From assembly GCF_014217545.1 (NCBI RefSeq), contig NZ_CP043178.1, forward strand, positions 3,782,001-3,846,000: DNA of 64,000 bases, in the 5' to 3' direction. A model generated the notes under the pieces. The model had not been told where the DNA came from and did not search any database. It saw only the letters and a list, made by a program, of their open reading frames with translations. Each line of letters opens with the position of its first letter. Within the stretch, counting starts at the first letter, position 1. Shown one piece after another: positions 1 to 64,000 of the stretch. The DNA is from Pseudarthrobacter sp. NBSH8. GTDB lineage: Bacteria > Actinomycetota > Actinomycetes > Actinomycetales > Micrococcaceae. The translations under genes were made by a program, and so were the position numbers.

Positions 1-630
1 GGACCCGCCGTCGTGATTGATGCCGACGAAGGCATCCGCGCCGGCACCACCATCGAGACGCTGGCGGCACTGAAACCCGCCTTCTCCAAGGATCCGGCGG
101 CCACCATCACCGCCGGTTCGGCCTCCCCACTGTCCGACGGCGCGGCCGCCGTTGTGGTGGCCAGCAAGTCAGCAGCGGAAGCGGCCGGCCTTAGCTGGAT
201 CGCGGAGATCGGTAGCCACGGCCAGACCGCCGGACCGGACGGGTCCCTGCATTCCCAGCCGTCCCGCGCCATTGAACAGGCCCTGAAACTTGAAGGGCTG
301 AGCATTGACAACGTGGACCTGATTGAGATCAACGAAGCCTTCGCGTCGGTGGTACTGCAGTCAGCCAAGGACCTGGGGATCGACGCGGACAGGATCAACG
401 CCGACGGCGGCGCCATCGCCTTGGGCCACCCGGTGGGCGCATCGGGGGCCCGCCTGGTCCTGCATCAGGCACTGGCGCTGAACCGGCGCGGCGGCGGGAC
501 GGGCGTGGTTGCCTTGTGCGGCGGCGGTGGCCAGGGCGACGCCCTGATCCTCAAAGCCCGACCCACACCCCTCCTCCAAAGCAACGCGGGGTCACTTAAC
601 GCCCATGCGGAGGCTTTGGACGGGCGCTAA
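1..630 (+). CDS. Thiolase (acetyl-CoA C-acyltransferase), C-terminal part; start lies before the window
   Basis: The reading frame is open from base 1, so this is the C-terminal half of a thiolase, which condenses or cleaves acyl-CoA units in fatty-acid or ketone metabolism. Three active-site blocks are visible: INEAFA (about 328-345), GHPVGASG (about 424-447, catalytic His) and CGGGGQG (about 515-535, catalytic Cys). The family normally ends soon after the last block, near the ALIL residues at about 544-555. Here the frame runs on about 25 codons, and the last 16 codons plus the TAA stop lie inside a long palindromic repeat (580-646), so the tail was probably added by that repeat. An acyl-CoA synthetase follows on the same strand, consistent with beta-oxidation or a related catabolic cluster. 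The precise substrate cannot be judged. Confidence 0.93.
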
Positions 631-646
631 GTGACCCCGCGTTGCT
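580..646. repeat. Palindromic repeat, family B, copy 1
   Basis: Two 25-base arms (580-604 and 622-646) pair at 24 of 25 positions around a 17-base loop. The core of the arm is CAACGCGGGGTCAC. The same arm core and a related loop (CAT, then GGAGG and a CTTT) occur at 52837-52901. The right arm contains the thiolase stop codon. The perfection of the stem and its recurrence identify a dispersed element, not chance dyad symmetry. Confidence 0.9.
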
Positions 647-677
647 GTCAACCACTCCACTAGCGGGACAGGACACC

Positions 678-2261
678 ATGAACACTTCACCTACCGCCGA
701 AGAGGGTTTCGGGACCATCTCCGTTGCCGCAATCCTGGCTGAATCAGCCGCCCGCTTTCCGGACTCCGAGGCCCTTGTGGTGGGCGAGGAGCGGGTGACC
801 TACAGCGAACTCTGGGAACAGACGCGCGCATATGCCGGTGCGTTGCGGGACCGTGGCGTGGGGCACGCCAGCCGCGTGGCCCTGCTGATGCCCAATGTTG
901 CTGATTTCGCCCGGGTCTACTACGCGGTCCTCGCGCTGGGCGGCGTGGTGGTGCCGTTGCATGCGCTGCTGAAGGGCAGGGAGATCGAGTACATGCTGCG
1001 CGACAGCGGCGCGCAGCTGCTCGTCTGCGCCGGACCGCTCCTTGAGGAAGGTGCCAAAGGCGCCGCGGCCGCGGGCATCGACGCCGTCACCGTCCTGGTG
1101 CCGGAGGGGCCCGAAGGTGCCGCCCGGCTGGAGACCGAAGCGGCAGGCGCCGAGCCCATCAGCACCTGGCTGCCGCTGCGGCCCTTCGAGACGGCCACGA
1201 TTCTGTACACATCCGGGACCACCGGCCAGCCCAAGGGCGCCTTGGGCAGCCACTTCGCCATTGTGGAACAGACCAATACGCTGCTGACCAGCACGTTTGA
1301 CCTCCGCCGCGGTGACGTCATCTTCGGAGGACTGCCGATGTTCCACACCTTCGGCCAGACGTGCGTACTCAACACCGGGCTGCGGGCGGGGGCCACCATC
1401 GTGATGCTGCCCAAGTTCAGCGGGGATGCAGCCCTGGATGCCCTCGCCCGGCACAACATCAACGTCTTCTTCGGCGTGCCCACCATGTACATCGCCATGC
1501 TCGAAGCCGCCCGCACCAACACCGGCCGGTCCAACGCCCTGCGCTACTGCATCTCCGGCGGCGCGTCCCTGCCTGTGGCGGTGATGGACAGGTTCAAGAC
1601 GGAATTCGGCTCGGACATTTACGAAGGCTACGGCCTGACCGAGACGTCCCCGGTTGCCACCTTCAACCATGTAGGCAAAGCGCCGCGGCCCGGAACGGTA
1701 GGCCAGGCCATTTGGGGAGTCCAGGTGGAGATCGCCCGCGCGGACGTCCAGGATGCCATCGAGCTGCAGCCCACGGGCGAGTTAGGCGAGCTGGTGGTCC
1801 GGGGGCACAACCTCTTCACGGGCTACCTCAACCGGCCCGAAGCCACCGCAGAGGCTGTGGTGGACGGTTGGTTCCGGACCGGCGACCTGGGCACCAAGGA
1901 CGGGGACGGCTACCTCCGGATCCTGGACCGGAAGAAGGAGATGATCATCCGGAACGGCTTTAACGTCTACCCGCGCGAGGTAGAGGAAGTCCTCAGCCGG
2001 CACGATGCAGTCCTGAGCGTTGCCGTCTATGGCGTCCCCGACGAAACCCACGGGCAGGAGGTGGCGGCCGCCGTCGTCCTCAATCCGGGCAGCAGCGCCA
2101 CCGTTGATGAGTTGCGGGACTTCGCCGCCGCGGAATTGGCGGCCTATAAGTATCCGCGGATCATTACCCTAGTCACCGAATTCCCCACCGGCCCCAGCGG
2201 CAAGGTCCTCAAGCGCGAACTCACCGCCCGGTACAGCGCCGCCGATACTCCAACAGGGTGA
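678..2261 (+). CDS. Acyl-CoA synthetase (class I adenylate-forming, FadD-like)
   Basis: About 527 residues. It activates a carboxylic acid through an acyl-adenylate and transfers it to CoA. Visible motifs in order: the phosphate-binding loop TILYTSGTTGQPKG, the A5 motif YGLTETSP, the A7/A8 hinge region GWFRTGDLG followed by DRKKEMIIRNGFNVYP, and the A10 lysine block PTGPSGKVLKREL at the C-terminus. This is the full family length. The ATG at 678 is preferred over upstream TTG codons because an AGGA-like ribosome site precedes it and the upstream extension (from 642) would begin inside the palindromic repeat. It follows the thiolase on the same strand, suggesting shared use in fatty or aromatic acid breakdown. 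Chain-length preference cannot be read from the sequence. Confidence 0.92.
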   Translation: MNTSPTAEEGFGTISVAAILAESAARFPDSEALVVGEERVTYSELWEQTRAYAGALRDRGVGHASRVALLMPNVADFARVYYAVLALGGVVVPLHALLKGREIEYMLRDSGAQLLVCAGPLLEEGAKGAAAAGIDAVTVLVPEGPEGAARLETEAAGAEPISTWLPLRPFETATILYTSGTTGQPKGALGSHFAIVEQTNTLLTSTFDLRRGDVIFGGLPMFHTFGQTCVLNTGLRAGATIVMLPKFSGDAALDALARHNINVFFGVPTMYIAMLEAARTNTGRSNALRYCISGGASLPVAVMDRFKTEFGSDIYEGYGLTETSPVATFNHVGKAPRPGTVGQAIWGVQVEIARADVQDAIELQPTGELGELVVRGHNLFTGYLNRPEATAEAVVDGWFRTGDLGTKDGDGYLRILDRKKEMIIRNGFNVYPREVEEVLSRHDAVLSVAVYGVPDETHGQEVAAAVVLNPGSSATVDELRDFAAAELAAYKYPRIITLVTEFPTGPSGKVLKRELTARYSAADTPTG

Positions 2262-3035
2262 TCAGGCGGGAATGATGCGGAACAGGAAACGCGTCCGGAC
2301 CATGACCCACAGGAGCCCCAGGATCACGGCGTAGGCAGCCGTGTTGAGGAGAATGGCGCCCTGCTGCAGCGCCGGGATGGTTCGCTGACCGGACCCGTCA
2401 TGAGGCCGGACGCGTCCAGCCGGGCACTTGCCGCTGCGGCCACGTCGGCTGCGGGGCTGTAGCAGACTTCAGTCTGCAGGAGGAACGGCTTGTCCCGTTG
2501 CGCCACGTAGGTGGCGTAGAAGTCCTCGTTTGCCTGCTCCGGTCAGCATCCCGGCCAGTTCCCCGGGGGCAGCCACGGTGTTGACGGCTGCCGTTCCGGC
2601 GGTGTCGTCATGGTAGGCCGACAGCCCTAACCATTCCACGGCGTCTTCCCCGGGAGAGTACGGCGCGTAAGCGGCATCGGTGCCGTCCCAGATGCCGTCG
2701 CCGTTGGTGTCCGACAGGGCAAAGCGGTAGTCCCGCCCCAGCCCCGGAAGCCCGCCGAAATCCTGGTGATCTCGGCGGCAAATGACTGGGCGGCGTCGTC
2801 GTCGATCTGCTGCAGCGGAACCGTGGGTTTGACGGTGAGCATGGCATGGGAGCCCAGGGCTGCAGCCTGGTCCAGGAACTGCCGGATAGCGATGGTTTCC
2901 GAGGACCGGAAGGGGATGGAAATGTCATGGCCCAGCAGAGCCGGCGTCGCTCCGGGACTGTGTTGGCGGCGCGGGCGGCGGCCGGCGCCTTTGCAAACTC
3001 TGTCTGCCTCACCTTTGGGTCCGGTTCAGCCATGC
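2262..3035 (-). pseudogene. Decayed GH26-like (mannanase-type) glycosidase with a C-terminal membrane segment
   Basis: On the minus strand recognisable protein is spread over different frames. Around 2942-2770 the frame reads GHDISIPF..., AMLTVKPTVPL and DDDAAQSFAAEITRI. It then shifts to DTNGDGIWDGTD and YSPGEDAVEWLGLSAYHDD (about 2770-2555). It shifts again to DFYATYVAQRDKPFLLQTEV (about 2545-2480), and once more to a hydrophobic C-terminal helix ending FRIIPA (stop at 2262-2264). The GEDAVEWLGLSAYH and KPFLL pieces resemble GH26 beta-mannanase-type enzymes. At least three frameshifts are needed to join the pieces, and no intact start was found, so this is called a pseudogene. The family assignment is moderate; sequencing error cannot be excluded for any single shift. 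Confidence 0.6.
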
Positions 3036-3044
3036 TTGGCCTCA

Positions 3045-3069
3045 GGTCCCAGGTCCCAGGTCCCAGGAC
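3045..3069. repeat. Short tandem repeat, 7-base unit
   Basis: The unit CAGGTCC is repeated three times followed by CAGG. The unit length is not a multiple of three. It sits at the probable 5' end of the decayed GH26-like gene, so copy-number change here would shift the frame. Confidence 0.75.
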
Positions 3070-3234
3070 CACCAGCGGCATCAGACGCTGCGCACGGGCG
3101 ACCCCGACGAGGGTCTGCGGTCCCGCCCCCACTCGGTTGTCCCGTCAGCGCCGGGGTTACGGAAACACGCGTTGGTTACGGAACATGACGACGGCGGCGG
3201 TGCGGCGGGGCGGGGCGAGTGTTACGTTTTTGGG

Positions 3235-3345
3235 GAGTAATGAGAACCGGCGCCAAGCCCTGACTGGCCGGTCGGCAACCCTCCCTTTCGCGGCGGGGTG
3301 CCTCAGGTGAATACTCGGCATATCGACCCATTCGAGCTGCAAGCG
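3235..3345 (+). promoter_or_regulatory. SAM riboswitch, SAM-IV type, ahead of the metZ operon
   Basis: The leader contains the conserved series CGCCAAGCCC, GGCCGGTCGGCAACCCTCC, GCGGGGTGCC and GGTGAATAC, in the order seen in SAM-IV riboswitches of actinobacteria. The closing helix is formed by GAGTA (3235-3239) and TACTC (3312-3316). It lies directly upstream of a small operon ending in metZ, whose product feeds methionine and thus SAM synthesis, so SAM-dependent repression is the expected effect. The 3' boundary is approximate because the downstream pseudoknot element of this class was not folded here. Confidence 0.85.
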
Positions 3346-3364
3346 TGAAAGAAGGAGTTCCGTC

Positions 3365-3622
3365 GTGTCTGACGCCCCCGCCCCTGAAAAGAAACTGTCG
3401 TACCGGCTTGTCACCGGGCCGGACGACAGGTCTTTCTGTGAACGGATTTCCACTGCCCTGGCCGAAGGGTATGTCCTGCACGGCAGCCCGGCCGCGACGT
3501 CCAACGGAGGTGTTGTGATCGTTGCGCAGGCACTCATCCTCCCGTCGGCCATCGCCACCGCCGATGCCGCCGTCGCCTCTGCCGTGGAAGACCTCGATTT
3601 CGACGGCGAGGGCCACGCGTGA
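3365..3622 (+). CDS. DUF1737 family small protein
   Basis: 85 residues, GTG start preceded by a GAAGGAG ribosome site about seven bases upstream. The block SYRLVTGPDDRSFCERIS, then ALAEGYVLHGSPA and GGVVIVAQAL, fits the DUF1737 family, whose members often consist of little more than this domain. The function is unknown. It is the first gene after the SAM riboswitch, and its stop overlaps the GTG of the rhodanese gene by four bases (GTGA). This implies translational coupling and a role linked to sulfur or methionine metabolism. No signal peptide or membrane segment is present. Confidence 0.85.
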   Translation: MSDAPAPEKKLSYRLVTGPDDRSFCERISTALAEGYVLHGSPAATSNGGVVIVAQALILPSAIATADAAVASAVEDLDFDGEGHA

Positions 3623-4032
3623 GCTACGCCGGAGACCTCACCCCGCAGGAAGCCTGGGCCAAGCTGGAGCAGGGCGCCATCCTGGTGGACGTCCGGACCG
3701 AAGGCGAATGGGCCCACATCGGCATCCCCGACACCAAGGCCACGGACAACGATCCCCTGTTCATCCCGTGGACCTTCCCCGGCGGCATCCCCAACTCGGA
3801 TTTCATCACCGACCTGACACAGCAGGCACCGGAGGACGACGGCGCCGAACTGGTGTTCCTCTGCCGCTCGGGCCAGCGCTCCATCGCCGCCGCCATCGCC
3901 GCGACGCAGGCCGGCTTCACCTCCTACAACGTCCTGGAGGGTTTCGAAGGCGAGCCGGACCGCTACGGCGAGCGCACCGTCAACGGCTGGAAAAACCGCG
4001 GCCTCCCCACCAACCTGGGAATAACGAAGTGA
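3619..4032 (+). CDS. Rhodanese-like sulfurtransferase
   Basis: 137 residues, a single rhodanese domain. The substrate-side motif AILVDVRTEGEW is near residue 22, and the active-site loop CRSGQRS with the persulfide-carrying cysteine is near residue 93. It is expected to carry sulfane sulfur in the cytoplasm. The GTG start overlaps the previous stop and its own stop overlaps the GTG of metZ, so the three genes form a tightly coupled operon. The context suggests that it supplies or handles sulfide equivalents for homocysteine formation; that link is inferred. Confidence 0.92.
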   Translation: MSYAGDLTPQEAWAKLEQGAILVDVRTEGEWAHIGIPDTKATDNDPLFIPWTFPGGIPNSDFITDLTQQAPEDDGAELVFLCRSGQRSIAAAIAATQAGFTSYNVLEGFEGEPDRYGERTVNGWKNRGLPTNLGITK

Positions 4033-5237
4033 CCTTCAACGAAGACGCCGCCGGCTGGAGCGCCGAAACGCAGGCCGTCCGCGGCGGGCTGAACCGCACC
4101 AACTTCCAGGAGACCACCGAGCCGGTCTTCCTGAACTCCGGCTTCGTCTACGAGTCCGCTGCCGCCGCCGAGCGCGCCTTCACCGGCGAGGACGAACGCT
4201 TCGTCTACTCCCGGTACGGCAACCCGTCCGTGGCCACCTTCCAGGAACGCCTTCGCCTGCTCGAAGGCACCGAAGCGTGCTTTGCGACGGCATCTGGCAT
4301 GTCAGCGGTCTTCACCGCCCTGGGCGCCCTGCTGGCGGCCGGCGACCGGGTGGTTGCCGCGCGTTCACTGTTCGGCTCCTGTTTTGTGATCCTGAACGAG
4401 ATCCTGCCGCGCTGGGGCGTGGAAACCGTGTTCGTTGACGGCCCGGACCTCGAACAGTGGGCTGCTGCACTGTCGGAACCCACCACCGCAGTGTTCTTCG
4501 AATCGCCATCCAACCCGATGCAGGAAATCGTGGACATCGCCGCGGTCAGCGAACTGGCGCACGCCGCCGGGGCCACCGTCGTCGTCGACAACGTCTTCGC
4601 CACTCCCCTGCTGCAGCGCTGCGGCCAGCTGGGCGCGGACGTGATTGTGTACTCCGGCACCAAGCACATCGACGGCCAGGGACGCGTCCTGGGCGGTGCC
4701 ATCCTGGGCACCAAGGAGTTCATCGACGGCCCGGTCAAGCAGCTCATGCGGCACACCGGCCCGGCCCTCTCCGCGTTCAACGCCTGGGTGCTGACCAAAG
4801 GCCTGGAGACCATGGCGCTGCGCGTGAACCACTCGTCCGCGTCCGCTCTGCGGCTGGCGGAATGGCTCGAAAAGCAGCCGGCCGTCAGCTGGGTCAAGTA
4901 CCCGCTGCTCAAGTCCCACCCGCAGTACGAACTTGCCGCCAAGCAGATGAAGGCCGGCGGCACCGTCCTCACGCTGGAACTTGCGACGACGGATGGCCGC
5001 TCGGGCAAAGAAGCCGCGTTTGGGCTGCTGGACGCCTTGCGGATCATCGACATCTCCAACAACCTGGGCGATTCCAAGTCCCTCATCACCCATCCGGCCA
5101 CCACCACGCACCGCGCCATGGGCCCCGAAGGCCGCGCCGCCATCGGGCTCAGCGACGGTGTGGTGCGGCTGTCCGTAGGCCTGGAGGACGTGGACGACCT
5201 CATCGGCGACCTGGAGCAGGCCCTGAAGCAGATCTGA
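4029..5237 (+). CDS. metZ: O-succinylhomoserine sulfhydrylase (PLP-dependent)
   Basis: 402 residues of the Cys/Met metabolism PLP family. The PLP lysine lies in VIVYSGTKHIDGQG, and the family signature region follows as RVLGGAILG. The start is the GTG at 4029 that overlaps the rhodanese stop; longer readings of this frame run back through the upstream genes and are artefacts. The enzyme makes homocysteine from an activated homoserine and sulfide. MetZ is preferred over cystathionine gamma-synthase because of the neighbouring rhodanese and the VFLNSGFVYESAAAAERAF opening typical of the sulfhydrylase branch. Regulation by the upstream SAM riboswitch is expected. Confidence 0.9.
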   Translation: MTFNEDAAGWSAETQAVRGGLNRTNFQETTEPVFLNSGFVYESAAAAERAFTGEDERFVYSRYGNPSVATFQERLRLLEGTEACFATASGMSAVFTALGALLAAGDRVVAARSLFGSCFVILNEILPRWGVETVFVDGPDLEQWAAALSEPTTAVFFESPSNPMQEIVDIAAVSELAHAAGATVVVDNVFATPLLQRCGQLGADVIVYSGTKHIDGQGRVLGGAILGTKEFIDGPVKQLMRHTGPALSAFNAWVLTKGLETMALRVNHSSASALRLAEWLEKQPAVSWVKYPLLKSHPQYELAAKQMKAGGTVLTLELATTDGRSGKEAAFGLLDALRIIDISNNLGDSKSLITHPATTTHRAMGPEGRAAIGLSDGVVRLSVGLEDVDDLIGDLEQALKQI

Positions 5238-5255
5238 CCGGAGGCGGCGGCCGGT

Positions 5256-6158
5256 TCAGGCGCCTGGCTGGCGGAGCTGCCGGGACGCCGTCTCCCGGAC
5301 CGCGTCGGTCAGCTGGTTGAGCACCGGCGAGTCGATTTTCCACCGCTGCCAGTACAACGACACGTCCACGGGCTCGGCCCGTGCCAGCTCCACGAGGCCG
5401 CCGTTCCGGATGTCGGACAGGCACTGCTGCTCCGGCAGAAGTCCCCACCCCAGTCCCAGCCGGATGGCCTGCGCGAACTCGGCCGACGACGGCACATAGT
5501 GCCGCGGCGCGGTCAGTTCCGCGCCGGTCAGCCTGCGGAAAAACCCGTCCTGAAGGTCATCCTTGCGGTCAAAGTCCACCACCGGGGCCTGGCTCCCTGC
5601 AGCAAGTTCCGCCCCGTCGGGCAACCAGCGCAGGAGGTACCCGGGGCTTGCCACCGCACGGTACCGCAGGGAACCCAGCGGTACCATACTGCAGCCCGGG
5701 ACCGCTTCCGGCGTTGCGGTTACCGCGGCCATCACCGATCCGGTCCGGAGGAGCTGGGTGGAATGCTGCTCGTCTTCCCTGCGGAGTTCGAAGCACGCGC
5801 CGAGGTCCGGCGGAAGACTTGCCAGCGCAGGCATGAACCAGGTGGAGAGTGAGTCCGCGTTCACCACCAAGGGAATGGGCGCCGTCGGCAGGTCCTGGCT
5901 CGCCCCGAGCTCCTGCTGGGCGTCCCATTCGAGCTGCCGGACCTGCCTGGCGAACCGCAAAACGGCTTCCCCGGCTGTTGTGGGCCGGACGGGGTTGGTG
6001 CGCTGCAACAGGATCTGGCCGGCCGCGTCCTCCATCGCCTTGAGCCGTTGGGAAATGGCCGACGGCGTGACGTACAGGCTCCGCGCCGCCGCCTCAAGCG
6101 TCCCCTCGTCCACGACCGCCGCGAACGTCCGGAGCTGCTCAAAGTGGAACATCTTCAT
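5256..6158 (-). CDS. lysG: LysR-family regulator of lysine/arginine export (LysG/ArgP type)
   Basis: 300 residues. The N-terminal winged helix-turn-helix reads FHFEQLRTFAAVVDEGTLE followed by AARSLYVTPSAISQRLKAME. The rest is an effector-binding domain containing VVNADSLSTWFMPAL, typical of LysG/ArgP. It is transcribed divergently from a LysE exporter gene 70 bases away, the classic arrangement in which LysG with basic amino acids as co-inducer activates lysE. A dyad in the shared intergenic region fits a LysR operator. Starts at 6158 or 6152 are both possible; 6158 abuts the operator. Confidence 0.9.
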   Translation of the reverse strand: MKMFHFEQLRTFAAVVDEGTLEAAARSLYVTPSAISQRLKAMEDAAGQILLQRTNPVRPTTAGEAVLRFARQVRQLEWDAQQELGASQDLPTAPIPLVVNADSLSTWFMPALASLPPDLGACFELRREDEQHSTQLLRTGSVMAAVTATPEAVPGCSMVPLGSLRYRAVASPGYLLRWLPDGAELAAGSQAPVVDFDRKDDLQDGFFRRLTGAELTAPRHYVPSSAEFAQAIRLGLGWGLLPEQQCLSDIRNGGLVELARAEPVDVSLYWQRWKIDSPVLNQLTDAVRETASRQLRQPGA

Positions 6159-6180
6159 TAGCTTTCCTTAATAGAGCTAA
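6158..6180. promoter_or_regulatory. Candidate LysG operator
   Basis: TTAGCT (6158-6163) and AGCTAA (6175-6180) form a perfect 6-base dyad with an 11-base spacer, the T-N11-A layout of LysR boxes. A further TTTAGCT lies at about 6186-6192. The site lies between lysG and lysE and overlaps the lysG start region, so it could serve both activation of lysE and autoregulation. Confidence 0.65.
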
Positions 6181-6228
6181 GAATATTTAGCTGGAGTAAT
6201 CCTACGTCCGGCCCGTACGTTGGAGGAT

Positions 6229-6852
6229 ATGGATCTGACTGCATTTCTAGGCCCCACCGCACTGGGCTTCAGCACGGGCCTCGCCCTGATCGTGGCCATC
6301 GGCAGCCAGAACGCCTTTGTGCTCCGGCAGGGCATCCGCGGCGAGCATGTGGCCGCCGTCGTCCTGGTCTGCGGCGTCTCCGATGCGCTGCTCATCGCTG
6401 CGGGCATCGCCGGAGTGGGGGCGCTGCTCCAGTCGAGCCCCGTGATCGTGGACGTGGTCCGGTTAGCCGGAGCCGCCTTCCTGGTGGGCTACGGGGTCAT
6501 GGCCGCGCGCCGGGCACTTCGTCCGGGGGCGTTGTCGGCATCGGGGCGCCAGCCCGCCGTCGGCCTCGGCGCCGCCCTCAGCACGGTGCTGGCCCTGACC
6601 TGGCTCAACCCGCACGTCTACCTGGACACCGTGCTGCTGCTCGGATCGGTGGCCAACCAGCAGGCGCACGATTTGCGATGGTGGTTCGGGGCCGGGGCCA
6701 TCGCCGCCAGCGTCGCCTGGTTCAGCGCGCTGGCTTTCGGGGCCAGGGTCCTGCGGCCCTTCTTCGCGCGGCCCTCATCGTGGCGCATCCTGGACGGGCT
6801 CGTCGCCGTGGTCATGCTCACGCTGGGGATACGCCTGGCGATCGGCGCGTGA
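6229..6852 (+). CDS. lysE: LysE-family amino-acid exporter
   Basis: About 207 residues with roughly five to six hydrophobic segments. The N-terminal signature ALIVAIGSQNAFVLRQGIRG is the hallmark of LysE/ArgO exporters, and the second half carries the expected TWLNPHVYLDTVLLLGS. It is expected to export L-lysine and L-arginine across the cytoplasmic membrane. The ATG at 6229 is chosen; the GGAGG just before it is closer than usual, and a TTG three codons upstream is the alternative. The divergent LysG gene supports the substrate assignment. Confidence 0.92.
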   Translation: MDLTAFLGPTALGFSTGLALIVAIGSQNAFVLRQGIRGEHVAAVVLVCGVSDALLIAAGIAGVGALLQSSPVIVDVVRLAGAAFLVGYGVMAARRALRPGALSASGRQPAVGLGAALSTVLALTWLNPHVYLDTVLLLGSVANQQAHDLRWWFGAGAIAASVAWFSALAFGARVLRPFFARPSSWRILDGLVAVVMLTLGIRLAIGA

Positions 6853-6972
6853 CGTCGATGTCCTTTAGCGCGAACGGACACAGCCGTTGACCTCGGAGAC
6901 GGTGCGGCGTAACTTCATGGTCACCACCGCGATGTCGCTGGGCCAACGCATCCGCCGGACCGAAAGCCAGCC

Positions 6973-7626
6973 ATGAATGGAAACCAGCCAGTGCAGGGCA
7001 ACAAGCCATTTCAAAAGGCCGGAGCCGTCATCGTCGCGGCGGGCACGTGCTGGGGACTGGGAATTTCGTTCGTGGGGAACGTGCATGCCACCCGTGACCC
7101 GGCCACCAGGCTGGCCATGCTGGAGCGCCACCGAGGCCTCTGGATAACCGGACAATTCCTGGCAGCCGCCGGGACCATGGCCGTTCCCGTTGGATTCGTC
7201 CGGTTCGCCCAATCCGTCCGGCCGGGCCCCGCCAACGGCCTCGCCAAGACCCTGGCTGCCGCCGCGGCCGCCGCCCTGCTCGCCGGCGCGCCCTTGTTTG
7301 TGGTGGCCCTTGCGAACCGCGCCTCGGACCTGGAGAGGTTCGCCTATCGGCGGGGCGCAAACTGGCCGTTCCTGACATACTCAGGGCTGCATATCGGCGG
7401 GCTCGCGGCCCTGGGGACGGGGCTCCTGCTCTTGCCGCTGAAACCCTGGACCGGCATCACGGCGGCCGCCAGCGCACCGGTCTTCGCTGCCATCCTGGCC
7501 GGCACCAAGGACATTCCGCCGTTCGCCTTCTACCTGGTGGAAACCGCCGTGGGTGTCCAGCTGATGCGCTACGAGGAACCCCCGGCTCCCGCCGAGGACA
7601 ACACGGACACACTCCCCCGGCGTTGA
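6973..7626 (+). CDS. Hypothetical membrane protein
   Basis: 217 residues with four to six hydrophobic segments (roughly residues 17-36, 56-80, 88-115, 128-155 and 158-195). The protein was not recognised. Charged loops include RDPATRLAMLERHRG between the first two segments and a short acidic C-terminal tail. No convincing ribosome site precedes the ATG, so the start could lie elsewhere. The neighbours (lysE upstream, a convergent carboxylate-amine ligase gene downstream) give no functional hint. Frame-wide codon use is normal for this genome, supporting a real gene. Confidence 0.65.
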   Translation: MNGNQPVQGNKPFQKAGAVIVAAGTCWGLGISFVGNVHATRDPATRLAMLERHRGLWITGQFLAAAGTMAVPVGFVRFAQSVRPGPANGLAKTLAAAAAAALLAGAPLFVVALANRASDLERFAYRRGANWPFLTYSGLHIGGLAALGTGLLLLPLKPWTGITAAASAPVFAAILAGTKDIPPFAFYLVETAVGVQLMRYEEPPAPAEDNTDTLPRR

Positions 7627-7672
7627 TGCTGAGGCCGGCGCGAAATGCGTCAGGGGGAACGCTCAGAAAATC

Positions 7673-8899
7673 TCAGGACTGGCGCACCCGCAGCAGCTCC
7701 GGGGCCTCGTCCACCGCCAGCAACCCGGAGGTTCCCCGCATCGTTACATCCACGGCGTGGGCAACCACGGCCCCCAGCCCGCCGTCGTCGGGTCCTGTTT
7801 TTTCCGTCACTGCGTCCCACACCCTGCGCTGTTCGGTTGAGCCGGTGCCGCGGGCAATGATGTCCTCAACGCCCTGCCGGGCCAAGGCCAGTTCGTCCTG
7901 CTCGGCGAGGACCGGCGCCAGATAATCCACCAAAGACCGCACGACGTCGACGGCGGGCGCCGGCCGGAAGGTCCCGAAATCCAGCAGCTCGCCGCTCATG
8001 CCGCTGCTGCTCGCCTGCCACGCCGCCATCCGCAGCAGCACCGTGGGCACCGGCGCAGGATCCACGCCGGCACGCCAATCGCGGCTCGCCGATTCGACCA
8101 GGGCCCGGACCAACACCGCAATCAGGGCAGCATCCTCGGCACGGAGGCAGACATCGGCCACCCGGACCTCTACGGTGGGGTGGTTCCGGGACAGGCGCGC
8201 GTCGAAGTAGATCATGCCTTCGTCCAACAGCACGCCGCTGTCCAGCAGGCGCGTTACCACCCGCCGATATGCGGAATATGTCGTGAAAATTCCCGAGGGG
8301 CCGGACGTGGGCCAGCGGTTCCAGGCCTGGGTGCGGTAACTCTCGAATCCCGTGCGCACCCCGTTCCAGAACGGCGAGTTGGCGCTCAGGGCTGTGAGGA
8401 CCGCAAGCTTGTCCCGGATCCTGTCCAGCACCGCCACGCCCTCGTCCTTGGACTCAATGAAAGTGTGAACGTGGAAACCGCAGGTCAGCTGCTCCTGCGC
8501 AGTCAGGCCGAAGCGTTCCAGCATCCGGGCATAGCGGGGGTCCGGGGTGGTGTGGCTGGCGAGGCCAAACGGAGAGGTGGCCAGCGCGGCCACCCTTGCC
8601 CCGTTTTTGGCCGCCGCCTTGTCCGCCAGCAACCGGCCAGCCCGGATCTGCGGCAGCAGTTCTGCGTACTCGAGGCAAGGCCGGGTCTGGGTCTCGATCT
8701 GCTCAAGCTTCAGCTCCGCAGTCAAGCCCATTCCGTCGTCGTGCGCGGTTTTGTCCGTATCTGCCATCACATAGTGGCGTTCCGGGGCGTCGTCGGCAGC
8801 CATCCGGCGGCCGGACAGCATCGCATCTGCCAGGGCAAGCGGCTCCCCCGTGTCCGGATCAACAATCAGGAGCTCTTCCTCGACGCCGAATGTACGCAT
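7673..8899 (-). CDS. Carboxylate-amine ligase, YbdK/GCS2 family
   Basis: 408 residues. The N-terminus [20 protein letters not shown] is the GCS2/YbdK signature, with the acidic metal-ligand cluster in GVEEE. Later blocks include [16 protein letters not shown] and [14 protein letters not shown]. Members form amide bonds with ATP; weak glutamate-cysteine ligase activity is known for YbdK, but the physiological substrate is often unknown. The ATG at 8899 is preferred over longer readings because it starts exactly at the conserved motif. It lies 64 bases downstream of the HTH-MurA gene on the same strand, so the two may be co-transcribed. Confidence 0.85.
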
Positions 8900-8963
8900 G
8901 CCTATATTGTGCGGCAACGGGCAAGGCCGCGGCAGTCCTGGAGCCGGCGGATTCTGCCGAGCG

Positions 8964-10487
8964 TTAGTCCTGGAAGTACTCCACCTTGGCACCGATGGTG
9001 TTGAGCCGTTCCGCCAAATCCTCGTAGCCGCGCTCGATCACGTAGATGTTCCGCAGCTCCGACACTCCCCGCGCCGCAAGCATGGCCAGCAGCAGGCAGG
9101 CGGCGGGGCGGAGTGCCGGCGGGCAGCCCACCTCGGCGGCCCGCCACTTCGTGGGGCCATTGACGTAGATCCGGTGCGGGTCCAGCAGCTGCACCTGGGC
9201 GCCGAGCCGGTTGAGTTCGGTGAGGTAGATGGCCCGGTTCTCGTAGACCCAGTCATGGATCATGGTCTGGCCATGGGCGTTGGCGGCAATGACCGCGAAG
9301 AACGGCAAGTTGTCGATGTTCAGGCCGGGGAACGGCATGGGGTGGATCTTGTCCTCCGGAGCCCGCAACTCGGACGGTTTCGTAGTCACATCCACCAGCC
9401 GGGTGCGGCCGTTGCGCGCCACGTACTCGCCGGAAATCTCCAGCTGCTGGCCCATCTGCTCCAGCGTGGCCAGCTCGATCTCCATGAACTCGATGGGGAC
9501 GCGGCGGACGGTCACCTCTGAGTTGGTGACGATGCCGGCGGTGATGAGGCTCATGGCCTCAATGGGGTCCTCGGACGGGAAATATTCAATGTCGAGGTCG
9601 ATGAGCGGCTGACCGGTGATCTTCAGGGTTGTAGTGCCCACGCCGTCGATCGTCACGCCCAGCATCTCGAGGTAGAAGCAGAGGTCCTGAACCATGTAGT
9701 TGGGGCTGGCGTTACGGATGATGGTGGTGCCGCGGCGGTGCGCCGCTGCCATGATCGCGTTCTCGGTGACGGTGTCCCCGCGTTCCGTCAGCACAAAGGA
9801 GCGGTCGTGAGCGTCCGGCGGCGGAGCCTGCACGGCATAGAAACCGGCGGTGGCCTCCACTGACAGCCCGAACTGGCGCAAGGCCTGCATGTGCGGCTCA
9901 ACCGTCCGCGTGCCCAGATCGCACCCGCCGGCATACGGCAGGCGGTACTCTGCGGATTCGTCCAGGAGCGGGCCCAGGAGCATGATCACGCTGCGTGTGC
10001 GCCGCGCGGCGTCCACATCCATGGCGTCAAGGTCCAGGACGGCGGGGCGGCGGAGCTGGAGGTCTGTGTCGTTGAGCCACGTGCATTCGACGCCGATGCT
10101 GGTGAGGACCTCGACGATCCGGTTGACCTCTTCGATCCGGGCGAGGCGGCGCAGGACGGTGGTGCCGCGGTTGATCAGGCTGGCGCACAGCAGCGCCACA
10201 CCGGCGTTTTTGCTGCTGTTGACATCCACGGCCCCGGACAGCGTGCGGCCGCCTTCAATCCGCAGGTGCGTCATCTGTGGTTTGCCCACTTTGACGATGC
10301 TGCGGTCCAGAATCGCTTCGAGCCGCTGGATCATCTTCAGGCTCAGGTTCTGCTTGCCCTGCTCCATCCGGGCGACGGCGCTTTGGCTGGTTCCCAGCGC
10401 GCCGGCGAGCTGGCCCTGGGTCCAGCCCTTCTCGGTCCTGGCGTCCCTGAGTGTGGCGGCGATGTGCTCGGCGGTTTCCTGAATCAT
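8964..10487 (-). CDS. MurA-like enolpyruvyl transferase with N-terminal XRE helix-turn-helix
   Basis: 507 residues in two parts. Residues 1-65 form an XRE/Cro helix-turn-helix ([20 protein letters not shown], then [16 protein letters not shown]). From about residue 72 the protein is a UDP-GlcNAc 1-carboxyvinyltransferase. SSKNAG gives the Lys-Asn pair (K93, N94), [16 protein letters not shown] holds the catalytic loop cysteine (C189), and [16 protein letters not shown] matches the late conserved block. All key MurA residues sought were found, so the enzyme may be active in the first committed step of peptidoglycan synthesis. The HTH suggests self-regulation or a second role. It is probably a second MurA, not the housekeeping copy. 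Confidence 0.88.
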
Positions 10488-10577
10488 AGGAAAAAAATAT
10501 CACAAGTGAGTTATTTTATGGGATATGAAATCGGAGTGGCCACTGAACTCCCAGCAAATACCCGACTCATGAGATAG

Positions 10578-10654
10578 CCGCTCCTTGATGGTTGTCCTTG
10601 ACCCCGCCACTCGCTCGGCGGGAGACTGAAACATCGGGTCCACCCGATAAGCGG
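10578..10654 (+). promoter_or_regulatory. Structured 5' leader, possible three-way junction
   Basis: Three nested stems can be drawn in the leader of the next gene: CCGCT (10578-10582) with AGCGG (10650-10654), CCCGCC (10603-10608) with GGCGGG (10617-10622), and ATCGGG (10633-10638) with CCCGAT (10643-10648). The arrangement ends 13 bases before the ribosome site. It does not match a riboswitch class known to me; it may be a regulatory leader or chance pairing in GC-rich DNA. Confidence 0.35.
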
Positions 10655-10679
10655 AAGAATGCGATGCAGGAGGCCTGCC

Positions 10680-11513
10680 ATGTATGGGAATGCGGCTACA
10701 GCATCCCGTGTTTTAGCGTGTGCCATCTTATGCCTGCTCTTGGCCCTTTGCGGGATTATCGTGGCGCCGGCGTCCGTGGCCGCCCCTTCACCCGGCGAGG
10801 GCGCCGAGCAAGCACTGGGTAACGATGTCTCGTGGCCTCAGTGCAACAAGGCGCTTCCCGCCGCTCCAGCTTTCGGGATCGTTGGCGTCAACAATGGCCT
10901 GGCCAGCACCACTAACCCCTGCCTCGCCGAACTGCTCCGCTGGGCCGAAGCCATCACGGTGAACCCGACCGATCAGCCGTCCGTGGCCCTTTACGTCAAC
11001 ACCGCCAACCCGGGTCACGCTGGCTCCTGGTGGCCCACCAGTAACAACTACCCCGCAGCCCACGCTGTGTCCAACCCCTACGGCACCTGCAAGGACAAGG
11101 ACGTTGGCACGGCGTGCGCATACATGTACGGCTACGCCAAGGCGTACGACGACGCCAACATCCGCGGCATCAGCAGCCCCTCGGACTACCTGTGGTGGCT
11201 CGATGTTGAAACCGGCAACAGCTGGTCCCTCGACAAGAATGCCAACCGTGCCGTTCTGGAAGGTATGACCGACCTTTTTCACAGCATCGGCGCCGACGTC
11301 GGCATCTACTCCTCGGCCTATCAATGGGGACAGATCGTGGGCACCGTCAGCCGCTCCAGCAACCTTTATGCCCTGCCCACCTGGCTGGCAGGCGCCCTCA
11401 ATGCCTTCGGAGCCACGGCCAACTGCTCGAATGCGCCGTTGAACCCCGGTGGCACAGTCACCCTGACCCAGTTCGTCTCCAGGGGCTTCGACTACAACCA
11501 CTCGTGCATTTAG
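10680..11513 (+). CDS. Secreted GH25-like TIM-barrel protein
   Basis: 277 residues from the ATG at 10680, which has a perfect AGGAGG six bases upstream; an earlier ATG would overlap that site. A signal peptide with a long hydrophobic core (about residues 10-35) ends near SVAAPS. The mature part begins GNDVSWPQC, and YLWWLDVETGNSW near the middle carries the acidic pair expected at the end of a GH25 or DUF1906-type strand. IGADVGIYSSAYQW and the C-terminal TLTQFVSRGFDYNHSC complete the pattern. Cell-wall hydrolysis is a possibility, but catalytic residues were not established. Paired cysteines suggest disulfides in the exported protein. Confidence 0.75.
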   Translation: MYGNAATASRVLACAILCLLLALCGIIVAPASVAAPSPGEGAEQALGNDVSWPQCNKALPAAPAFGIVGVNNGLASTTNPCLAELLRWAEAITVNPTDQPSVALYVNTANPGHAGSWWPTSNNYPAAHAVSNPYGTCKDKDVGTACAYMYGYAKAYDDANIRGISSPSDYLWWLDVETGNSWSLDKNANRAVLEGMTDLFHSIGADVGIYSSAYQWGQIVGTVSRSSNLYALPTWLAGALNAFGATANCSNAPLNPGGTVTLTQFVSRGFDYNHSCI

Positions 11514-11561
11514 CAAGCACTGCGCGCCGTAGCCAGAATCCGGAAGCATGGCCCGCCCTTA

Positions 11562-12356
11562 CTAGCGCCAGACGAAGTTCCAGGTCCCCATTACAGCCGC
11601 GGCAACCACAGCGGCCGCCGCGATCAGCAGGCCGCCCGCCAGCACCCAGGCGTCCAACGTCGAATAGGTGGACTCCCGGGCCCACGTCCGCTGCCCGGTG
11701 CCAAAACCGCGCGCTTCCATGGTGATGGCCAGGCGGGACGCGCGGCGGATGGCCTGGACCAGGAGCCCAAAGCTCTGCCCGAGGGTGGCCCGCAGCCGTT
11801 GCAGCGGGGTGCCCTGCGAGCCCACCCCGCGGGCCCGCCGCGCCATGCCGATGGTCTGCCATTCCTCGGCCATAAGTCCCACCAGGCGCATCGCGGCCAG
11901 CGTGCCGAGGACAAACCGGTGCGGCAACCGGGCTCTCTGCGCCAGCGCATCCGCGAGGTCAGTGGGGTCTGTGCACGTCATAAGGAGGATCGCCGGCAGT
12001 GCTATCGCGAGGCCGCGCAGCATAAAGCCGATTCCCAGCTGCAGGGAACCTTCGCTGATGGACCAGATTCCGACGTCGAGCAGTACGGCGCCGCTATCGG
12101 CCGCGACGATCGCCGTGCTCCAGCCGCCCAGGGCGGACGCGATGATGAGCGGCCAACCGCGCTGCCACAACAGGCGCAGGGTGAGGCCGGCCAGCGGGAA
12201 GAGCGCCAGCTCGGCAACGAGCGCGGTGGTGGCGGACACCCAGTCGATGGAGAGCGCCAGCACCAGCGTGATGAGGAAAACGACGCCGAACTTGGCCAAC
12301 GGGTTGGCGCGCGTCAGCAGCGCCTGGTTGCCGCGGAGAGTCAGTGCGTCCCTCAT
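11562..12356 (-). CDS. ECF transporter transmembrane subunit (EcfT)
   Basis: 264 residues. It carries several membrane segments (FGVVFLITLVLALSIDWVS, ELALFPLAGLTLRLLW and others) and a cytoplasmic helical region with the two Ala-Arg-Gly type coupling motifs of EcfT proteins (ARRARGVGS and MEARGFGTG), which contact the ATPases. It is the last gene of the TPP-riboswitch operon; its start overlaps the stop of the ATPase gene by four bases. The partner S-component is the YkoE-like protein upstream, so the likely cargo is thiamine or its hydroxymethylpyrimidine precursor. Confidence 0.88.
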   Translation of the reverse strand: MRDALTLRGNQALLTRANPLAKFGVVFLITLVLALSIDWVSATTALVAELALFPLAGLTLRLLWQRGWPLIIASALGGWSTAIVAADSGAVLLDVGIWSISEGSLQLGIGFMLRGLAIALPAILLMTCTDPTDLADALAQRARLPHRFVLGTLAAMRLVGLMAEEWQTIGMARRARGVGSQGTPLQRLRATLGQSFGLLVQAIRRASRLAITMEARGFGTGQRTWARESTYSTLDAWVLAGGLLIAAAAVVAAAVMGTWNFVWR

Positions 12357-13996
12357 GCCGCACCCGCTTCCTGGCGGGCGCCGCCGCGTGAGGCCGGGCC
12401 AAGCCGCAGTTCGGCCCCGCCCAGGACGGCGCTGAATTCCTGGTCGTGGGTCACGGAAACCACGGAGGTTCCGGCGTCGAGCAGTTCTGAGAGGAACGAT
12501 GCGAGTTCGGCCCAGGTGTTGGCGTCCTGGCCGAAGGTCGGCTCGTCCAGCACCAGCACTCGCGGGTGGGCCGCCAGGACCGTGGCCACCGACAGGCGCC
12601 GCTTTTCGCCGCCGGACAACGTGTACGGATTGGCGTCCACCAGGTGCGTCAGGCGCAGCCGTTCCAGCAGCTCTTCAACCCGCTCTTCGCCATGGCCCAG
12701 ATGCCGCGGGCCGAACATCAGTTCGTCCAGCACCCGGCCGGTAACGAACTGGTGCTCGGGCTCCTGGAACACGGTTCCGATGCGGGAAATCAGCTGGTTG
12801 GCTTTCCATTTGAAGGGATCGATCCCGGCCCCCTCGGAAAGCTCGACGGCGGCGGACACCTTCCCCGCCACTGGTGCCAAAAGCCCGGCGAGCGTTAGCG
12901 CAAACGTTGACTTGCCGGCGCCGTTGGGACCCGTGACGGTGAGTGCGTGGCCGGAACGGACCTGGGCGGTGATGCCCAGCTGCACCGGCACGGGCGGGAT
13001 GGTCCGGAAGCCGCGGCGCCGCGGACGCTCGCGGGAGACGGCCAGGTCCTCAGCGGCCAGCAGCAGGTCACCGGAGCCTGTGGACGCGCGGCGGCGGGTT
13101 GCCGGAATATACCCCGGCACCCACACGCCCGCGCCGATCAGCATTTCCCGCGCCTCGTCGAGTACCTGGTCCGGCGGCCCGTCCAGCAAGACGGCGGACG
13201 TACCGGCCAAACTTCCTGCGGAGCCCGCAGCGGAGCCCGGCTGGAGCACCACAATCCGGTCCACCAGGTCCTTCCAGACGGACACGCGGTGTTCCACCAC
13301 AACGAGTGTGGCGCCGGTTTTGTCCAGGCAGCGGCCCACTGCGTCCCGGACTTCCAGCACGCCGGCGGGATCCAGGTTCGCGGTGGGCTCGTCCAGCAGG
13401 ATCAGCCCGGGCCGCATCGCGAGGATCCCGGCCAGCGCCAGTCGCTGCTTCTGTCCGCCGGACAGGGCCGACGTCGGGTGGTCCAGCGGGAGCCCGGCGG
13501 CACCTGGCCCGCCGTTGGCGTCCACACCTGTGCCATTGGCGTTCAAACCAGCTCCGCCGCCCCCGGCACTTCGCAGCCCGACGTCGTCGAGCGCTTCATG
13601 GACGCGCCGCCAGATCTCGTCCCGCGGAACGGCGAGGTTCTCGGCGCCGAAGGCGACGTCGTCGCCCAGGCGCGACAGAACCACCTGCGTTTCCGGGTCC
13701 TGCTGCATCAGCCCCGAGCGGCCGCGCTGCCCGCGGGGAACCACCCCGTCGATCAGCAGCGAACCGGTTTCGTCGGCGTCGTCTCCTTCATCCCCCAGCA
13801 CCCCTGCGAGCGCGTGCAGCAGCGTTGACTTGCCGGCGCCCGACGGGCCCAGCAGCAGCACCCGCTCGCCGGGAGCGATGTCGAGGTCGAGCCCGTGGAC
13901 GGCGGGGGCGGAACGGCCGGCATGCCGCCAGCCCCAGCCACGGGCGGACACCGCGGCGGGGCGCACTCCGGAAGCGCCGGCGTCGGAAGCGGTCAT
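12353..13996 (-). CDS. ECF transporter ATPase with two fused ABC domains
   Basis: 547 residues. The first ABC domain has Walker A GPSGAGKSTLL, signature LSGGQKQRLALAG and Walker B LILLDEPTANLD. The second has Walker A GPNGAGKSTFAL, signature LSGGEKRRLSVAT and Walker B VLVLDEPTFGQD. It is therefore an EcfA-EcfA' pair in one chain. The ATG at 13996 shares its A with the stop of the S-component gene (TGATG), arguing against longer readings. It powers the import complex formed with EcfT and the YkoE-like subunit. A Gly/Asn/Ala-rich insert lies between the first domain's Walker A and signature motif (about residues 140-165). Confidence 0.92.
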   Translation of the reverse strand: MTASDAGASGVRPAAVSARGWGWRHAGRSAPAVHGLDLDIAPGERVLLLGPSGAGKSTLLHALAGVLGDEGDDADETGSLLIDGVVPRGQRGRSGLMQQDPETQVVLSRLGDDVAFGAENLAVPRDEIWRRVHEALDDVGLRSAGGGGAGLNANGTGVDANGGPGAAGLPLDHPTSALSGGQKQRLALAGILAMRPGLILLDEPTANLDPAGVLEVRDAVGRCLDKTGATLVVVEHRVSVWKDLVDRIVVLQPGSAAGSAGSLAGTSAVLLDGPPDQVLDEAREMLIGAGVWVPGYIPATRRRASTGSGDLLLAAEDLAVSRERPRRRGFRTIPPVPVQLGITAQVRSGHALTVTGPNGAGKSTFALTLAGLLAPVAGKVSAAVELSEGAGIDPFKWKANQLISRIGTVFQEPEHQFVTGRVLDELMFGPRHLGHGEERVEELLERLRLTHLVDANPYTLSGGEKRRLSVATVLAAHPRVLVLDEPTFGQDANTWAELASFLSELLDAGTSVVSVTHDQEFSAVLGGAELRLGPASRGGARQEAGAA

Positions 13997-14646
13997 CAGT
14001 TGAAGACGGGCTCCGAAGCTGCCTTCCGGGACGCGAACGAGCTCAGCACGCCGGTCCTGGCCAGGCCGCGGGTGGCGATCCAGGACAGCGCGCCCGCAAT
14101 CACCGCGCCGGAGATGGTGCAGAAAACGATGTACGCAAGCTTGTCGCCGGGCTCGTACGCGATGTTCCAGCCCCACGGCAGGAACGAGTCGTTGAGGCCG
14201 CAGAACAGGCCCGCCCCGGCACCGGCCAGGAGAGCGGCGATGAGGTTGTACTTCTGGTGCAGGAAGGACTTGAACCGGAAGTTGCCGTACACCAGCAGGA
14301 AGAACACCAGTTCGGCGCCTAGGCCCTGGAGGAGTCCGGAGATCAGCACCGTGGCGCCGTACTGCGAGCCCATGATGAGTTCGCCGGTGGCGGCCACAGC
14401 TTCGCAGAAGAGCGCCGCGCCGGGTTTGCGGATGATGAGCATGCCCAGCACTGCCGGGATCATCCAGCCGCCGGCGATCAGGCCGGTCAGCGGGGGGTAA
14501 ACGGCATTCATTGGTGCGGAAACGATGCCGGCGCCCTGGGACCAGGCCCAGAAGATCACGCCACCGGTGATGGCGATGAGCGCCGCCACCACGATGTCCA
14601 CAACACGCCAGGTATTGCCGGTCTTTTTGATTGCTGCAGTTGTCAT
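13996..14646 (-). CDS. ykoE: ECF S-component, YkoE family (thiamine/HMP uptake)
   Basis: 216 residues with about six membrane segments (VVDIVVAALIAITGGVIFWAW, LTGLIAGGWMIPAVLGMLII and others). The MGSQYGATVLISGLLQGLGAE block and the overall pattern fit the YkoE substrate-binding subunit. It is the first gene after a TPP riboswitch and is followed by ATPase and EcfT genes, matching ykoEDC-type operons. These import thiamine-related pyrimidines. The exact ligand (thiamine or hydroxymethylpyrimidine) cannot be decided from sequence. Confidence 0.88.
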   Translation of the reverse strand: MTTAAIKKTGNTWRVVDIVVAALIAITGGVIFWAWSQGAGIVSAPMNAVYPPLTGLIAGGWMIPAVLGMLIIRKPGAALFCEAVAATGELIMGSQYGATVLISGLLQGLGAELVFFLLVYGNFRFKSFLHQKYNLIAALLAGAGAGLFCGLNDSFLPWGWNIAYEPGDKLAYIVFCTISGAVIAGALSWIATRGLARTGVLSSFASRKAASEPVFN

Positions 14647-14724
14647 TCGGTCCTCCTGAGGATCAGGAGGGGAAAGTGCCCCGGCGTGCGGCGCTGCCGC
14701 CGTTTCCGGACACTTCGAGAACTC

Positions 14725-14845
14725 GACTCCCTTGCGCCGGTACTAACCGGATCAGGTTCGAGGGTCTGCGGCTGTCCGCACTCTCAGCGCCTGCCTGCGG
14801 TTCCCTGGCAATGCCAGTGATGTCCGACGGCGGCGCTCCCCTGTC
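14725..14845 (-). promoter_or_regulatory. TPP riboswitch (THI element)
   Basis: Read on the minus strand, the leader holds the classical blocks AGGGGAGC, GCTGAGAGTGCGG, GACCCTCGAACCTGATC and CGGTTAGTACCGGCGCAAGG, in the order and spacing of thiamine pyrophosphate riboswitches. It lies about 80 bases ahead of the ykoE-type gene and is expected to shut the operon down when thiamine is sufficient. Confidence 0.95.
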
Positions 14846-14908
14846 GTAATAAATCTGCCCTGATGGGCGTACTCCAGTTTACACCGCGGGCGGGGTAGAT
14901 TGTGGGCC

Positions 14909-15451
14909 ATGACTGCCAACAACCCGACTGTGACTGCGTTCAATCCCGATGCGACGGTGCCCCAGCCGGTGGGGCTGCTGGAGGCCCTGATCGCCCGCAT
15001 CGAGGGCGAGATCAGCGAGCTGCAGTTTCCCCATTTCACCAGGGATGATTCCCTCAATCTGGGGCTGCTGCTGGTGGAGCTCGGCAAATCGCGCCGGCTG
15101 CCTATCGCGATCGACATCACGAAGGGTGACCAGGTCCTTTTCCATGTTGCCCTGGACGGCGCCACCCCCGACAACGAGCACTGGATCCGGGCGAAGCAGC
15201 GCACCGCCGCCAGGTATGAGATCCCGTCGTTGCTGGTGGGCCTCCGCGGCAGGCTGCACGGCGGCCGGATCGAGGACCACGGCTGGTACGACGAAACCGT
15301 CTACGCGGCCCACGGCGGCTGCTTCCCGGTCTACGTCGCCGGCGTGGGCGCCGTAGCCACGGTGACGGTCTCGGGCCTGCCCCAGCAGCAGGACCACGAT
15401 CTCGTGGTGGAAGCCCTGCGGGAGATTCTGGAGTCCATGCAGCCGGGTTAG
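14909..15451 (+). CDS. UPF0303 / HbpS-like family protein
   Basis: 180 residues, soluble. The blocks SLNLGLLLVELGKSRRLPI, AIDITKGDQVLFHVALDG, DNEHWIRAKQRTA and HGGCFPVYVAGVGAVATV match the UPF0303 branch of the GlcG/HbpS-like fold. Members have been linked to heme or redox sensing, but no enzymatic role is established. The ATG at 14909 is chosen over a TTG three codons earlier. It is divergent from the thiamine operon. Confidence 0.82.
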   Translation: MTANNPTVTAFNPDATVPQPVGLLEALIARIEGEISELQFPHFTRDDSLNLGLLLVELGKSRRLPIAIDITKGDQVLFHVALDGATPDNEHWIRAKQRTAARYEIPSLLVGLRGRLHGGRIEDHGWYDETVYAAHGGCFPVYVAGVGAVATVTVSGLPQQQDHDLVVEALREILESMQPG

Positions 15452-15492
15452 GCTAAAGACAGTCCCGGATCCGCTCACAAGGAGTTCAACGA

Positions 15493-15756
15493 ATGAACCT
15501 GTTCATCAAGCTGCTCGGCACCGCAATCAGCCTCGGCGCCGGATTCGTCGGCACCAAGATGGTCAATACCGTGTGGGAAAAGTCCACCGGCCGGAAGGCT
15601 CCCACCGGCAAGGATGAAGACACCCCCACGAGCCTCCGCTCGGCGCTGACGTTCGCGCTTATTTCGGCCTCGGTCAGCACCATCATTCAGGTGCTGGCCA
15701 ACCGCGGCACACAGCGGGCCATTACCCGCTTCGCCAAGTCCCAGGACATCGTCTAA
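15493..15756 (+). CDS. DUF4235 family small membrane protein
   Basis: 87 residues with an N-terminal membrane segment (LLGTAISLGAGFVGTKMV) and a second one (LTFALISASVSTIIQVLAN). The NTVWEKSTGRKAPT link between them is typical of DUF4235, a small actinobacterial family of unknown function. An AAGGAG ribosome site precedes the ATG. A long palindrome follows 16 bases after the stop. Confidence 0.85.
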   Translation: MNLFIKLLGTAISLGAGFVGTKMVNTVWEKSTGRKAPTGKDEDTPTSLRSALTFALISASVSTIIQVLANRGTQRAITRFAKSQDIV

Positions 15757-15772
15757 GCGCACCACCAACACA

Positions 15773-15837
15773 TGAGTTTTTGTCCAGATAAAGGCCTCCA
15801 AACGGCCCTGACGCCGTGTTATCTGGACAAAAACTCA
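15773..15837. repeat. Palindromic repeat, family C
   Basis: A perfect 19-base inverted repeat (15773-15791 and 15819-15837; core TTTTTGTCCAGATAA) encloses a 27-base loop. It sits between the convergent DUF4235 and mnhG genes, 16 and 36 bases from their stops. It may act as a bidirectional terminator. No second copy of this arm was noticed in the window. Confidence 0.88.
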
Positions 15838-15873
15838 CGCGCGGGGCGGGACGTTAGCATCGGCGAGTGAGGC

Positions 15874-16296
15874 TCAGTCCCGCCGCCCGCCGTCGTACGC
15901 TTCATCCCGGGACGAGTCATCCCGGGACGATTGTGCCGCCTTCTGAACCACGGCGTCGAGTTCATCGGAGCTGAGCAGCTCGCGGTGCAGGTGTTTGGTG
16001 CGGTACCCGGCGCGGCCCACCATGTGGGCGGAAACCGGCACGGTCAGCAGCTGGAAAATCCAGGCCACGAGCAGCGCGGGCCACACCCACCAGGTGCGCA
16101 TCTGCAGGCCGATGGCCGCAAGGAGCAGGAACAGCCCCAGCACCTGGGGCTTGGTGGCCGCGTGCATGCGGCTGAGCAGGTCCGGAAAACGGAGCAGTCC
16201 GACGGCGGCGGCGAGGGACATGAGGGCACCCACCACCAGGAACACCGCCGACACGGTATCGATGACGTTATCAACCACGCTGGCCTCAGGATTCAT
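15874..16296 (-). CDS. mnhG: Mrp Na+/H+ antiporter subunit G
   Basis: 140 residues with three membrane segments. The MrpG signature VGLLRFPDLLSRMHAATKPQVLG is present. The C-terminal tail is charged and contains the doubled SRDDSSRDE. The ATG at 16296 is preferred because it overlaps the end of mnhF by 11 bases. It is the last gene of the antiporter operon, whose complex exchanges cytoplasmic Na+ (or other monovalent cations) for protons. Confidence 0.93.
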   Translation of the reverse strand: MNPEASVVDNVIDTVSAVFLVVGALMSLAAAVGLLRFPDLLSRMHAATKPQVLGLFLLLAAIGLQMRTWWVWPALLVAWIFQLLTVPVSAHMVGRAGYRTKHLHRELLSSDELDAVVQKAAQSSRDDSSRDEAYDGGRRD

Positions 16297-16564
16297 TGGC
16301 TTGCTCCCGCCGGTCGGCCACAAAGCGCGCAACCGTCACTGCCCCGATGAAGCCGACAATGGACAGCGCCACCAGCAGCATCAGGTTGTTCAGGTGCCGG
16401 TTAACGGCCATATCGATGCATAGGGCCGCGCCGAGGATCGCGAGCAGGACGTCGGAGGCCAGCACCCTGTCCAGCAGCGACGGGCCGCGGGAGATCCTAA
16501 TGATGGCTCCCGCCGCTGCCAGCGAAAGAATGACTGCCGTAACAGCCAGAACGGTCTGCATCAT
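16286..16564 (-). CDS. mnhF: Mrp Na+/H+ antiporter subunit F
   Basis: 92 residues with three membrane segments. The pattern IIRISRGPSLLDRVLASDVL is diagnostic for MrpF. Start and stop overlap mnhE and mnhG, consistent with translational coupling in the hetero-oligomeric Mrp complex. Confidence 0.94.
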   Translation of the reverse strand: MMQTVLAVTAVILSLAAAGAIIRISRGPSLLDRVLASDVLLAILGAALCIDMAVNRHLNNLMLLVALSIVGFIGAVTVARFVADRREQANES

Positions 16565-17106
16565 GATGCGGCCTCCTGCCGGATTGCTTCGAGTTCTTCG
16601 CGGGAGCCCATGATCCTGATCAGGCCGGCCTCGATCGAGCGGACTTCCCTGCGCAGGTTCTCTACCTCTTCCGGGCTGCTGACGTTGAGCCCGTGGAGGT
16701 ACAAGGTGGACGTTGACCGGTCCACTTCCACCACCAAGGAGCCTGGGATCAGCGAGATCACGTGCCCGGTGGCGGTGACCATGAGGTCCTGGTGGCTCCG
16801 CAACGGCACTGCGACGACGGAGCTGATGACCCGCGGGCCGCGGACAGCCGCCAGGTACATAACCTCAACGCTCGCTGCCGCCACCCTGCCCAGGAAACGC
16901 AGGGCAAATGGCACGGCGTGAAGAATGTTGAAGCGGCCGCTGACTTCTACCGGCGGCAGGTAGAACATCCGGGCCACGAGCACGGCCAGCAACGCGCCGA
17001 ACAGCAGGTTGCCGGGGCTGAAGTCCTGCCACAGGGCGCCCCAGACGATCACCAGCCATACCAGCAGGGGCAGTTCCTGGCGCAGAGAAATCCGCCGGCG
17101 GCTCAT
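16561..17106 (-). CDS. mnhE: Mrp Na+/H+ antiporter subunit E
   Basis: 181 residues. An N-terminal membrane region (LPLLVWLVIVWGALW, then LLFGALLAVLVARMFYLPP) is followed by the cytoplasmic MrpE domain with ISSVVAVPLRSHQDLMVTA and VISLIPGSLVVEVD. Four-base overlaps link it to mnhD and mnhF. Confidence 0.93.
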   Translation of the reverse strand: MSRRRISLRQELPLLVWLVIVWGALWQDFSPGNLLFGALLAVLVARMFYLPPVEVSGRFNILHAVPFALRFLGRVAAASVEVMYLAAVRGPRVISSVVAVPLRSHQDLMVTATGHVISLIPGSLVVEVDRSTSTLYLHGLNVSSPEEVENLRREVRSIEAGLIRIMGSREELEAIRQEAAS

Positions 17107-18710
17107 TTGCCTCCTCCGTCTTTCAGTGCCACCGAGGGAACCTGCGTGTCCTCGCCCAGAACGGCCTGGATGTAGGCGGATCTGTCCAGCATCTCGTGGG
17201 CGGCCTGGTCCGAGACTGTGAACAGCGGGCCGGCGAAGACCGTCAGTGACACTCCCAGAGCCACCAGGCCCAGCGTTGAACCCACCATGGTCCGGGGCAG
17301 CAGCGTGACGTTCTTGCGGCCGGCCCGGCTGCCGGTGTCCGAATCCTCGGGCGCAGCCAGCAAGACGGGGTCCGGGTGCTCGGCGTCCGAGGGCTTGCGC
17401 CAGAACGCGCGGTTCCAGACCCGTGCGACTGCCAGCAGGGTCAGGAGGCTGGTGACCACGCCGCCGATCACCAGGGCGTAGGCCAGCGGGGTGCCCAGTT
17501 CGATGCCCGCCTGGATGAGCCCCACCTTCCCCAGGAACCCGGAGAACGGCGGGATCCCGGCCAGGTTCATGGCGGGTATAAAGAACAGCAGGGCCAGCAT
17601 GGGTGACAGCTTGGCCAGGCCTGCCAACCTGTCCACGGAGGAGCTGCCGCCACGGCGTTCGATCAGGCCCGCGACCAGGAAAAGGCTGGTCTGAATGGTG
17701 ATGTGGTGGGCCACGTAGAACACGGCGGCGCCCAGCCCGGCCACCGAGGACATAGCCAGCCCAAACACCATGTAGCCGATGTGGCTCACCAGGGTGAAGG
17801 ACAACAGACGTTTGATGTCGCTCTGCGCCAAGGCGCCAAGGATTCCCACCACCATGGTCAGCAGCGCCGCCACCATCAGCGGAGTGTTCAGGCTGTCCCC
17901 CGGGAAGAGCAGTGTCTCCGTGCGCACCATCGCGTAGACCCCGACTTTGGTCAGCAGGCCGGCGAATACCGCGGTGACCGGCGCGGGCGCCGTGGGGTAG
18001 GAGTCAGGCAGCCAGAAGGAGAGCGGGAACACGGCCGCCTTGATGCCGAAGGCCACCAGGAGCATCACGTGCAGCAGGGTCCGGGTTCCCCCGTCCAGGT
18101 CCGCCAGCTTGATGGCGAGGTCGGCCATGTTCACGGTTCCGGTGGCGCCGTAGACCATGGCGATGGAGATCAGGAACAGCACCGAGGACACCACGGAGAC
18201 CACCACGTAAGTGACACCGGCGCGGATGCGCGGGCCGGTTCCGCCCAACGTCATCAGCACATAGCTTGCCGTCAGCAGGATCTCGAAACCGACGTACAGG
18301 TTGAACAGGTCGCCGGACAGGAACGCGTTGGAGACCCCGGCCACCAGGATCAGGTAGGTGGGGTGGAAGATCGACACCGGCGCGTCGTGGTCGCCGTCGG
18401 CCATGCCCTGCCCGGTGGCATAGACCAGCACGGCGAGGCTGATAGCCGACGACACCACGAGCATGAGGGACGAGAACTGGTCCACCACCATCGTGATGCC
18501 CCACGGCGGCAGCCAGCCACCGATGTTCACGGCGGCGGTTCCGCCGTCCCACACGGAGCCCAACAGCAGGCACTCCAGCAGGAGCGTCAGGGACAGCACC
18601 CCGATGCTCACCGCGCGCTGGGCGCGGGAGTGCCGGATCAGGAGGAAGGCCAGGGCAGCACCGAGGATGGGAAGAACGACGGCGAGCGGGGCAAAGCTTG
18701 CGATGTTCAC
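17103..18710 (-). CDS. mnhD: Mrp Na+/H+ antiporter subunit D
   Basis: 535 residues of the NuoM/MrpD proton-channel family with about 14 membrane segments. The key glutamate region FNLYVGFEILLTASYVLM and the lysine-bearing LVAFGIKAAVFPLSFWLP are visible, together with LAQSDIKRLLSFTLVSHIGY. A cytoplasmic extension with DAEHPDPVLLAAPEDSD lies before the last segments. The start overlaps the mnhC stop by four bases. Confidence 0.95.
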   Translation of the reverse strand: MNIASFAPLAVVLPILGAALAFLLIRHSRAQRAVSIGVLSLTLLLECLLLGSVWDGGTAAVNIGGWLPPWGITMVVDQFSSLMLVVSSAISLAVLVYATGQGMADGDHDAPVSIFHPTYLILVAGVSNAFLSGDLFNLYVGFEILLTASYVLMTLGGTGPRIRAGVTYVVVSVVSSVLFLISIAMVYGATGTVNMADLAIKLADLDGGTRTLLHVMLLVAFGIKAAVFPLSFWLPDSYPTAPAPVTAVFAGLLTKVGVYAMVRTETLLFPGDSLNTPLMVAALLTMVVGILGALAQSDIKRLLSFTLVSHIGYMVFGLAMSSVAGLGAAVFYVAHHITIQTSLFLVAGLIERRGGSSSVDRLAGLAKLSPMLALLFFIPAMNLAGIPPFSGFLGKVGLIQAGIELGTPLAYALVIGGVVTSLLTLLAVARVWNRAFWRKPSDAEHPDPVLLAAPEDSDTGSRAGRKNVTLLPRTMVGSTLGLVALGVSLTVFAGPLFTVSDQAAHEMLDRSAYIQAVLGEDTQVPSVALKDGGGK

Positions 18711-19300
18711 TTCACACCTCCTTCGGGACCAGGGGTTACGTTCTGCGAGCCGGGTTGCTCTTCAGCGGCGGCATCCGCGGCAGGAAGCTCCTTGGCCCCG
18801 ACCGTGACGGAACCGCTGGACGCTTCCGGGCCGTCCGCCGTCCGGGGGTGGTCTGAGACGGCGCCCCCGTCGCCGCCCAGCATGGTCAGGGGAAACTCGG
18901 ACGTTTCGGCTGGGACGGGGGCATCATCCTCGGCATCGAAGCGGGGCGTCTCGGCGACGCGGAGGTCCTCGACGTCGTCCTGGATCTCATCCTGGCGGGC
19001 CAGGACCCAAGTGCGGTAAATGATGCCGAGCATAAAGGCCGTCACTGCGAAGGAGATCACGATCGACGTGAGAATCAGTGCCTGCGGAAGGGGGTCCGAG
19101 TACTCGTGGGCGGCGGTGTCCTTGTTGTACAGCGGCGCCAGTCCGGCATAGCCGCCGGTGGCCAGGATCAGCAGGTTGGTGGCGTTGGCCAGCAGCATCA
19201 GTCCCAGCAGCACCCGGGTGAGGCTGCGTTCCAGGATCAGGTAGATGCCGCACGCATACAGGGCACCCATGACGGTCAGCAGGGTCAGGTTGACGCTCAT
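18707..19300 (-). CDS. mnhC: Mrp Na+/H+ antiporter subunit C, with long acidic tail
   Basis: 197 residues. The first 112 or so form the normal NuoK/MrpC unit (GIYLILERSLTRVLLGLMLL, NATNLLILATGG, DPLPQALILTSIVISFAVTA). The remaining 85 are hydrophilic and acidic with Pro, Ala and Ser, and are absent from most MrpC proteins of about 110-125 residues. The tail is predicted to be cytoplasmic and disordered. Overlaps with mnhA and mnhD are four bases each. Confidence 0.93.
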   Translation of the reverse strand: MSVNLTLLTVMGALYACGIYLILERSLTRVLLGLMLLANATNLLILATGGYAGLAPLYNKDTAAHEYSDPLPQALILTSIVISFAVTAFMLGIIYRTWVLARQDEIQDDVEDLRVAETPRFDAEDDAPVPAETSEFPLTMLGGDGGAVSDHPRTADGPEASSGSVTVGAKELPAADAAAEEQPGSQNVTPGPEGGVK

Positions 19301-22300
19301 GCTTGGTCCGTCGCGGCGGTTCCGGCGGGGACGCCCACGGGCTCCTGCACCGGGGCAGCGGCAGGGTCGTGGTCGGTTGGCAGGTCTTCGGCAGGAGCAG
19401 TCCGCTGCTCTTCGAAGTGTTCGTCGATCTCGGAGCCCAAGCTGCGCAGAACGTCCAGCACCAGGCCGATCACCACGATATACACGCCGATGTCGAAGAT
19501 GGTGGACGTGACGAACTTGATGTCCCCGAACACCGGAAGCCAGAGTTCAATGATGGCGGTCTGAAATACCTGGCCGCCCAGCAGCAGCGGCACCACACCG
19601 GAGGCGGCCGCCGTAGCGAGCCCGATCCCCAGCAGCGTCCCGGCGCCGACGGGGGTGGCCTCGCGCAGTTCGAACCGGCCACCGGCCAGGTACCGGATGG
19701 CCAAGGCAAGTCCGGCAGTCAAGCCGCCGGCGAATCCGCCGCCGGGCAGGCTGTGGCCGGCCAGAAGGAGGTAGAGCGAGAAGATGATCAGGGAGTGGAA
19801 GGTCAGCCGCGTGACCACTTCAAAGATAATGGAGCGCCGCTCCGGTGCCAGGGTGCGTCCCGCCACGATCCAGGCGTCCCGGGCGGAGGCTGCGAATTTG
19901 CGGCTGATGGCCAGAGCTGCTGCGTCCCGCGACCCGGGAACCACCGCAACCTGGCGGCCAACGCTGCCCTCGGCAATGGTGTCAGGGACCCTGCTCCGGT
20001 CTCCACGGTCGCGGACGAAGATAAGGCTGGCCACACCTGTGGCGGCCAGGGCCAGGACGGATATTTCACCGAAGGTGTCCCACGCGCGGATGTCCACCAG
20101 CGTCACGTTGACGATGTTCAGACCGCCGCCGCCTTCATAGGCGAGGCGGGGGAATTCCAAGGACACCGGGGCGGCCACCCGGGCGCCCATGGCGTGGATG
20201 GCGGCGAAGACCATGGTGATTCCGAAAGCCACCCCAATGATCACACGGACCACCCGGTACTTGCCGCCGGTGCGGTCGCGGAGTTCGGCGGGCAGGCTGC
20301 GCATGGCCAGAACGAAGGCCACCAGGATGATGGTTTCCACAAGGACCTGCGTCAGGGCCAGATCCGGTGCGCCCTGGAGCGCGAACATCAGGGCGATCCC
20401 GTACCCGGACACTGCCACCATCAGCACAGCGAGGAACCGTTTGTTGGCCTTAACCGCGGCCAACGCGCCGATCACAATCCCCGCGCCGACCACCGGCTGC
20501 AGCGGCGAGTAGGGGTCGATGAAATAAAGGTTCGCAGGGAGCGGCTTGCCCGCCAGCAGCATGGCCGTCAGCGGCAGGACGAATGCCACCGTGAGGATAA
20601 CGGCGAGGTAGAAGTACAGGGAACCACGCTGCGTGCGGCCCGTGATCCAGACGGCGGTGTCATCCAGGGCACCGATGGTGAGCTGGTAGATGCGGTCGCC
20701 GTCGATCCAGCTGGGCACGCGGGACTGCGCGCGGGCCACCAGGGTTCGTCCGAAGTACATCGCCTGGCCCAGCGCGAACGTTAGGGCGGTCAGTCCCAGG
20801 GATGCTGTGAAACCGTGCCACAGCGCAAGGTGGCCTGCCTGCTCGGCCGGGGTGCCGGCGTCGGACGCGGTGGAGGCGAACAGCGCCGCGTAGGGCTGGA
20901 CCCAGGCGTCCACCGGCGCCGGCCAGAGGCCATAGACGATGCTCAGGAGGCTGAGGAGCGCCGGGGCCGCCAGGAAGGAAGGCTTGACCGGCTTGAACGT
21001 GGTCAGCTCAATACCCGGTTTCACCGCGAACGCTCCCCACATGAAGCGGGCACTGTAGGCGAACGTGAGAATGGACCCAATGACGATGCCCACGAGGACC
21101 ACCATGCTCCAGGCCTCGCCGTCGGATGCGTGGTGGACAAAGGCTTCCAGGACTGATTCCTTGGCCACGAACCCTGCGAGCAGAGGGACACCGGCCATCG
21201 AGGCGGCACCGATGCCGGCCACAATTCCGAGCGCCCGCGACGACCGGAATACGCCGGACAGCTGGCGGACATCGCGGGTCCCCGCCTGCTGGTCGATGAT
21301 GCCTACCACCAGGAAGAGGGTGGCCTTGAAAAGTCCGTGGGCGAGGAGCATCGCGAGCCCTGCGAGAGCTGCATCCGGCGTGCCCAGGCCCGCCACCATC
21401 GTCAGGAACCCCAGCTGGCTGACGGTGCCGTAGGCCAGGATGAGTTTGATGTCGGTCTGCCGTAGAGCCCGGTAGCCGCCTACCAGCATGGTGGCCAGGC
21501 CGAGCCCCAGCACGATGATCTGCCAGTACGTGGCGTCGGAAAACCCCGGGGCGAGCCGCGCCACCAGGTAGATCCCGGCCTTTACCATCGCCGCGGCGTG
21601 GAGGTATGCGCTCACCGGGGTGGGAGCCGCCATGGCTCCGGGAAGCCAGAAGTGGAAGGGAACCAGGGCGGACTTACTGATGGCGCCCGTCAGGATAAGT
21701 ACGACGGCGGCAGCAACGGTTGCGCCCGAAGGTCCGCTCACCAGGGTGGGTGCCTGCGCCAGAATCGCCGAAATCCGGTAGGTGCCGGCGCTGTGCCCCA
21801 GCATGATCAGCCCCACCAGCATGGCCAGCCCGCCCGCGGTGGTGACCATCAGGGCCTGCAGCGCCGAACGCCGGGCCGCCAGCCTGGTGCGGGCGAAGCC
21901 GATCAGCAGGTAGGACAGGATGGTGGTGAGTTCCCAGAATATGAACATCAGGAGAAGATCGTCGGCTATCACCAGGCCGAACATCACTCCGGCGAAGGCG
22001 AGGAACTGGGCGGCGAATCCACCCAGATCCCGGTCTTCGGGGCTGAAATACCGGGCGCAATAGACGAGCACCAAGGCGCCGACGCCCAGGATCAGGAGCG
22101 ACATCACCCAGGCAAGGGGATCGAGCCGGAAGGCGAGTTCAAGGTCCAGCCCGGGAATCCACGGGAAGACCTCTGAGACCGCGCCGGCGTCCGAGTACAC
22201 GCCCGCGTGCTGGAACAGCAGCCAGGCAAAGGATGCAGCGGGCACAGCCGCCAGCGCGTAGAAAGCGTTCCGGCCCCAGACCCTGAAGAGAAACGGCGCC

Positions 22301-22341
22301 ACGGCGGCCACCGCAAAGTGCACGGCAAGAACTGTGATCAC
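19297..22341 (-). CDS. mnhA: Mrp Na+/H+ antiporter subunit A fused with subunit B
   Basis: 1014 residues, GTG start with a CGGAGA site seven bases upstream. The N-terminal NuoL-like half carries FIFWELTTILSYLLIGF and SKSALVPFHFWLPGAM. A middle MbhD/MbhE-like region contains GAPDLALTQVLVETIILVAF. The C-terminal MrpB domain has SLYLLLAGHSLPGGGFAGGL and ends in a soluble acidic tail. This large A/B form is common in actinobacteria and explains why no separate mnhB exists here. As first gene of the operon it sets expression of the whole complex, which supports sodium and alkali tolerance. Confidence 0.95.
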   Translation of the reverse strand: MITVLAVHFAVAAVAPFLFRVWGRNAFYALAAVPAASFAWLLFQHAGVYSDAGAVSEVFPWIPGLDLELAFRLDPLAWVMSLLILGVGALVLVYCARYFSPEDRDLGGFAAQFLAFAGVMFGLVIADDLLLMFIFWELTTILSYLLIGFARTRLAARRSALQALMVTTAGGLAMLVGLIMLGHSAGTYRISAILAQAPTLVSGPSGATVAAAVVLILTGAISKSALVPFHFWLPGAMAAPTPVSAYLHAAAMVKAGIYLVARLAPGFSDATYWQIIVLGLGLATMLVGGYRALRQTDIKLILAYGTVSQLGFLTMVAGLGTPDAALAGLAMLLAHGLFKATLFLVVGIIDQQAGTRDVRQLSGVFRSSRALGIVAGIGAASMAGVPLLAGFVAKESVLEAFVHHASDGEAWSMVVLVGIVIGSILTFAYSARFMWGAFAVKPGIELTTFKPVKPSFLAAPALLSLLSIVYGLWPAPVDAWVQPYAALFASTASDAGTPAEQAGHLALWHGFTASLGLTALTFALGQAMYFGRTLVARAQSRVPSWIDGDRIYQLTIGALDDTAVWITGRTQRGSLYFYLAVILTVAFVLPLTAMLLAGKPLPANLYFIDPYSPLQPVVGAGIVIGALAAVKANKRFLAVLMVAVSGYGIALMFALQGAPDLALTQVLVETIILVAFVLAMRSLPAELRDRTGGKYRVVRVIIGVAFGITMVFAAIHAMGARVAAPVSLEFPRLAYEGGGGLNIVNVTLVDIRAWDTFGEISVLALAATGVASLIFVRDRGDRSRVPDTIAEGSVGRQVAVVPGSRDAAALAISRKFAASARDAWIVAGRTLAPERRSIIFEVVTRLTFHSLIIFSLYLLLAGHSLPGGGFAGGLTAGLALAIRYLAGGRFELREATPVGAGTLLGIGLATAAASGVVPLLLGGQVFQTAIIELWLPVFGDIKFVTSTIFDIGVYIVVIGLVLDVLRSLGSEIDEHFEEQRTAPAEDLPTDHDPAAAPVQEPVGVPAGTAATDQA

Positions 22342-22374
22342 TGGTATCTCCGCAATGTCAGGGATTCGATTGTC

Positions 22375-22446
22375 AAAAAGTCAGGGCAGGCGGTTCATGT
22401 GTCAGGTTCGGTGGCCACAGTTTATCAAGGCAGCCCTGACGCTTTT
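22375..22446. other. Inverted repeat in the mnhA / UMF1 divergent promoter region
   Basis: GTCAGGGC (22380-22387) and GCCCTGAC (22433-22440) are perfect inverse copies, each with an A-run or T-run on the outer side, separated by 45 bases. The site lies in the 195-base gap between two divergent genes, so it may be a regulatory element; no specific regulator is suggested. Confidence 0.4.
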
Positions 22447-22536
22447 CCCCGGACAAGACCACGCCTCCCCGGAATTTCCCCGGTGCCCGGCGTATCACCA
22501 CCGCCCTGTTCGCCACGGGCGGATACGATTCAGGCT

Positions 22537-23940
22537 ATGAACACCGCCAGCGCTCCTGAGGCCATACAGCCGTCATCGGAACTCGCGTCCGGAACCCAGT
22601 CCACCAGCAAGGGCCGGGTGCTCGCCTGGGCCGCCTGGGACTGGGGTTCGGCGGCCTTCAACGCGGTCATGACCACCTTCGTCTTCACCGTCTACCTCAC
22701 CTCCAACGCCTTCGGTGGCGAAGACCAGGCTTCTGCCGTTCTTGGCAGTGCACTGGCCATTGCGGGGATCGCCATCGCGCTGCTCGCTCCGGTGACCGGG
22801 CAGCGCTCGGACAACGGAGGCCGCCGGAAGCTGTGGCTTGGGGTCAACACGGCCGCCGTGGCCATCCTGACGGGCCTGTGCTTCTTTGTGTTCCCTCGGC
22901 CGGAGTTCCTGCTGCTGGGCGTTTCTCTCATCGCGCTGGGGAATGTGTTTTTTGAGTTCGCCGGCGTCAACTACAACGCCATGTTGGCCCAGATCTCCAC
23001 GCCGAAAAACATCGGCAAGGTCAGCGGATTCGGCTGGGGCATGGGCTACCTGGGCGGCATTGTGGCATTGCTGATTGTGCTGCAGCTCTTTGTGCAGCCA
23101 AGCTTCGACTGGTTCGGCGCCTCCACCGAGGACAGCCTGAACATCCGGCTGGTAGCTGTGTTCTCCGCCCTGTGGTTCTTCATCTTCGCCCTGCCGGTGC
23201 TGTTCGCTGTCCCTGAACTCCCGCGGCCGGAGCGGGCCCAACCCCTGAATTTCGTGGCCTCCTACGGCCTGCTGATCCGCCGGATCAAGGCAATCTATGC
23301 CACCAGCCCGCACACCATCTATTTCCTCCTGGCCAGCGCCGTCTTCCGCGACGGCCTCGCGGCCGTGTTCACGTTCGGCGGCATCATCGCGGCCGGCACG
23401 TTCGGCTTCGAATTATCCGAAGTCATCTTCTTCGCCATCTTCGGGAACGTGGTGGCGGCCGTGGGGGCGGTCATCGGCGGGTTCCTGGACGACAGGGTGG
23501 GGCCCAAGGCCGTCATTGTGGGTTCCCTCGTGGGGCTGCTGATCGCCGGGACCATGATCCTGGTCCTCGGCAACGGGGACTACATTTTCTTTGGCACGGC
23601 GTGGGCAGGCAGCACTACGTTCTGGGTCTTCGGACTGTTCCTGTGCCTGTTTGTGGGGCCCGCCCAGTCCTCGTCGCGGGCTTACCTGGCCCGGCTGGCA
23701 CCCCACGGTGAGTCCGGCGAACTGTTCGGCCTCTACGCCACCACCGGCCGCGCCGTCAGCTTCCTGGCTCCGGCGCTGTTCACCCTGTGCATCGTGCTGG
23801 CCACTCCGCTGGTGGCGCCCGGCGAGGCCCAGCGCTGGGGCATACTCGGCATCATGGTGGTGCTGCTCGCCGGCCTGCTGGTTCTGCTCCCGGTGAAGTC
23901 GCCGGCCAAGACCGCCATCGCCGTCGTTCCCGTCTCCTAG
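22537..23940 (+). CDS. MFS transporter, UMF1 (Atg22-like) family
   Basis: 467 residues with about 12 membrane segments. The opening AWAAWDWGSAAFNAVMTTFVFTVY and the block EFAGVNYNAMLAQISTP, followed by SGFGWGMGYLGG, are diagnostic of the UMF1 branch of the major facilitator superfamily. Substrates of bacterial members are unknown; the eukaryotic relatives are vacuolar amino-acid effluxers. The ATG at 22537 begins a serine/proline-rich N-terminal tail of about 30 residues. Readings that start further upstream cross the intergenic region and are rejected. Confidence 0.88.
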   Translation: MNTASAPEAIQPSSELASGTQSTSKGRVLAWAAWDWGSAAFNAVMTTFVFTVYLTSNAFGGEDQASAVLGSALAIAGIAIALLAPVTGQRSDNGGRRKLWLGVNTAAVAILTGLCFFVFPRPEFLLLGVSLIALGNVFFEFAGVNYNAMLAQISTPKNIGKVSGFGWGMGYLGGIVALLIVLQLFVQPSFDWFGASTEDSLNIRLVAVFSALWFFIFALPVLFAVPELPRPERAQPLNFVASYGLLIRRIKAIYATSPHTIYFLLASAVFRDGLAAVFTFGGIIAAGTFGFELSEVIFFAIFGNVVAAVGAVIGGFLDDRVGPKAVIVGSLVGLLIAGTMILVLGNGDYIFFGTAWAGSTTFWVFGLFLCLFVGPAQSSSRAYLARLAPHGESGELFGLYATTGRAVSFLAPALFTLCIVLATPLVAPGEAQRWGILGIMVVLLAGLLVLLPVKSPAKTAIAVVPVS

Positions 23941-24033
23941 CACCAACGGATACTTAGGCCCCGCTCCCTGGACGCCCGCGCCGCCCTGCGCGCACCCACC
24001 CGAAATCCGTTTGTGGAGACTAGGCTGGGTTGT

Positions 24034-24516
24034 ATGAACGTGGACGAGACTGACCTCCCCGGCCTGGGCCGTCGGAAGGACTTCATGACGGCTTCCGGCC
24101 GCCGCATCGGCGTCGTGGAGCTGCGGGAGGGCATGATGGAACTCATCGTTTCCACCTGGGACGATCCTGACACCTGCCAGGCGTCAATCCCCCTGACCGG
24201 TGATGAGGCCGCTGCCCTGGGCAACCTCCTGGGCGGGCAGCACCTGGCCATGAAACTGAGTGAGGAGCACAAGGAGATTCCGGGCATCGTGACCCGGCAG
24301 TTCTCCATCGCTCCGGAATCCCCGTTCCAGAACCAGCCCATGGGGAAGGCCTGCATCCGCACCCGTTGCGGCGTCTCGATCGTGGCGATCATGCGTGAAG
24401 GCGAGGTGCTCCCGTCACCGGGTCCCGACGTCGTCCTTCACTCCGGTGACCTCCTGGTCGCAGTGGGAACGCAAGAAGGCCTCGATTCGGCGGCCGACAT
24501 CCTGCGCAACGGCTGA
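24034..24516 (+). CDS. KhtT-like regulatory subunit of a K+/H+ antiporter (RCK_C domain)
   Basis: 160 residues. The N-terminus NVDETDLPGLGRRKDF followed by GRRIGVVELREGMMEL fits the KhtT N-terminal domain. The C-terminal part is a TrkA-C/RCK_C domain (IVAIMREGEVLPSPGPD, VVLHSGDLLVAVGTQEGL). It is expected to gate the antiporter encoded five bases downstream in response to pH, ions or nucleotides. The ATG at 24034 was chosen over a GTG seven codons earlier because homologous proteins start there. Confidence 0.87.
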   Translation: MNVDETDLPGLGRRKDFMTASGRRIGVVELREGMMELIVSTWDDPDTCQASIPLTGDEAAALGNLLGGQHLAMKLSEEHKEIPGIVTRQFSIAPESPFQNQPMGKACIRTRCGVSIVAIMREGEVLPSPGPDVVLHSGDLLVAVGTQEGLDSAADILRNG

Positions 24517-24521
24517 GCGCC

Positions 24522-25703
24522 ATGGACCCGCTGGCCCTGACCCTCATTGAACTGGGGGCCGTTGTGTTCTGCCTTGGCCTCCTGGCCAGGCTGGCCGGAC
24601 GGATCGGAATGTCACCCATCCCGCTTTACCTCGTTGGCGGACTCGCCTTCGGCGCAGGCGGCGTGGTCAAGCTCGAAGGCATGCAAGAATTCGCACATCT
24701 CTCCGGCGAAATCGGCGTGATCCTGCTGCTGCTTATGCTCGGTTTGGAATATACGGCTGCCGAGCTTTTCACCGGTCTGCGCAAGTCTTGGCAGGCCGGT
24801 GTTCTTGACCTGGTGCTGAATTTCGTTCCCGGTGCGGCACTGGCGCTGCTGCTTGGCTGGGGCCTGGTAGGCGCAATGGTCATGGGCGGTGTCACGTATA
24901 TATCGTCCTCCGGGATCGCGGCAAAGGTCATCACGGACCTTGGCCGGATCGGTAACCGCGAGACTCCCGTGGTGCTGTCCATCCTGGTGTTCGAGGACCT
25001 GGCCATGGCCGTGTACCTGCCCATCCTCACTGCAACCCTCTCCGGCGTGGGCTTCCTGGGCGGTCTCACCACAGTGGGGATCTCCCTGGCAGTGGTCACC
25101 GTGGTGTTGATGGTGGCGCTCCGCCACGGCCACCGGGTGTCCCAGGCCGTGCACAGCGAAAATTCCGAGGTTTTCCTGCTCAATCTCCTCGGCGCTGCAC
25201 TGCTGGTGGCTGGCGTCGCGTCCGCCCTGCAGGTTTCAGCGGCAGTGGGCGCGTTTATGCTGGGCATCGCCATCTCGGGGGCTACCGCCCACAGCGCCAC
25301 CCGGATCCTGGAACCGCTGCGGGACCTCTTTGCAGCCATCTTCTTTGTGGCCTTCGGGCTCAACACAGACCCGGCCACCATCCCGCCGGTGTTCGGCTGG
25401 GCCCTGCTCCTGGCGGTCATCACGGCCATTACCAAGATGCTCACAGGGATCTGGGCCGCCAAGCGGGCCGGCATTGCCCGTCCGGGGCGCTTCCGTGCCG
25501 GCGCCGCACTGATTGCCCGCGGCGAGTTCTCCATCGTGATCGCCGGACTGGCCGTGGCGTCAGGCGTGGTCCCGGACGACCTCGCCGCCCTGGCAACCGC
25601 CTACGTGCTGATCATGGCCATCCTCGGGCCGCTGGCAGCGCGCTATGTGGAGCCGGCACTGAAGGCCTTCGGCGGGCCGGTTCGGTTGGCCGCAAAGGCA
25701 TAG
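24522..25703 (+). CDS. Monovalent cation:proton antiporter-2 family protein (KhtU/KefB-like)
   Basis: 393 residues with about 12 membrane segments. The CPA2 core is visible: LSGEIGVILLLLMLGLEY, YISSSGIAAKVITDLGR, NRETPVVLSILVFEDLAMA and VSAAVGAFMLGIAISG, plus ALIARGEFSIVIAGLAVAS. Together with the KhtT-like gene it forms the KhtTU type K+(NH4+)/H+ antiporter. Unlike KefB or KefC it has no C-terminal KTN domain, which agrees with regulation in trans by the small upstream protein. Confidence 0.9.
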   Translation: MDPLALTLIELGAVVFCLGLLARLAGRIGMSPIPLYLVGGLAFGAGGVVKLEGMQEFAHLSGEIGVILLLLMLGLEYTAAELFTGLRKSWQAGVLDLVLNFVPGAALALLLGWGLVGAMVMGGVTYISSSGIAAKVITDLGRIGNRETPVVLSILVFEDLAMAVYLPILTATLSGVGFLGGLTTVGISLAVVTVVLMVALRHGHRVSQAVHSENSEVFLLNLLGAALLVAGVASALQVSAAVGAFMLGIAISGATAHSATRILEPLRDLFAAIFFVAFGLNTDPATIPPVFGWALLLAVITAITKMLTGIWAAKRAGIARPGRFRAGAALIARGEFSIVIAGLAVASGVVPDDLAALATAYVLIMAILGPLAARYVEPALKAFGGPVRLAAKA

Positions 25704-25766
25704 GCCACGGGCCTAATCACGCACCCCGGGGGATCTCACCCCTCACCAACCTCTCGCTGACGCGGC

Positions 25767-26342
25767 TCAGACCTCGGTGCGGTGGAAGTTCAGGTGGCTG
25801 CGGCTGGCTGTTGGCCCGCGCTGGCCCTGGTAGCGGTTGCCGTATTCGCCCGAACCGTAAGGAAACTCAGCAGCCGAGGTCAGCCGGAAGAAGCACAGCT
25901 GGCCGATCTTCATACCAGGCCAGAGCTTGATGGGCAGCGTGGCCATGTTGGAGAGCTCCAACGTGACGTGGCCGGAAAACCCCGGATCAATGAACCCCGC
26001 CGTGGAGTGCGTCAGCAGGCCCAGGCGGCCCAGGGAGGACTTGCCTTCCAACCGCGCAGCAATATCGTCCGGCAACGTGACGGTCTCGTACGTGGAGCCC
26101 AGCACGAACTCACCGGGGTGCAGGATGAACGGCTCTCCGCTCTCCACTTCCACCAGCCGGGTCAGCTCGGGCTGCTCTTCCGCTGGGTCGATATGCGCGT
26201 ACTTGTGGTTGTCGAAGAGTCGGAAAAACCGGTCGATCCGGACGTCCACGGACGACGGCTGGACCATCTCGGGATCGTACGGTTCGAGGACGATCCGTTG
26301 GGAGTTTAGTTCGGCACGAATGTCGCGGTCAGAGATCAGCAC
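25767..26342 (-). CDS. dcd: dCTP deaminase (probably bifunctional, dUMP-forming)
   Basis: 191 residues, GTG start. The Dcd signatures [40 protein letters not shown] and [14 protein letters not shown] are present, including the catalytic Glu region (VTLELSN) and the trimer-lid tail [11 protein letters not shown]. Actinobacterial Dcd proteins of this length, as shown for Mycobacterium, combine dCTP deamination with dUTP hydrolysis, so a dUMP-forming enzyme is likely; that second activity is inferred. Confidence 0.95.
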
Positions 26343-26474
26343 CGTCCCAAATTACTATGCGTTGTCCACAGCGCACACTTTTTCGTTGTTGCTGTCGCCT
26401 TCTGGGGCTAATGTTGCCTCAGAATGACACCGCCGGATGGTCTCCCCGGTTGGTACAGCTGAACTGATCTGGGG

Positions 26475-28202
26475 TTGGTTTTGAATAAATTTGCGGCGCC
26501 CGCCGTTGTGGCGATGCTATGTGCGCTCGCGCTGGTGTCCCCGGCGGCCGGCATGTATTCCGGCCCAACGGTGGATGGGCCGTCAGTCCAGGTGGGTGCC
26601 CTGGGGCCGCGCACGGTCACGTTGGGCCCGGCGGGAACAGCGGACGACGACGGCGGTGCAGCGGACGCGGGTACCGGACTGGGGTCCCTGCTCGCCCCAG
26701 CCGTGGAACCGGTGATCACCCCGGCCTCGCCCGCTGGAGAAGGCACGTCAGGGACCGCAGCAGCGCCTCCGGCGGCGACGGTGGCTGCCCCCGTGACCAC
26801 CGGATCCGAACCAGTCGCGCCCGAGCCGCCCTCACTCCCACCCCTCTGGGCCCCCGAAGCTGAACTGGCGCACAACAAAACCGCGGCTCCCGCCCCGCCA
26901 GCCGGCGCACCGGAATCCCTCACTACCGGATCCCTTGGCACCGAGGCCTTGGTGCCGGACAGCAACACGGCCGCCATCCTCACGGTTTTCAACGAAATCA
27001 ACAAGTACCGGGTGGCCAATAGCCTGGCCCCGGTCAAGTACCACCCCACGGTTGCCGGCCTGGCGCAGGAGTGGTCCAACAGCATCGCCTCCCGCGAAGT
27101 CATTGAACACCGCGCCAGCTTCTGGACCGATCCCCGGGCCCTGAACCCGACCAGCGCTGGTGAGGTCATCGCAATTCGCACGGACCGCAACGCGGCAATG
27201 CTGGTGGAGTGGTGGAAAACCTCGCCCGGCCACAACGCGATGCTGCTCGATCCGCGGTTCAACGTCATGGGCGCCGGGATCTCCTACACGAACAGCCAGT
27301 ACACAATCTGGGGCGTGGTGAACTTCTTCGGTTACACCACCCTGCCCGCCGGCACCGTCACCTCCCCCGGGGGCAGTTCCGCCGGCGGGGGCGCGTTCCC
27401 CGCCCCGGCGCCCACCGTGTGCGATCCCGCCGTCAAACACATGCCGCCCACCCTGGATCTGACCAGCGCGGCGATCAACAGTGCAGCTGATCTGGTGACC
27501 ATCAACGCCTCAGGCCAGCTCATCAACCGCCCCTCCACAGGGAACAGGACCTTTGGTGCTGCCAAGGTCATCGGCTCCGGATTTGGTACGGCCAAGGAGG
27601 TGCTCACCACAGACTGGGACCGTGACGGCGCCTATGACCTCCTGACCCAGTGGAACGACGGCCGGCTGACGCTCCACCGGGGTATCGCCACCGGAGGGTT
27701 CCAACCCTCGTTCACACTGGGCTCGGGCGGCTGGGAAACCATGACGCTGGCCGTGGGCGGCTGGTGTGCCAACAACCGGCTTCCCCAGCTGGTCGCCCTG
27801 GACGCCGGCGGCACCCTGTTCCTCTACCCGAACGTGGGCGTGGCCGACATGTCCACGCGCACCCAGATGGCCACCGGCGTATCGGCCAGGAAGCTCGCCA
27901 TGGTGGATTATGACGCCGACGGCTTCCAGGATCTCCTGGCCATAAAGCCAGACGGCGGTGTGCTGCTTTACCGCGGAGCAGGCACTCCGGCGCCACGCGT
28001 CGAAGCCCGCCTTACCGTCACCACCGACTGGGCCGATGTCACCGGAATCCGTCCGCTGCGTGACGTGACCGCCCTGAACTCCACGGGGGTGGCGCTGCGC
28101 CGGGCCAATGACGTGGTGCAGTACTGGAACCTGAGCACCGGAACCCTGGCGTCGCCGTCGAACATCACCGGAAGCTGGGCGGGCCAGCGGCTGGCGCAGT
28201 AG
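26475..28202 (+). CDS. Secreted CAP (SCP/PR1) domain protein with FG-GAP/VCBS-like C-terminus
   Basis: 575 residues. A signal peptide (AAPAVVAMLCALALVSPAAG) is followed by a Pro/Ala/Thr-rich linker of about 120 residues. The CAP domain spans about residues 168-295 (FNEINKYRVANSLAPVKYH, VIEHRASFW, WWKTSPGHNAMLLDPRF, YTIWGVVNFFG). The C-terminal 240 residues hold FG-GAP-like beta-propeller repeats with aspartate loops such as DWDRDGAYDLL and DYDADGFQDLL. It is exported and probably wall-associated. The start is a TTG at 26475 or 26481; neither has a good ribosome site. Enzymatic function is not assigned. Confidence 0.82.
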   Translation: MVLNKFAAPAVVAMLCALALVSPAAGMYSGPTVDGPSVQVGALGPRTVTLGPAGTADDDGGAADAGTGLGSLLAPAVEPVITPASPAGEGTSGTAAAPPAATVAAPVTTGSEPVAPEPPSLPPLWAPEAELAHNKTAAPAPPAGAPESLTTGSLGTEALVPDSNTAAILTVFNEINKYRVANSLAPVKYHPTVAGLAQEWSNSIASREVIEHRASFWTDPRALNPTSAGEVIAIRTDRNAAMLVEWWKTSPGHNAMLLDPRFNVMGAGISYTNSQYTIWGVVNFFGYTTLPAGTVTSPGGSSAGGGAFPAPAPTVCDPAVKHMPPTLDLTSAAINSAADLVTINASGQLINRPSTGNRTFGAAKVIGSGFGTAKEVLTTDWDRDGAYDLLTQWNDGRLTLHRGIATGGFQPSFTLGSGGWETMTLAVGGWCANNRLPQLVALDAGGTLFLYPNVGVADMSTRTQMATGVSARKLAMVDYDADGFQDLLAIKPDGGVLLYRGAGTPAPRVEARLTVTTDWADVTGIRPLRDVTALNSTGVALRRANDVVQYWNLSTGTLASPSNITGSWAGQRLAQ

Positions 28203-28205
28203 CCC

Positions 28206-28649
28206 TCAGGCCGCCGACCGCAATTCCAGGACATCCTTGAGCCGCGCGAGCTGGGACACTTCGGCCTTGATGGTGCGCTGGATGCCGGTGTTCATCAGGC
28301 CCAGGAGGCCCCTGGGCTGGTATTCGAGGGCGAATCTGACCCTTGTGCCGGCCGGTTCGGTGCTGAGGTAGTAGCCGCCGGAGTGCTGCGACGGTCCGGA
28401 GATCACCCGGAACTCGATCTCGGCGCCCGGCCTGGCCTGCGTTATTTCGAAGTCGGCGGAGATGGTCCGGCCTGACCGGCCCGTGGTGGTCTGCCGGTAG
28501 ACGGCGCCCTTGGTTCCGGCGGCACCGGTCACCAGGCTGATGCTGCGGATGCCCCCCCGCCATTGCGGAAGGTTCATGCCGTCCACCAGGAACGTGTACA
28601 CACTCATTGCGTCGCACCGGATAAGTACCTCGTGCTCTGCAAATGCCAT
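28206..28649 (-). CDS. SRPBCC-fold (polyketide cyclase-like) protein
   Basis: 147 residues. The helix-grip fold is suggested by AFAEHEVLIRCDAMSVYTFL, the mid-part INLPQWRGG-like segment (MNLPQWRGGIRSI), GTRVRFALEYQPRG and a long C-terminal helix ending in LARLKDVLELR. Members bind hydrophobic ligands or act in stress responses; no specific role can be given. It lies just before the tRNA-Gly gene, with a second SRPBCC gene on the other side. Confidence 0.8.
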   Translation of the reverse strand: MAFAEHEVLIRCDAMSVYTFLVDGMNLPQWRGGIRSISLVTGAAGTKGAVYRQTTTGRSGRTISADFEITQARPGAEIEFRVISGPSQHSGGYYLSTEPAGTRVRFALEYQPRGLLGLMNTGIQRTIKAEVSQLARLKDVLELRSAA

Positions 28650-28876
28650 GGGAGTCCTTAGTTAGCGGCGGTCAGTGGTAGCCCGCCCCACCCCCATGAC
28701 ACCGCAGCTAACGGGTTCAGAGTAGCCACTTGGCCCGCCCCGGACCTAGCCACCGGCGGCGCCGTTATTGAAGAGTTACTGGATGACGCGGCGGGTAGCG
28801 GCTATCCCGGCGGACACGCACGCGGTGCGTGGCCCCGGTGCGGACGCTGGATCGCATCTGCGCTAAGCTAAGTTCT

Positions 28877-28895
28877 GCCCCGCTCAAAACGGGGC
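28877..28895 (+). other. GC hairpin in the tRNA leader
   Basis: GCCCCG (28877-28882) and CGGGGC (28890-28895) form a 6-base stem with a 7-base A-rich loop, ending three bases before the mature tRNA 5' end. It may take part in tRNA 5' processing or be a promoter-proximal structure. Confidence 0.4.
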
Positions 28896-28898
28896 GAT

Positions 28899-28972
28899 GC
28901 GGCTGTAGCTCAATGGTAGAGCGCTAGCTTCCCAAGCTTGATACGCGGGTCCGATTCCCGTCAGCCGCTCCA
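28899..28972 (+). tRNA. tRNA-Gly (anticodon CCC)
   Basis: A full cloverleaf can be drawn: acceptor GCGGCTG with CAGCCGC, D stem GCTC/GAGC, anticodon loop TTCCCAA with anticodon CCC, T arm around GTCCGATTC, discriminator T and an encoded CCA. The anticodon stem has one T-T mismatch. The length with CCA is 74 bases. Confidence 0.95.
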
Positions 28973-29012
28973 AAATCTTCGAATCATGGTGTCCGCCGCG
29001 CGGCAGCGATTC

Positions 29013-29390
29013 CTAGCTGCTCCGGGCCTTCCTGATGGCCCGTTCCACGGCCTTCTTCAGCGTCGCCAGCCTGGCCGCCTCCTGTTTCCGGCAGGTGCCC
29101 TCCTTGACCCCGGAAAACATGCGCCCGATTCCCTTGGGAACGTACTGCGCAGTCACGGTCAGCCGGGTGCTGTCCGCCACGGGATACACCACGCACGAAC
29201 AGGTGATGGTTTCCGTGCGGGTTTCGTGTGTTTCGGTCCAGGAACGGTCCGCCACCAGGTGCTCGACATGGAGCACCACGCCCTCCTGGCCGGGAACTGC
29301 CGAGCGGGCCTGGACATCCACGCAGAACGCGTAGACCTCCGGGCGGCCACAGGGGACAAGGACCGTACTCTCAATCGTGATGGTTCCCAT
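29013..29390 (-). CDS. SRPBCC-fold protein
   Basis: 125 residues from the ATG at 29390; longer readings add a basic tail without family likeness. It opens with MGTITIESTVLVPCGRPEVY and ends in a helix VKEGTCRKQEAARLATLKKA. The C-terminal pattern (P.G...M......T...E...L..LK) resembles that of the SRPBCC protein at 28206, so the two genes flanking the tRNA may be distant paralogues. Ligand and role are unknown. Confidence 0.68.
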   Translation of the reverse strand: MGTITIESTVLVPCGRPEVYAFCVDVQARSAVPGQEGVVLHVEHLVADRSWTETHETRTETITCSCVVYPVADSTRLTVTAQYVPKGIGRMFSGVKEGTCRKQEAARLATLKKAVERAIRKARSS

Positions 29391-29589
29391 GATTCTGTTC
29401 CCGTACTTCCGCAGGCCTGCCCGGCACAGTGCCCAGAGCGCCATTTTCACACCGGGAACCCGCGGGCACAATGGTCGGCGCGCCGGCGGGTCGGTTTCAA
29501 CTTTGTACGCGCATCCTTCGGTGGCCGTTAGGCCCTGCCGTGTATCGTCAGAAGTCAGGAACCTCTTCGGTTCCGCTACAGGAGCAATC

Positions 29590-29727
29590 ATGGCTGACAA
29601 GTCCCCGCGTCAAGCAGCATCCAAAAAAGCCGGCAAGTCCATCAAGGAAAAGCGCGCCGACAAGCGGGCCGCCGGAGCCCCGGCCACCTCCCTGGACGTC
29701 ACGTCCAAGGCCGCAAAAAAGAAGTGA
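29590..29727 (+). CDS. Small basic Lys/Ala-rich protein
   Basis: 45 residues, very rich in Lys and Ala (ADKSPRQAASKKAGKSIKEK, ending SKAAKKK). It has an AGGAG site five bases before the ATG. Its stop overlaps the GTG of the next gene (GTGA), so it is translated and coupled. The protein is likely disordered; nucleic-acid binding is possible but unproven. No domain was recognised. Confidence 0.75.
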   Translation: MADKSPRQAASKKAGKSIKEKRADKRAAGAPATSLDVTSKAAKKK

Positions 29728-30878
29728 GTGGCAAACAGAGCCACCTGACCCTGGGCGTCCTGGCCTCCACCCGGAAACAGGACGAACGCCGCCTCCCCAT
29801 CCACCCCCTGCATTTCGAGCGGATCGCGCCGGAACTGCGCCAGCGCATCATCCTGGAGCAGGGCTACGGCGAGCGCTTCGGCGTCTCGGATGACCACCTC
29901 GGAACCCTGGTGGGCAAAATGGCCACCAAGGAAGCGCTACTGGCGGAGGCCGACGTCGTCCTCCTACCGAAGCCGCAGCCGGAGTGCCTCGCGGAACTGC
30001 GGGACGGCCAGGTCCTCTGGGGCTGGCCGCACTGTGTCCAGGACCGTGCCATCACGCAGCTGGCCATCGACAAGAAGCTCACGCTGATTGCCTTCGAAGC
30101 GATGAACCACTGGGCGAGCGACGGCGGTTTTGGGCTTCACGTGTTCCACAAGAACAACGAGCTGGCAGGGTACTGCTCCGTACTTCATGCGCTCTCGCTC
30201 ACCGGATCCACCGGCGACTACGGCCGCCGGCTCAGTGCCGTGGTGATTGGTTTCGGCGCTACCGCCCGCGGCGCCGTAACCGCGCTGAACGCGCACGGCA
30301 TCCACGATGTCCAGGTGCTCACCAACCGGGGAGTAGCCGCCGTCGGCGCCCCGATCCACTCGGTCAACATCGTCCAGTTTGATCATGACGACAAGGCGCC
30401 CTTCCTGAGCCAGGTCATCACTGAGCGGGGCCGGGTTCCGCTGGCGCCGTTCCTGGCTGAAAGCGACATCGTGGTCAACTGCACGCTGCAGGACCCGAAC
30501 AATCCGCTGACGTATTTGCGGGCTGAGGACCTCGCGGCGTTCAGCCCGGGCAGCCTGGTGGTCGATGTGTCATGCGATGAGGGAATGGGCTTCAGCTGGG
30601 CGCGCTCCACCACGTTCGCCGAACCGATGTTTACCATCGGCGACCACATCAACTATTACGCAGTGGACCACAGCCCGTCCTACCTCTGGAATTCCTCCAG
30701 CTGGGAGATCAGCCAGGCCCTGCTGCCGTTCCTTGAGACGGTCATCGGCGGCCCGGAGGCGTGGGACGGAAACGAAACCATTTCCCGCTCCATCGAGATC
30801 CGCGAGGGTGTGGTCCTCAACAAGGACGTGCTGGAATTCCAGCGGCGCGAGGCCGAGTACCCGCACCTCCCGGCCTAG
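29724..30878 (+). CDS. N5-(carboxyethyl)ornithine synthase-like enzyme (alanine dehydrogenase/PNT family)
   Basis: 384 residues, GTG start overlapping the previous stop. The N-terminal half resembles the AlaDH/PNT N-terminal domain (DERRLPIHPLHFERI, LEQGYGERFGVSDDHL). The block LWGWPHCVQDRAITQLAIDK and FHKNNELAGYCSVLHAL is closer to carboxyethylornithine synthase than to alanine dehydrogenase. A Rossmann segment VVIGFGATARGAVTALNAHG binds the nicotinamide cofactor. The reaction would be NADPH-dependent condensation of pyruvate with the side-chain amine of ornithine or lysine. A strong terminator follows the stop. Substrate is inferred from family likeness only. Confidence 0.78.
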   Translation: MSGKQSHLTLGVLASTRKQDERRLPIHPLHFERIAPELRQRIILEQGYGERFGVSDDHLGTLVGKMATKEALLAEADVVLLPKPQPECLAELRDGQVLWGWPHCVQDRAITQLAIDKKLTLIAFEAMNHWASDGGFGLHVFHKNNELAGYCSVLHALSLTGSTGDYGRRLSAVVIGFGATARGAVTALNAHGIHDVQVLTNRGVAAVGAPIHSVNIVQFDHDDKAPFLSQVITERGRVPLAPFLAESDIVVNCTLQDPNNPLTYLRAEDLAAFSPGSLVVDVSCDEGMGFSWARSTTFAEPMFTIGDHINYYAVDHSPSYLWNSSSWEISQALLPFLETVIGGPEAWDGNETISRSIEIREGVVLNKDVLEFQRREAEYPHLPA

Positions 30879-30890
30879 CCGGCACCCCTC

Positions 30891-30920
30891 GGGCCGCGGC
30901 GCGTACGCCGCGGCCCTTTT
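30891..30920 (+). terminator. Rho-independent terminator
   Basis: A perfect 11-base GC stem (30891-30901 and 30906-30916) with a CGTA loop is followed by TTTT. It lies 12 bases after the carboxyethylornithine-synthase-like gene and between convergent genes. Confidence 0.9.
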
Positions 30921-30972
30921 AGGCGGACCCTCTAGTCCGGGCCTTCTGCGCCGGGCTGTTTACGCATGCTTT

Positions 30973-32349
30973 TTACGCGGCTGCCTCACGGCTGATGATC
31001 CGCAGCGGGTGGCGCCGGTCCTTAAGGTCCACCCTGAGTGACAGCGCGCCCTTTCGTGCCAGGACGACGCCGACAGTCACCGCGGCGAGCGCCGGCACCC
31101 CGCCGGAGACCAAGAGTGCCACGTGCGGGTCCACGTGCTCGGCGATCCAGCCGAGCATGGGCCCGCCGATGGCCTGGCCGCCGATCAGCACCATGATGTA
31201 CAGGCTCATGACCCGGCCCCGGATGCCCATGTTGGAGCTGATCTGGACCAGCTGGTTGGAACTGGTCAGGAACATCAGGCACCAGAATCCGGACAGGACC
31301 ATCACCACGCTGAACCACACCATGGACGGCGCCAGTGCGGCCAGGCACAGCATCAGACCGTACATTCCGGCGCAGAATACCACCGACCGGAGCCGCAGCT
31401 GGCGGCGCCGGGTGGAGGCGACAGCACCGGCCAACGCTCCGAGTGCCACCAGGGCGTTCAGCAGGCCATAGCCACCGGCACCGACGTCGTACACGTGGTC
31501 CGCGAAGGCGGCGAGCAGGACGGGCAAGCTCATGGCGAAGACGGAGATGAAGCCGGCCATCAGCCACGGCCAGTAGATGGTGGGTTTGCTGAGCGCGTAC
31601 TGCAGCCCCTCACGCAGCATGCCCTTTCTCTTGGGGGCGGGAGCGCTGAGGAACAGCTGCTCCTTGCGCAGGAGCATCAGCATGGTCGCCGTGGAGCAGC
31701 ACGCCAGCGCATTCGCGGCGAAGGCCCAGCCGGCGCCAACGGCGGTGAGCAGCAGTCCTGCCAGCGCCGGGCCGATCAGTCCGCCCAGCTGGAACGTGGT
31801 GGAGTTGACGCTGATGGCGTTCCGGAGGTACCTGGGACCTACCAGCTCGTTGACGAACACCTGGCGCGCGGGCTGATCCAGTACCGTGACCAGGCCCAGC
31901 AGCAGCGCGATGACATAGACGTGCCACACTTCGATGGCGCCCGTCAGGGCAAGCACCGCGAGTGCCGCAGCTAGGACCGCGGCGAGGCTCTGGCAAAGGA
32001 TGAGGATCCTGCGCTTGGCGAACCGGTCCGCCATCATGCCGCCCCACGGCCCCAGAAGCAGCGACGGCATGAACTGCAGAGCCACCGTGATGCCCACGGC
32101 GGTGACGGAACCGGACAGTTCCAGCACCAGCCAGTCCTGGGCGATCCGCTGCATCCAGAGGGCGGTGACCGCGACAAAGTGCCCAATCGCGAAGATGCGG
32201 AAATTGGGGACTCGCAGGGAGATAAACGTGTGCCGCCAGGGAAGGTGTTCACTGACCAAGGCGATGGGTTGGGTCCGGGTGGAAGCGGCGGAGGCGGAGT
32301 CGATGACGGGCTGGCTGACGGTTGCCGACGTTGGCGGTGGGGGTGCCAC
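30973..32349 (-). CDS. MFS transporter (DHA3/EntS-like)
   Basis: 458 residues with 12 membrane segments. The opening LRVPNFRIFAIGHFVAVTALWMQRIAQDWLVL-type segment and the loop GGMMADRFAKRRILILCQ are characteristic of the DHA3 group of drug or siderophore exporters. DQPARQVFVNELVGPRYLRN follows the fourth helix. It is divergent from a LysR gene, which may control it. The N-terminal 30 residues are Ser/Thr-rich and the exact start is uncertain. Substrate unknown. Confidence 0.85.
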   Translation of the reverse strand: MAPPPPTSATVSQPVIDSASAASTRTQPIALVSEHLPWRHTFISLRVPNFRIFAIGHFVAVTALWMQRIAQDWLVLELSGSVTAVGITVALQFMPSLLLGPWGGMMADRFAKRRILILCQSLAAVLAAALAVLALTGAIEVWHVYVIALLLGLVTVLDQPARQVFVNELVGPRYLRNAISVNSTTFQLGGLIGPALAGLLLTAVGAGWAFAANALACCSTATMLMLLRKEQLFLSAPAPKRKGMLREGLQYALSKPTIYWPWLMAGFISVFAMSLPVLLAAFADHVYDVGAGGYGLLNALVALGALAGAVASTRRRQLRLRSVVFCAGMYGLMLCLAALAPSMVWFSVVMVLSGFWCLMFLTSSNQLVQISSNMGIRGRVMSLYIMVLIGGQAIGGPMLGWIAEHVDPHVALLVSGGVPALAAVTVGVVLARKGALSLRVDLKDRRHPLRIISREAAA

Positions 32350-32510
32350 AGGGATGTCCTCAGGGAAGCGGGCGGACTGGGATGCTTCCCACGCTAGGCT
32401 GATCCCACGTGATTATGTAGTCTTATCGCGTCTATAACTACCATTACAAAACGTAATATCTCCCGCTCTGACGTGGGTGAACAGCCGGCCAGGCAGCCAA
32501 GGAGTCCATC

Positions 32511-33365
32511 GTGTTCGAACCCGCCCAGCTCCGCTCCTTCCTTGCTGTGGCCGAGACGCTCAGTTTCACCAAGGCAGCGGAACGCCTGGGCCTGGCACAG
32601 CCCACCGTCAGCCAGCACGTCCGCAAGCTGGAGACGGCCGCGAAGCGCATCCTCGTCAGCAGGGATACGCGCGATGTCCGGCTCACGGACAACGGGGACG
32701 CGATGGCCGGCTTCGCCCGCACCATCCTTGCCGCCCACGATGCCGCTACGCGGTACTTTTCCGGCTCGGCCATGCGGGGTCGGCTGCGTTTCGGCACGGC
32801 CGACGACCTGGCCATCACCGGCCTCCCCCGGATCCTTCGTGAGTTCCGGCAGGTCTATCCACAGATCAACCTGGAGCTCACCGTTGGCCAGAGCGACCAG
32901 CTGTACAAGAAACTCAACGCGGGCCAGCTGGACCTGGTGTTTGTGAAGTGGGTGGCCGGCGTCAAGGACGGCACGGTGGTCCAGCACGACACCTTTTCCT
33001 GGGTGGGACTGGAGCAGACGTCCCTGGAGCCCGGGGATCCCGTACCGCTGATCGCCTACCCCTCCCCCAGCCTTAGCCGGAAACTGGCCATCGATGCGCT
33101 GGAATCAATCGGCCGGACCTGGCGGATCACGTGCACCACCCGGCAGATCAGCGGCGTCCTGGCGGCACTCCGGGCAGGCATCGGCGTTGCCGTGATGCCG
33201 ACGTCGCTGGTTCCCGAAGACCTGAAAATCATCACCCGCCGGTTCGACCTGCCGCCGGTGGGCGACGTCGACTTCACCCTCATCCGCAACCCGCTGGCCA
33301 ACGCCGAGGTGATCGATGCGCTGACTCAGGCCATCGTCGGACGGACGCTCAAAAAGTCGGTCTGA
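32511..33365 (+). CDS. LysR-family transcriptional regulator
   Basis: 284 residues, GTG start. The N-terminal winged HTH reads FEPAQLRSFLAVAETLSFTK followed by RLGLAQPTVSQHVRKLE. The C-terminal domain is of the periplasmic-binding-protein type (LRFGTADDLAITGLPRIL, GQLDLVFVKWV). It lies 161 bases from the divergent MFS gene, so it probably controls that transporter and itself. The effector is unknown. Confidence 0.9.
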   Translation: MFEPAQLRSFLAVAETLSFTKAAERLGLAQPTVSQHVRKLETAAKRILVSRDTRDVRLTDNGDAMAGFARTILAAHDAATRYFSGSAMRGRLRFGTADDLAITGLPRILREFRQVYPQINLELTVGQSDQLYKKLNAGQLDLVFVKWVAGVKDGTVVQHDTFSWVGLEQTSLEPGDPVPLIAYPSPSLSRKLAIDALESIGRTWRITCTTRQISGVLAALRAGIGVAVMPTSLVPEDLKIITRRFDLPPVGDVDFTLIRNPLANAEVIDALTQAIVGRTLKKSV

Positions 33366-33403
33366 CCAAATTTGCCGCAGGGTTCAGGGCTGTTAACGAA
33401 CCA

Positions 33404-33432
33404 TTGAAGTAAAAGCCCGCCTCCTCTATGCT
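33404..33432 (+). promoter_or_regulatory. Sigma-70-like promoter
   Basis: TTGAAG (33404-33409) and TATGCT (33427-33432) are separated by exactly 17 bases, about 90 bases ahead of the zinc-ribbon gene. It is among the clearest canonical promoters in this GC-rich window. Confidence 0.6.
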
Positions 33433-33521
33433 GGATTATCCATGGGTCAAGCAGTGGCAAATTTAACACTACGAGTGCGCCCTGCAGCCCATGATGCGGC
33501 CGTACTCGGGATAGGCAGCCA

Positions 33522-33836
33522 ATGACGACAGCCGAGAATACCCATTTACACACTGTGTATACCCAGCGACATAGCACTGCACGGCCGCTGGTCACCCATC
33601 ATTCCAGCCACAACACCGGCATTTCGCGGGCCGCCGAGTACATCGGCAAGCCCACATGCGACAAGTGCGGCACTGATGAGTTCATTTACCTCGAGTCCTA
33701 CATTCCGCCGGTGTACCGGCGTGACGGGGCGGTCAGGACACTGGGCGAAGTCGCCTACACCTGCACCCGTTGCGAAAATTTCTCCGCCCATAATGTTCCT
33801 GCATCGTGGACTCCCCCAGGCTGGTATCTGGGCTAA
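33522..33836 (+). CDS. Small zinc-ribbon protein, function unknown
   Basis: 104 residues. Two CxxC pairs (CDKCGTDEF and YTCTRCENF, about 40 residues apart) suggest one bound zinc. The N-terminal 35 residues are rich in His and Thr and look disordered. No membrane segment or signal peptide. The gene stands alone, with its own promoter upstream and a terminator about 65 bases downstream. The family was not recognised. Confidence 0.72.
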   Translation: MTTAENTHLHTVYTQRHSTARPLVTHHSSHNTGISRAAEYIGKPTCDKCGTDEFIYLESYIPPVYRRDGAVRTLGEVAYTCTRCENFSAHNVPASWTPPGWYLG

Positions 33837-33900
33837 TCACCAACGGTCTCCAGGCTCGCCCCGGCGCAGCCCCTGATCACTACCCAACTATTCAATAGCG

Positions 33901-33940
33901 AAGGCCCGGCAACCGCCTGATGGCGGCCACCGGGCCTTTT
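33901..33940. terminator. Bidirectional terminator
   Basis: AAGGCCCGG (33901-33909) pairs perfectly with CCGGGCCTT (33930-33938), with further pairing of GCC and GGC inside. The plus strand continues TTTT. It lies between the convergent zinc-ribbon and putA genes. Confidence 0.85.
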
Positions 33941-33978
33941 CGTGTCTTCGGCCGCCCTGAGTCCGGCCTAGACCAGCC

Positions 33979-36900
33979 CTAGATCAGTGACGCCGAGAGG
34001 TGGTTCGGGGTGCCGAACCGGTGGGCCGTAATGCTGATGGCCTGCTCGTGCAGGAACGGCAACAGCTCCACCCGCCCGGCCTCCGTGACCGCGTGGGCGT
34101 AGATCGCCAGGTCCGGACGCCCGTCCGTGGCCTCGGCGAGGGCTTTGGCGTCCCCGCCGATCAGGCGGATCCGCGCCCCGGCCAGTTTGCCCGCCGCGGC
34201 GAGGCGGGCCGCCGAAGCCAGCCAACCGGCGTCGGACTCCACCGTGACGTTGATGTCCAGCCCGGTAAGCACGGCGCGCAGCTGGGCGGGAAGGTCGACG
34301 GCGGTGGAGACGGTGAGTGCCGAACCGGCCAGGACGCCGGCCGCCACGGTCCGCGCCAGGTGGGCCAGTGGGGCACCTTCGGAGAGCCGCACGGTGACCG
34401 GCAGCGCACGGTAGCGGAAGATGTTCCGCTCCGCACTCAGTCCGGAAACGTCCTGGGCGTTGCCGAACTCCTCGTCCCAGGCCAGGGCATCAGACTCCAG
34501 GGAGCGCTGGAGCGACTCGCGCTCCGCCGGATCCAGGGCCTCCGCGGCGGCATTCAGGATGCGGCCGACGCCCGCATTGGTGACACTTGCCGCGGCTGCG
34601 GCTTCCGCACTAACCCAGTAGCCGAGGCCGGTCAGATAGTTGGGTCCGCCTGCCTTGGTCCCGGCCCCGACGGCGGATTTCTTCCAGCCGCCGAACGGCT
34701 GGCGCTGCACGATGGCGCCGGTGATGCCGCGGTTCACATAGAGGTTTCCGGCCTGGATGGAGTCCAGCCAGGTGCCGAGCTCGTCCGGGTCCAGGGCATG
34801 CAGGCCGGCGGTGAGGCCGTACTCGACCTGGTTCTGGATCTCGATGGCCTCCTCCAGCGTGTCAGCGGTCATGACGCCCAGGACCGGTCCGAAGAATTCA
34901 GTGAGGTGGACGTAGGATCCGCGGCGCACGCCGTAGCGCACGCCCGGGCTCCAGAGACGGCCCGTATCGTCCAGCTTGCGCGGTTCCACAGCCCAGGTTT
35001 CGCCCTCGCCCAGGGTGGTGAGGGCGTTGAGCAGCTTGCCGTTTGCGGGCTCGATGATGGGGCCCATCTGGCTGGTGGGGTCCTGCGGGTAGCCCACCTT
35101 CAGCGAGGTGACGGCATCAACCAGCTGGTTGTGGAATCGCTTCGATTTAGCAACAGTGCCCACCAGGATCACCAGGGAGGCGGCGGAGCACTTCTGGCCG
35201 GCGTGGCCGAACGCGGAATACGCCACGTCCTTCGCGGCCAGGTCCAGGTCCGCACTCGGCGTGACGATGATGGCGTTCTTGCCGCTCGTCTCGGCCAGCA
35301 GCGGAAGGTCCTTGCGGAAGGAGCGGAACAGCTCTGCCGTCTCGTAGCCGCCGGTGAGGATCACGCGGTCCACTGCGGGGTGCGAGATCAGCTGCTGACC
35401 GAGCTCACGCTCGCCGAGCTGGACCATGGTCAGCACGTCGCGCGGGATGCCGGCTTCCCACAGTGCTTCGATCATCACGGCGCCGCTGCGGCGGGCCTGC
35501 TTGGCGGGTTTGATCACGACGGCGGAGCCGGCGGCGAGTGCCGCGAGGGTGGACCCTGCCGGGATGGCGACCGGGAAGTTCCACGGCGGGGTCACCACGG
35601 TGAGCTCGGCCGGGACGAACGTGGCGCCGTCGACCTTTTCCAGCTTCCGGGCGGACTCGGCGTAGTAGTGGGCAAAGTCCACGGCTTCGCTGACCTCGGG
35701 ATCGCCCTGGTCGAGGGTTTTGCCGGTTTCGCTGGCCATGACCTCCAGGAGGTCGGCGCGGCGGGCTTCGAGGACGTCGCCGGCGCGGTGCAGGATCTCG
35801 GCGCGCTCGTCGCCGGTCAGGGCACCCCAGGCCTTGCCCTTCTCGACGGCGGTGGCGATGACGGCGTTCAGGGTCGCCTCGTCGTTGATCGTGGCGGCCT
35901 CGACGGCGGCGTTGCCCAGCGCGGAGCCTGCCACTCGGCCCAGGATGGCACGGCCCCAGTCGCGGTTGGCGGGCAGCGACGGATCGGTGTCCGCGGTGTT
36001 CTCGAACGAGTCGTGCGGCATCGGCGCGGCCGGGAGGGCGCGGTTCTGCCGGCGGTTCGGGCCCGGGACCTCGCCGTCGAGCGTGGCGAGGGAGGCGAGG
36101 AAGCGCTGCTTCTCACGCTCGAAAAGGGATTCGTTCTCGCTGAGTTCGAACACCGCGGACATGAAGTTGTCCTGGCTGGCGCCCTCTTCGAGGCGGCGGA
36201 TCAGGTAGGCGATGGCGACGTCGAACTCGGCGGGGTGCACCACGGGGGTGTAGAGCAGGAGCGATCCGACGTCCTTCTTGACGGCTTCAGCCTGACCCTG
36301 CGCCATGCCCAGCAGCATCTCGAATTCGATGCCGGATTCCACGCCGCGCTGCTTGGCGAGCAGCCAGGCGAATGCGATGTCGAAGAGGTTGTGGCCGGCC
36401 ACGCCGATCCGGACGTTGTTGATCCGGTCCGGGTGCAGCGAGTAGTTGATGACGCGCTTGTAGTTGGTGTCCGAATCCTGCTTGGTGTGCCAGGTGGCCA
36501 GCGGCCAGTCGTGCAGCGAGGCTTCGACGTGTTCCATGGGCAGGTTGGCGCCCTTGACCACGCGGACCTTGATGGCGGCACCGCCGTTGGCGCGGCGCTC
36601 GGTGGCCCAGTCCTGGAGGCGGATCATGGCGGCGAGGGCGTCCGGGAGGTAGGCCTGCAGCACAATTCCGGCCTCGAGGTTCTTGAACTCGGGCTTGTCC
36701 AGGATCCTGGTGAAGACCGCGATGGTCATGTCCAGGTCCTTGTATTCCTCCATGTCCAGGTTGATGAACTTGGCGTTCTTCCCGGCGCCGGCGAAGGACG
36801 CGGCCTTGGTGAACAGCGGCGTGAGCTTCTCGACGACGTGCTCCACGGCCTCGTCGAATGCCCAGGCGGAGTGCGGGGCCACGGTGGAGGAAACCTTGAT

Positions 36901-37497
36901 GGAGACGTAGTCCACGTCCGGGCGGGCCAGGAGCGTGTGGGTTCCCGCGAGCCGCCGGGACGCCTCGTGTTCGCCCAGGACGGCCTCGCCGAGGAGGTTC
37001 ACGTTGAGCTTGATGCCGTCCTTGCGGATCTTGGCGATGGCCGGGCCCAGCTTGGCGTCGGTGGCGTCAACGATCAGGTGGCCCACCATTTCGCGGAGCA
37101 CACGGCGGGCGATCGGGATGACAACCTGCGGCAGGACCGGGGCCATGGTGCCGCCGAGGCGGACGGCACTACGCATGTACCAGGGCAGGAACGCCGGGAC
37201 CTTGGGCGCCAGTGCGGCGAGGTTGCGGGCAGCCACATGGAGGTCTTCCGGGCGGACCACGCCGTCCACGAAGCCCACGGTGAAGTCCAGTCCGTTCGGA
37301 TCCTTCAGCACACCGGCGAGCTGTTCAGCGGAGGCATCCACGGGGACCTTGGCGGCTTCCGTCAACCAGCGGCGCACCAGCCCGATTGCTTCCCCGGCCA
37401 AGGCCTGGGCTTCGGGCACGTGGGACGTGGCTGCAACGGCCGGTTCGGTGGCCGTATTCCCGGTGAAAGCGCCGGGCTCCGTTGAAATGTTGATCAT
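33979..37497 (-). CDS. putA: Bifunctional proline dehydrogenase / glutamate-semialdehyde dehydrogenase
   Basis: 1172 residues. The N-terminal FAD-dependent proline dehydrogenase barrel contains FINLDMEEYKDLDMT, VRVVKGANLPMEHVE and YSLHPDRINNVRIGVAGHN. The middle aldehyde dehydrogenase domain holds TPPWNFPVAIPAGSTLAAL, LLAETSGKNAIIVTPSADLD and the catalytic cysteine in FGHAGQKCSAASLV. A C-terminal domain of about 180 residues follows. There is no N-terminal ribbon-helix-helix, so it is an enzyme only, not an autorepressor. It converts proline to glutamate. The ATG at 37497 is preferred; a GTG four codons upstream is possible. The downstream half of the locus (permease, LysR) suggests coordinated amino-acid use. 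Confidence 0.95.
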   Translation of the reverse strand: MINISTEPGAFTGNTATEPAVAATSHVPEAQALAGEAIGLVRRWLTEAAKVPVDASAEQLAGVLKDPNGLDFTVGFVDGVVRPEDLHVAARNLAALAPKVPAFLPWYMRSAVRLGGTMAPVLPQVVIPIARRVLREMVGHLIVDATDAKLGPAIAKIRKDGIKLNVNLLGEAVLGEHEASRRLAGTHTLLARPDVDYVSIKVSSTVAPHSAWAFDEAVEHVVEKLTPLFTKAASFAGAGKNAKFINLDMEEYKDLDMTIAVFTRILDKPEFKNLEAGIVLQAYLPDALAAMIRLQDWATERRANGGAAIKVRVVKGANLPMEHVEASLHDWPLATWHTKQDSDTNYKRVINYSLHPDRINNVRIGVAGHNLFDIAFAWLLAKQRGVESGIEFEMLLGMAQGQAEAVKKDVGSLLLYTPVVHPAEFDVAIAYLIRRLEEGASQDNFMSAVFELSENESLFEREKQRFLASLATLDGEVPGPNRRQNRALPAAPMPHDSFENTADTDPSLPANRDWGRAILGRVAGSALGNAAVEAATINDEATLNAVIATAVEKGKAWGALTGDERAEILHRAGDVLEARRADLLEVMASETGKTLDQGDPEVSEAVDFAHYYAESARKLEKVDGATFVPAELTVVTPPWNFPVAIPAGSTLAALAAGSAVVIKPAKQARRSGAVMIEALWEAGIPRDVLTMVQLGERELGQQLISHPAVDRVILTGGYETAELFRSFRKDLPLLAETSGKNAIIVTPSADLDLAAKDVAYSAFGHAGQKCSAASLVILVGTVAKSKRFHNQLVDAVTSLKVGYPQDPTSQMGPIIEPANGKLLNALTTLGEGETWAVEPRKLDDTGRLWSPGVRYGVRRGSYVHLTEFFGPVLGVMTADTLEEAIEIQNQVEYGLTAGLHALDPDELGTWLDSIQAGNLYVNRGITGAIVQRQPFGGWKKSAVGAGTKAGGPNYLTGLGYWVSAEAAAAASVTNAGVGRILNAAAEALDPAERESLQRSLESDALAWDEEFGNAQDVSGLSAERNIFRYRALPVTVRLSEGAPLAHLARTVAAGVLAGSALTVSTAVDLPAQLRAVLTGLDINVTVESDAGWLASAARLAAAGKLAGARIRLIGGDAKALAEATDGRPDLAIYAHAVTEAGRVELLPFLHEQAISITAHRFGTPNHLSASLI

Positions 37498-37507
37498 ATC
37501 TAACACT

Positions 37508-37538
37508 CGTTCTTTCCGTTGGTGAGGTCGTTCTTTCC
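37508..37538. other. Direct repeat upstream of putA
   Basis: CGTTCTTTCC occurs at 37508-37517 and again at 37529-37538, two helical turns apart (21 bases), immediately upstream of putA. The spacing suits a regulator that binds on one DNA face, but the role is inferred. Confidence 0.4.
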
Positions 37539-37651
37539 ACCAGTATGATCTTCCGGTCACGTAAGATAAAGCGACGTTTTCTGAGCAATACAGGTTAGAA
37601 AAATCAATGCTTTTAATGGCCGTCCGAACGGTCAGGAAATAGCCACATTTT

Positions 37652-37785
37652 GGGCAACCCTCTCGCGCTTAACGCGGGTTTTCGGGCAACCCTCTCTCAC
37701 TTCCTGAAAAACGGACGAACCCTCCCCCACAGGACGTGAGAGAGGGTTCGTCGTTCGCGCCCCGAAAGTGAGAGAGCGTCAGGGT
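37652..37785. repeat. Compound palindromic repeat, family D
   Basis: GGGCAACCCTCTC occurs twice in direct orientation (37652-37664 and 37684-37696). The second copy begins a stem whose partner, rich in GTGAGAG and ending CAGGGTTG, lies at about 37765-37785. Inside it ACGAACCCTC (37715-37724) pairs perfectly with GAGGGTTCGT (37742-37751). The element fills much of the 307-base gap between putA and the permease stop. No other copy was noticed in this window. Confidence 0.75.
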
Positions 37786-37804
37786 TGGGCTGGGAGGCCG
37801 GGGG

Positions 37805-39268
37805 TCAGCCGAGGGGCCGGTGCATTTCCACGGCTTCCTCGTGCCGGGGACTGTCAGGGTTCATCAGCGAGTGCTTACGGCCGTAGCCGAAGTAGATGAC
37901 CAGGCCAATGACGAGCCAGACGCTGAAACGCAGCCACGTCTCCCAGTGCAGCTGAAACATCAGGAATCCGGACGCCAGGACGCCGAAGGCCGGAACAAGC
38001 GGCATCAGGGGCAGCCGGAAGGTGCGTGGTGCGTCAGGCTTCTTGTAGCGGAACACGATCACCGAGAAGCAGACGACGACGAACGCGGCCAGGATGCCGA
38101 TGTTGGTCAGGTCGGCGACTGCCTTGATCGGGAACACGCCGGCCAGCAGGGCGGAAGCGATGCCGGCAATCCAGGTGACGCGCTGGGGAGTGCCGTGGCG
38201 GTCCGTCTTGGCGAACCAGCCAGGGAGCAAACCGTCGCGGCTCATCGAGAACCAGACACGGGTGACGCCGAGCAGGAAGGTGAGCATCACCGTCAGGATG
38301 GACAACACGGCAAAGACCGAGATGATCGTGGCGATGACCGGCAGTCCCACCCCGTTGAACGCGGAGGCGAAACCGGCTTTGGGGTCGATGTCCTGGTAGT
38401 TCTGCATGCCGGTGAGTACCAGGGTGGCGGCGACGTACAGGAGCATCGCGATGATGAGGGACATGATGATGGCCTTCGGCATGTGCTTCTTGCCGTCGGT
38501 CGCCTCTTCCGCGGCGGTACTCATGGCGTCGTAACCGAAGACGGCGAAGAACACCGTGGCCGCGCCCGCTACAACCGGGCCGAAGCCGCTGGGCATAAAC
38601 GGGTTGTAGTTGCCCGTATCGATGTAAAAGATGCCGAGACCGATGATGAACAGGATCAGGACTACCTTGATTCCGACGGCCACGAGTTCGAAGCGGCCGA
38701 ACGTCTTTGTGCCTCGGGACAGGATCCAGGTCACGAGCAGGCAAACCGCGATCGCCGGGATGTTGACGATACCGCCAGTTCCCTCGTCCGGAGTCGCGGT
38801 CATCCAGGCGGGCATATGGATGCCAATGCCGGTCAGAAACGCGTCGAAGTAGCCGGATATGCCGATGGCCACTACTGCCACAATCGCGATGTACTCGAGC
38901 AGCAGATCCCAGCCAATGAACCAACCAATGATCTCGCCGAGCGCCACGTAGCCGTACGTGTAGGCCGAGCCCGCCCGAGGGATCATGCCGGCGAATTCCG
39001 CGTAGGACAGCGCGGCCGCCGCGCTGGCGAGGCCGGCGATCAGGAAGGAAAACAGCACCGCCGGGCCGACGCCGGGGTTGTCTCCGCTACCGGCAGCCAC
39101 CAGCCCGGCCAGGGAGAAAATACCGACGCCGATGATCCCGCCGACGCCGATGGCCGTCAGTTGCCAGAGCCCGAGGCTCTTGAACAATCCGCTGTGTTTG
39201 TTCTCTTCTTCGATGTCGTCAATGGGCTTGCGCCTCATGATCGACTGGGTCAAATCTTTAGGGCTCAT
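37805..39268 (-). CDS. APC-family amino-acid permease
   Basis: 487 residues with about 12 membrane segments. The family signature LTAIGVGGIIGVGIFSLAG lies near residue 38, and FSFLIAGLASAAAALSYAEF and PRAGSAYTYGYVALGE follow. These resemble the cationic amino-acid transporter branch (YfnA/CAT-like). The ATG at 39268 has an AGGAG seven bases upstream; longer readings are rejected. It is divergent from a LysR gene 153 bases away and located next to putA, so it may import proline or a related amino acid; substrate is inferred. Confidence 0.88.
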   Translation of the reverse strand: MSPKDLTQSIMRRKPIDDIEEENKHSGLFKSLGLWQLTAIGVGGIIGVGIFSLAGLVAAGSGDNPGVGPAVLFSFLIAGLASAAAALSYAEFAGMIPRAGSAYTYGYVALGEIIGWFIGWDLLLEYIAIVAVVAIGISGYFDAFLTGIGIHMPAWMTATPDEGTGGIVNIPAIAVCLLVTWILSRGTKTFGRFELVAVGIKVVLILFIIGLGIFYIDTGNYNPFMPSGFGPVVAGAATVFFAVFGYDAMSTAAEEATDGKKHMPKAIIMSLIIAMLLYVAATLVLTGMQNYQDIDPKAGFASAFNGVGLPVIATIISVFAVLSILTVMLTFLLGVTRVWFSMSRDGLLPGWFAKTDRHGTPQRVTWIAGIASALLAGVFPIKAVADLTNIGILAAFVVVCFSVIVFRYKKPDAPRTFRLPLMPLVPAFGVLASGFLMFQLHWETWLRFSVWLVIGLVIYFGYGRKHSLMNPDSPRHEEAVEMHRPLG

Positions 39269-39364
39269 CAAGGACTCCTGCGTGGGGTGCGGCCCCATCG
39301 CGGCGCCCCGGAAGAGGCTGTGACAGGGGTGACTCAGGTACACCAGTATGCAAGCGCAATTGCG

Positions 39365-39387
39365 TTAGATAAAGTGACTACTTCTAA
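39365..39387. promoter_or_regulatory. Candidate LysR-type operator
   Basis: TTAGA (39365-39369) and TCTAA (39383-39387) form a dyad with a 13-base spacer, and CTAA/TTAG repeats continue to about 39401. The site lies between the divergent permease and LysR genes, as expected for autoregulated LysR control. Confidence 0.5.
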
Positions 39388-39421
39388 CCAATATCCATTA
39401 GATTCATCAAGGAATATTGCC

Positions 39422-40348
39422 ATGCTCGATGTCCGTCGCCTGCGGCTTCTCCGCGAACTGAAGATCCGGGGCACCCTGGCGGAGGTGGCGGAGGCACTGC
39501 AGTACAGCCCGTCGTCGGTCTCCCAGCAGCTGGCCCTGCTGGAAAAGGAAGTGGGCGTGGAGCTGCTCCGGAAAACGGGGCGCCGCGTGCAGCTGACGCC
39601 CCAGGCCGAAGTCCTGGTGGCCCACACCGGCCAGCTGCTCGAAACCCTGGAGCAGGCGGAAGCGGACCTGGCGGCGTCGCTGACCACTGTCACGGGAACG
39701 GTCCGGATTGCGGTGTTCCAGTCCGCGGCCCTGGCGTTGATGCCGGACACGCTCACGCGGATGACGGCGGAATACCCGGAGGTCCGGATCGAAATGATCC
39801 AGCGCGAACCGGAAACGGCGCTGCACGAGACGTGGGCGCGCGATTTTGACCTGGTCATCGCCGAACAGTATCCGGGCCATGCCGCCCCGCGGTACCCGGA
39901 ACTGGACCGCATCAAGTTGACCACTGACGCGATCCGACTGGCCGTTCCGCCGGCGGATTCCAGCCGGCCGCCCATAACGTCGCTGGAAGACACTGCCGCA
40001 CTGCCATGGGTTATGGAGCCCCGCGGTGCAGCCTCCCGGCACTGGGCGGAGCAGGCCTGCCGGAGTACGGGATTCGAGCCCGACGTGCGCTTCGAGACAG
40101 CGGACCTGCAGGCGCAAATCCGGCTGATTGAGTCCGGAAATGCCGTGGGGCTGATGCCGGACCTCGTCTGGACGGGGCGGGGCACCACCGCCCGGCTGCT
40201 GGATCTGCCGGGGCATCCGCGCCGGACCGTGTTCACGTCGGTGCGACGCGCCAGCGCGCAGCGGCCCGCCATCCTCGCCGCCCGCGAGACGCTGGCAGCC
40301 ACTGCCATCTCAGTAGCAAGGACGGACGACGGCGGCGCGTCCGGGTAG
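39422..40348 (+). CDS. LysR-family transcriptional regulator
   Basis: 308 residues. The N-terminal HTH reads DVRRLRLLRELKIRGTLAEV followed by ALQYSPSSVSQQLALLEKEV. The effector domain contains VRIAVFQSAALALMPDTL and RDFDLVIAEQYPGH. The ATG at 39422 starts directly at the HTH; readings that begin before it cross the opposite-strand permease and are artefacts. Divergence from the permease suggests control of that gene and perhaps of putA. Confidence 0.9.
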   Translation: MLDVRRLRLLRELKIRGTLAEVAEALQYSPSSVSQQLALLEKEVGVELLRKTGRRVQLTPQAEVLVAHTGQLLETLEQAEADLAASLTTVTGTVRIAVFQSAALALMPDTLTRMTAEYPEVRIEMIQREPETALHETWARDFDLVIAEQYPGHAAPRYPELDRIKLTTDAIRLAVPPADSSRPPITSLEDTAALPWVMEPRGAASRHWAEQACRSTGFEPDVRFETADLQAQIRLIESGNAVGLMPDLVWTGRGTTARLLDLPGHPRRTVFTSVRRASAQRPAILAARETLAATAISVARTDDGGASG

Positions 40349-40455
40349 GTGCCGGATCGCCCGGTCACGTTCCGGGCGGGTGCTCGGGCAGCCTCCGGGG
40401 CCATGTTCAGTACGTCACAGCGCGATCCGGGAGCCGGCGTTAGACTGGGCGGGTT

Positions 40456-40881
40456 ATGAATCGCACAATGTTCAAGTCCAAAATTCACCGGGCCACCGTC
40501 ACACACGCCGACCTGCACTACGTAGGATCGGTCACCGTTGACCTGGACCTGCTGGATGCTGCCGATATCCTTCCCGGTGAGCTCGTGGCCATCGTTGATG
40601 TGACCAACGGTGCGCGCCTGGAGACCTATACCATCGCCGGCGAGCGCGGCTCCGGTGTCATTGGCATCAACGGCCCGGCCGCGCACCTGGTGCATGAAAA
40701 TGACGTAGTCATCCTCATCACCTACGCGGCCATGACCACCGAGGAAGCCCGGGCCTATGAGCCCCGCGTGGTCCACGTGGACCAGGACAACAGGATCATC
40801 CAGCTTGGCAATGACCCCGCCGAGGGCCTCACGCCGGGCCTGATGCGCCCGCCGTTCGCCCTTAACAACGCCGCCCTGTAG
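40456..40881 (+). CDS. panD: Aspartate 1-decarboxylase proenzyme
   Basis: 141 residues. The self-cleavage site is Gly24-Ser25 in [10 protein letters not shown]; the serine becomes the pyruvoyl group. Further signatures are [22 protein letters not shown] [12 protein letters not shown], and [19 protein letters not shown]. It makes beta-alanine for pantothenate and CoA. The length agrees with the actinobacterial form. It is followed on the same strand by an AEC transporter gene 51 bases away. Confidence 0.96.
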
Positions 40882-40932
40882 CCGGAGCGTGAGTCCGGGC
40901 AGGCACCGCCGCCGTCGCCTCGGAGGCTTTTT

Positions 40933-41859
40933 TTGGTAGGGGTGCTGCAGGGCTTCTTTGTTGTCTGGTCCATCATCATGGTGGGCTGGTTCGTGGGCCG
41001 CCAACGGATCCTTGGCGACAACGCCCGCCAGGTCCTCAGTGGCCTGACATTCTTCGTGGCCAGCCCCGCCCTGCTCTTCGAGACCCTCAGCAAAGCGCAG
41101 CTGGGGGAAGTCTTCGCGGAACCGCTGCTGGTCACTGCAGTGTCCGCCGTCTGCACCGCCCTTATCTTCTTCAGCATTGTGAAGTTCGTCCTGAAGCGTG
41201 CGTTGCCGGAGGCCGTGATGTCCTCGATGGCCGCTTCCCTGGCCAACTCCGCGAACCTTGGTATCCCCATCGCCGTATACGTCCTGGGCGACGCCAGTTA
41301 TGTGGCGCCGCTGCTGATCTTCCAGCTGGCCTTTCTCACGCCGGTTTTCCTGATGATCCTGGACGCCAGCACCAGCTCGCACCGCACCACGCCCTGGGGA
41401 TTCATCCTGATGATCCTGCGGAACCCGATGATTGTTGGCTCCGGCCTGGGCCTGCTTGTGGCAGGGACAGGCTGGGACGTTCCGCCGCTGGTCCTTGAGC
41501 CCATCCACCTCATTGGCGGGGCGGCCATTCCGGCCATGCTGATTGCCTTCGGCATGAGCCTGAGCGGCAGCCGGCCTCTGCAGGCGGCCGCCGGCAGGCG
41601 CGTGGACACGCTTCTGGCCAGCGCCTTCAAACTTGTGGTCCACCCGGCCATTGCCTATGTTTTTGCCCGCTTCGCCTTGGGTGTCGAAGGCCAGGCGTTG
41701 TTCGCGGCCGTGGTGGTTGCTTCCCTCCCCACGGCGCAAAATGTCTTTGTGGCGGCCAGCCGCTATCAGACCGGCACCACCGTGGCCAAGGACACCGTCC
41801 TGATCACCACGGTGGTGGCGGTACCCGCCATGACCGGCGTCGCCCTCCTGCTTAACTGA
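40933..41859 (+). CDS. AEC-family transporter (auxin-efflux-carrier-like permease)
   Basis: 308 residues with about 10 membrane segments. The opening GVLQGFFVVWSIIMVGWFVG, the block LSGLTFFVASPALLFETLS and the central SLANSANLGIPIAVYVLGD are typical of AEC carriers. The TTG at 40933 lies six bases after CGGAGG, separated by a T-run. It is probably an organic-acid or small-metabolite transporter; substrate unknown. Confidence 0.87.
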   Translation: MVGVLQGFFVVWSIIMVGWFVGRQRILGDNARQVLSGLTFFVASPALLFETLSKAQLGEVFAEPLLVTAVSAVCTALIFFSIVKFVLKRALPEAVMSSMAASLANSANLGIPIAVYVLGDASYVAPLLIFQLAFLTPVFLMILDASTSSHRTTPWGFILMILRNPMIVGSGLGLLVAGTGWDVPPLVLEPIHLIGGAAIPAMLIAFGMSLSGSRPLQAAAGRRVDTLLASAFKLVVHPAIAYVFARFALGVEGQALFAAVVVASLPTAQNVFVAASRYQTGTTVAKDTVLITTVVAVPAMTGVALLLN

Positions 41860-41879
41860 CGTCAGACTTGAGGAGCCCT

Positions 41880-43028
41880 GTGGAAACAATCCTGGACACT
41901 GTTGTGATCGGCGGCGGAGCAATGGGCTCTGCGGCTGCCTGGGCGTTGGCCCGCCGTGGCCGGCAGGTCACGCTGCTGGAACAGTTCGGCCCCGGCCACC
42001 ACAACGGGGCATCGCACGGCAGCACCCGCAACCTGAATCCGGGATACCACCGGCCGGAGTTCGTGGCCATGCTGGTCGAGGGGCTGGCGCTATGGGAGGA
42101 ACTCGAGCAGGACAGCGGCGAACTGCTGCTCACGCGCACGGGGATCGTCAACCATGGCCCTGATCCGCGGCTCGCGCTGGTGCAAGCAGCGCTCACCGAG
42201 GCAGGCCTCCGGGCGGAGTCCCTAAGGCCGGAGGAGGCCGCCGAGCGGTGGCGCGGCATCCGCTTCGACCAGCCGGTCCTTTTCATGCCCGACGGCGGCC
42301 AGCTGAACCCCGAGGCCGCACTCCCCGTCTTCCAGCGACTCGCCGCAGCCCGCGGCGCAGAGATCCGGCACCACACCAAGGTGGTGGAGCTGAAAATCAT
42401 GGACGACGGCGTCCGGCTCACTTTGGCGGACCAAAGCCCTGTCGCCTCGGGACGGACCGAGGTGGTCACCGCCGCGCAGGCCGTGGTGACAGCCGGCGGC
42501 TGGACGGAGAAGCTGCTGTCCGGCGCGGCCGGAAGCGGAAAACTCAGAATTCCCCGGCTCACGGTCACCCAGGAGCAGCCGGCACACTTCCGCGTCGCCG
42601 ATCAAGGAGCTTTGTGGCCCGGCTTCAACCACACTCCGGGACCCGGACCTGCCTACAAGGGCTGGTATTCACCCGTCTATGGGATGCACACTCCGGGCGA
42701 AGGAATCAAGGCCGGCTGGCACGGCGTCGGTCCCGTGGTGGATCCGGACCGGCGGTCCTTCCTCCCCGAAACAGTCCAGCTCGCGGCCCTGCAGGATTAT
42801 GCCCGGACCTGGCTGCCAGGTGTGGACGCCGAGTCATTCGAGGCCATCAGCTGCACGTACACCACCACTCCGGATGAGGACTTCATCCTCGACCGGATCG
42901 GTCCGGTGGTCATCGGCGCCGGCTTCTCCGGGCACGGCTTCAAGTTCACTCCCGTGGTGGGCCGGATCCTCGCGGACCTGGCCACGGGGACCCGGGACGT
43001 CCCGCAGATCTTCTCGGCGGCCCGCTGA
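41880..43028 (+). CDS. FAD-dependent sarcosine / N-methyltryptophan oxidase-like enzyme
   Basis: 382 residues from a GTG with GAGGAG four bases upstream. The N-terminal dinucleotide fold reads VVIGGGAMGSAAAWALARRG. HGSTRNLNPGYH matches the substrate and flavin region, and CTYTTTPDEDFILDRIG carries the cysteine (C325) to which monomeric sarcosine oxidases and MTOX attach FAD covalently. VVIGAGFSGHGFKFTPVVGR closes the protein. It oxidises a secondary amine and produces hydrogen peroxide; the substrate (sarcosine, N-methyltryptophan or another N-methyl amino acid) is not resolved. It starts 20 bases after the AEC gene, so co-expression is likely. Confidence 0.88.
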   Translation: METILDTVVIGGGAMGSAAAWALARRGRQVTLLEQFGPGHHNGASHGSTRNLNPGYHRPEFVAMLVEGLALWEELEQDSGELLLTRTGIVNHGPDPRLALVQAALTEAGLRAESLRPEEAAERWRGIRFDQPVLFMPDGGQLNPEAALPVFQRLAAARGAEIRHHTKVVELKIMDDGVRLTLADQSPVASGRTEVVTAAQAVVTAGGWTEKLLSGAAGSGKLRIPRLTVTQEQPAHFRVADQGALWPGFNHTPGPGPAYKGWYSPVYGMHTPGEGIKAGWHGVGPVVDPDRRSFLPETVQLAALQDYARTWLPGVDAESFEAISCTYTTTPDEDFILDRIGPVVIGAGFSGHGFKFTPVVGRILADLATGTRDVPQIFSAAR

Positions 43029-43152
43029 TGGGGCCTGGGCTTGAAAGCCCCGTTCGACAGAACCCAGAGGCCGCCACCAACCAGCTCAGTGGCCAGCAGC
43101 CACAACACGGCGATATACCGATTGATGGCCTAGCGTCACTTATGGACCTGCC

Positions 43153-45792
43153 CTACGGCCTCTTGACCTCCGGCTTGTGCCTGTCCAGGATCCGGGCGCA
43201 GCGGATGAACCCCAGGTGCGAGTAGGCCTGCGGGTGGTTCCCCAGGTGCGTCTCCGTGCTGGGATCGTATTCCTCGGGCAGCAGGCCGGTGGGGCCGAAG
43301 AGGTTCACCAGCTGGTCGAACAGGTCCCAGGCCTCCTCGATCCTGCCCACCGCAACGTAGGCCTCAATCAGCCAGGTGGTGCAGATGTGGAAGCCGCCCT
43401 CCAAACCCGGCAGGCCGTCGTCGTACCTGTACCGGAACACGGTGGGGCCCACCCGCAGTTCCCGTTCCACGGCGGTGACCGTGTCCAGGAACCGCTGGTC
43501 CGTGACATCCAGCAGGCCGGAAAGCCCGATGTGCAGGACGGCTGCGTCCAGGTCGGGGCTGTCGTAGGCCACTGTAAAGGACGCGGCCGAGTCATCCCAG
43601 CCTTCGCGCAGGACTTCTTCGCGGATGGTCCGGGCCAGGGGTTCCCACGACGGGTCCGGCACCCTGCCGTGCCGGGCGGCGGTCCGGAGTGCGCGGTCCA
43701 GCGTCACCCAGCACATCACCTTGGTGTAGACGTGGTGCCGCGGCGGGCGCCGGGCTTCCCAGATGCCGTGGTCCGGCTCGTGCCACCGGGCCAGGACGGC
43801 CGCCGCCATCTGCACCAGCAGGTCCCAGTGGTCATCCTCGAGGACACCATTCCGTGAGCTGACGCTGTCGATCAGCTCAGCCACCGGACCGAAGACATCC
43901 AGCTGGACCTGGTGGTCCGCGGCGTTGCCGATCCGGACCGGCCGGGATCCCGCATACCCGGGCAGGCTGTCGATGACAGCCTCCGTGGACAGGGGCGCCC
44001 CCGTCACCGAGTACAGCGGATGCAACCATTCCGGGCCCGGTGCGTGCTCAAGGATCCGGCCCAGCCAGCTGAGGAACCCGGCCGCCTCCGCCGTGGATCC
44101 CAGGTCCACCAGCGCGTTGACGGTCATGGACCCGTCCCGCAGCCAGCAGTAGCGGTAATCCCAGTTCCGGGTGCCGCCGATTCCTTCGGGCAGGGACGTG
44201 GTGGGCGCGGCCAGCACGGCACCCGTGGGCTCGTGCACAAGGGCGCGGAGAACCAGGGCTGAGCGGCGGACCAGTGATGGCTTCACCGAGGGCAGCTCCA
44301 GTTCCTGCACCCAGCGGCGGGAGTGGAGCGCCACCCCGGCCCGCCGGTCGGTCTCCCCGCCGGGGTGCACCTGCGCGGGTTCGGTGTCGCCGCAGCGCAG
44401 GTTGAGGACCACCGGGCCATCCTGGAGGTTGACCGAAGCGGTGGCCGTGGCGTGGAGGCCGTCAGAGGTGATGGTGAAGCTGACTCCCGGGGCAAAAAGG
44501 AAGATTGGATCGGAGGTTCCCACCACATGGAGTTCATCGCCGCGGGCTTCCATGCTGAACGGCGCGTTGGCGTAGTCCGGCCGGGGTGCGAAGACAATCC
44601 TGGCGCCGCCGGTGCCGGAGAGCACCCGGACCAGGCTGGTGATCCCTTCCGGTGCCGGCTCCAGGTAGTCCGTGACTGTCACGTCCGCCCAGCGCGTCTC
44701 CACGATCATGGTGCTGTCCACGTAGCGCTGGCCCAGAACCTGTGAGGCTTTGACGGGCTCAACGGAGAAGTGCCCGGCGGCGTCACCGCCCAGGATGTGG
44801 GCGAACAGCGATCCTGAATCCGGGAGGGGGTGGCTCATCCAGCAGACCTTGGCATCCGGAGTGACCAAGGCGGTGGAGGATCCGTTGCCGATCATCGTGT
44901 GGCGTTCCAGCCCAACTGCGTCCTCGCCGAAAAGCCAGGCCCGCCGCAGCTCGAACAGGAGGGCCAACACGCGGGCGAAGGATTCCGGGTCCCGCAGCCG
45001 GTGGGAAGCGCGGGTTTCCCCCGGGCCTACGCGCAACCCCAGGTCCGGGCCGCGGAGCGTGGCCATGGCCAGTTCGTCGCTGTAGGCGTCCCCGGCGTAC
45101 AGCGCAGCACTCGCGCCCAGCCGGGACCGGAGATTTTCCAGGGCGTCCGCCTTGGCCGGTTCCACTACGGAGAGGTCCAGGACCGAACCGTCCACGATGA
45201 AGAACAGCCCATGTGCCTTGGCGATCTCCCGCGCCGTTTCCGTCACCACCTGCACCACCGCCGGTGAGGCTGGCCGGGTGTGCACGGACACGGCCACCGG
45301 CTTCCGCTCGATCCAGATGCCCTCATGGAAACCCACGGCCTCAGACAGTACTGTGCTGACCTGGTGGAGCGTGGCTTCGGTGGCGAGGTCCTGGACGTGG
45401 GCGAAGGCCATGTCCGACTCCGCGCCGTGCGATCCGATGAGATGCACCTCCGCGGGCAGCCGGGACACTGCGGCGAGGTCACGCAGCGAGCGCCCTGAGA
45501 CGACCGCGGCATGGGTGTTGGGCAGGGCGGCCAGGGCTCGGAGCGCAATCGCAGCGCTCCCCAGAGGCAGGGTCTCCGTGGAGATTCCCTCCGCATCGCA
45601 CAAGGTTCCGCCGTAGTTGCAAGCCACCAGCAGCCCGGGGACGCGGGCCAGGACCTTCAATTCGGCCAGGAGGGTTGGCGTGAAGCCTTCGTCCGCCAGG
45701 TCCGACTGGATGAACGTCCGCAGCAGGCCAAGCGGCAGCGATCTGGTCAGCAGGGCGGAATCCGCCACGCTCTGATTCAACGGCGTAGCCAT
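43153..45792 (-). CDS. Fusion of a degenerate OtsB-like (HAD) domain with a GH15 glycosidase
   Basis: 879 residues, ATG at 45792 with TAGGAG seven bases upstream. Residues about 50-255 resemble trehalose-6-phosphate phosphatase. SGRSLRDL, GSHGAESDMAF and GDAYSDE are present, but HAD motif I reads ACNYGGTL instead of DxDGTL: the nucleophile Asp is Asn59 and the acid/base Asp is Gly61. From about 270 to the end it is a GH15 (glucoamylase/trehalase-type) enzyme with LPEGIGGTRNWDYRYCWLRD and THLGNHPQAYSHLGFI. The GH15 part is probably active on an alpha-glucoside such as trehalose. The phosphatase half is probably inactive or regulatory. Confidence 0.88.
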   Translation of the reverse strand: MATPLNQSVADSALLTRSLPLGLLRTFIQSDLADEGFTPTLLAELKVLARVPGLLVACNYGGTLCDAEGISTETLPLGSAAIALRALAALPNTHAAVVSGRSLRDLAAVSRLPAEVHLIGSHGAESDMAFAHVQDLATEATLHQVSTVLSEAVGFHEGIWIERKPVAVSVHTRPASPAVVQVVTETAREIAKAHGLFFIVDGSVLDLSVVEPAKADALENLRSRLGASAALYAGDAYSDELAMATLRGPDLGLRVGPGETRASHRLRDPESFARVLALLFELRRAWLFGEDAVGLERHTMIGNGSSTALVTPDAKVCWMSHPLPDSGSLFAHILGGDAAGHFSVEPVKASQVLGQRYVDSTMIVETRWADVTVTDYLEPAPEGITSLVRVLSGTGGARIVFAPRPDYANAPFSMEARGDELHVVGTSDPIFLFAPGVSFTITSDGLHATATASVNLQDGPVVLNLRCGDTEPAQVHPGGETDRRAGVALHSRRWVQELELPSVKPSLVRRSALVLRALVHEPTGAVLAAPTTSLPEGIGGTRNWDYRYCWLRDGSMTVNALVDLGSTAEAAGFLSWLGRILEHAPGPEWLHPLYSVTGAPLSTEAVIDSLPGYAGSRPVRIGNAADHQVQLDVFGPVAELIDSVSSRNGVLEDDHWDLLVQMAAAVLARWHEPDHGIWEARRPPRHHVYTKVMCWVTLDRALRTAARHGRVPDPSWEPLARTIREEVLREGWDDSAASFTVAYDSPDLDAAVLHIGLSGLLDVTDQRFLDTVTAVERELRVGPTVFRYRYDDGLPGLEGGFHICTTWLIEAYVAVGRIEEAWDLFDQLVNLFGPTGLLPEEYDPSTETHLGNHPQAYSHLGFIRCARILDRHKPEVKRP

Positions 45793-45935
45793 GCGTGCAC
45801 TCCTAAAGCAGAGCCTGGCCCGGGAAGGCCGAAGGGGGCAGTTTAATTGTCCGCCTGGACGATTTCCTCCGAAAGTCCCCCTTATTGCGGCTGTGTAAAA
45901 GTCCGACGACGGCGCCCACGCTCCGCCCCTGGCCC

Positions 45936-45970
45936 CGCGTCGCGTCGCGTCGTGTCGTGTCGTGTCACGT
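45936..45970. repeat. Pentanucleotide tandem repeat
   Basis: Seven 5-base units in a row: CGCGT three times, CGTGT three times, then CACGT. The last units run into the left arm of the family A palindrome. It lies between the OtsB-GH15 gene and the GH130 operon and could change copy number by slippage. Confidence 0.85.
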
Positions 45971-46063
45971 TGGGCAGGCTTTAACGCCCGACGACGGCGC
46001 CCCACCGCGCAAATCCGCGGCAGGGCGTCGTCGTGCTTTCCAAAAGGCTGCCGCGCGTGACAC
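45962..46063. repeat. Palindromic repeat, family A, copy 1
   Basis: Outer 8-base arms GTGTCACG and CGTGACAC are perfect inverses. The next blocks GCAGGCTTT and AAAAGGCTGC pair with one mismatch, and inner CGACGACG and CGTCGTCG also pair. The central AATCCGCGGC is shared with copy 4. The element ends five bases before the stop of the GH130 gene. Confidence 0.85.
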
Positions 46064-46068
46064 CGGGG

Positions 46069-47154
46069 TCAGACCCGGTCCAGTTTGGCCACACCGATTT
46101 TGGAGTCCGCCATCCCGTAGAACACAAACAGCTGGTCGCCGATTTTCTCGATGGCGGTGGGGAACACCACGTTCGGCACGATCCCGGAAATCTCGTCCTC
46201 GGTTTCGGGCGCCAACAAGGGCTTGTCGCTGCGGGCGATGACCTGGGACGGATCATCCGCGGACAGGATCATGGCCGCCGCGGTGTAGTTGACGTTCTGC
46301 TGCTGCTCGAAGGCAGACGCGGCCATCTTGCCGGCCACACCGTGGTGGATCAGGAGCCAGCCTTCGTCCACGCGGATGGGGGGCGGGCCGCCGCCGATCT
46401 TCAGTTCCTCAAAGGGGAACTCGCTGAGGGCCACCAGACGGTGCTTGCCCAGGTGCACCAGGTTGCGCAGGTCCCGCTCCACGTCGGCCACGGCCACGTA
46501 GGAGATCCAGATGCCGGGACGGTTGTCCGTCACGCCGGCGGGCAGGTGCTCGCCTTCGCCGGGACGGATCCAGCCGAGGTCCCACATGGGGCGGTGCAGG
46601 ATGGCGTAGGAGGGCACGCCGTCGGGGTCGTTCACCGGCTCCGGGAAGAACACCGCGTCCTTGTTGGGAAAGAGGTTCAGGTCCATGGAGAGATCGGCCT
46701 GGTACTCGAAGAAGCAGGGGCCCAGGCGTTCCCAGTTCCGGAGGTCCTCGGAGTGCGCGAAGGCGAGGCGGGGCCCCAGCGGGCCGTACGCCACGTAGGT
46801 CATGAGGTGCTTGCCGAGGGCGGGCACCCAGGTGGTGCGCGGATCCTCGGTGCCGGCGTTGTTCATGCCGCGTTCCCAGCCTTCGTCCGGGGCCAGGACC
46901 ACACCCTCGCGTTCCACGCCGGTGGGCACGCCGTCATCGTTGATGACCACCTTGGCGAGGCCCACGCGGGACACGTTGCCGGTGGCCACAAGCCGCGGCA
47001 GCAGGTACAGCTCGCCGTCCGGGCCGCGGCCGCTGGCGGGGTTGAGAACGCCCTCGGCCTCGAAGTCGTTGCCGGGCTCGGGGGTCATGACGACGCCGGC
47101 GCGGGTGAGGGTGAAGGGGACAGTGGGCAGTACAGAAGTGTGGGGGGAAGTCAT
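46069..47154 (-). CDS. GH130 family glycoside phosphorylase (mannoside type)
   Basis: 361 residues. The five-bladed propeller family is identified by FEAEGVLNPASGR near the N-terminus and the NAGTEDPRTTWV motif that holds the general acid Asp. DAVFFPEPVND, GGGPPPIRVDEGWLLIHHG and ISGIVPNVVFPTAI also match. GH130 enzymes use phosphate to cleave beta-mannosidic bonds, releasing mannose 1-phosphate. It is the last gene of the ABC-transporter operon (three bases after the second permease), pointing to cytoplasmic phosphorolysis of imported manno-oligosaccharides. Linkage is inferred, not shown. Confidence 0.9.
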   Translation of the reverse strand: MTSPHTSVLPTVPFTLTRAGVVMTPEPGNDFEAEGVLNPASGRGPDGELYLLPRLVATGNVSRVGLAKVVINDDGVPTGVEREGVVLAPDEGWERGMNNAGTEDPRTTWVPALGKHLMTYVAYGPLGPRLAFAHSEDLRNWERLGPCFFEYQADLSMDLNLFPNKDAVFFPEPVNDPDGVPSYAILHRPMWDLGWIRPGEGEHLPAGVTDNRPGIWISYVAVADVERDLRNLVHLGKHRLVALSEFPFEELKIGGGPPPIRVDEGWLLIHHGVAGKMAASAFEQQQNVNYTAAAMILSADDPSQVIARSDKPLLAPETEDEISGIVPNVVFPTAIEKIGDQLFVFYGMADSKIGVAKLDRV

Positions 47155-47157
47155 TGA

Positions 47158-48090
47158 TTAGCCCTTTACGCTGGAACCGATATTGGTGGAAATGAACTGG
47201 CGCTGGAAGAAAATGAACAGCGCGACGGCGGGGGCCGCCAGGACGCAGGCACCGGCAAGGATGGCACCGAACGGGTTGCCGGCCTGGCCGGCGATGTTGG
47301 AGATGAAGTTGGCCAGTGACACGGCCAACGGCTGCAGGGACTGCTCCTTCGTGACCAGGAACGGCCAGAGGAACTCGTTCCACGGGCCGATGAAGGTCAG
47401 CAGCACGGCGGTGACTATGGCTGGCCGCACCAGCGGAATGGCGATCTGCCACAGGATCCGCAGCTCCGAGGCGCCGTCGATCCGGGCCGCCTCAAACAGG
47501 GTTGAGGGCAACTGGAGGAAGTACTGGCGGAACACAAACACCGCCGTGGAGTTGATGGCGAACGGCAGGATCATGCCCAGGTAGCTGTCCGCAAGGCCGT
47601 AATCGCGCACGATCATGACGTACAGCGGGATGAGCAGCAGCTGGAAGGGGATCATCTGGACCAGCAGCATCATGCCGAACACCACGCCGCGGCCGCGAAA
47701 CTTCATCTGCGCCAGGGCATAGCCCACCAGCAGCCCGAAAATCACCGTAAAGAGGATGACACCGCCGGTGAAGATGCCGGAGTTGAGCAGCCCGCGGAAC
47801 AGGTTGATGGACTCGTTGATCTGCACATAGTTCGCGCCGGTGATGTTGGCCGGATTGGGAAACGCGCCGAAAATCGAGGTGTCCGGGGAGGCCTGCAGCG
47901 ACCCGATGAGCATGTAATAGAACGGGAAGAGGAAAACGAAGGCGCCCCCGCCCAGCAGGAAGAAGCTGCCCACGCCCAGGTTGCGGCGCTTTTCGACGCC
48001 CGAGTCGGAACGAAGCACAGGTTCCGCCTGCTCGGGGAGCCTGCTGGCGTCGTCGTCGTTCTTGGCGTTTTGTGCGTTGGTGACGGACAT
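47158..48090 (-). CDS. Sugar ABC transporter permease (MalG type)
   Basis: 310 residues. A charged N-terminal tail of about 40 residues precedes six membrane segments. The cytoplasmic coupling loop EAARIDGASELRILWQIAIPL is the EAA motif that contacts the ATPase. A strong GGAGG site lies inside the end of the previous gene, one base away. It belongs to a carbohydrate importer of the CUT1 type. Confidence 0.92.
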   Translation of the reverse strand: MSVTNAQNAKNDDDASRLPEQAEPVLRSDSGVEKRRNLGVGSFFLLGGGAFVFLFPFYYMLIGSLQASPDTSIFGAFPNPANITGANYVQINESINLFRGLLNSGIFTGGVILFTVIFGLLVGYALAQMKFRGRGVVFGMMLLVQMIPFQLLLIPLYVMIVRDYGLADSYLGMILPFAINSTAVFVFRQYFLQLPSTLFEAARIDGASELRILWQIAIPLVRPAIVTAVLLTFIGPWNEFLWPFLVTKEQSLQPLAVSLANFISNIAGQAGNPFGAILAGACVLAAPAVALFIFFQRQFISTNIGSSVKG

Positions 48091-48091
48091 G

Positions 48092-49057
48092 TCAGTCCTC
48101 CTTCCCGCCGACGAGGCGTTTCTGGATCAGGGCGATCAGCAGGACGCCGATCACCAGCACCACGCCCAGCGCGGCCGCGACGTCGGGGTTTCCCTGCAGG
48201 ATGCCCCGTTGGTACATGATGAACACGGGGGAGGCCGAGGCCCCGTCCGGGCCGCCGCCGCCGGTCAGCAGGTACGGCTCGGTGAAGAGGTTCGCGCCGG
48301 TGATGGTGGCCAGCAGCGTGACCAGGACGCTGGCGGGCCGGACGCCGGGCACTGTGATGTTCCAGAACTGGACCCACTTGTTGCCGCCGTCCACAGCCGC
48401 TGATTCGTACAGCTCATCGGGGATGTTCTGTAGCGCCGCGAGGTACAGCAGGATGAAGAATCCCAGCTGTTTCCACGTCACGTAGAGCGCCACGGTGGGC
48501 ATGGCCAGCCACGAATTCACCAGCCAGGAGGGGGACGGCGCCAGGGGCCCGAGCAGCGTGTTGATCAGCCCGTTTCCCTGGAACAGGAACAGCCAGACAC
48601 CCACGACGGCGACGCTCGCCGTCACGTAGGGAACGTAGTAGCTGAGGCGGAAGAACGTCTTCAGCCGGGTCACACGGTTCAGGGCGTTAGCCAGCAACAG
48701 GGACAGGCCCACCGTCAACGGGACGTTAATGATCAGGAAGACGCCGATGTTCAGGAACGAGCGCTGGACGGCGGGGTCGGAGAGGACGGTGATGTAGTTA
48801 TCGAACCCTACAAACGGCCGGTCCACCGTGACCCGTGGTGCCGTGAAGAAGAAATCGTGGAAGGAAATGTAGACGGCGTAGCCGAGGGGAAACGCCAGGA
48901 CAGCCAGGATGTAGATGACATAGGGGGCGCTGAACAGCAGCCCCAGCGGCTGGGGACCCAGGAAGTTCTTACGCCTCCTGGGCACCAGCCGCCGGTCCGC
49001 CGTCCCGCCAACCGGTTTCCCCGTGACGGGGTTCCCACTGGAAGAGCGGAGTGACAT
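48092..49057 (-). CDS. Sugar ABC transporter permease (MalF type)
   Basis: 321 residues with six membrane segments (LLFSAPYVIYILAVLAFPLGY and others). The EAA-type loop reads YESAAVDGGNKWVQFWNITV. It lies 12 bases after the solute-binding protein gene and one base before the MalG-type gene, completing a CUT1 importer. No ATPase gene is present in the operon, so a shared MsiK-like ATPase encoded elsewhere is expected. Confidence 0.92.
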   Translation of the reverse strand: MSLRSSSGNPVTGKPVGGTADRRLVPRRRKNFLGPQPLGLLFSAPYVIYILAVLAFPLGYAVYISFHDFFFTAPRVTVDRPFVGFDNYITVLSDPAVQRSFLNIGVFLIINVPLTVGLSLLLANALNRVTRLKTFFRLSYYVPYVTASVAVVGVWLFLFQGNGLINTLLGPLAPSPSWLVNSWLAMPTVALYVTWKQLGFFILLYLAALQNIPDELYESAAVDGGNKWVQFWNITVPGVRPASVLVTLLATITGANLFTEPYLLTGGGGPDGASASPVFIMYQRGILQGNPDVAAALGVVLVIGVLLIALIQKRLVGGKED

Positions 49058-49069
49058 TGGGGGTCAACG

Positions 49070-50371
49070 CTACTTCTGGGCTACCAGTTGGTTGATCTTG
49101 TCCGCTGCGTCCTTGAACGCGGTGTCGATGCTTTCGTTCCCGAAAATCACGGCCTTGGCGTAGGCGGTGCGGAAAGTCTGCCAGACTTCAACGGAGTTCG
49201 AGACGTTGGGGACCTCCACCGTCCGCGCAGCCTGTTCGGCGAACTGGGTGTACGCCGGGTTCTTGGCGAAGTAGTCCGCGTAGGCCGTGGGAAGGTCCTT
49301 GCGCATCGGCATCTGGCCGGTATCGGTCAGCAGCTTGCCGTCCTGCTCCTTGCTGGTAGCGAATTTCAGGACCTCCCAAGCGGTGCCCTGGTTCCCGCAG
49401 GCGGAGTAGATGGCCACGTTCTTGGCGTCGGAAAAGGTTGAGGTATCAGCCTTGGCCGTGGCCGCCGGGACCGGAACTGCACCCCAGTTCACTTTGTCCT
49501 TGTAGGCCGCGATGGCCCAGGGCCCGGCCATCGACATGGCGGCCTTGCCTTCGGCGAAGGAGTCACCCTGGTAGACCTCCTTGGAGGCGAGGTTCTCCTT
49601 GTAGAGGGTCTCGAACATGGCGGCTACCTGCTTGCCCTGCTCGCTGTCGAACGTTGCCTTGCCGTCCTTCACCAGCGGGGTGCCGTCGGAGTTGGCGGCG
49701 TAGAAGGAGTAGAAGTCGAACCAGGCCTGGAAGAAGTCACTGGCCGGTGATGGCCAGATGGCATTTGTGGCAGCACCGGAGGACACCAGGGTGCGGGCGG
49801 TGTCCAGCAGTTCCTGGTGGGATCCCAGCTTCGGGTTCTCGGGATCCAGCCCTGCCTTGGCAAACATGTCCTTGTTGTAGAAGAGGACTACGGGATTGGA
49901 CTTCCAGGGCAGCTGGTACAACTTGCCGTCCGCGGACTTGTACTGGTCGGCCAGGTCCCCGGTACGGTCCTTGATGTACTGGAGCCCGTCCGGGAATTCA
50001 TCCAGTGCCACCAAACCGCCCTGCTTCTGGAACTGGGGAACTGCCACCGGCGCGGTGTTGAAGACCAGGCAAGGCGCGTTGCCGGCCGTGATGGCGGCGC
50101 CGATGACTTCCTCGGAACTCTTGCCGGCAGGTATCTCCTGCGCATCGATCTTTTCCTCCGGGTGCGCGGCGTTCCAGGATTCCACCATGGCTTTGCCCCA
50201 CTTAACCTCGAACTCGTTGTTGGAGTACCAGATCTTGATGGGGCCCTTGGCGGACGTGGCCGAGCCGCCACCGGGCTCTCCGCCGCCACCGCCGCAGGCT
50301 GCCAGGCCGGCGCCCATCACGGTGAGGGCGGCCAGTGACATTACGCGCGTGGCTTTTGTAAAGCGCTTCAT
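49070..50371 (-). CDS. Sugar ABC transporter solute-binding lipoprotein
   Basis: 433 residues. The lipoprotein signal MSLAALTVMGAGLAACGGG has the lipobox LAAC. The mature part fits the CUT1 binding-protein fold (KIWYSNNEFEVKWGKAMVES, EGKAAMSMAGPWAIAAYKD). AAGGAG lies six bases before the ATG. It captures the oligosaccharide outside the membrane and delivers it to the two permeases encoded next. Its specificity is inferred from the operon's GH130 gene. Confidence 0.92.
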   Translation of the reverse strand: MKRFTKATRVMSLAALTVMGAGLAACGGGGGEPGGGSATSAKGPIKIWYSNNEFEVKWGKAMVESWNAAHPEEKIDAQEIPAGKSSEEVIGAAITAGNAPCLVFNTAPVAVPQFQKQGGLVALDEFPDGLQYIKDRTGDLADQYKSADGKLYQLPWKSNPVVLFYNKDMFAKAGLDPENPKLGSHQELLDTARTLVSSGAATNAIWPSPASDFFQAWFDFYSFYAANSDGTPLVKDGKATFDSEQGKQVAAMFETLYKENLASKEVYQGDSFAEGKAAMSMAGPWAIAAYKDKVNWGAVPVPAATAKADTSTFSDAKNVAIYSACGNQGTAWEVLKFATSKEQDGKLLTDTGQMPMRKDLPTAYADYFAKNPAYTQFAEQAARTVEVPNVSNSVEVWQTFRTAYAKAVIFGNESIDTAFKDAADKINQLVAQK

Positions 50372-50424
50372 TGCGACTCCTTGGTACTGGTCCCGGTGGG
50401 GATCTGCTACTGGTCGGTGTGCTT

Positions 50425-51483
50425 TTATGCTTGCGTCGGGGATTGCTGGGGGGCCGGCTTGGTGGTTGCGGATGGGGCGGGGCCGGTGGAGGCGCGGACC
50501 AGCAGGGAAGGTGCCTGCAGGTCCGTATCCTGGCCGGAGTGCGTGCCGTTGAGCTGGTCCAGGAGGGCCTGCGCGGCAACTCTGCCCCAGCGCATAGGGT
50601 CAGTGGCGATAGTGGTGAGGGGCGGGTTGAGGTACTGCGTGAACTCGGCGTTGTCGTAACCGGTGATGGACAGATCTCCCGGAACGCTCAGGCCCTGGGA
50701 CTGGGCGAACGACTGGCCGGACGTCGCCATGAGGTCGTTCGCATAGACAATCGCGGTGGGGCGGTCCGGCCGGCGGAGCAGTTCCGCGGTGGCGGCCACT
50801 CCCCCAGTCGCCGTGAAATCCGCTTCCGCGAACAGATCCGCTGACAGGCCGGCGGCGGCCATGGCCGACTCCCAGGCCTGGCGGCGGCTGCGGCCGTGGA
50901 TGTATTCCTGGGCGCCGCCCACATGGCCGATCCGGACGTGCCCCAGGGCGAGGAGATGTTCGACGGCGGCCGTGATGCCGTCCGTGTCGTCCATGGACAC
51001 CGCGGGGAAGGGTGAGTCCGAATCCGGCCTGTTGAGCGTCACCGCCGGCAGCTTGAGCTCACGCAGCAGGCCGATCCGGGAATCGTTGTGCCGCACATCG
51101 GTCAGGATCACGCCGTCCACGCGGCCGCCGTCGGCCAGTTTGCGGTAGGCCCGCTCTTCGGCGCCAGGGGCGGTGGCCACGCTCAGCACCAGGGTGTAAT
51201 CGTGCTCGGCGAGGGTGGTTTCGATGCCCGCAATGAAGGCCGGGAAGAAGGGGTCCGTGCCGAGGAGCTCGGGATCGCGGGCCACCACCAGGCCCAAGGC
51301 GTAGGCCTTCGCGGAGGAGAGGCCCTTCGCACGGAGGCTCGGCTTCCAGCCTAGCTCCTTGGCGACCTGCAAGATCCGGCCCCTGGTGGCATCGCTGACG
51401 CCGGGCTGGCCGTTGAGCGCATAAGAGACAGCACCTTTGCTGACACCGGCCGCGTGGGCGACGTCGCTGATGGTTACTGCCAT
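50425..51483 (-). CDS. LacI-family repressor of the sugar operon
   Basis: 352 residues. The HTH reads VTISDVAHAAGVSKGAVSYALNG and is followed by the hinge LRAKGLSS. A sugar-binding domain follows with ALGLVVARDPELL, VDGVILTDVRHND and LSITGYDNAEFTQYL. The ATG at 51483 begins at the HTH; the extension upstream is not family-like. It is the first gene of the operon, 53 bases before the binding-protein gene, and two matching palindromic operators lie 44-80 bases upstream of it, so it most likely represses its own operon until the sugar is present. Confidence 0.93.
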   Translation of the reverse strand: MAVTISDVAHAAGVSKGAVSYALNGQPGVSDATRGRILQVAKELGWKPSLRAKGLSSAKAYALGLVVARDPELLGTDPFFPAFIAGIETTLAEHDYTLVLSVATAPGAEERAYRKLADGGRVDGVILTDVRHNDSRIGLLRELKLPAVTLNRPDSDSPFPAVSMDDTDGITAAVEHLLALGHVRIGHVGGAQEYIHGRSRRQAWESAMAAAGLSADLFAEADFTATGGVAATAELLRRPDRPTAIVYANDLMATSGQSFAQSQGLSVPGDLSITGYDNAEFTQYLNPPLTTIATDPMRWGRVAAQALLDQLNGTHSGQDTDLQAPSLLVRASTGPAPSATTKPAPQQSPTQA

Positions 51484-51526
51484 GATGTGGGTGCCCTTTA
51501 GGTTTCGGGTCCCGTGGCTCACGCCA

Positions 51527-51563
51527 CTGAACCGGTTCAGTGGATTCTACTTAACCGGTTCAG
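51527..51563 (-). promoter_or_regulatory. Two LacI-type operators
   Basis: CTGAACCGGTTCAG (51527-51540) is a perfect 14-base palindrome. CTTAACCGGTTCAG (51550-51563) matches it at 13 of 14 positions. Their centres are 23 bases apart, about two helical turns. They lie just upstream of the lacI-type gene and have the CG-centred form typical of LacI/GalR operators. Confidence 0.88.
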
Positions 51564-51604
51564 CTGGTGGATGTCAAGGGCCTGGCTGACTTACAGATGC
51601 AAAT

Positions 51605-51707
51605 CGCGTCACGCACGGCACGCTTTTGGACCACGACGGCTGCGTCCGCCGCGTGATACCGGGGACCCCGCCGTCGGGCCTTCCAAAAGGGTGCGTGGCG
51701 TGACGCG
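51605..51707. repeat. Palindromic repeat, family A, copy 2
   Basis: The 25-base arms (51605-51629 and 51683-51707) pair at 21 of 25 positions; the left arm contains GGCACGCTTTTGG and the right arm CCAAAAGGGTGCG. Inner GACGGC and GCCGTC also pair. It ends 33 bases from the stop of the luciferase-like gene. Confidence 0.88.
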
Positions 51708-51740
51708 CGTACGTCACCCCTCGCTGGTGGCTGCTCGGGA

Positions 51741-52730
51741 CTACACCCGGGCCAGCCCGGCACCCTCCGCCAGCAGCTCCACGGAGCGGATCCTGGCCTC
51801 GGTGCCGGTGTTCTGGTGCGCCACGATCAGTTCGTCGGCGTCGGCGTCCTTGGCGAACCCGTCCAGGTAGTCGAGCACCACGTCCGCGGTTCCGATGGCC
51901 GAGTACGTCATCATCTGCGAGACGTGCTGGCCCTGCGGGGAGTCCAGGATCATGTCCGCTTCATCGTCCGAGAACTCGCGCCCGCCGCCGAAGAAAAGTG
52001 AGACGCGGGCGCGCAGGGTGGCACGGAAAGCCGTCTGTGCCTCGGCGGCGGTATCGGCGGCAATGACGTTGACGCCGGCGATCACGTGCGGTGCGTCCAG
52101 CTGGGCCGAGGGCTTGAATTCACTGCGGTAGAGGGCCACGGCGTCCTGCAGGGCGTTGGGGGCGAAATGCGAGGCGAAGGCGTACGGCAGACCCAACTGG
52201 GCGGCAAGGCGGGCGCCGAACAATGACGATCCGAGGATGTACAGCGGCACATTGGTCCCCTTGCCCGGGGTGGCCTCCACACCCTGGATCCGGGTGGGAC
52301 CGGTGAGGTAGCCCTGCAGCTCCAGCACATCCTGCGGGAAAGTGTCCGCGGACATGGGGTCCCGGCGCAGCGCGCGCATGGTGTTCTGGTCGCTGCCGGG
52401 CGCGCGGCCCAGGCCAAGGTCGATCCGGCCCGGGTGCAGCGTCTCCAACGTGCCGAACTGCTCGGCGATGGTCAGCGGCGAGTGGTTGGGCAGCATGATT
52501 CCGCCGGCGCCCAACCTGATGGTCTTGGTGTGGGCGGCCACGTGGGCGATCAGCACGCTGGTGGCCGACGACGCGATGGCGGACATGTTGTGGTGCTCCG
52601 CGTACCAGATCCGGCGGTACCCAAGCTCTTCCGCCCGCTGCGCCATGGCCACGCTGCCCGCGAAACTCTCCGCCGCCGTCTGGCCTTTGCCGATGGTTGC
52701 CAGATCAAGGATGGAGAGGGGAAGCGTCAC
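51741..52730 (-). CDS. LLM-class flavin-dependent oxidoreductase (luciferase-like)
   Basis: 329 residues. The bacterial-luciferase-like TIM barrel shows [59 protein letters not shown] and [18 protein letters not shown]. This matches the MsnO8/YhbW-like group. It uses reduced FMN to oxidise an unknown substrate. It stands alone between two palindromic repeats (51605-51707 and 52837-52901). Confidence 0.9.
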
Positions 52731-52836
52731 GTCGGTGCCGGCCTTTCAATGCGTTGCGTAGGGTGGCCGGCCGGGTCGCGGCGGGCGCACTGTGGACAAC
52801 GACGGCGGCGCCCGGGTTATTTCTGCGGGTTTTAAA

Positions 52837-52901
52837 CCAACGCGGGGTCACATCGCGCCCATCCCGGAGGACTTTATAGGCGCGATGTGACCCCGCGTTG
52901 G
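52837..52901. repeat. Palindromic repeat, family B, copy 2
   Basis: A perfect 23-base inverted repeat (52837-52859 and 52879-52901) with a 19-base loop. The arm core CAACGCGGGGTCAC and the loop element GGAGG-ACTTT match copy 1 at 580-646. It ends 14 bases before the stop of the coiled-coil gene. Confidence 0.92.
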
Positions 52902-52915
52902 GTTGGACTCACGAA

Positions 52916-55249
52916 TCAGGCGGCGCACCCCCCAAGGGCGATCGATGAATCGACGGCTGCGATCTGCTTCTGGACGTCCCCGAGCCTGGTCTGGAGGGCG
53001 GTGACGACGTCTTTCTGTGCCTTGACTGCGTCGTTGCTCGGCTTCTTCTGGCCCTGGAGTTCCCGAAGCTTTGTCTGCGCCGCTGTAACCTGCCCGTCGA
53101 GGGTGGTCAGTTGCGACTGCAGGGACGCCAAGTTTGCCTCCGCGGCGCTGATTTCCCCGTTGAGCTGGTTGAGCTGGCTCAGCAGCGGATTCACGCGTGT
53201 CTGCAGGGCCAGTACTTCTGCTTCTTTGGAGGTGATTTGGGCGTTAATGTTGGCCAGGTCGGCTACGAATTTGTCCCCGATCTGGTTAAGCGCGGCGATT
53301 TCGCTAGTCTTCGCCGTGACGGCGCTGTTGGCCCCATCGACTGCAGCCTGGAGGCTGGGGAGCTGGCCCTGCAAAGCTGCGAGCTCAGTCTTCTTCGCAT
53401 CCATTGCGGATTCGGCCGCGGCTTGGGCCTGTTGGGCGTCGGCGAGGGCGGACTTGCGCGCATCCAGGACGGCCTGCTGGTCGGCGATGGCAGCGTGGGC
53501 TTCCTGGACACCCGTTTCCAGTCCCGGCAACGCGGCTTCGAGGTCCGTTACGATCTTTTCCTGTGCCGCCACAGCACTGGCGGCTGCCGCTGCGGCACCC
53601 TGCAGGGCCGGGAGCTCGTTCTGCAGGTTGGTCAGCTCTGCCTGTTTGGCGGTGACTGCGGCGTTGGCCTGATTTACGGCGGACTGGAGTGAGGGTGCCA
53701 GGGCTTTCAGCGCCGCAAGGTCTGCTTCCTTGGAGGTGATAGCGGCGTCTGCTGCGGTCAGTACAGCCTGCAGCGGCGCGGCCTGCTGCTGCAGGGTGCT
53801 GCTTTCCAACTGTTTTGTTAGGAGCTGGGCATTCAGCGTTACGACCTGACTATTCAGCGTGTTGAGGTCGCCCTGCAGGCCGGAGATCAGGGTGTTCTTG
53901 TCAGTGATCTGCGTCGTGATGTTCGCAAGCTGGGTCTGCTTGAGTGTGCGCGAGGCCTCAAGCTCCCGCTTCCTGCTGGAATTTCCATTGATGGCATCGA
54001 TCTGGGCCGTCAAGTTGGCGATTTCGGCTTCAAGACTAGTCTTTGTTGACTGCAGTGTCGCCAAGTCGCCCTGCGCCTGGGCCAGTTGGCTCTGTTTGGC
54101 CGCAATCTGCGTGTTCAGGGTTGCGATCTGGCCCTGAAGCGCGGCAATGGTGACGTTCACCGCGGCGATGTTGTCAGCGTTGGTCCTAACGGCCGCCGCT
54201 GCCGCCGCAGCGTTAGCCTGAAGGGTGGTCAGTTCAGCCTGGGCCGCAGTGATGGCGGCATTCTTGTCTGCGAGGGCGGACGCGGCGCTGGCGGCCGCGG
54301 TCTGGAGGTTTGCCAATTCAGTGGTGGCGGTGGCGATTTGCGCCTGTTTCGCGGTGACGGCAGCGACGGCATCCGCGGCCTTCCCCTGCATGACCGACAA
54401 CGTCTGCTGTGCCGCCGCGACACTTGCCTGCTGCGCCTGCAGGGCATCTTCGGCGGTGGTTCCCGCCTCCTGCAGGCGCTTGAGCTCTGCTTCATCGTCA
54501 GTCACGGCTTGGGACGCGAGGCCGACGGCGGCTGCGGCCTGCTGTGCCGCCGCGGTCAGTGTCAACAGTTCGGCCTGGGCCGCCTGGATCTGCGCTTCCT
54601 TAGCCGAAAGATTGGCCGCGGTGTTGTCTGCTGCCTCTTTCAGCGTGGCAAGCTCGCTCTGGGCTGCGGCGACGGCTTGGTTGTTTGCCGCAATTTTCGC
54701 GTCGACTGCGTCTGCCTGGCTGCGGAGGTCTCCAGCTGCGGCCTGCGCGGCGGCAAGGTCTTTCTGCAACGGCGTCAGCTGATCTTCGACGTCCGACTTC
54801 TGACCTTGCAGTGTGGCGAGGGCAGCCTGGGCGTCAGACACATCGGCGGCCTTTGCTGCCTGATCCGATGTCAGCAGGTCCAGTTGGGACTGGGCGGTCC
54901 CGGTTGCCTGGGTCAGGGCCGTCTCCTGGGCCTCAAGGTCAGCCAGCGCTTTGTCCGCGTCGGCAATCTGCGTCGTCAAAGTTGATGCCGTCGCCTGCAG
55001 CACGCTGCGTTGGGCCTGCAGGGCAACGATCGCGTCGGCGTTCTTCCTGGCCGCGGCCTTTAGGAGGTTCTCCTGAACCGAGCCCCGGTGGGCCAACTGG
55101 TTCACCACGCCGTTGCAGATGCCCGTGACAGTTCCCGGAGCTGCGGTAGCGGGCACGGCGAAGACCATCGTGCTGGTCAGGAGCCCGGGTAGGACAACCG
55201 CGGCCGCAAGCCGCCTGGTGAGAGAGGATTTTGACGCTGCAGTAGGCAT
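52916..55249 (-). CDS. Large secreted coiled-coil protein
   Basis: 777 residues. A signal peptide (LAAAVVLPGLLTSTMVFA, cleavage near PATAA) is followed by about 700 residues of Ala/Gln/Leu/Thr-rich heptad sequence with recurring units of the type AxxAxLxxLQ and ITSKEADLAALKA. No catalytic domain was recognised. Only two cysteines are evident, C45 (TGICNGVV) and C775 (LGGCAA), close to the two ends of the mature chain. It has no wall-sorting signal or transmembrane anchor. A structural or surface-spacing role is possible; relatives could be SMC-like or RipA-type in coil character only. The family is not recognised. Confidence 0.85.
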   Translation of the reverse strand: MPTAASKSSLTRRLAAAVVLPGLLTSTMVFAVPATAAPGTVTGICNGVVNQLAHRGSVQENLLKAAARKNADAIVALQAQRSVLQATASTLTTQIADADKALADLEAQETALTQATGTAQSQLDLLTSDQAAKAADVSDAQAALATLQGQKSDVEDQLTPLQKDLAAAQAAAGDLRSQADAVDAKIAANNQAVAAAQSELATLKEAADNTAANLSAKEAQIQAAQAELLTLTAAAQQAAAAVGLASQAVTDDEAELKRLQEAGTTAEDALQAQQASVAAAQQTLSVMQGKAADAVAAVTAKQAQIATATTELANLQTAAASAASALADKNAAITAAQAELTTLQANAAAAAAAVRTNADNIAAVNVTIAALQGQIATLNTQIAAKQSQLAQAQGDLATLQSTKTSLEAEIANLTAQIDAINGNSSRKRELEASRTLKQTQLANITTQITDKNTLISGLQGDLNTLNSQVVTLNAQLLTKQLESSTLQQQAAPLQAVLTAADAAITSKEADLAALKALAPSLQSAVNQANAAVTAKQAELTNLQNELPALQGAAAAAASAVAAQEKIVTDLEAALPGLETGVQEAHAAIADQQAVLDARKSALADAQQAQAAAESAMDAKKTELAALQGQLPSLQAAVDGANSAVTAKTSEIAALNQIGDKFVADLANINAQITSKEAEVLALQTRVNPLLSQLNQLNGEISAAEANLASLQSQLTTLDGQVTAAQTKLRELQGQKKPSNDAVKAQKDVVTALQTRLGDVQKQIAAVDSSIALGGCAA

Positions 55250-55424
55250 GGAGACTCCTGGTGAGACCGGTAGCGCGGGCCAGTCCGGCCGCTATTAGTC
55301 ACCGTAAGGGGACACCCCGATGGTGCACACGCGTAATGGGCACCTGTCTTTTTGGCGTGAGTACTCGTTTTTCTGGGAAACGGCCGGGCCACTACTCGCT
55401 TCGTCGCCCCGCTAAGCTAGCGGC

Positions 55425-57152
55425 ATGGCCAACAAAACCACTGCAGAAAAACTCGCCACCATCCAGAAGGGCTATACGCTGGAAGGCGCCACCATCGAGC
55501 TGGGTGCCGCCATTGTGGACGGCGAACTCCACAAGGAAGCCCAGGTCCGCCTGCCGCTGGCCATGATGAACAGGCACGGCCTGGTAGCCGGCGCCACCGG
55601 CACCGGCAAGACGGTCACGCTGCACATGATGGCCGAGCAGCTGTCCACAGCCGGAGTTCCCGTGTTCCTCGCGGACATCAAGGGCGATCTTTCCGGCCTG
55701 GCCACGGCGGCCGCCGGCAGTGAGAAGCTGAAGGCCCGCACCGACAGCATCGGCCAGGCCTGGGCCGGCAAGACGTTCCCGGTGGAGTTCCTGGCCCTGG
55801 GCGGCGACGGCAATGGAATTCCCGTCCGTGCCACCATCACATCGTTTGGCCCCATCCTGCTCTCGCGCGTAATGGAGCTCAACGACACCCAGGAGTCCAG
55901 CCTGCAGCTGGTCTTCCACTTTGCGGACAAAAACAACCTCGAGCTGATCGACCTCAAGGACCTCCGGGCAGTCATCCAGTTCCTCACCTCCGACGAAGGC
56001 AAGGACGCGCTGGAGGAACTGGGCGGCCTGTCAAAGTCCACCGCAGGTGTCATCCTCCGTGAACTGGTGAATCTTGAAGCGCAGGGCCTGGAAAGGTTCT
56101 TCGGCGAGCCTGAATTCGACACGGCCGAGCTGCTCCGGACCGCCCCCGACGGGCGCGGCGTCATTACCTGCCTGGAGCTGCCCACCCTGCAGACCAAGCC
56201 GATGCTGTTCTCCACCTTCCTGATGTGGCTGTTGGCGGACCTGTTCGAGGACCTCCCCGAGGCCGGTGACCTGGACAAGCCCAAACTGGTGTTCTTTCTT
56301 GACGAGGCACACCTGCTGTTCAACGGCGCATCCAGGGCCTTCCTGAACGCCATCACCACCACGGTCCGGCTGATCCGTTCAAAGGGCGTGGGGATATTCT
56401 TCGTTACCCAAACCCCCAAAGACGTTTCCGCCAGCGTCCTGGGCCAGCTGGCCAACCGCATCCAGCACGCCCTCCGGGCCTTCACACCCGAGGACGCCAA
56501 GGCCCTGAAAGCCACTGTGTCAACGTTCCCGGTCAGCGACTATGACCTCGAGGAAACCCTCACGTCAGCTGGGATCGGGGAGGCCATCATTACCGTTATG
56601 AATGAGAAGGGCGCCCCGACGCCGGTTGCCCACACCCGGCTGCGTGCACCCGAGTCCGTCATGGGCCCCAGCACAGAGGAGCTCATCAATAGCACCGTGG
56701 GCGGGTCCGCTTTGCTCGCCAAGTACGGGACCGCGGTAGACAATGTCTCCGCGTACGAGAAACTTACCGGCAAGACCGCGGCTCCCACCGGCGGAGCCGC
56801 CCCGGGTCAGCCTCCGGCTCCAAGGACTTCCGGGCACTCACGTTCGGGCCAGTCACGTTCGGGCCAGGCCGACGTCGACGCCGAGGCCCGCAGGATCGAG
56901 GAGGAAATCCTGGGACGGCCCAGCAGCCGGCCCACACCGGTGCCCGATCGTGGCGCCGGCACTGATGCGCCCTCGCGGCGTGCACCGGAACCTGCGGCCC
57001 CTGCCGGCGGCGGCATGGCGGGCGACCTTGCCGGAGTACTCGGCGGTGCCCTGGGCGGCGGGTTGAAGAGCATGGCCCGTTCCCTGGGTACGCAGCTTGG
57101 CCGGGAACTGCTCCGCGGCGTTTTCGGCACCTCGTCCCGGCGCCGGCGGTAG
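55425..57152 (+). CDS. HerA-like / DUF853 ATPase (YjgR type)
   Basis: 575 residues. Walker A is GLVAGATGTGKTVTLHMM near residue 52, and Walker B with the following glutamate is KLVFFLDEAHLLFN. DIKGDLSGLA and VGIFFVTQTPKDVSASVLGQL are family hallmarks of DUF853 (YjgR), a HerA-related ATPase group of unknown role. The C-terminal 110 residues form a Pro/Ser/Arg-rich linker followed by a Gly-rich segment. Cytoplasmic. It is not accompanied by a NurA-like nuclease gene, so a HerA-NurA repair system is not supported. Confidence 0.92.
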   Translation: MANKTTAEKLATIQKGYTLEGATIELGAAIVDGELHKEAQVRLPLAMMNRHGLVAGATGTGKTVTLHMMAEQLSTAGVPVFLADIKGDLSGLATAAAGSEKLKARTDSIGQAWAGKTFPVEFLALGGDGNGIPVRATITSFGPILLSRVMELNDTQESSLQLVFHFADKNNLELIDLKDLRAVIQFLTSDEGKDALEELGGLSKSTAGVILRELVNLEAQGLERFFGEPEFDTAELLRTAPDGRGVITCLELPTLQTKPMLFSTFLMWLLADLFEDLPEAGDLDKPKLVFFLDEAHLLFNGASRAFLNAITTTVRLIRSKGVGIFFVTQTPKDVSASVLGQLANRIQHALRAFTPEDAKALKATVSTFPVSDYDLEETLTSAGIGEAIITVMNEKGAPTPVAHTRLRAPESVMGPSTEELINSTVGGSALLAKYGTAVDNVSAYEKLTGKTAAPTGGAAPGQPPAPRTSGHSRSGQSRSGQADVDAEARRIEEEILGRPSSRPTPVPDRGAGTDAPSRRAPEPAAPAGGGMAGDLAGVLGGALGGGLKSMARSLGTQLGRELLRGVFGTSSRRRR

Positions 57153-57281
57153 TAAAAACCGGACGATATCCGCCCTGGCTTTCCCGCCGTCGGACGTCAG
57201 GAAAGCCGACGCACCCTGCTACACGGGGCGGCGGCAACACCTGTGTTCAGCGGGCTTGCAGGTAACGTAAGGGAAGTGCAG

Positions 57282-58274
57282 ATGAGTCAGGCGTTGGTGA
57301 GGATGGCAGCAGGGTGGCTGCTTGGCCTCATGCTTGCCGTGGCCGCGGCCATCGTTGGGGTCAACGTGGTGAACAACACGGTGGCCAGTCCACAGCAGCC
57401 TGTCCGGGAATACCTGGACGCCCTCCACGAGGGTGACGGCGGCAAGGCGCTGGGCCTGTTGCGTGCCACAGTGCCGCCCAGCAACGCCGCCATGCTCGAC
57501 GGCACAGCACTGCAGACGGCCGCTTCCCGCCTGGCGAACATCACCATCGGCGATGCCGAAGAACGCTCAGGAAACCAGGTCATGGTGCCCGTGCAATATA
57601 CGATCGATGGCAGCAGGCTTCACACCGAGTTTCTACTGGAGAAGAACGGCACCGAATGGCTGTTCTTTAATACGTGGGCGTTTGTGCATTCGCGGCTGCC
57701 CACAGTGGGCCTGACGGCGGTGAACGCGAGCGAAGCCAACCTCAACGGCGTCCCGGTGAACATGCCCCAGGGCAGAAATTCGTTCGCCGTATTCTACCCG
57801 GGCGAATACGAGGCATCCCTGAACGGTGAATACTTCGCTGCTCCCGCCACGCGCGCCACGGTGACGTCCCGCGATGTCCCGGTGGCTCCCTTGAACCTGC
57901 TGACCGAGGCCACCGACCAGCTGCGGAAGGACGTTGGTGCGAAGGTACAGGAGTTTCTGGACACCTGCGCCGCCCAAGCCGTGAAGCAGCAAAAGCTGCA
58001 ACCGGACTGCCCCTTCTACTTCGCCAGCCACAACAATGTGGACGACGGCACCATCAAGTGGACCATCACGAAGTACCCGGAGATTTCCATCGAGCCCTTC
58101 GATGGCCGCTGGGTGATTGCACCCCTCGACGGGAAGGCCAAGGTGGAGGCGGTCCAGCAGAGTTCCTTCACAGGCGCCTGGTTCCCGCTCAACGAAGAGG
58201 TGGACTTCAGCTTCACCACCCGCCTGGACGTCGCCGGCGACACCATCAGGGTCACCCCGCTGCTGAGCTACTAG
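57282..58274 (+). CDS. Membrane-anchored hypothetical protein
   Basis: 330 residues. One N-terminal membrane helix (GWLLGLMLAVAAAIVGVNVV) is followed by an extracytoplasmic region. The segment SPQQPVREYLDALHEGDGGKAL resembles NTF2-like or DUF4878-type tails, and a repeated beta-rich pattern follows (VPVQYTIDGSRLHTEFLLEK, GTEWLFFNTWAF). Two cysteines (TCAAQAV and PDCPFYF) may pair outside. The ATG at 57282 follows AAGGGAAG. Function unknown. Confidence 0.78.
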   Translation: MSQALVRMAAGWLLGLMLAVAAAIVGVNVVNNTVASPQQPVREYLDALHEGDGGKALGLLRATVPPSNAAMLDGTALQTAASRLANITIGDAEERSGNQVMVPVQYTIDGSRLHTEFLLEKNGTEWLFFNTWAFVHSRLPTVGLTAVNASEANLNGVPVNMPQGRNSFAVFYPGEYEASLNGEYFAAPATRATVTSRDVPVAPLNLLTEATDQLRKDVGAKVQEFLDTCAAQAVKQQKLQPDCPFYFASHNNVDDGTIKWTITKYPEISIEPFDGRWVIAPLDGKAKVEAVQQSSFTGAWFPLNEEVDFSFTTRLDVAGDTIRVTPLLSY

Positions 58275-58321
58275 CCCGGCGCCGCTGGCCTGGCTGCCGC
58301 AGACCCGCGGGCGGCGGAGCG

Positions 58322-58432
58322 CGTGCCACGCACAGCACGCTTTTGCCGCCACCGATCGCGCCAGCCCCTGACTTTCCGGGGCTTCCCCCCCCCCCCCCCC
58401 CCGACCGCCCAAAAGAATGCTCTCCGTGACGT
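58322..58432. repeat. Palindromic repeat, family A, copy 3
   Basis: The left arm contains CACGCACAGCACGCTTTTG (58328-58346) and the right arm CCAAAAGAATGCTCTCCGTG. The middle is disturbed by a run of 17 C. It lies between convergent genes, 22 bases from the stop of the AbiEi/DUF559-like gene. Confidence 0.7.
58386..58402. repeat. Homopolymer of 17 C
   Basis: Seventeen consecutive C residues lie inside family A copy 3. Such a run is prone to slippage in the cell and in sequencing, so its true length is uncertain. Confidence 0.8.
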
Positions 58433-58454
58433 GAGGGCTGCGTGATGGAAGCCG

Positions 58455-59276
58455 TTACCGGCGCCTGGCCAGCACTGATACGACCTGCCCCACCATGTCC
58501 GCCGGCGAGTAAACAACATCCGCGTAGTAGTACCGCAGCGTGGTGCAGCCCTGGACCACCGACTCGTTGTTCCGGCGGTGGTCCTTCTTCACCTGGGACC
58601 ACTCAGCATGTTGCAGGCCGTCCAGCTCCACCACCAGCCAGCCCTCCAACAGGAGATCAACCTGACCCACCCGTTCAAGGTAGGCCTGGGTTTCCACTTG
58701 GATCCCGGCCTGCCGGAAACAGGTCCGGGCCAAGGTTTCCAAAAGCGAGTCCGAACCCCGGTCCACCCACCTCAGGATCTCACGCGCAGGGCCGTTCCGC
58801 CTGCCGGGCAGCCTGGCCCTCAGAAAATCCACGGTCATGTCTCCCCGCTGAACGGCACATTCCACCATCACCAGCGAGTCGGCAAAAGGCAGACACCTCA
58901 GTGCGTGAATCAGGACATCGGCCAGTGCGGCTGTGGGCCTGTCAGGCTGTGGCGCCAGCAACAGCCCGGCATGGTGGATTCGGCTGCCGGCGACCGCATC
59001 GGCCCTGCGGTGATGCACATGCAGGGCGCCCGAGGAGGGCAGCGACCACAACCCATGGTGGGGAGCGGCGCTGGCACACGTCAGGAGTTGGCGGTTGCGC
59101 AACAGGCCCACAAGCTCTGCCGGCGCCGTCGGGAGCGAGTACAACCCGCGGTCCGGCTGGAGGAGTTGCCCGCCCCGGACTGCCCGGCGCAACGACGCAT
59201 CATCTATTCCGAGCCTGCCCAGCGCCGGGCGCCGGGCTGCTCCGCCGCAAAGCTGCAGTGCTTGGTGCACATCCAT
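58455..59276 (-). CDS. AbiEi-like N-terminal / DUF559-like C-terminal protein
   Basis: 273 residues. The N-terminal part (LGRLGIDDASLRRAVRGGQL, RGLYSLPTAP) resembles the winged-helix AbiEi antitoxin domain. The C-terminal part (ETQAYLERVGQVDLLLEGWL, VVELDGLQHAEWSQVKKDHR) matches the DUF559/Vsr-like nuclease fold, with the D-x(n)-ELDG and K residues expected of a PD-(D/E)XK-type site. Such proteins are frequent in actinobacteria and their role is uncertain; nuclease activity is inferred. No toxin gene is adjacent. The ATG at 59276 was chosen. The gene is bracketed by two family A repeats. Confidence 0.78.
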   Translation of the reverse strand: MDVHQALQLCGGAARRPALGRLGIDDASLRRAVRGGQLLQPDRGLYSLPTAPAELVGLLRNRQLLTCASAAPHHGLWSLPSSGALHVHHRRADAVAGSRIHHAGLLLAPQPDRPTAALADVLIHALRCLPFADSLVMVECAVQRGDMTVDFLRARLPGRRNGPAREILRWVDRGSDSLLETLARTCFRQAGIQVETQAYLERVGQVDLLLEGWLVVELDGLQHAEWSQVKKDHRRNNESVVQGCTTLRYYYADVVYSPADMVGQVVSVLARRR

Positions 59277-59360
59277 GTGGCCATGCTGCCTCCGCCGGGG
59301 GCCTGGCCGCGCCCCATGCCGCCCGTATGTGGATAACTCGGCGCCCCGGTAGTCACCCAA

Positions 59361-59463
59361 GGCGTCACGCAGAGCACGCTTTTGGCTACGGGCGGAGACG
59401 TAACCCCCGGCAATCCGCGGCCGGGCGCCGCCGCAAGACGCAATAGGCTGCCTCCGTGACACG
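59361..59463. repeat. Palindromic repeat, family A, copy 4
   Basis: The left part GGCGTCACGCAGAGCACGCT (59361-59380) continues TTTGG, as in copies 2 and 3. The right part AGGCTGCCTCCGTGACAC matches copy 1, as does the central AATCCGCGGC. It ends 45 bases from the stop of the thioredoxin-NHL gene. Confidence 0.8.
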
Positions 59464-59508
59464 AAATCCTGGGAGGCAGCCTTTTCACCTAAAGCACGAC
59501 GGCGGTGA

Positions 59509-61560
59509 TCAGTCCATTCCGCGCAGGTCCAGGACCAACTCGGTGTCGCCGTCGTCCGCCAGGAGAACCGGGATGCCCCAGTCCTGCTGGTACAAGTGGC
59601 AGGCAGCGTGGTCCGGGATCTCGCCGTCCGCATCCTCCGGGCCGTCGCAGGCGGCGGCACGGGCGGTGATGTGCAGGACGCCCTCCGGAATGCCGGAAGC
59701 CAGCTCCAGTGTCCGGAGCAGCCCCACTGAGGTCCCACCGCCGGACACAAGCAATTCCGACGGGGTGGAGGAGATCTTCAGCTGCGTGGGGTCTCCCCAG
59801 CGGTCGTCGAGCTTCTGCCCGGTGGGCGCGGTGAAACGCACGGTCAGCTCGAGCAGCCCGGGGGCTACCGGGCTCTTGGGCCGGTGGGTCTGCGAGGCGC
59901 CCTCATCAACCTGCTGGGCTTCCTTGGGGATGGGCACGTAGACCAGCTGGTGCTTGTTGGCCTCCACCACTACCAGCAGCGGCTCGGAGCCTGCGGCGTG
60001 CGTGTGGTCCACAATCACGTCGGAGGGTTCCGAGAGTCCGCGGGCCAGCGTGGACACGGTCCCCGCGGCGGGATCGTAGCGGCGCACGGCACCGTTGTAC
60101 GTGTCAGCGATGGCAATGGAGCCGTCAGGCAGGACAGTGACGCCGAGGGGATGCTGGAGGCGTGCCTCGGACGCGGGGCCGTCGCGGAAGCCGAAGTCGA
60201 ACAGGCCCTTGCCCACGGCGGTCTGCACGGTGACCGTGCCGCCGTCGTCAATGATCAGTTTGCGGAGGGCTGACGTTTCGGAGTCCGCCACCCAGATGTT
60301 GCCGTCGGCGTCCTCGGCCAGTCCGGACGGCTGCGCGAACCAGGCTTCGTGGGCAGGGCCGTCCAGCAGGCCCTCCAGTCCGTTGCCGGCAATAATTGCA
60401 ACGGCGCCGGTGACGGGCTCGAAGCTGAAGATCTGGTGCGTGCCGGCCATGGCGATCACGACGGCGTTGAGCTTGGTGGACCACACGACGTCCCAGGGCG
60501 AGCTGAGGGACACTTCCAGCGGATGCTCGCTGAGCTGGCCCGTAAACCCGGCCGCGTCTTCGTCCACCCGTGCGGGGCCGGTTTCCAGCAGGCGCTGCAC
60601 GCCGTTGCCAACAATCGTCGTGGCCTTGCCGCCCGTGAGCGAGAGTCCCCTGAGCCGGTGGTTGACGGAGTCTGCAATGACGACGTCGTAGCCCGCCTTC
60701 GCTGCCACCTCTTCCGGAAGCAGCACCAGGCCCTGCGGTTCGTTGAACCGTGCGGTCGGTTGGACGGAGTCGACGGCGGCGGCCGGGCCGTCAGCGTGGC
60801 CCCTGGTCCCGGAGCCGTAAGTGCGCAGCACCGTCTGGAAGTCGTTGCCCAGCTCCACAAGACGGTGGTGGCCCGTGTCGGTTACCAGCCAGGAACCACC
60901 GGTGGCGGTATCCGCGGCAGCCGGAGTCCCGCCGTCGGAACTTCGCTGCCCGGCTGAACCCTGCGCGCCTGAACCGGTTCCTGCTGAACCGCGTCCCGCC
61001 GGCAGGAACAGTGCCTTGCCGGGGAAGCGCAGCGTGCCCGAGGTGGCTTCAGGCGCCACGTAAGGGCCGGAGCCGCGGTGGATCGTGCCCTTGGCCTCGT
61101 GCTCGGCGATCAGTTCGGAGATGAGCACGGCCAGGCCGTCAGCGTGGCCTTCACCGGACAGGTGCGCCACGATGTAGCCCTCGGGGTCGATGACCACCAG
61201 CGTGGGCCAGGCGCGCGCCGTGTAGGCCTTCCAGGTCTCCAGCTCGGGATCGTCCAGGACGGGGTGGTGGATCTCGTAGCGTTCCACGGCGGCGGCCAGG
61301 GCCACGGGATCTGCTTCGTGCTCGAACTTGGGCGAGTGCACGCCAACGGTGACCAGGACGTCGGAGTACTGTTCCTCAAGCGGGCGCAGCTCATCGAGGA
61401 CGTGCAGGCAGTTGATGCAGCAGAAAGTCCAGAAGTCGAGCAGCACGATCTTCCCGCGCAGGGCTCCGAGGTCCAGCGATTTGCCGCCCGTGTTGAGCCA
61501 GTTACGGCCAACCAGTTCGGAGGCGCGGACCCGGAGTTGGGTACGTACGGTTTCGCTCAT
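59509..61560 (-). CDS. Thioredoxin-like protein with NHL repeats
   Basis: 683 residues. A thioredoxin/TlpA-like domain (about 15-150) has LLDFWTFCCINCLHVLDEL with the redox pair CxxC. It is followed by NHL-type propeller repeats (LSSPWDVVWSTKLNAVVIAM, AQPSGLAEDADGNIWVADSE, LQHPLGVTVLPDGSIAIADT). No signal peptide is seen, so it is probably cytoplasmic. Family resemblance is to NHL-repeat/thiol-disulfide proteins (human NHLRC2-like). Its start shares a base with the stop of the CopD-CtaG gene, so the two are co-translated; a link with copper or cytochrome oxidase assembly is plausible but inferred. Confidence 0.88.
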   Translation of the reverse strand: MSETVRTQLRVRASELVGRNWLNTGGKSLDLGALRGKIVLLDFWTFCCINCLHVLDELRPLEEQYSDVLVTVGVHSPKFEHEADPVALAAAVERYEIHHPVLDDPELETWKAYTARAWPTLVVIDPEGYIVAHLSGEGHADGLAVLISELIAEHEAKGTIHRGSGPYVAPEATSGTLRFPGKALFLPAGRGSAGTGSGAQGSAGQRSSDGGTPAAADTATGGSWLVTDTGHHRLVELGNDFQTVLRTYGSGTRGHADGPAAAVDSVQPTARFNEPQGLVLLPEEVAAKAGYDVVIADSVNHRLRGLSLTGGKATTIVGNGVQRLLETGPARVDEDAAGFTGQLSEHPLEVSLSSPWDVVWSTKLNAVVIAMAGTHQIFSFEPVTGAVAIIAGNGLEGLLDGPAHEAWFAQPSGLAEDADGNIWVADSETSALRKLIIDDGGTVTVQTAVGKGLFDFGFRDGPASEARLQHPLGVTVLPDGSIAIADTYNGAVRRYDPAAGTVSTLARGLSEPSDVIVDHTHAAGSEPLLVVVEANKHQLVYVPIPKEAQQVDEGASQTHRPKSPVAPGLLELTVRFTAPTGQKLDDRWGDPTQLKISSTPSELLVSGGGTSVGLLRTLELASGIPEGVLHITARAAACDGPEDADGEIPDHAACHLYQQDWGIPVLLADDGDTELVLDLRGMD

Positions 61561-63707
61561 CAGCGGCCTTCCAGCTTTGAGTTGCGTTCAGCCAATCTGG
61601 CATCACGTTCAGCCAATTTGGCAAACATATCGTTGTAAGCAGTGAGATCGGCGTCGTTATTCCTGTCCGCCGCCCGATCGGTCCGTTTGGACTCCCTGGC
61701 ATCGGACCGGGACCACATGATCGCGACGCCGATGGCCACCAGGAGGGTGGGCACTTCGCCGATGCCCCAGGCCACGGCCCCGCCCATTTGCTGGTCAAGG
61801 AGAGCGGACGGCCCCCAGACACGGCCAAGGTTGCCGAAGTAGTCGGCCGCCAGCAGGCTGGTGCCGCCCATGATCGCGACGCCGAAGAACGCGTGGAAGC
61901 CCATGGTCGCCAGCAGCAGGAGCAGGCGCATGGGATATGCTGCGCGGCGGGGCAACGGGTCCGTGCCGATCATGCTCAGGATGAAAATGTAACCCGTAAG
62001 CGAGAAGTGCACGATCATGAGCTCGTGGCCCACGTGGTCCCGCATGGCAAAGCCGAACGCGTCCGAGTAGTAGAACAGCACGATCGAGCCAGCGAAATTG
62101 GCCGCGGCGAAGAGCGGGTGCGTGACCAGTTGGGAGAACTTGGAGTGGATGAACACGAGCAGCCACTCGCGGGCCCCACGGGTGCCGTCGCCGCGGGCAG
62201 GCAAGGCCCGCAGGGCCAGCGTCACCGGGGCTCCGAGCACCAGGAAGATGGGGGCCACCATGGTCAGTGCCATGTGGTCCACCATGTGCGCGGAGAACAG
62301 GATCCTGCCATAGACCGACGGCGGCCCTGACGTGATGTAGGTCAGCACCAGGAGGCCGATCACCCAGTTCACGGCCCGGAACCACTGCCACTTGTCGCCG
62401 CGTCGGATCACCTTGGCGACGCCCAGGAAGTAGGCCACCAGCCCGAAGAGAACCACGGCCACCCAGAGCCAGTCAAAGCGCCACTCCGTCAGCCAGCGTT
62501 CCGGCGTCAGTTCAGGCGGCAGCTCGTAGCCGGTGATGATGAAGGCTGGCGAGGCATCCGGTGCAAACGTGGTGGGCTGCGGCGGGGCCGATCGGCTCAG
62601 GGCGACGGCGACGCCGGAGGTGGCGCACATAATCAGGAGTTCCACGAGGAGCAGCTGCCACAGCACGCGGCGCGAGGACATTGCCGAGCCATTGCGGCCC
62701 AGCTGCGGGATGACCCATTGCCGGTGCATCAAACCGATGCCGCCAAGGACTAAAGCGGCCGCCGACTTCGCAAGGATCAGTTGGCCGTAGGGGGAACCAA
62801 GGAGGTCCCCCCAGTTGGTGATGCGGATGCTGGCATTGATGACGCCGGAGGCAAAGACGAGCACAAACGCAAAGCCGGCCAGGGAAGAGAAACGCCGCAG
62901 CGTCGGTTCGGTGATGTCGGCGGCGGTCCCGGGCTTCGAGCCGGCCAGGATTCCGGACAGCAGCGCCAGGACAATAATGCCGCCAACCCAGGCACTGACG
63001 CCCACGAGGTGCAGGCCGAGGGAGTTGATGGCGCCTTCGTGGTCCGACGAGCTTGAGGAGTGGCCGATCAGCGCGGCGGGAACCAGTCCGGCCAGCGCCA
63101 GGATCAGCGTGAGCGCAAGGCCGCCAAGGGACCTGACGCCAAACAGCGCGGTGGTCACCACGGCCGCGATGATGGTCACGGTCAGCCATGCCCGGCCGGT
63201 ATCGATGTCCGTCATGAAATACACCAAGGCGCGGGTGAACTCGGCGTCCCCACCGACCGCTTGGCCGGCAACGTCTGAGTAGGTGAGGACCAGTACGGCC
63301 ACCGCTGACAGCGTCCAGGCAGCACCCGCAGCAGCCGCAATGGCCAGGGCCCGGGCGAAGGCCGGGTGTTCCGGAGCGTCCCCATGGTGTCGGGACCGGG
63401 GTCCGGCAGATCTTGGAAGGATACCGACGGCGAAGATCAGTCCGCCGATCACTGTCGCCAGTGCCACGTTGTGGATGGCCTTGCTGACGGGAAGCCCCCA
63501 GCGGACCAGGGCTCCGGGGTCAGAGACCTCACGGGCCGCAGCCGCCCCGGAGAAAAGGAGTGCCGCCACCAGTCCCAGGAAGAGGGCAGCGAGGCCCGCG
63601 AGCTGCCACGGCCGGGAAATCCCCAGGACGCCGCCACCCCGGGCCGAGACGCCCCCGGCGGGGCCTGGCTGGGGTGCTGGTTGACGGGATTTTGCTGCAG
63701 AAGGCAC
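61560..63707 (-). CDS. CopD / cytochrome c oxidase assembly factor (CtaG) fusion
   Basis: 715 residues, GTG start. The N-terminal half is CopD-like with eight or so membrane segments (LALTLILALAGLVPAALIGHS, GLHLVGVSAWVGGIIVLALL). The C-terminal half matches CtaG (caa3-type assembly factor, HMVDHMALTMVAPIFLVLGA, YYSDAFGFAMRDHVGHELMI). The fused form is common in actinobacteria and is thought to deliver copper to the oxidase. Many membrane histidines (for instance HMVDHM) could bind copper. It is translationally coupled to the thioredoxin-NHL gene. Confidence 0.9.
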   Translation of the reverse strand: MPSAAKSRQPAPQPGPAGGVSARGGGVLGISRPWQLAGLAALFLGLVAALLFSGAAAAREVSDPGALVRWGLPVSKAIHNVALATVIGGLIFAVGILPRSAGPRSRHHGDAPEHPAFARALAIAAAAGAAWTLSAVAVLVLTYSDVAGQAVGGDAEFTRALVYFMTDIDTGRAWLTVTIIAAVVTTALFGVRSLGGLALTLILALAGLVPAALIGHSSSSSDHEGAINSLGLHLVGVSAWVGGIIVLALLSGILAGSKPGTAADITEPTLRRFSSLAGFAFVLVFASGVINASIRITNWGDLLGSPYGQLILAKSAAALVLGGIGLMHRQWVIPQLGRNGSAMSSRRVLWQLLLVELLIMCATSGVAVALSRSAPPQPTTFAPDASPAFIITGYELPPELTPERWLTEWRFDWLWVAVVLFGLVAYFLGVAKVIRRGDKWQWFRAVNWVIGLLVLTYITSGPPSVYGRILFSAHMVDHMALTMVAPIFLVLGAPVTLALRALPARGDGTRGAREWLLVFIHSKFSQLVTHPLFAAANFAGSIVLFYYSDAFGFAMRDHVGHELMIVHFSLTGYIFILSMIGTDPLPRRAAYPMRLLLLLATMGFHAFFGVAIMGGTSLLAADYFGNLGRVWGPSALLDQQMGGAVAWGIGEVPTLLVAIGVAIMWSRSDARESKRTDRAADRNNDADLTAYNDMFAKLAERDARLAERNSKLEGR

Positions 63708-63752
63708 TTATCCATTGTCCGCTACCGGTGCCCGCGCGGCGAATCGGCTTAA

Positions 63753-63792
63753 AGCAAAGGAGCGGCAACCCTGAGGTTGCCGCTCCTTTGCT
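63753..63792 (-). terminator. Rho-independent terminator of the HU gene
   Basis: A perfect 18-base stem (63753-63770 and 63775-63792) with a 4-base loop lies 18 bases after the stop of the HU gene and is followed on the minus strand by TTTAAG. It is the longest perfect canonical terminator stem in the window. Confidence 0.92.
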
Positions 63793-63809
63793 GCTGTTGC
63801 TGAAGAAGA

Positions 63810-64000
63810 CTACTTCTTCTTGGCGACTGCAGCCTTCAGCTTGGAGCCGGCGGTCAGCTTGACGCTGTGGCCTGCTGCAATCTGGATGGTCTCGCCGGTC
63901 TGCGGGTTGCGTCCGGTGCGTGCTGCACGGTCGGTGCGCTCAACTGCGAGCCAGCCCGGGATGGTGATCTTCTCGCCGGCGGCGACGGAAGTCTCGAATA
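63810..64000 (-). CDS. hup: HU-family DNA-binding protein, C-terminal part (cut by the window end)
   Basis: The minus strand reads the end of an HU protein: SVAAGEKITIPGWLAVERTD, the arm motif RAARTGRNPQTGETIQIAAG and the tail SKLKAAVAKKK with stop at 63810-63812. The GRNPQTGETI motif, whose proline inserts into DNA, is diagnostic. The gene starts beyond base 64000. It compacts and bends DNA in the nucleoid. Confidence 0.95.
   Translation of the reverse strand, partial: FETSVAAGEKITIPGWLAVERTDRAARTGRNPQTGETIQIAAGHSVKLTAGSKLKAAVAKKK

What the first reader, a model, noticed from the sequence alone, without database searches (positions are those of the whole stretch)
580..59463. Long palindromes cluster directly after stop codons across the window
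Eight elements of 65-135 bases were found: 580-646, 15773-15837, 37652-37785, 45962-46063, 51605-51707, 52837-52901, 58322-58432 and 59361-59463. They fall into at least four sequence families (A: four copies, B: two, C and D: one each). All eight lie from 5 to about 45 bases past a stop codon, or contain the stop itself. That placement is far from random and suggests a shared job at mRNA 3' ends: termination, protection against exonucleases, or insertion sites that avoid harm. Different families occupying the same niche is the unusual point.
Basis: partly seen in the sequence, partly recalled or inferred. Interest (0 to 1): 0.75.

Follow-up and report, generated by a model that had tools for sequence, protein, structure and literature searches.

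The report
Arthrobacter gene-end palindrome families
Soil bacteria of the Arthrobacter group carry several unrelated families of long DNA palindromes just behind their genes, probably two-way stop signals for transcription, and two of these families keep their arm sequences and overall length far more strictly than a simple hairpin would need.

Summary
All eight palindromes exist; each lies 5-47 bases past a stop codon or contains it. Genome-wide, family B has 32 copies by pattern and D 16. Of 30 own B copies 25, and of 14 own D copies 13, lie within 30 bases of a stop, against 11.6% of random intergenic insertion points. In the order, B was found in 4 of 297 genomes, all in one of 94 genera; within that genus B is in 59 of 91 genomes and D in 22 of 91. 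Both families span 63 bp in nearly every copy. At orthologous gene ends, relatives carry B, D, an unrelated long hairpin or nothing; two B/D swaps were seen. At orthologous B sites the outer 13 bp and an inner GCCC hardly change (1-3%) while the paired spacer between them changes by 40%, so hairpin stability alone does not explain the conservation. No Y1 (RAYT-type) transposase was found in the genome. Best reading: REP-like two-way terminator or 3'-end hairpins whose arms are also read by an unknown factor. Termination and the factor are inferred, not shown.

The parts
580..646 (.). B-family palindrome; overlaps the 3' end of a thiolase gene (13-630) and supplies its last codons and stop
15773..15837 (.). 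D-family palindrome between convergent genes (DUF4235 gene and Na+/H+ antiporter subunit G gene); a B element sits at this site in Paenarthrobacter nicotinovorans SSBW5
37652..37785 (.). C-family hairpin with the core GACGCTCTCTCACTT / its complement, 19 bases past the stop of an amino acid permease gene (37805-39343, minus strand)
45962..46063 (.). A-family hairpin with an inner hairpin, 5 bases past the stop of a GH130-like gene (46069-47154, minus strand)
51605..51707 (.). A-family hairpin with an inner hairpin, 33 bases past the stop of a luciferase-like monooxygenase gene (51741-52730, minus strand); alignable in G004
52837..52901 (.). B-family palindrome 14 bases past the stop of the coiled-coil gene 52916-55168 (minus strand)
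58322..58432 (.). A-family hairpin, degraded, with an 18-C run, 47 bases past the stop of gene 57303-58274
59361..59463 (.). A-family hairpin 45 bases past the stop of gene 59509-61560 (minus strand)
63753..63792 (.). ninth, family-less 18-bp perfect hairpin of ordinary terminator type, 17 bases before gene 63810-63998 (minus strand)

Best explanation
Families B and D (and by analogy the other long gene-end hairpins) are repeated extragenic palindromes that act at mRNA 3' ends, most likely as two-way transcription terminators and 3'-end caps, often between convergent genes. B looks like an intrinsic terminator of a GC-rich genome: a stem of about 24 bp followed by a short T-rich tail on both strands. 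On top of the hairpin, each arm carries a sequence-specific block (13 bp plus an inner GCCC in B) at a fixed spacing, so I infer that a sequence-specific cellular factor also reads the arms, on DNA or on RNA. Shown: position, length, conservation pattern, covariation, lineage limits, replacement of one family by another at the same gene end. Inferred: termination, 3'-end protection, the factor, and how families spread.
For: Placement at stops and between convergent genes against a random-insertion null. Stem covariation: 62 double-changed cells against 25.6 in shuffles, 0 of 500 as high. B tail 3.51 T in 10 bases (135 of 175 with 3 or more) against 1.93 (54 of 188) in controls. Arms against interior at orthologous sites: outer block 5 of 390, GCCC 3 of 120, paired spacer 60 of 150 changed (15 pairs outside AL07); AL07 0 of 260, 0 of 80, 9 of 100. 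Fixed length: 147 of 152 B copies; 117 of 121 exact arm pairs at one spacing; D 14 of 14. Other strong hairpins share the niche: 16 of 45 convergent regions against 1 in shuffles, and B or D is exchanged for other hairpins at the same gene end. Lineage-specific arm words of D.
Against: No RNA 3'-end data. D has no T tail: 1.62 T in 10 bases, below the control. 55 of 118 orthologous gene ends have no strong hairpin, so the elements are dispensable there. Two of 30 own B copies are at no stop. D arms are less clean: 10 of 64 changed in Hiyo4 against 20 of 54 in the interior. The arm comparison needs a detectable match, which favours shared arms. Mirror-image repair of palindromes can imitate covariation without selection (from general knowledge).
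Confidence: 0.55

Rival explanations
1. They are non-autonomous mobile palindromes (REP or MITE type) that a transposase moves in trans; gene ends are merely safe landing sites.
For: Families repeated within a genome and patchy between genomes: B in 59 of 91, D in 22 of 91. Presence or absence differs at orthologous gene ends. D arm words shared genome-wide in some lineages. Terminal inverted repeats of fixed length.
Against: No Y1 transposase in this genome. No close paralogs: nearest B interiors differ at 6 of 35, nearest D at 9 of 27. Vertical inheritance at resident sites: 12 of 13 scored orthologous interiors are closer than any own paralog. Arms do not decay at resident sites. No clean empty site at six sites examined. 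No larger element bounded by B arms in 117 named loci.
Confidence: 0.25
2. They are ordinary intrinsic terminators, and the shared arms are a by-product of descent from a few duplicated ancestors, without any reading factor.
For: Same niche as ordinary hairpins; B has a T tail; stem covariation.
Against: The paired spacer changes 40% while the adjacent paired outer block changes 1.3%, so equal pairing is kept with unequal sequence change. Interior length hardly varies although its sequence does. D lacks a T tail.
Confidence: 0.15
3. They are DNA sites for a chromosome-organising protein, placed at gene ends only to stay out of the way.
For: Fixed spacing and arm words; only 5 of 36 B and 3 of 15 D places lie in the half of the chromosome opposite coordinate 0.
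Against: Exchange for unrelated hairpins at the same gene end and stem covariation point to the hairpin. The origin position was not established.
Confidence: 0.03
4. They are paired DNA uptake words, as in Neisseria and Pasteurellaceae.
For: A conserved word in inverted pairs at convergent gene ends is what Kingsford and colleagues describe (PMC1852404, passages).
Against: Those words are described as occurring generally 1,000 times or more per genome (same passages); here 76 arm matches with up to one mismatch, 56 of them exact, against 6 for the reversed control, and most lie in B pairs. In 117 loci of other species 242 of 251 exact arms have an exact partner at 47-49 bases.
Confidence: 0.02

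Closest known systems
Intrinsic terminators of GC-rich actinobacteria (Streptomyces)
   Same: Long stable stems close to stops, few U after the stem: 3-4 U in the first 10 nt in Streptomyces (PMC12207403, passages) against 3.5 T for B; structured 3' ends without U are also reported (PMC8269248, passages).
   Different: B and D repeat one arm word at many genes with a fixed 63-bp span; the sequence, not only the pairing, is conserved.
REP elements (GTAG- and CGTC-tagged) and BIMEs
   Same: Extragenic, palindromic, repeated, often between convergent genes; CGTC REPs are said to lack a dedicated transposase (PMC3733652, passages; PMC1525189, passages).
   Different: REPs are described there as 20-40 bp with a tag at one end; B and D are 63 bp and symmetric, and no Y1 transposase was found.
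Uptake signal sequences in terminators (Neisseria, Pasteurellaceae)
   Same: Conserved word in inverted pairs at gene ends (PMC1852404, passages).
   Different: Almost no unpaired words, far lower copy number.
MITEs
   Same: Short, inverted ends, repeated, no coding.
   Different: No target duplication or parent transposon seen in what I examined, and interiors are not shared between copies.

Membership tests
Intrinsic terminators | Hairpin shortly after a stop codon | tested here: met
Intrinsic terminators | U-rich tract after the stem | tested here: inconclusive
   B met: 3.51 T in 10 against 1.93 in controls; D not met: 1.62
Intrinsic terminators | RNA 3' ends at the stem base | not testable with these tools
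   no RNA data held
REP elements | Repeated, extragenic, palindromic | tested here: met
   3 of 45 measured stop distances of own B fall inside the called gene
REP elements | Length 20-40 bp with GTAG or CGTC tag at one end | tested here: not met
   63 bp, symmetric ends; definition from PMC3733652
REP elements | RAYT (Y1) transposase in the genome | tested here: not met
   PF01797: no match in the own genome; 5 of 14 control genomes ring
MITEs | Target-site duplication or precise empty site | tested here: inconclusive
   six sites aligned with relatives, only ragged differences
MITEs | A full-length transposon with the same ends | tested here: inconclusive
   Of 251 exact B arms in 117 named loci (920 kb) the 9 without an exact partner face a damaged (8) or cut-off (1) one; none bounds a larger element. 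Whole genomes were not scanned for this
Uptake signal sequences | Very many single copies, also inside genes | tested here: not met

The most novel reading that the evidence does not exclude
Arthrobacter-group bacteria use a previously undescribed class of 63-bp bipartite palindromes as sequence-read, two-way gene-end signals: an unknown trans-acting factor recognises both arms at fixed spacing and limits transcription past gene ends. The arm word changes by lineage (dialects), and whole word families replace one another at the same gene end while the job stays.
Probability: 0.3. Interest if true: 0.8.

Novelty: new variant of a known kind. Interest (0 to 1): 0.55.

Why it matters
If gene-end hairpins in these bacteria carry a sequence word that a factor reads, transcription there would end by a route outside the intrinsic/Rho pair, or with an added partner, and one DNA or RNA bait could fish that factor out. 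The exchange of one family for another at the same gene end, in genomes only a few per cent apart, makes terminator turnover directly testable. A search for four arm strings in 5.39 million open papers gave 0 papers (figures, supplements and closed journals were not searched). In the palindrome papers I looked at, Arthrobacter appeared only as one genome's candidate count (PMC12306157, passages).

Tried and rejected
Uptake words: disfavoured, arms hardly occur singly. RAYT-driven REPs: no Y1 transposase. Phage or plasmid carriage: no match for one B copy in the phage records, two records of one Arthrobacter strain among 72,556 plasmid records, no exact B or D pattern in viral contigs. Known RNA families: Rfam at gathering cut-off gave only a tRNA and two riboswitches in the window. 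A simple terminator scan of 45-64 kb gave 15 sites against 11.7 in shuffles and none of the elements; its limits on stem and loop probably exclude them. Parent transposon: the long gap between two B arms at 3.126-3.128 Mb holds an IS1380-family transposase gene, with TTAGC on both sides of the insert, so it is an insertion into a B copy and not a B-ended transposon. Own arms at 3167941 and 3170878 belong to decayed B copies; 3175652 shows no partner. Recent copying: not seen. A first comparison of orthologous arms required near-intact arms by its pattern and is not used; replace it, though they too need a detectable match. Clean empty sites: six sites aligned, only ragged differences. At sites 17 and 24 relatives may keep a left-arm remnant of D, which could equally be microhomology. 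Paper searches listed nothing on these families; I judged from the listings, and looked at passages of two of them plus two REP papers.

Not tested: whether a candidate factor gene tracks B or D, since gene contents of whole genomes could not be compared here; genome-wide placement of A and C.
Full report
WHAT IS THERE. The window lies at 3,782,001-3,846,000 of a single 4,060,736-base contig. Its closest relative among those I looked at is Pseudarthrobacter sp. AL07, with 88-98% identity at the 25 of 26 gene ends that matched, so it belongs to the Arthrobacter group. Distances to stops were recomputed with a gene-calling script trained on 464 kb of this genome: 16, 19, 5, 33, 14, 47 (or 22 to a weak opposite gene) and 45 bases, with 580-646 overlapping the gene end. 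In that last case the thiolase domain match ends at residue 181 of 205, and the codons from about residue 190 on, stop included, lie in the palindrome.

COPY NUMBERS AND POSITION. BLAST with one B copy found 33 places in the genome, two of them halves of one split copy; the pattern with up to three mismatches gives 32; with damaged copies I list 36. D has 14 places by BLAST and 16 by pattern. A and C are few: A half-arms at 4 places and C cores at 13 places in the roughly 657 kb held, partly composite (A, C and A cores between about 3.0271 and 3.0273 Mb) and, for C, spaced 32 bp apart at two loci. For the 30 own B copies that fit the pattern, 17 are between convergent genes, 11 tandem and 2 divergent; for 14 own D copies 9 are convergent and 5 tandem. 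Within -10 to +30 bases of a stop: 25 of 30, 13 of 14, and 93 of 113 B copies from other species (9 more of 122 lay at a locus edge and were left out), against 11.6% of 57,801 random insertion points in 20 sample stretches.

ARE GENE-END HAIRPINS GENERAL? In 464 kb, strong hairpins (score 12 or more) were found in 16 of 45 convergent, 17 of 148 tandem and 3 of 61 divergent intergenic regions of at least 30 bases, against 1, 1 and 0 in shuffled versions; 123 shorter regions were left out. Many look like ordinary short two-way terminators. So B and D share a niche with ordinary terminators.

DISTRIBUTION. Of 297 genomes drawn from the order, 4 have B, all in one of 94 genera, of which 8 genomes were in the draw. 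Of 91 genomes of that genus, 59 have B (1 to 78 copies) and 22 have D (1 to 43 copies); reversed-pattern controls gave 0. D was not searched outside the genus.

ARCHITECTURE. B reads CAACGCGGGGTCAC, a spacer of about five bases, GCCCat, a loop of 13, and the mirror image. Of 152 B copies matched with a pattern that allows 59-63 bases, 147 are 61 bases between AACG and CGTT: 29 of 30 own and 118 of 122 others. Of 121 exact arm pairs in other species, sought at spacings of 40-60, 117 have one spacing, 3 are one base shorter and 1 is one longer. D is 59 bases between GTTTT and AAAAC in 14 of 14 own copies, with a pattern that allows 55-61. With the flanking pairs both families come to 63 bp. In B the pairs between the conserved blocks covary: 62 cells with changes on both sides against 25.6 in shuffles, 0 of 500 as high, 59 sequences; those 59 are all 29 own copies of the standard length and every fourth of 118 others.

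THE KEY CONTRAST. I compared B at orthologous gene ends without requiring intact arms, but requiring a detectable match (score 18 or more). In 15 pairs from relatives other than AL07 the outer 13 columns of each arm differ at 5 of 390 positions and GCCC at 3 of 120, while the paired spacer between them differs at 60 of 150 and the loop at about 48% (the script counts loop positions twice). In 10 AL07 pairs the figures are 0 of 260, 0 of 80 and 9 of 100. The spacer is as much part of the stem as the outer block, so conservation of the outer block is not simply conservation of pairing. D shows the same tendency less cleanly: arms 5 of 320 against interior 34 of 270 in AL07, but 10 of 64 against 20 of 54 in Hiyo4, 4 of 32 against 9 of 27 in G004 and 11 of 96 against 30 of 81 in G002. 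Caution: requiring a match favours pairs that share something, and the arms are the longest shared part.

TURNOVER AT THE SAME GENE END. I took 26 own sites (12 of 30 B copies, all 14 D copies of the table) and looked at the orthologous gene end, identified by one flanking gene, in seven relatives: 119 regions fetched, 118 read. 63 of 118 have a hairpin of score 14 or more; 0 of 118 shuffles do. By my reading of that table 25 of the 63 are B or B-like, 14 D or D-like and 24 something else; 55 of 118 have no such hairpin. Presence of the own family by alignment, B then D: AL07 10 of 12 and 10 of 12; HLT1-5 1 of 3 and 1 of 8; Hiyo4 6 of 11 and 2 of 13; G004 5 of 11 and 1 of 14; G002 2 of 3 and 3 of 7; G012 1 of 6 and 0 of 4; G011 0 of 8 and 0 of 6. 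Two direct B/D swaps: own B at site 14 is D in AL07 while the more distant G004 has B there, and the window's own D at 15773 is B in Paenarthrobacter nicotinovorans SSBW5. Other replacements: B by a GCGCGAACGGACACTTGAGGCC hairpin (site 3, AL07), B by CATCGACTGCTCCGTAAGTGCC (site 13, HLT1-5), and D by related GTACAGTTGAGGCC hairpins at sites 22 and 24 in G004. In loci that were chosen for having B, 32 of 36 own-B sites with both flanks carry a pattern-fitting B at the same place; of the other four, two hold B with a damaged arm, one a different hairpin (L098), and one only 31 bases between the flanks.

MOBILITY. Nothing shows recent copying: the closest pair among 29 own B interiors differs at 6 of 35 bases and among 14 D interiors at 9 of 27, medians 13 and 15. 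Orthologous B interiors were closer than any own paralog in 12 of 13 scored comparisons; the exception is site 3 in Hiyo4, 13 against 12. The D that AL07 has at site 14 has no near relative among the own or fetched D copies (13 or more of 33 different). Import by recombination, or an ancestral B plus D pair with differential loss (the site 11 region has both), would explain it. D arm words differ by lineage: GTTTTTGTACAG or a close form in at least one arm at 13 of 13 listed places of G008, G321, G337 and G365, and TATGC beside the arm at 14 of 15 places of G319 (counted by eye). This fits spread from one source per lineage or co-evolution with a factor.

MECHANISM. B has marks of a two-way terminator of a GC-rich genome: a long stem, 3.51 T in the 10 bases after it against 1.93 in a control, and an A-rich flank before it. 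Passages of PMC12207403 give 3-4 U in the first 10 nt for Streptomyces, and passages of PMC8269248 describe structured 3' ends that lack U. D has no T tail (1.62) and would have to act as a U-poor hairpin, as a 3'-end cap or through a factor. Fixed arm words, fixed spacing and a free interior are best explained by something that reads the arms. I commit to a terminator or 3'-end hairpin plus a reading factor; the factor is inferred.

WHAT STAYS OPEN. The half of the chromosome opposite coordinate 0 holds 5 of 36 B and 3 of 15 D places (two-sided p 1.3e-5 and 0.035). That coordinate 0 is the replication origin is my guess; GC skew in the samples does not settle it. I cannot say why the elements favour that half.

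Noticed in passing
   Followed up: no
L027 1954-3841 (own genome about 3126435-3128241): An IS1380-family insertion sequence sits inside a B copy, with TTAGC on both sides of the insert.
   Followed up: partly
own genome, whole contig: Only 5 of 36 B and 3 of 15 D places lie in the half opposite coordinate 0.
   Followed up: partly
own genome about 3027096-3027340 (L047): Composite of A and C cores in the order A, C, A; C cores also spaced 32 bp apart at 2.9706 and 3.3141 Mb, like small REP arrays.
   Followed up: no
13-646: A B palindrome has taken over the end of a thiolase gene: the last residues and the stop come from the palindrome.
   Followed up: partly
3236-3351 (+) and 14711-14852 (-): A SAM-IV and a TPP riboswitch in the window.
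   Followed up: no
L233, L250, L262, L298, L316: A further loose group of 54-66 base gene-end hairpins in several relatives, several with a GTCGTTTTGAG-like inner part and variable outer arms; the reverse of B, where the outer arms are fixed.
   Followed up: no
L325 2402-2456 and 5379-5442 (own genome about 3167902 and 3170878): Two decayed B copies, one without its left arm and one with a damaged right arm.
   Followed up: no
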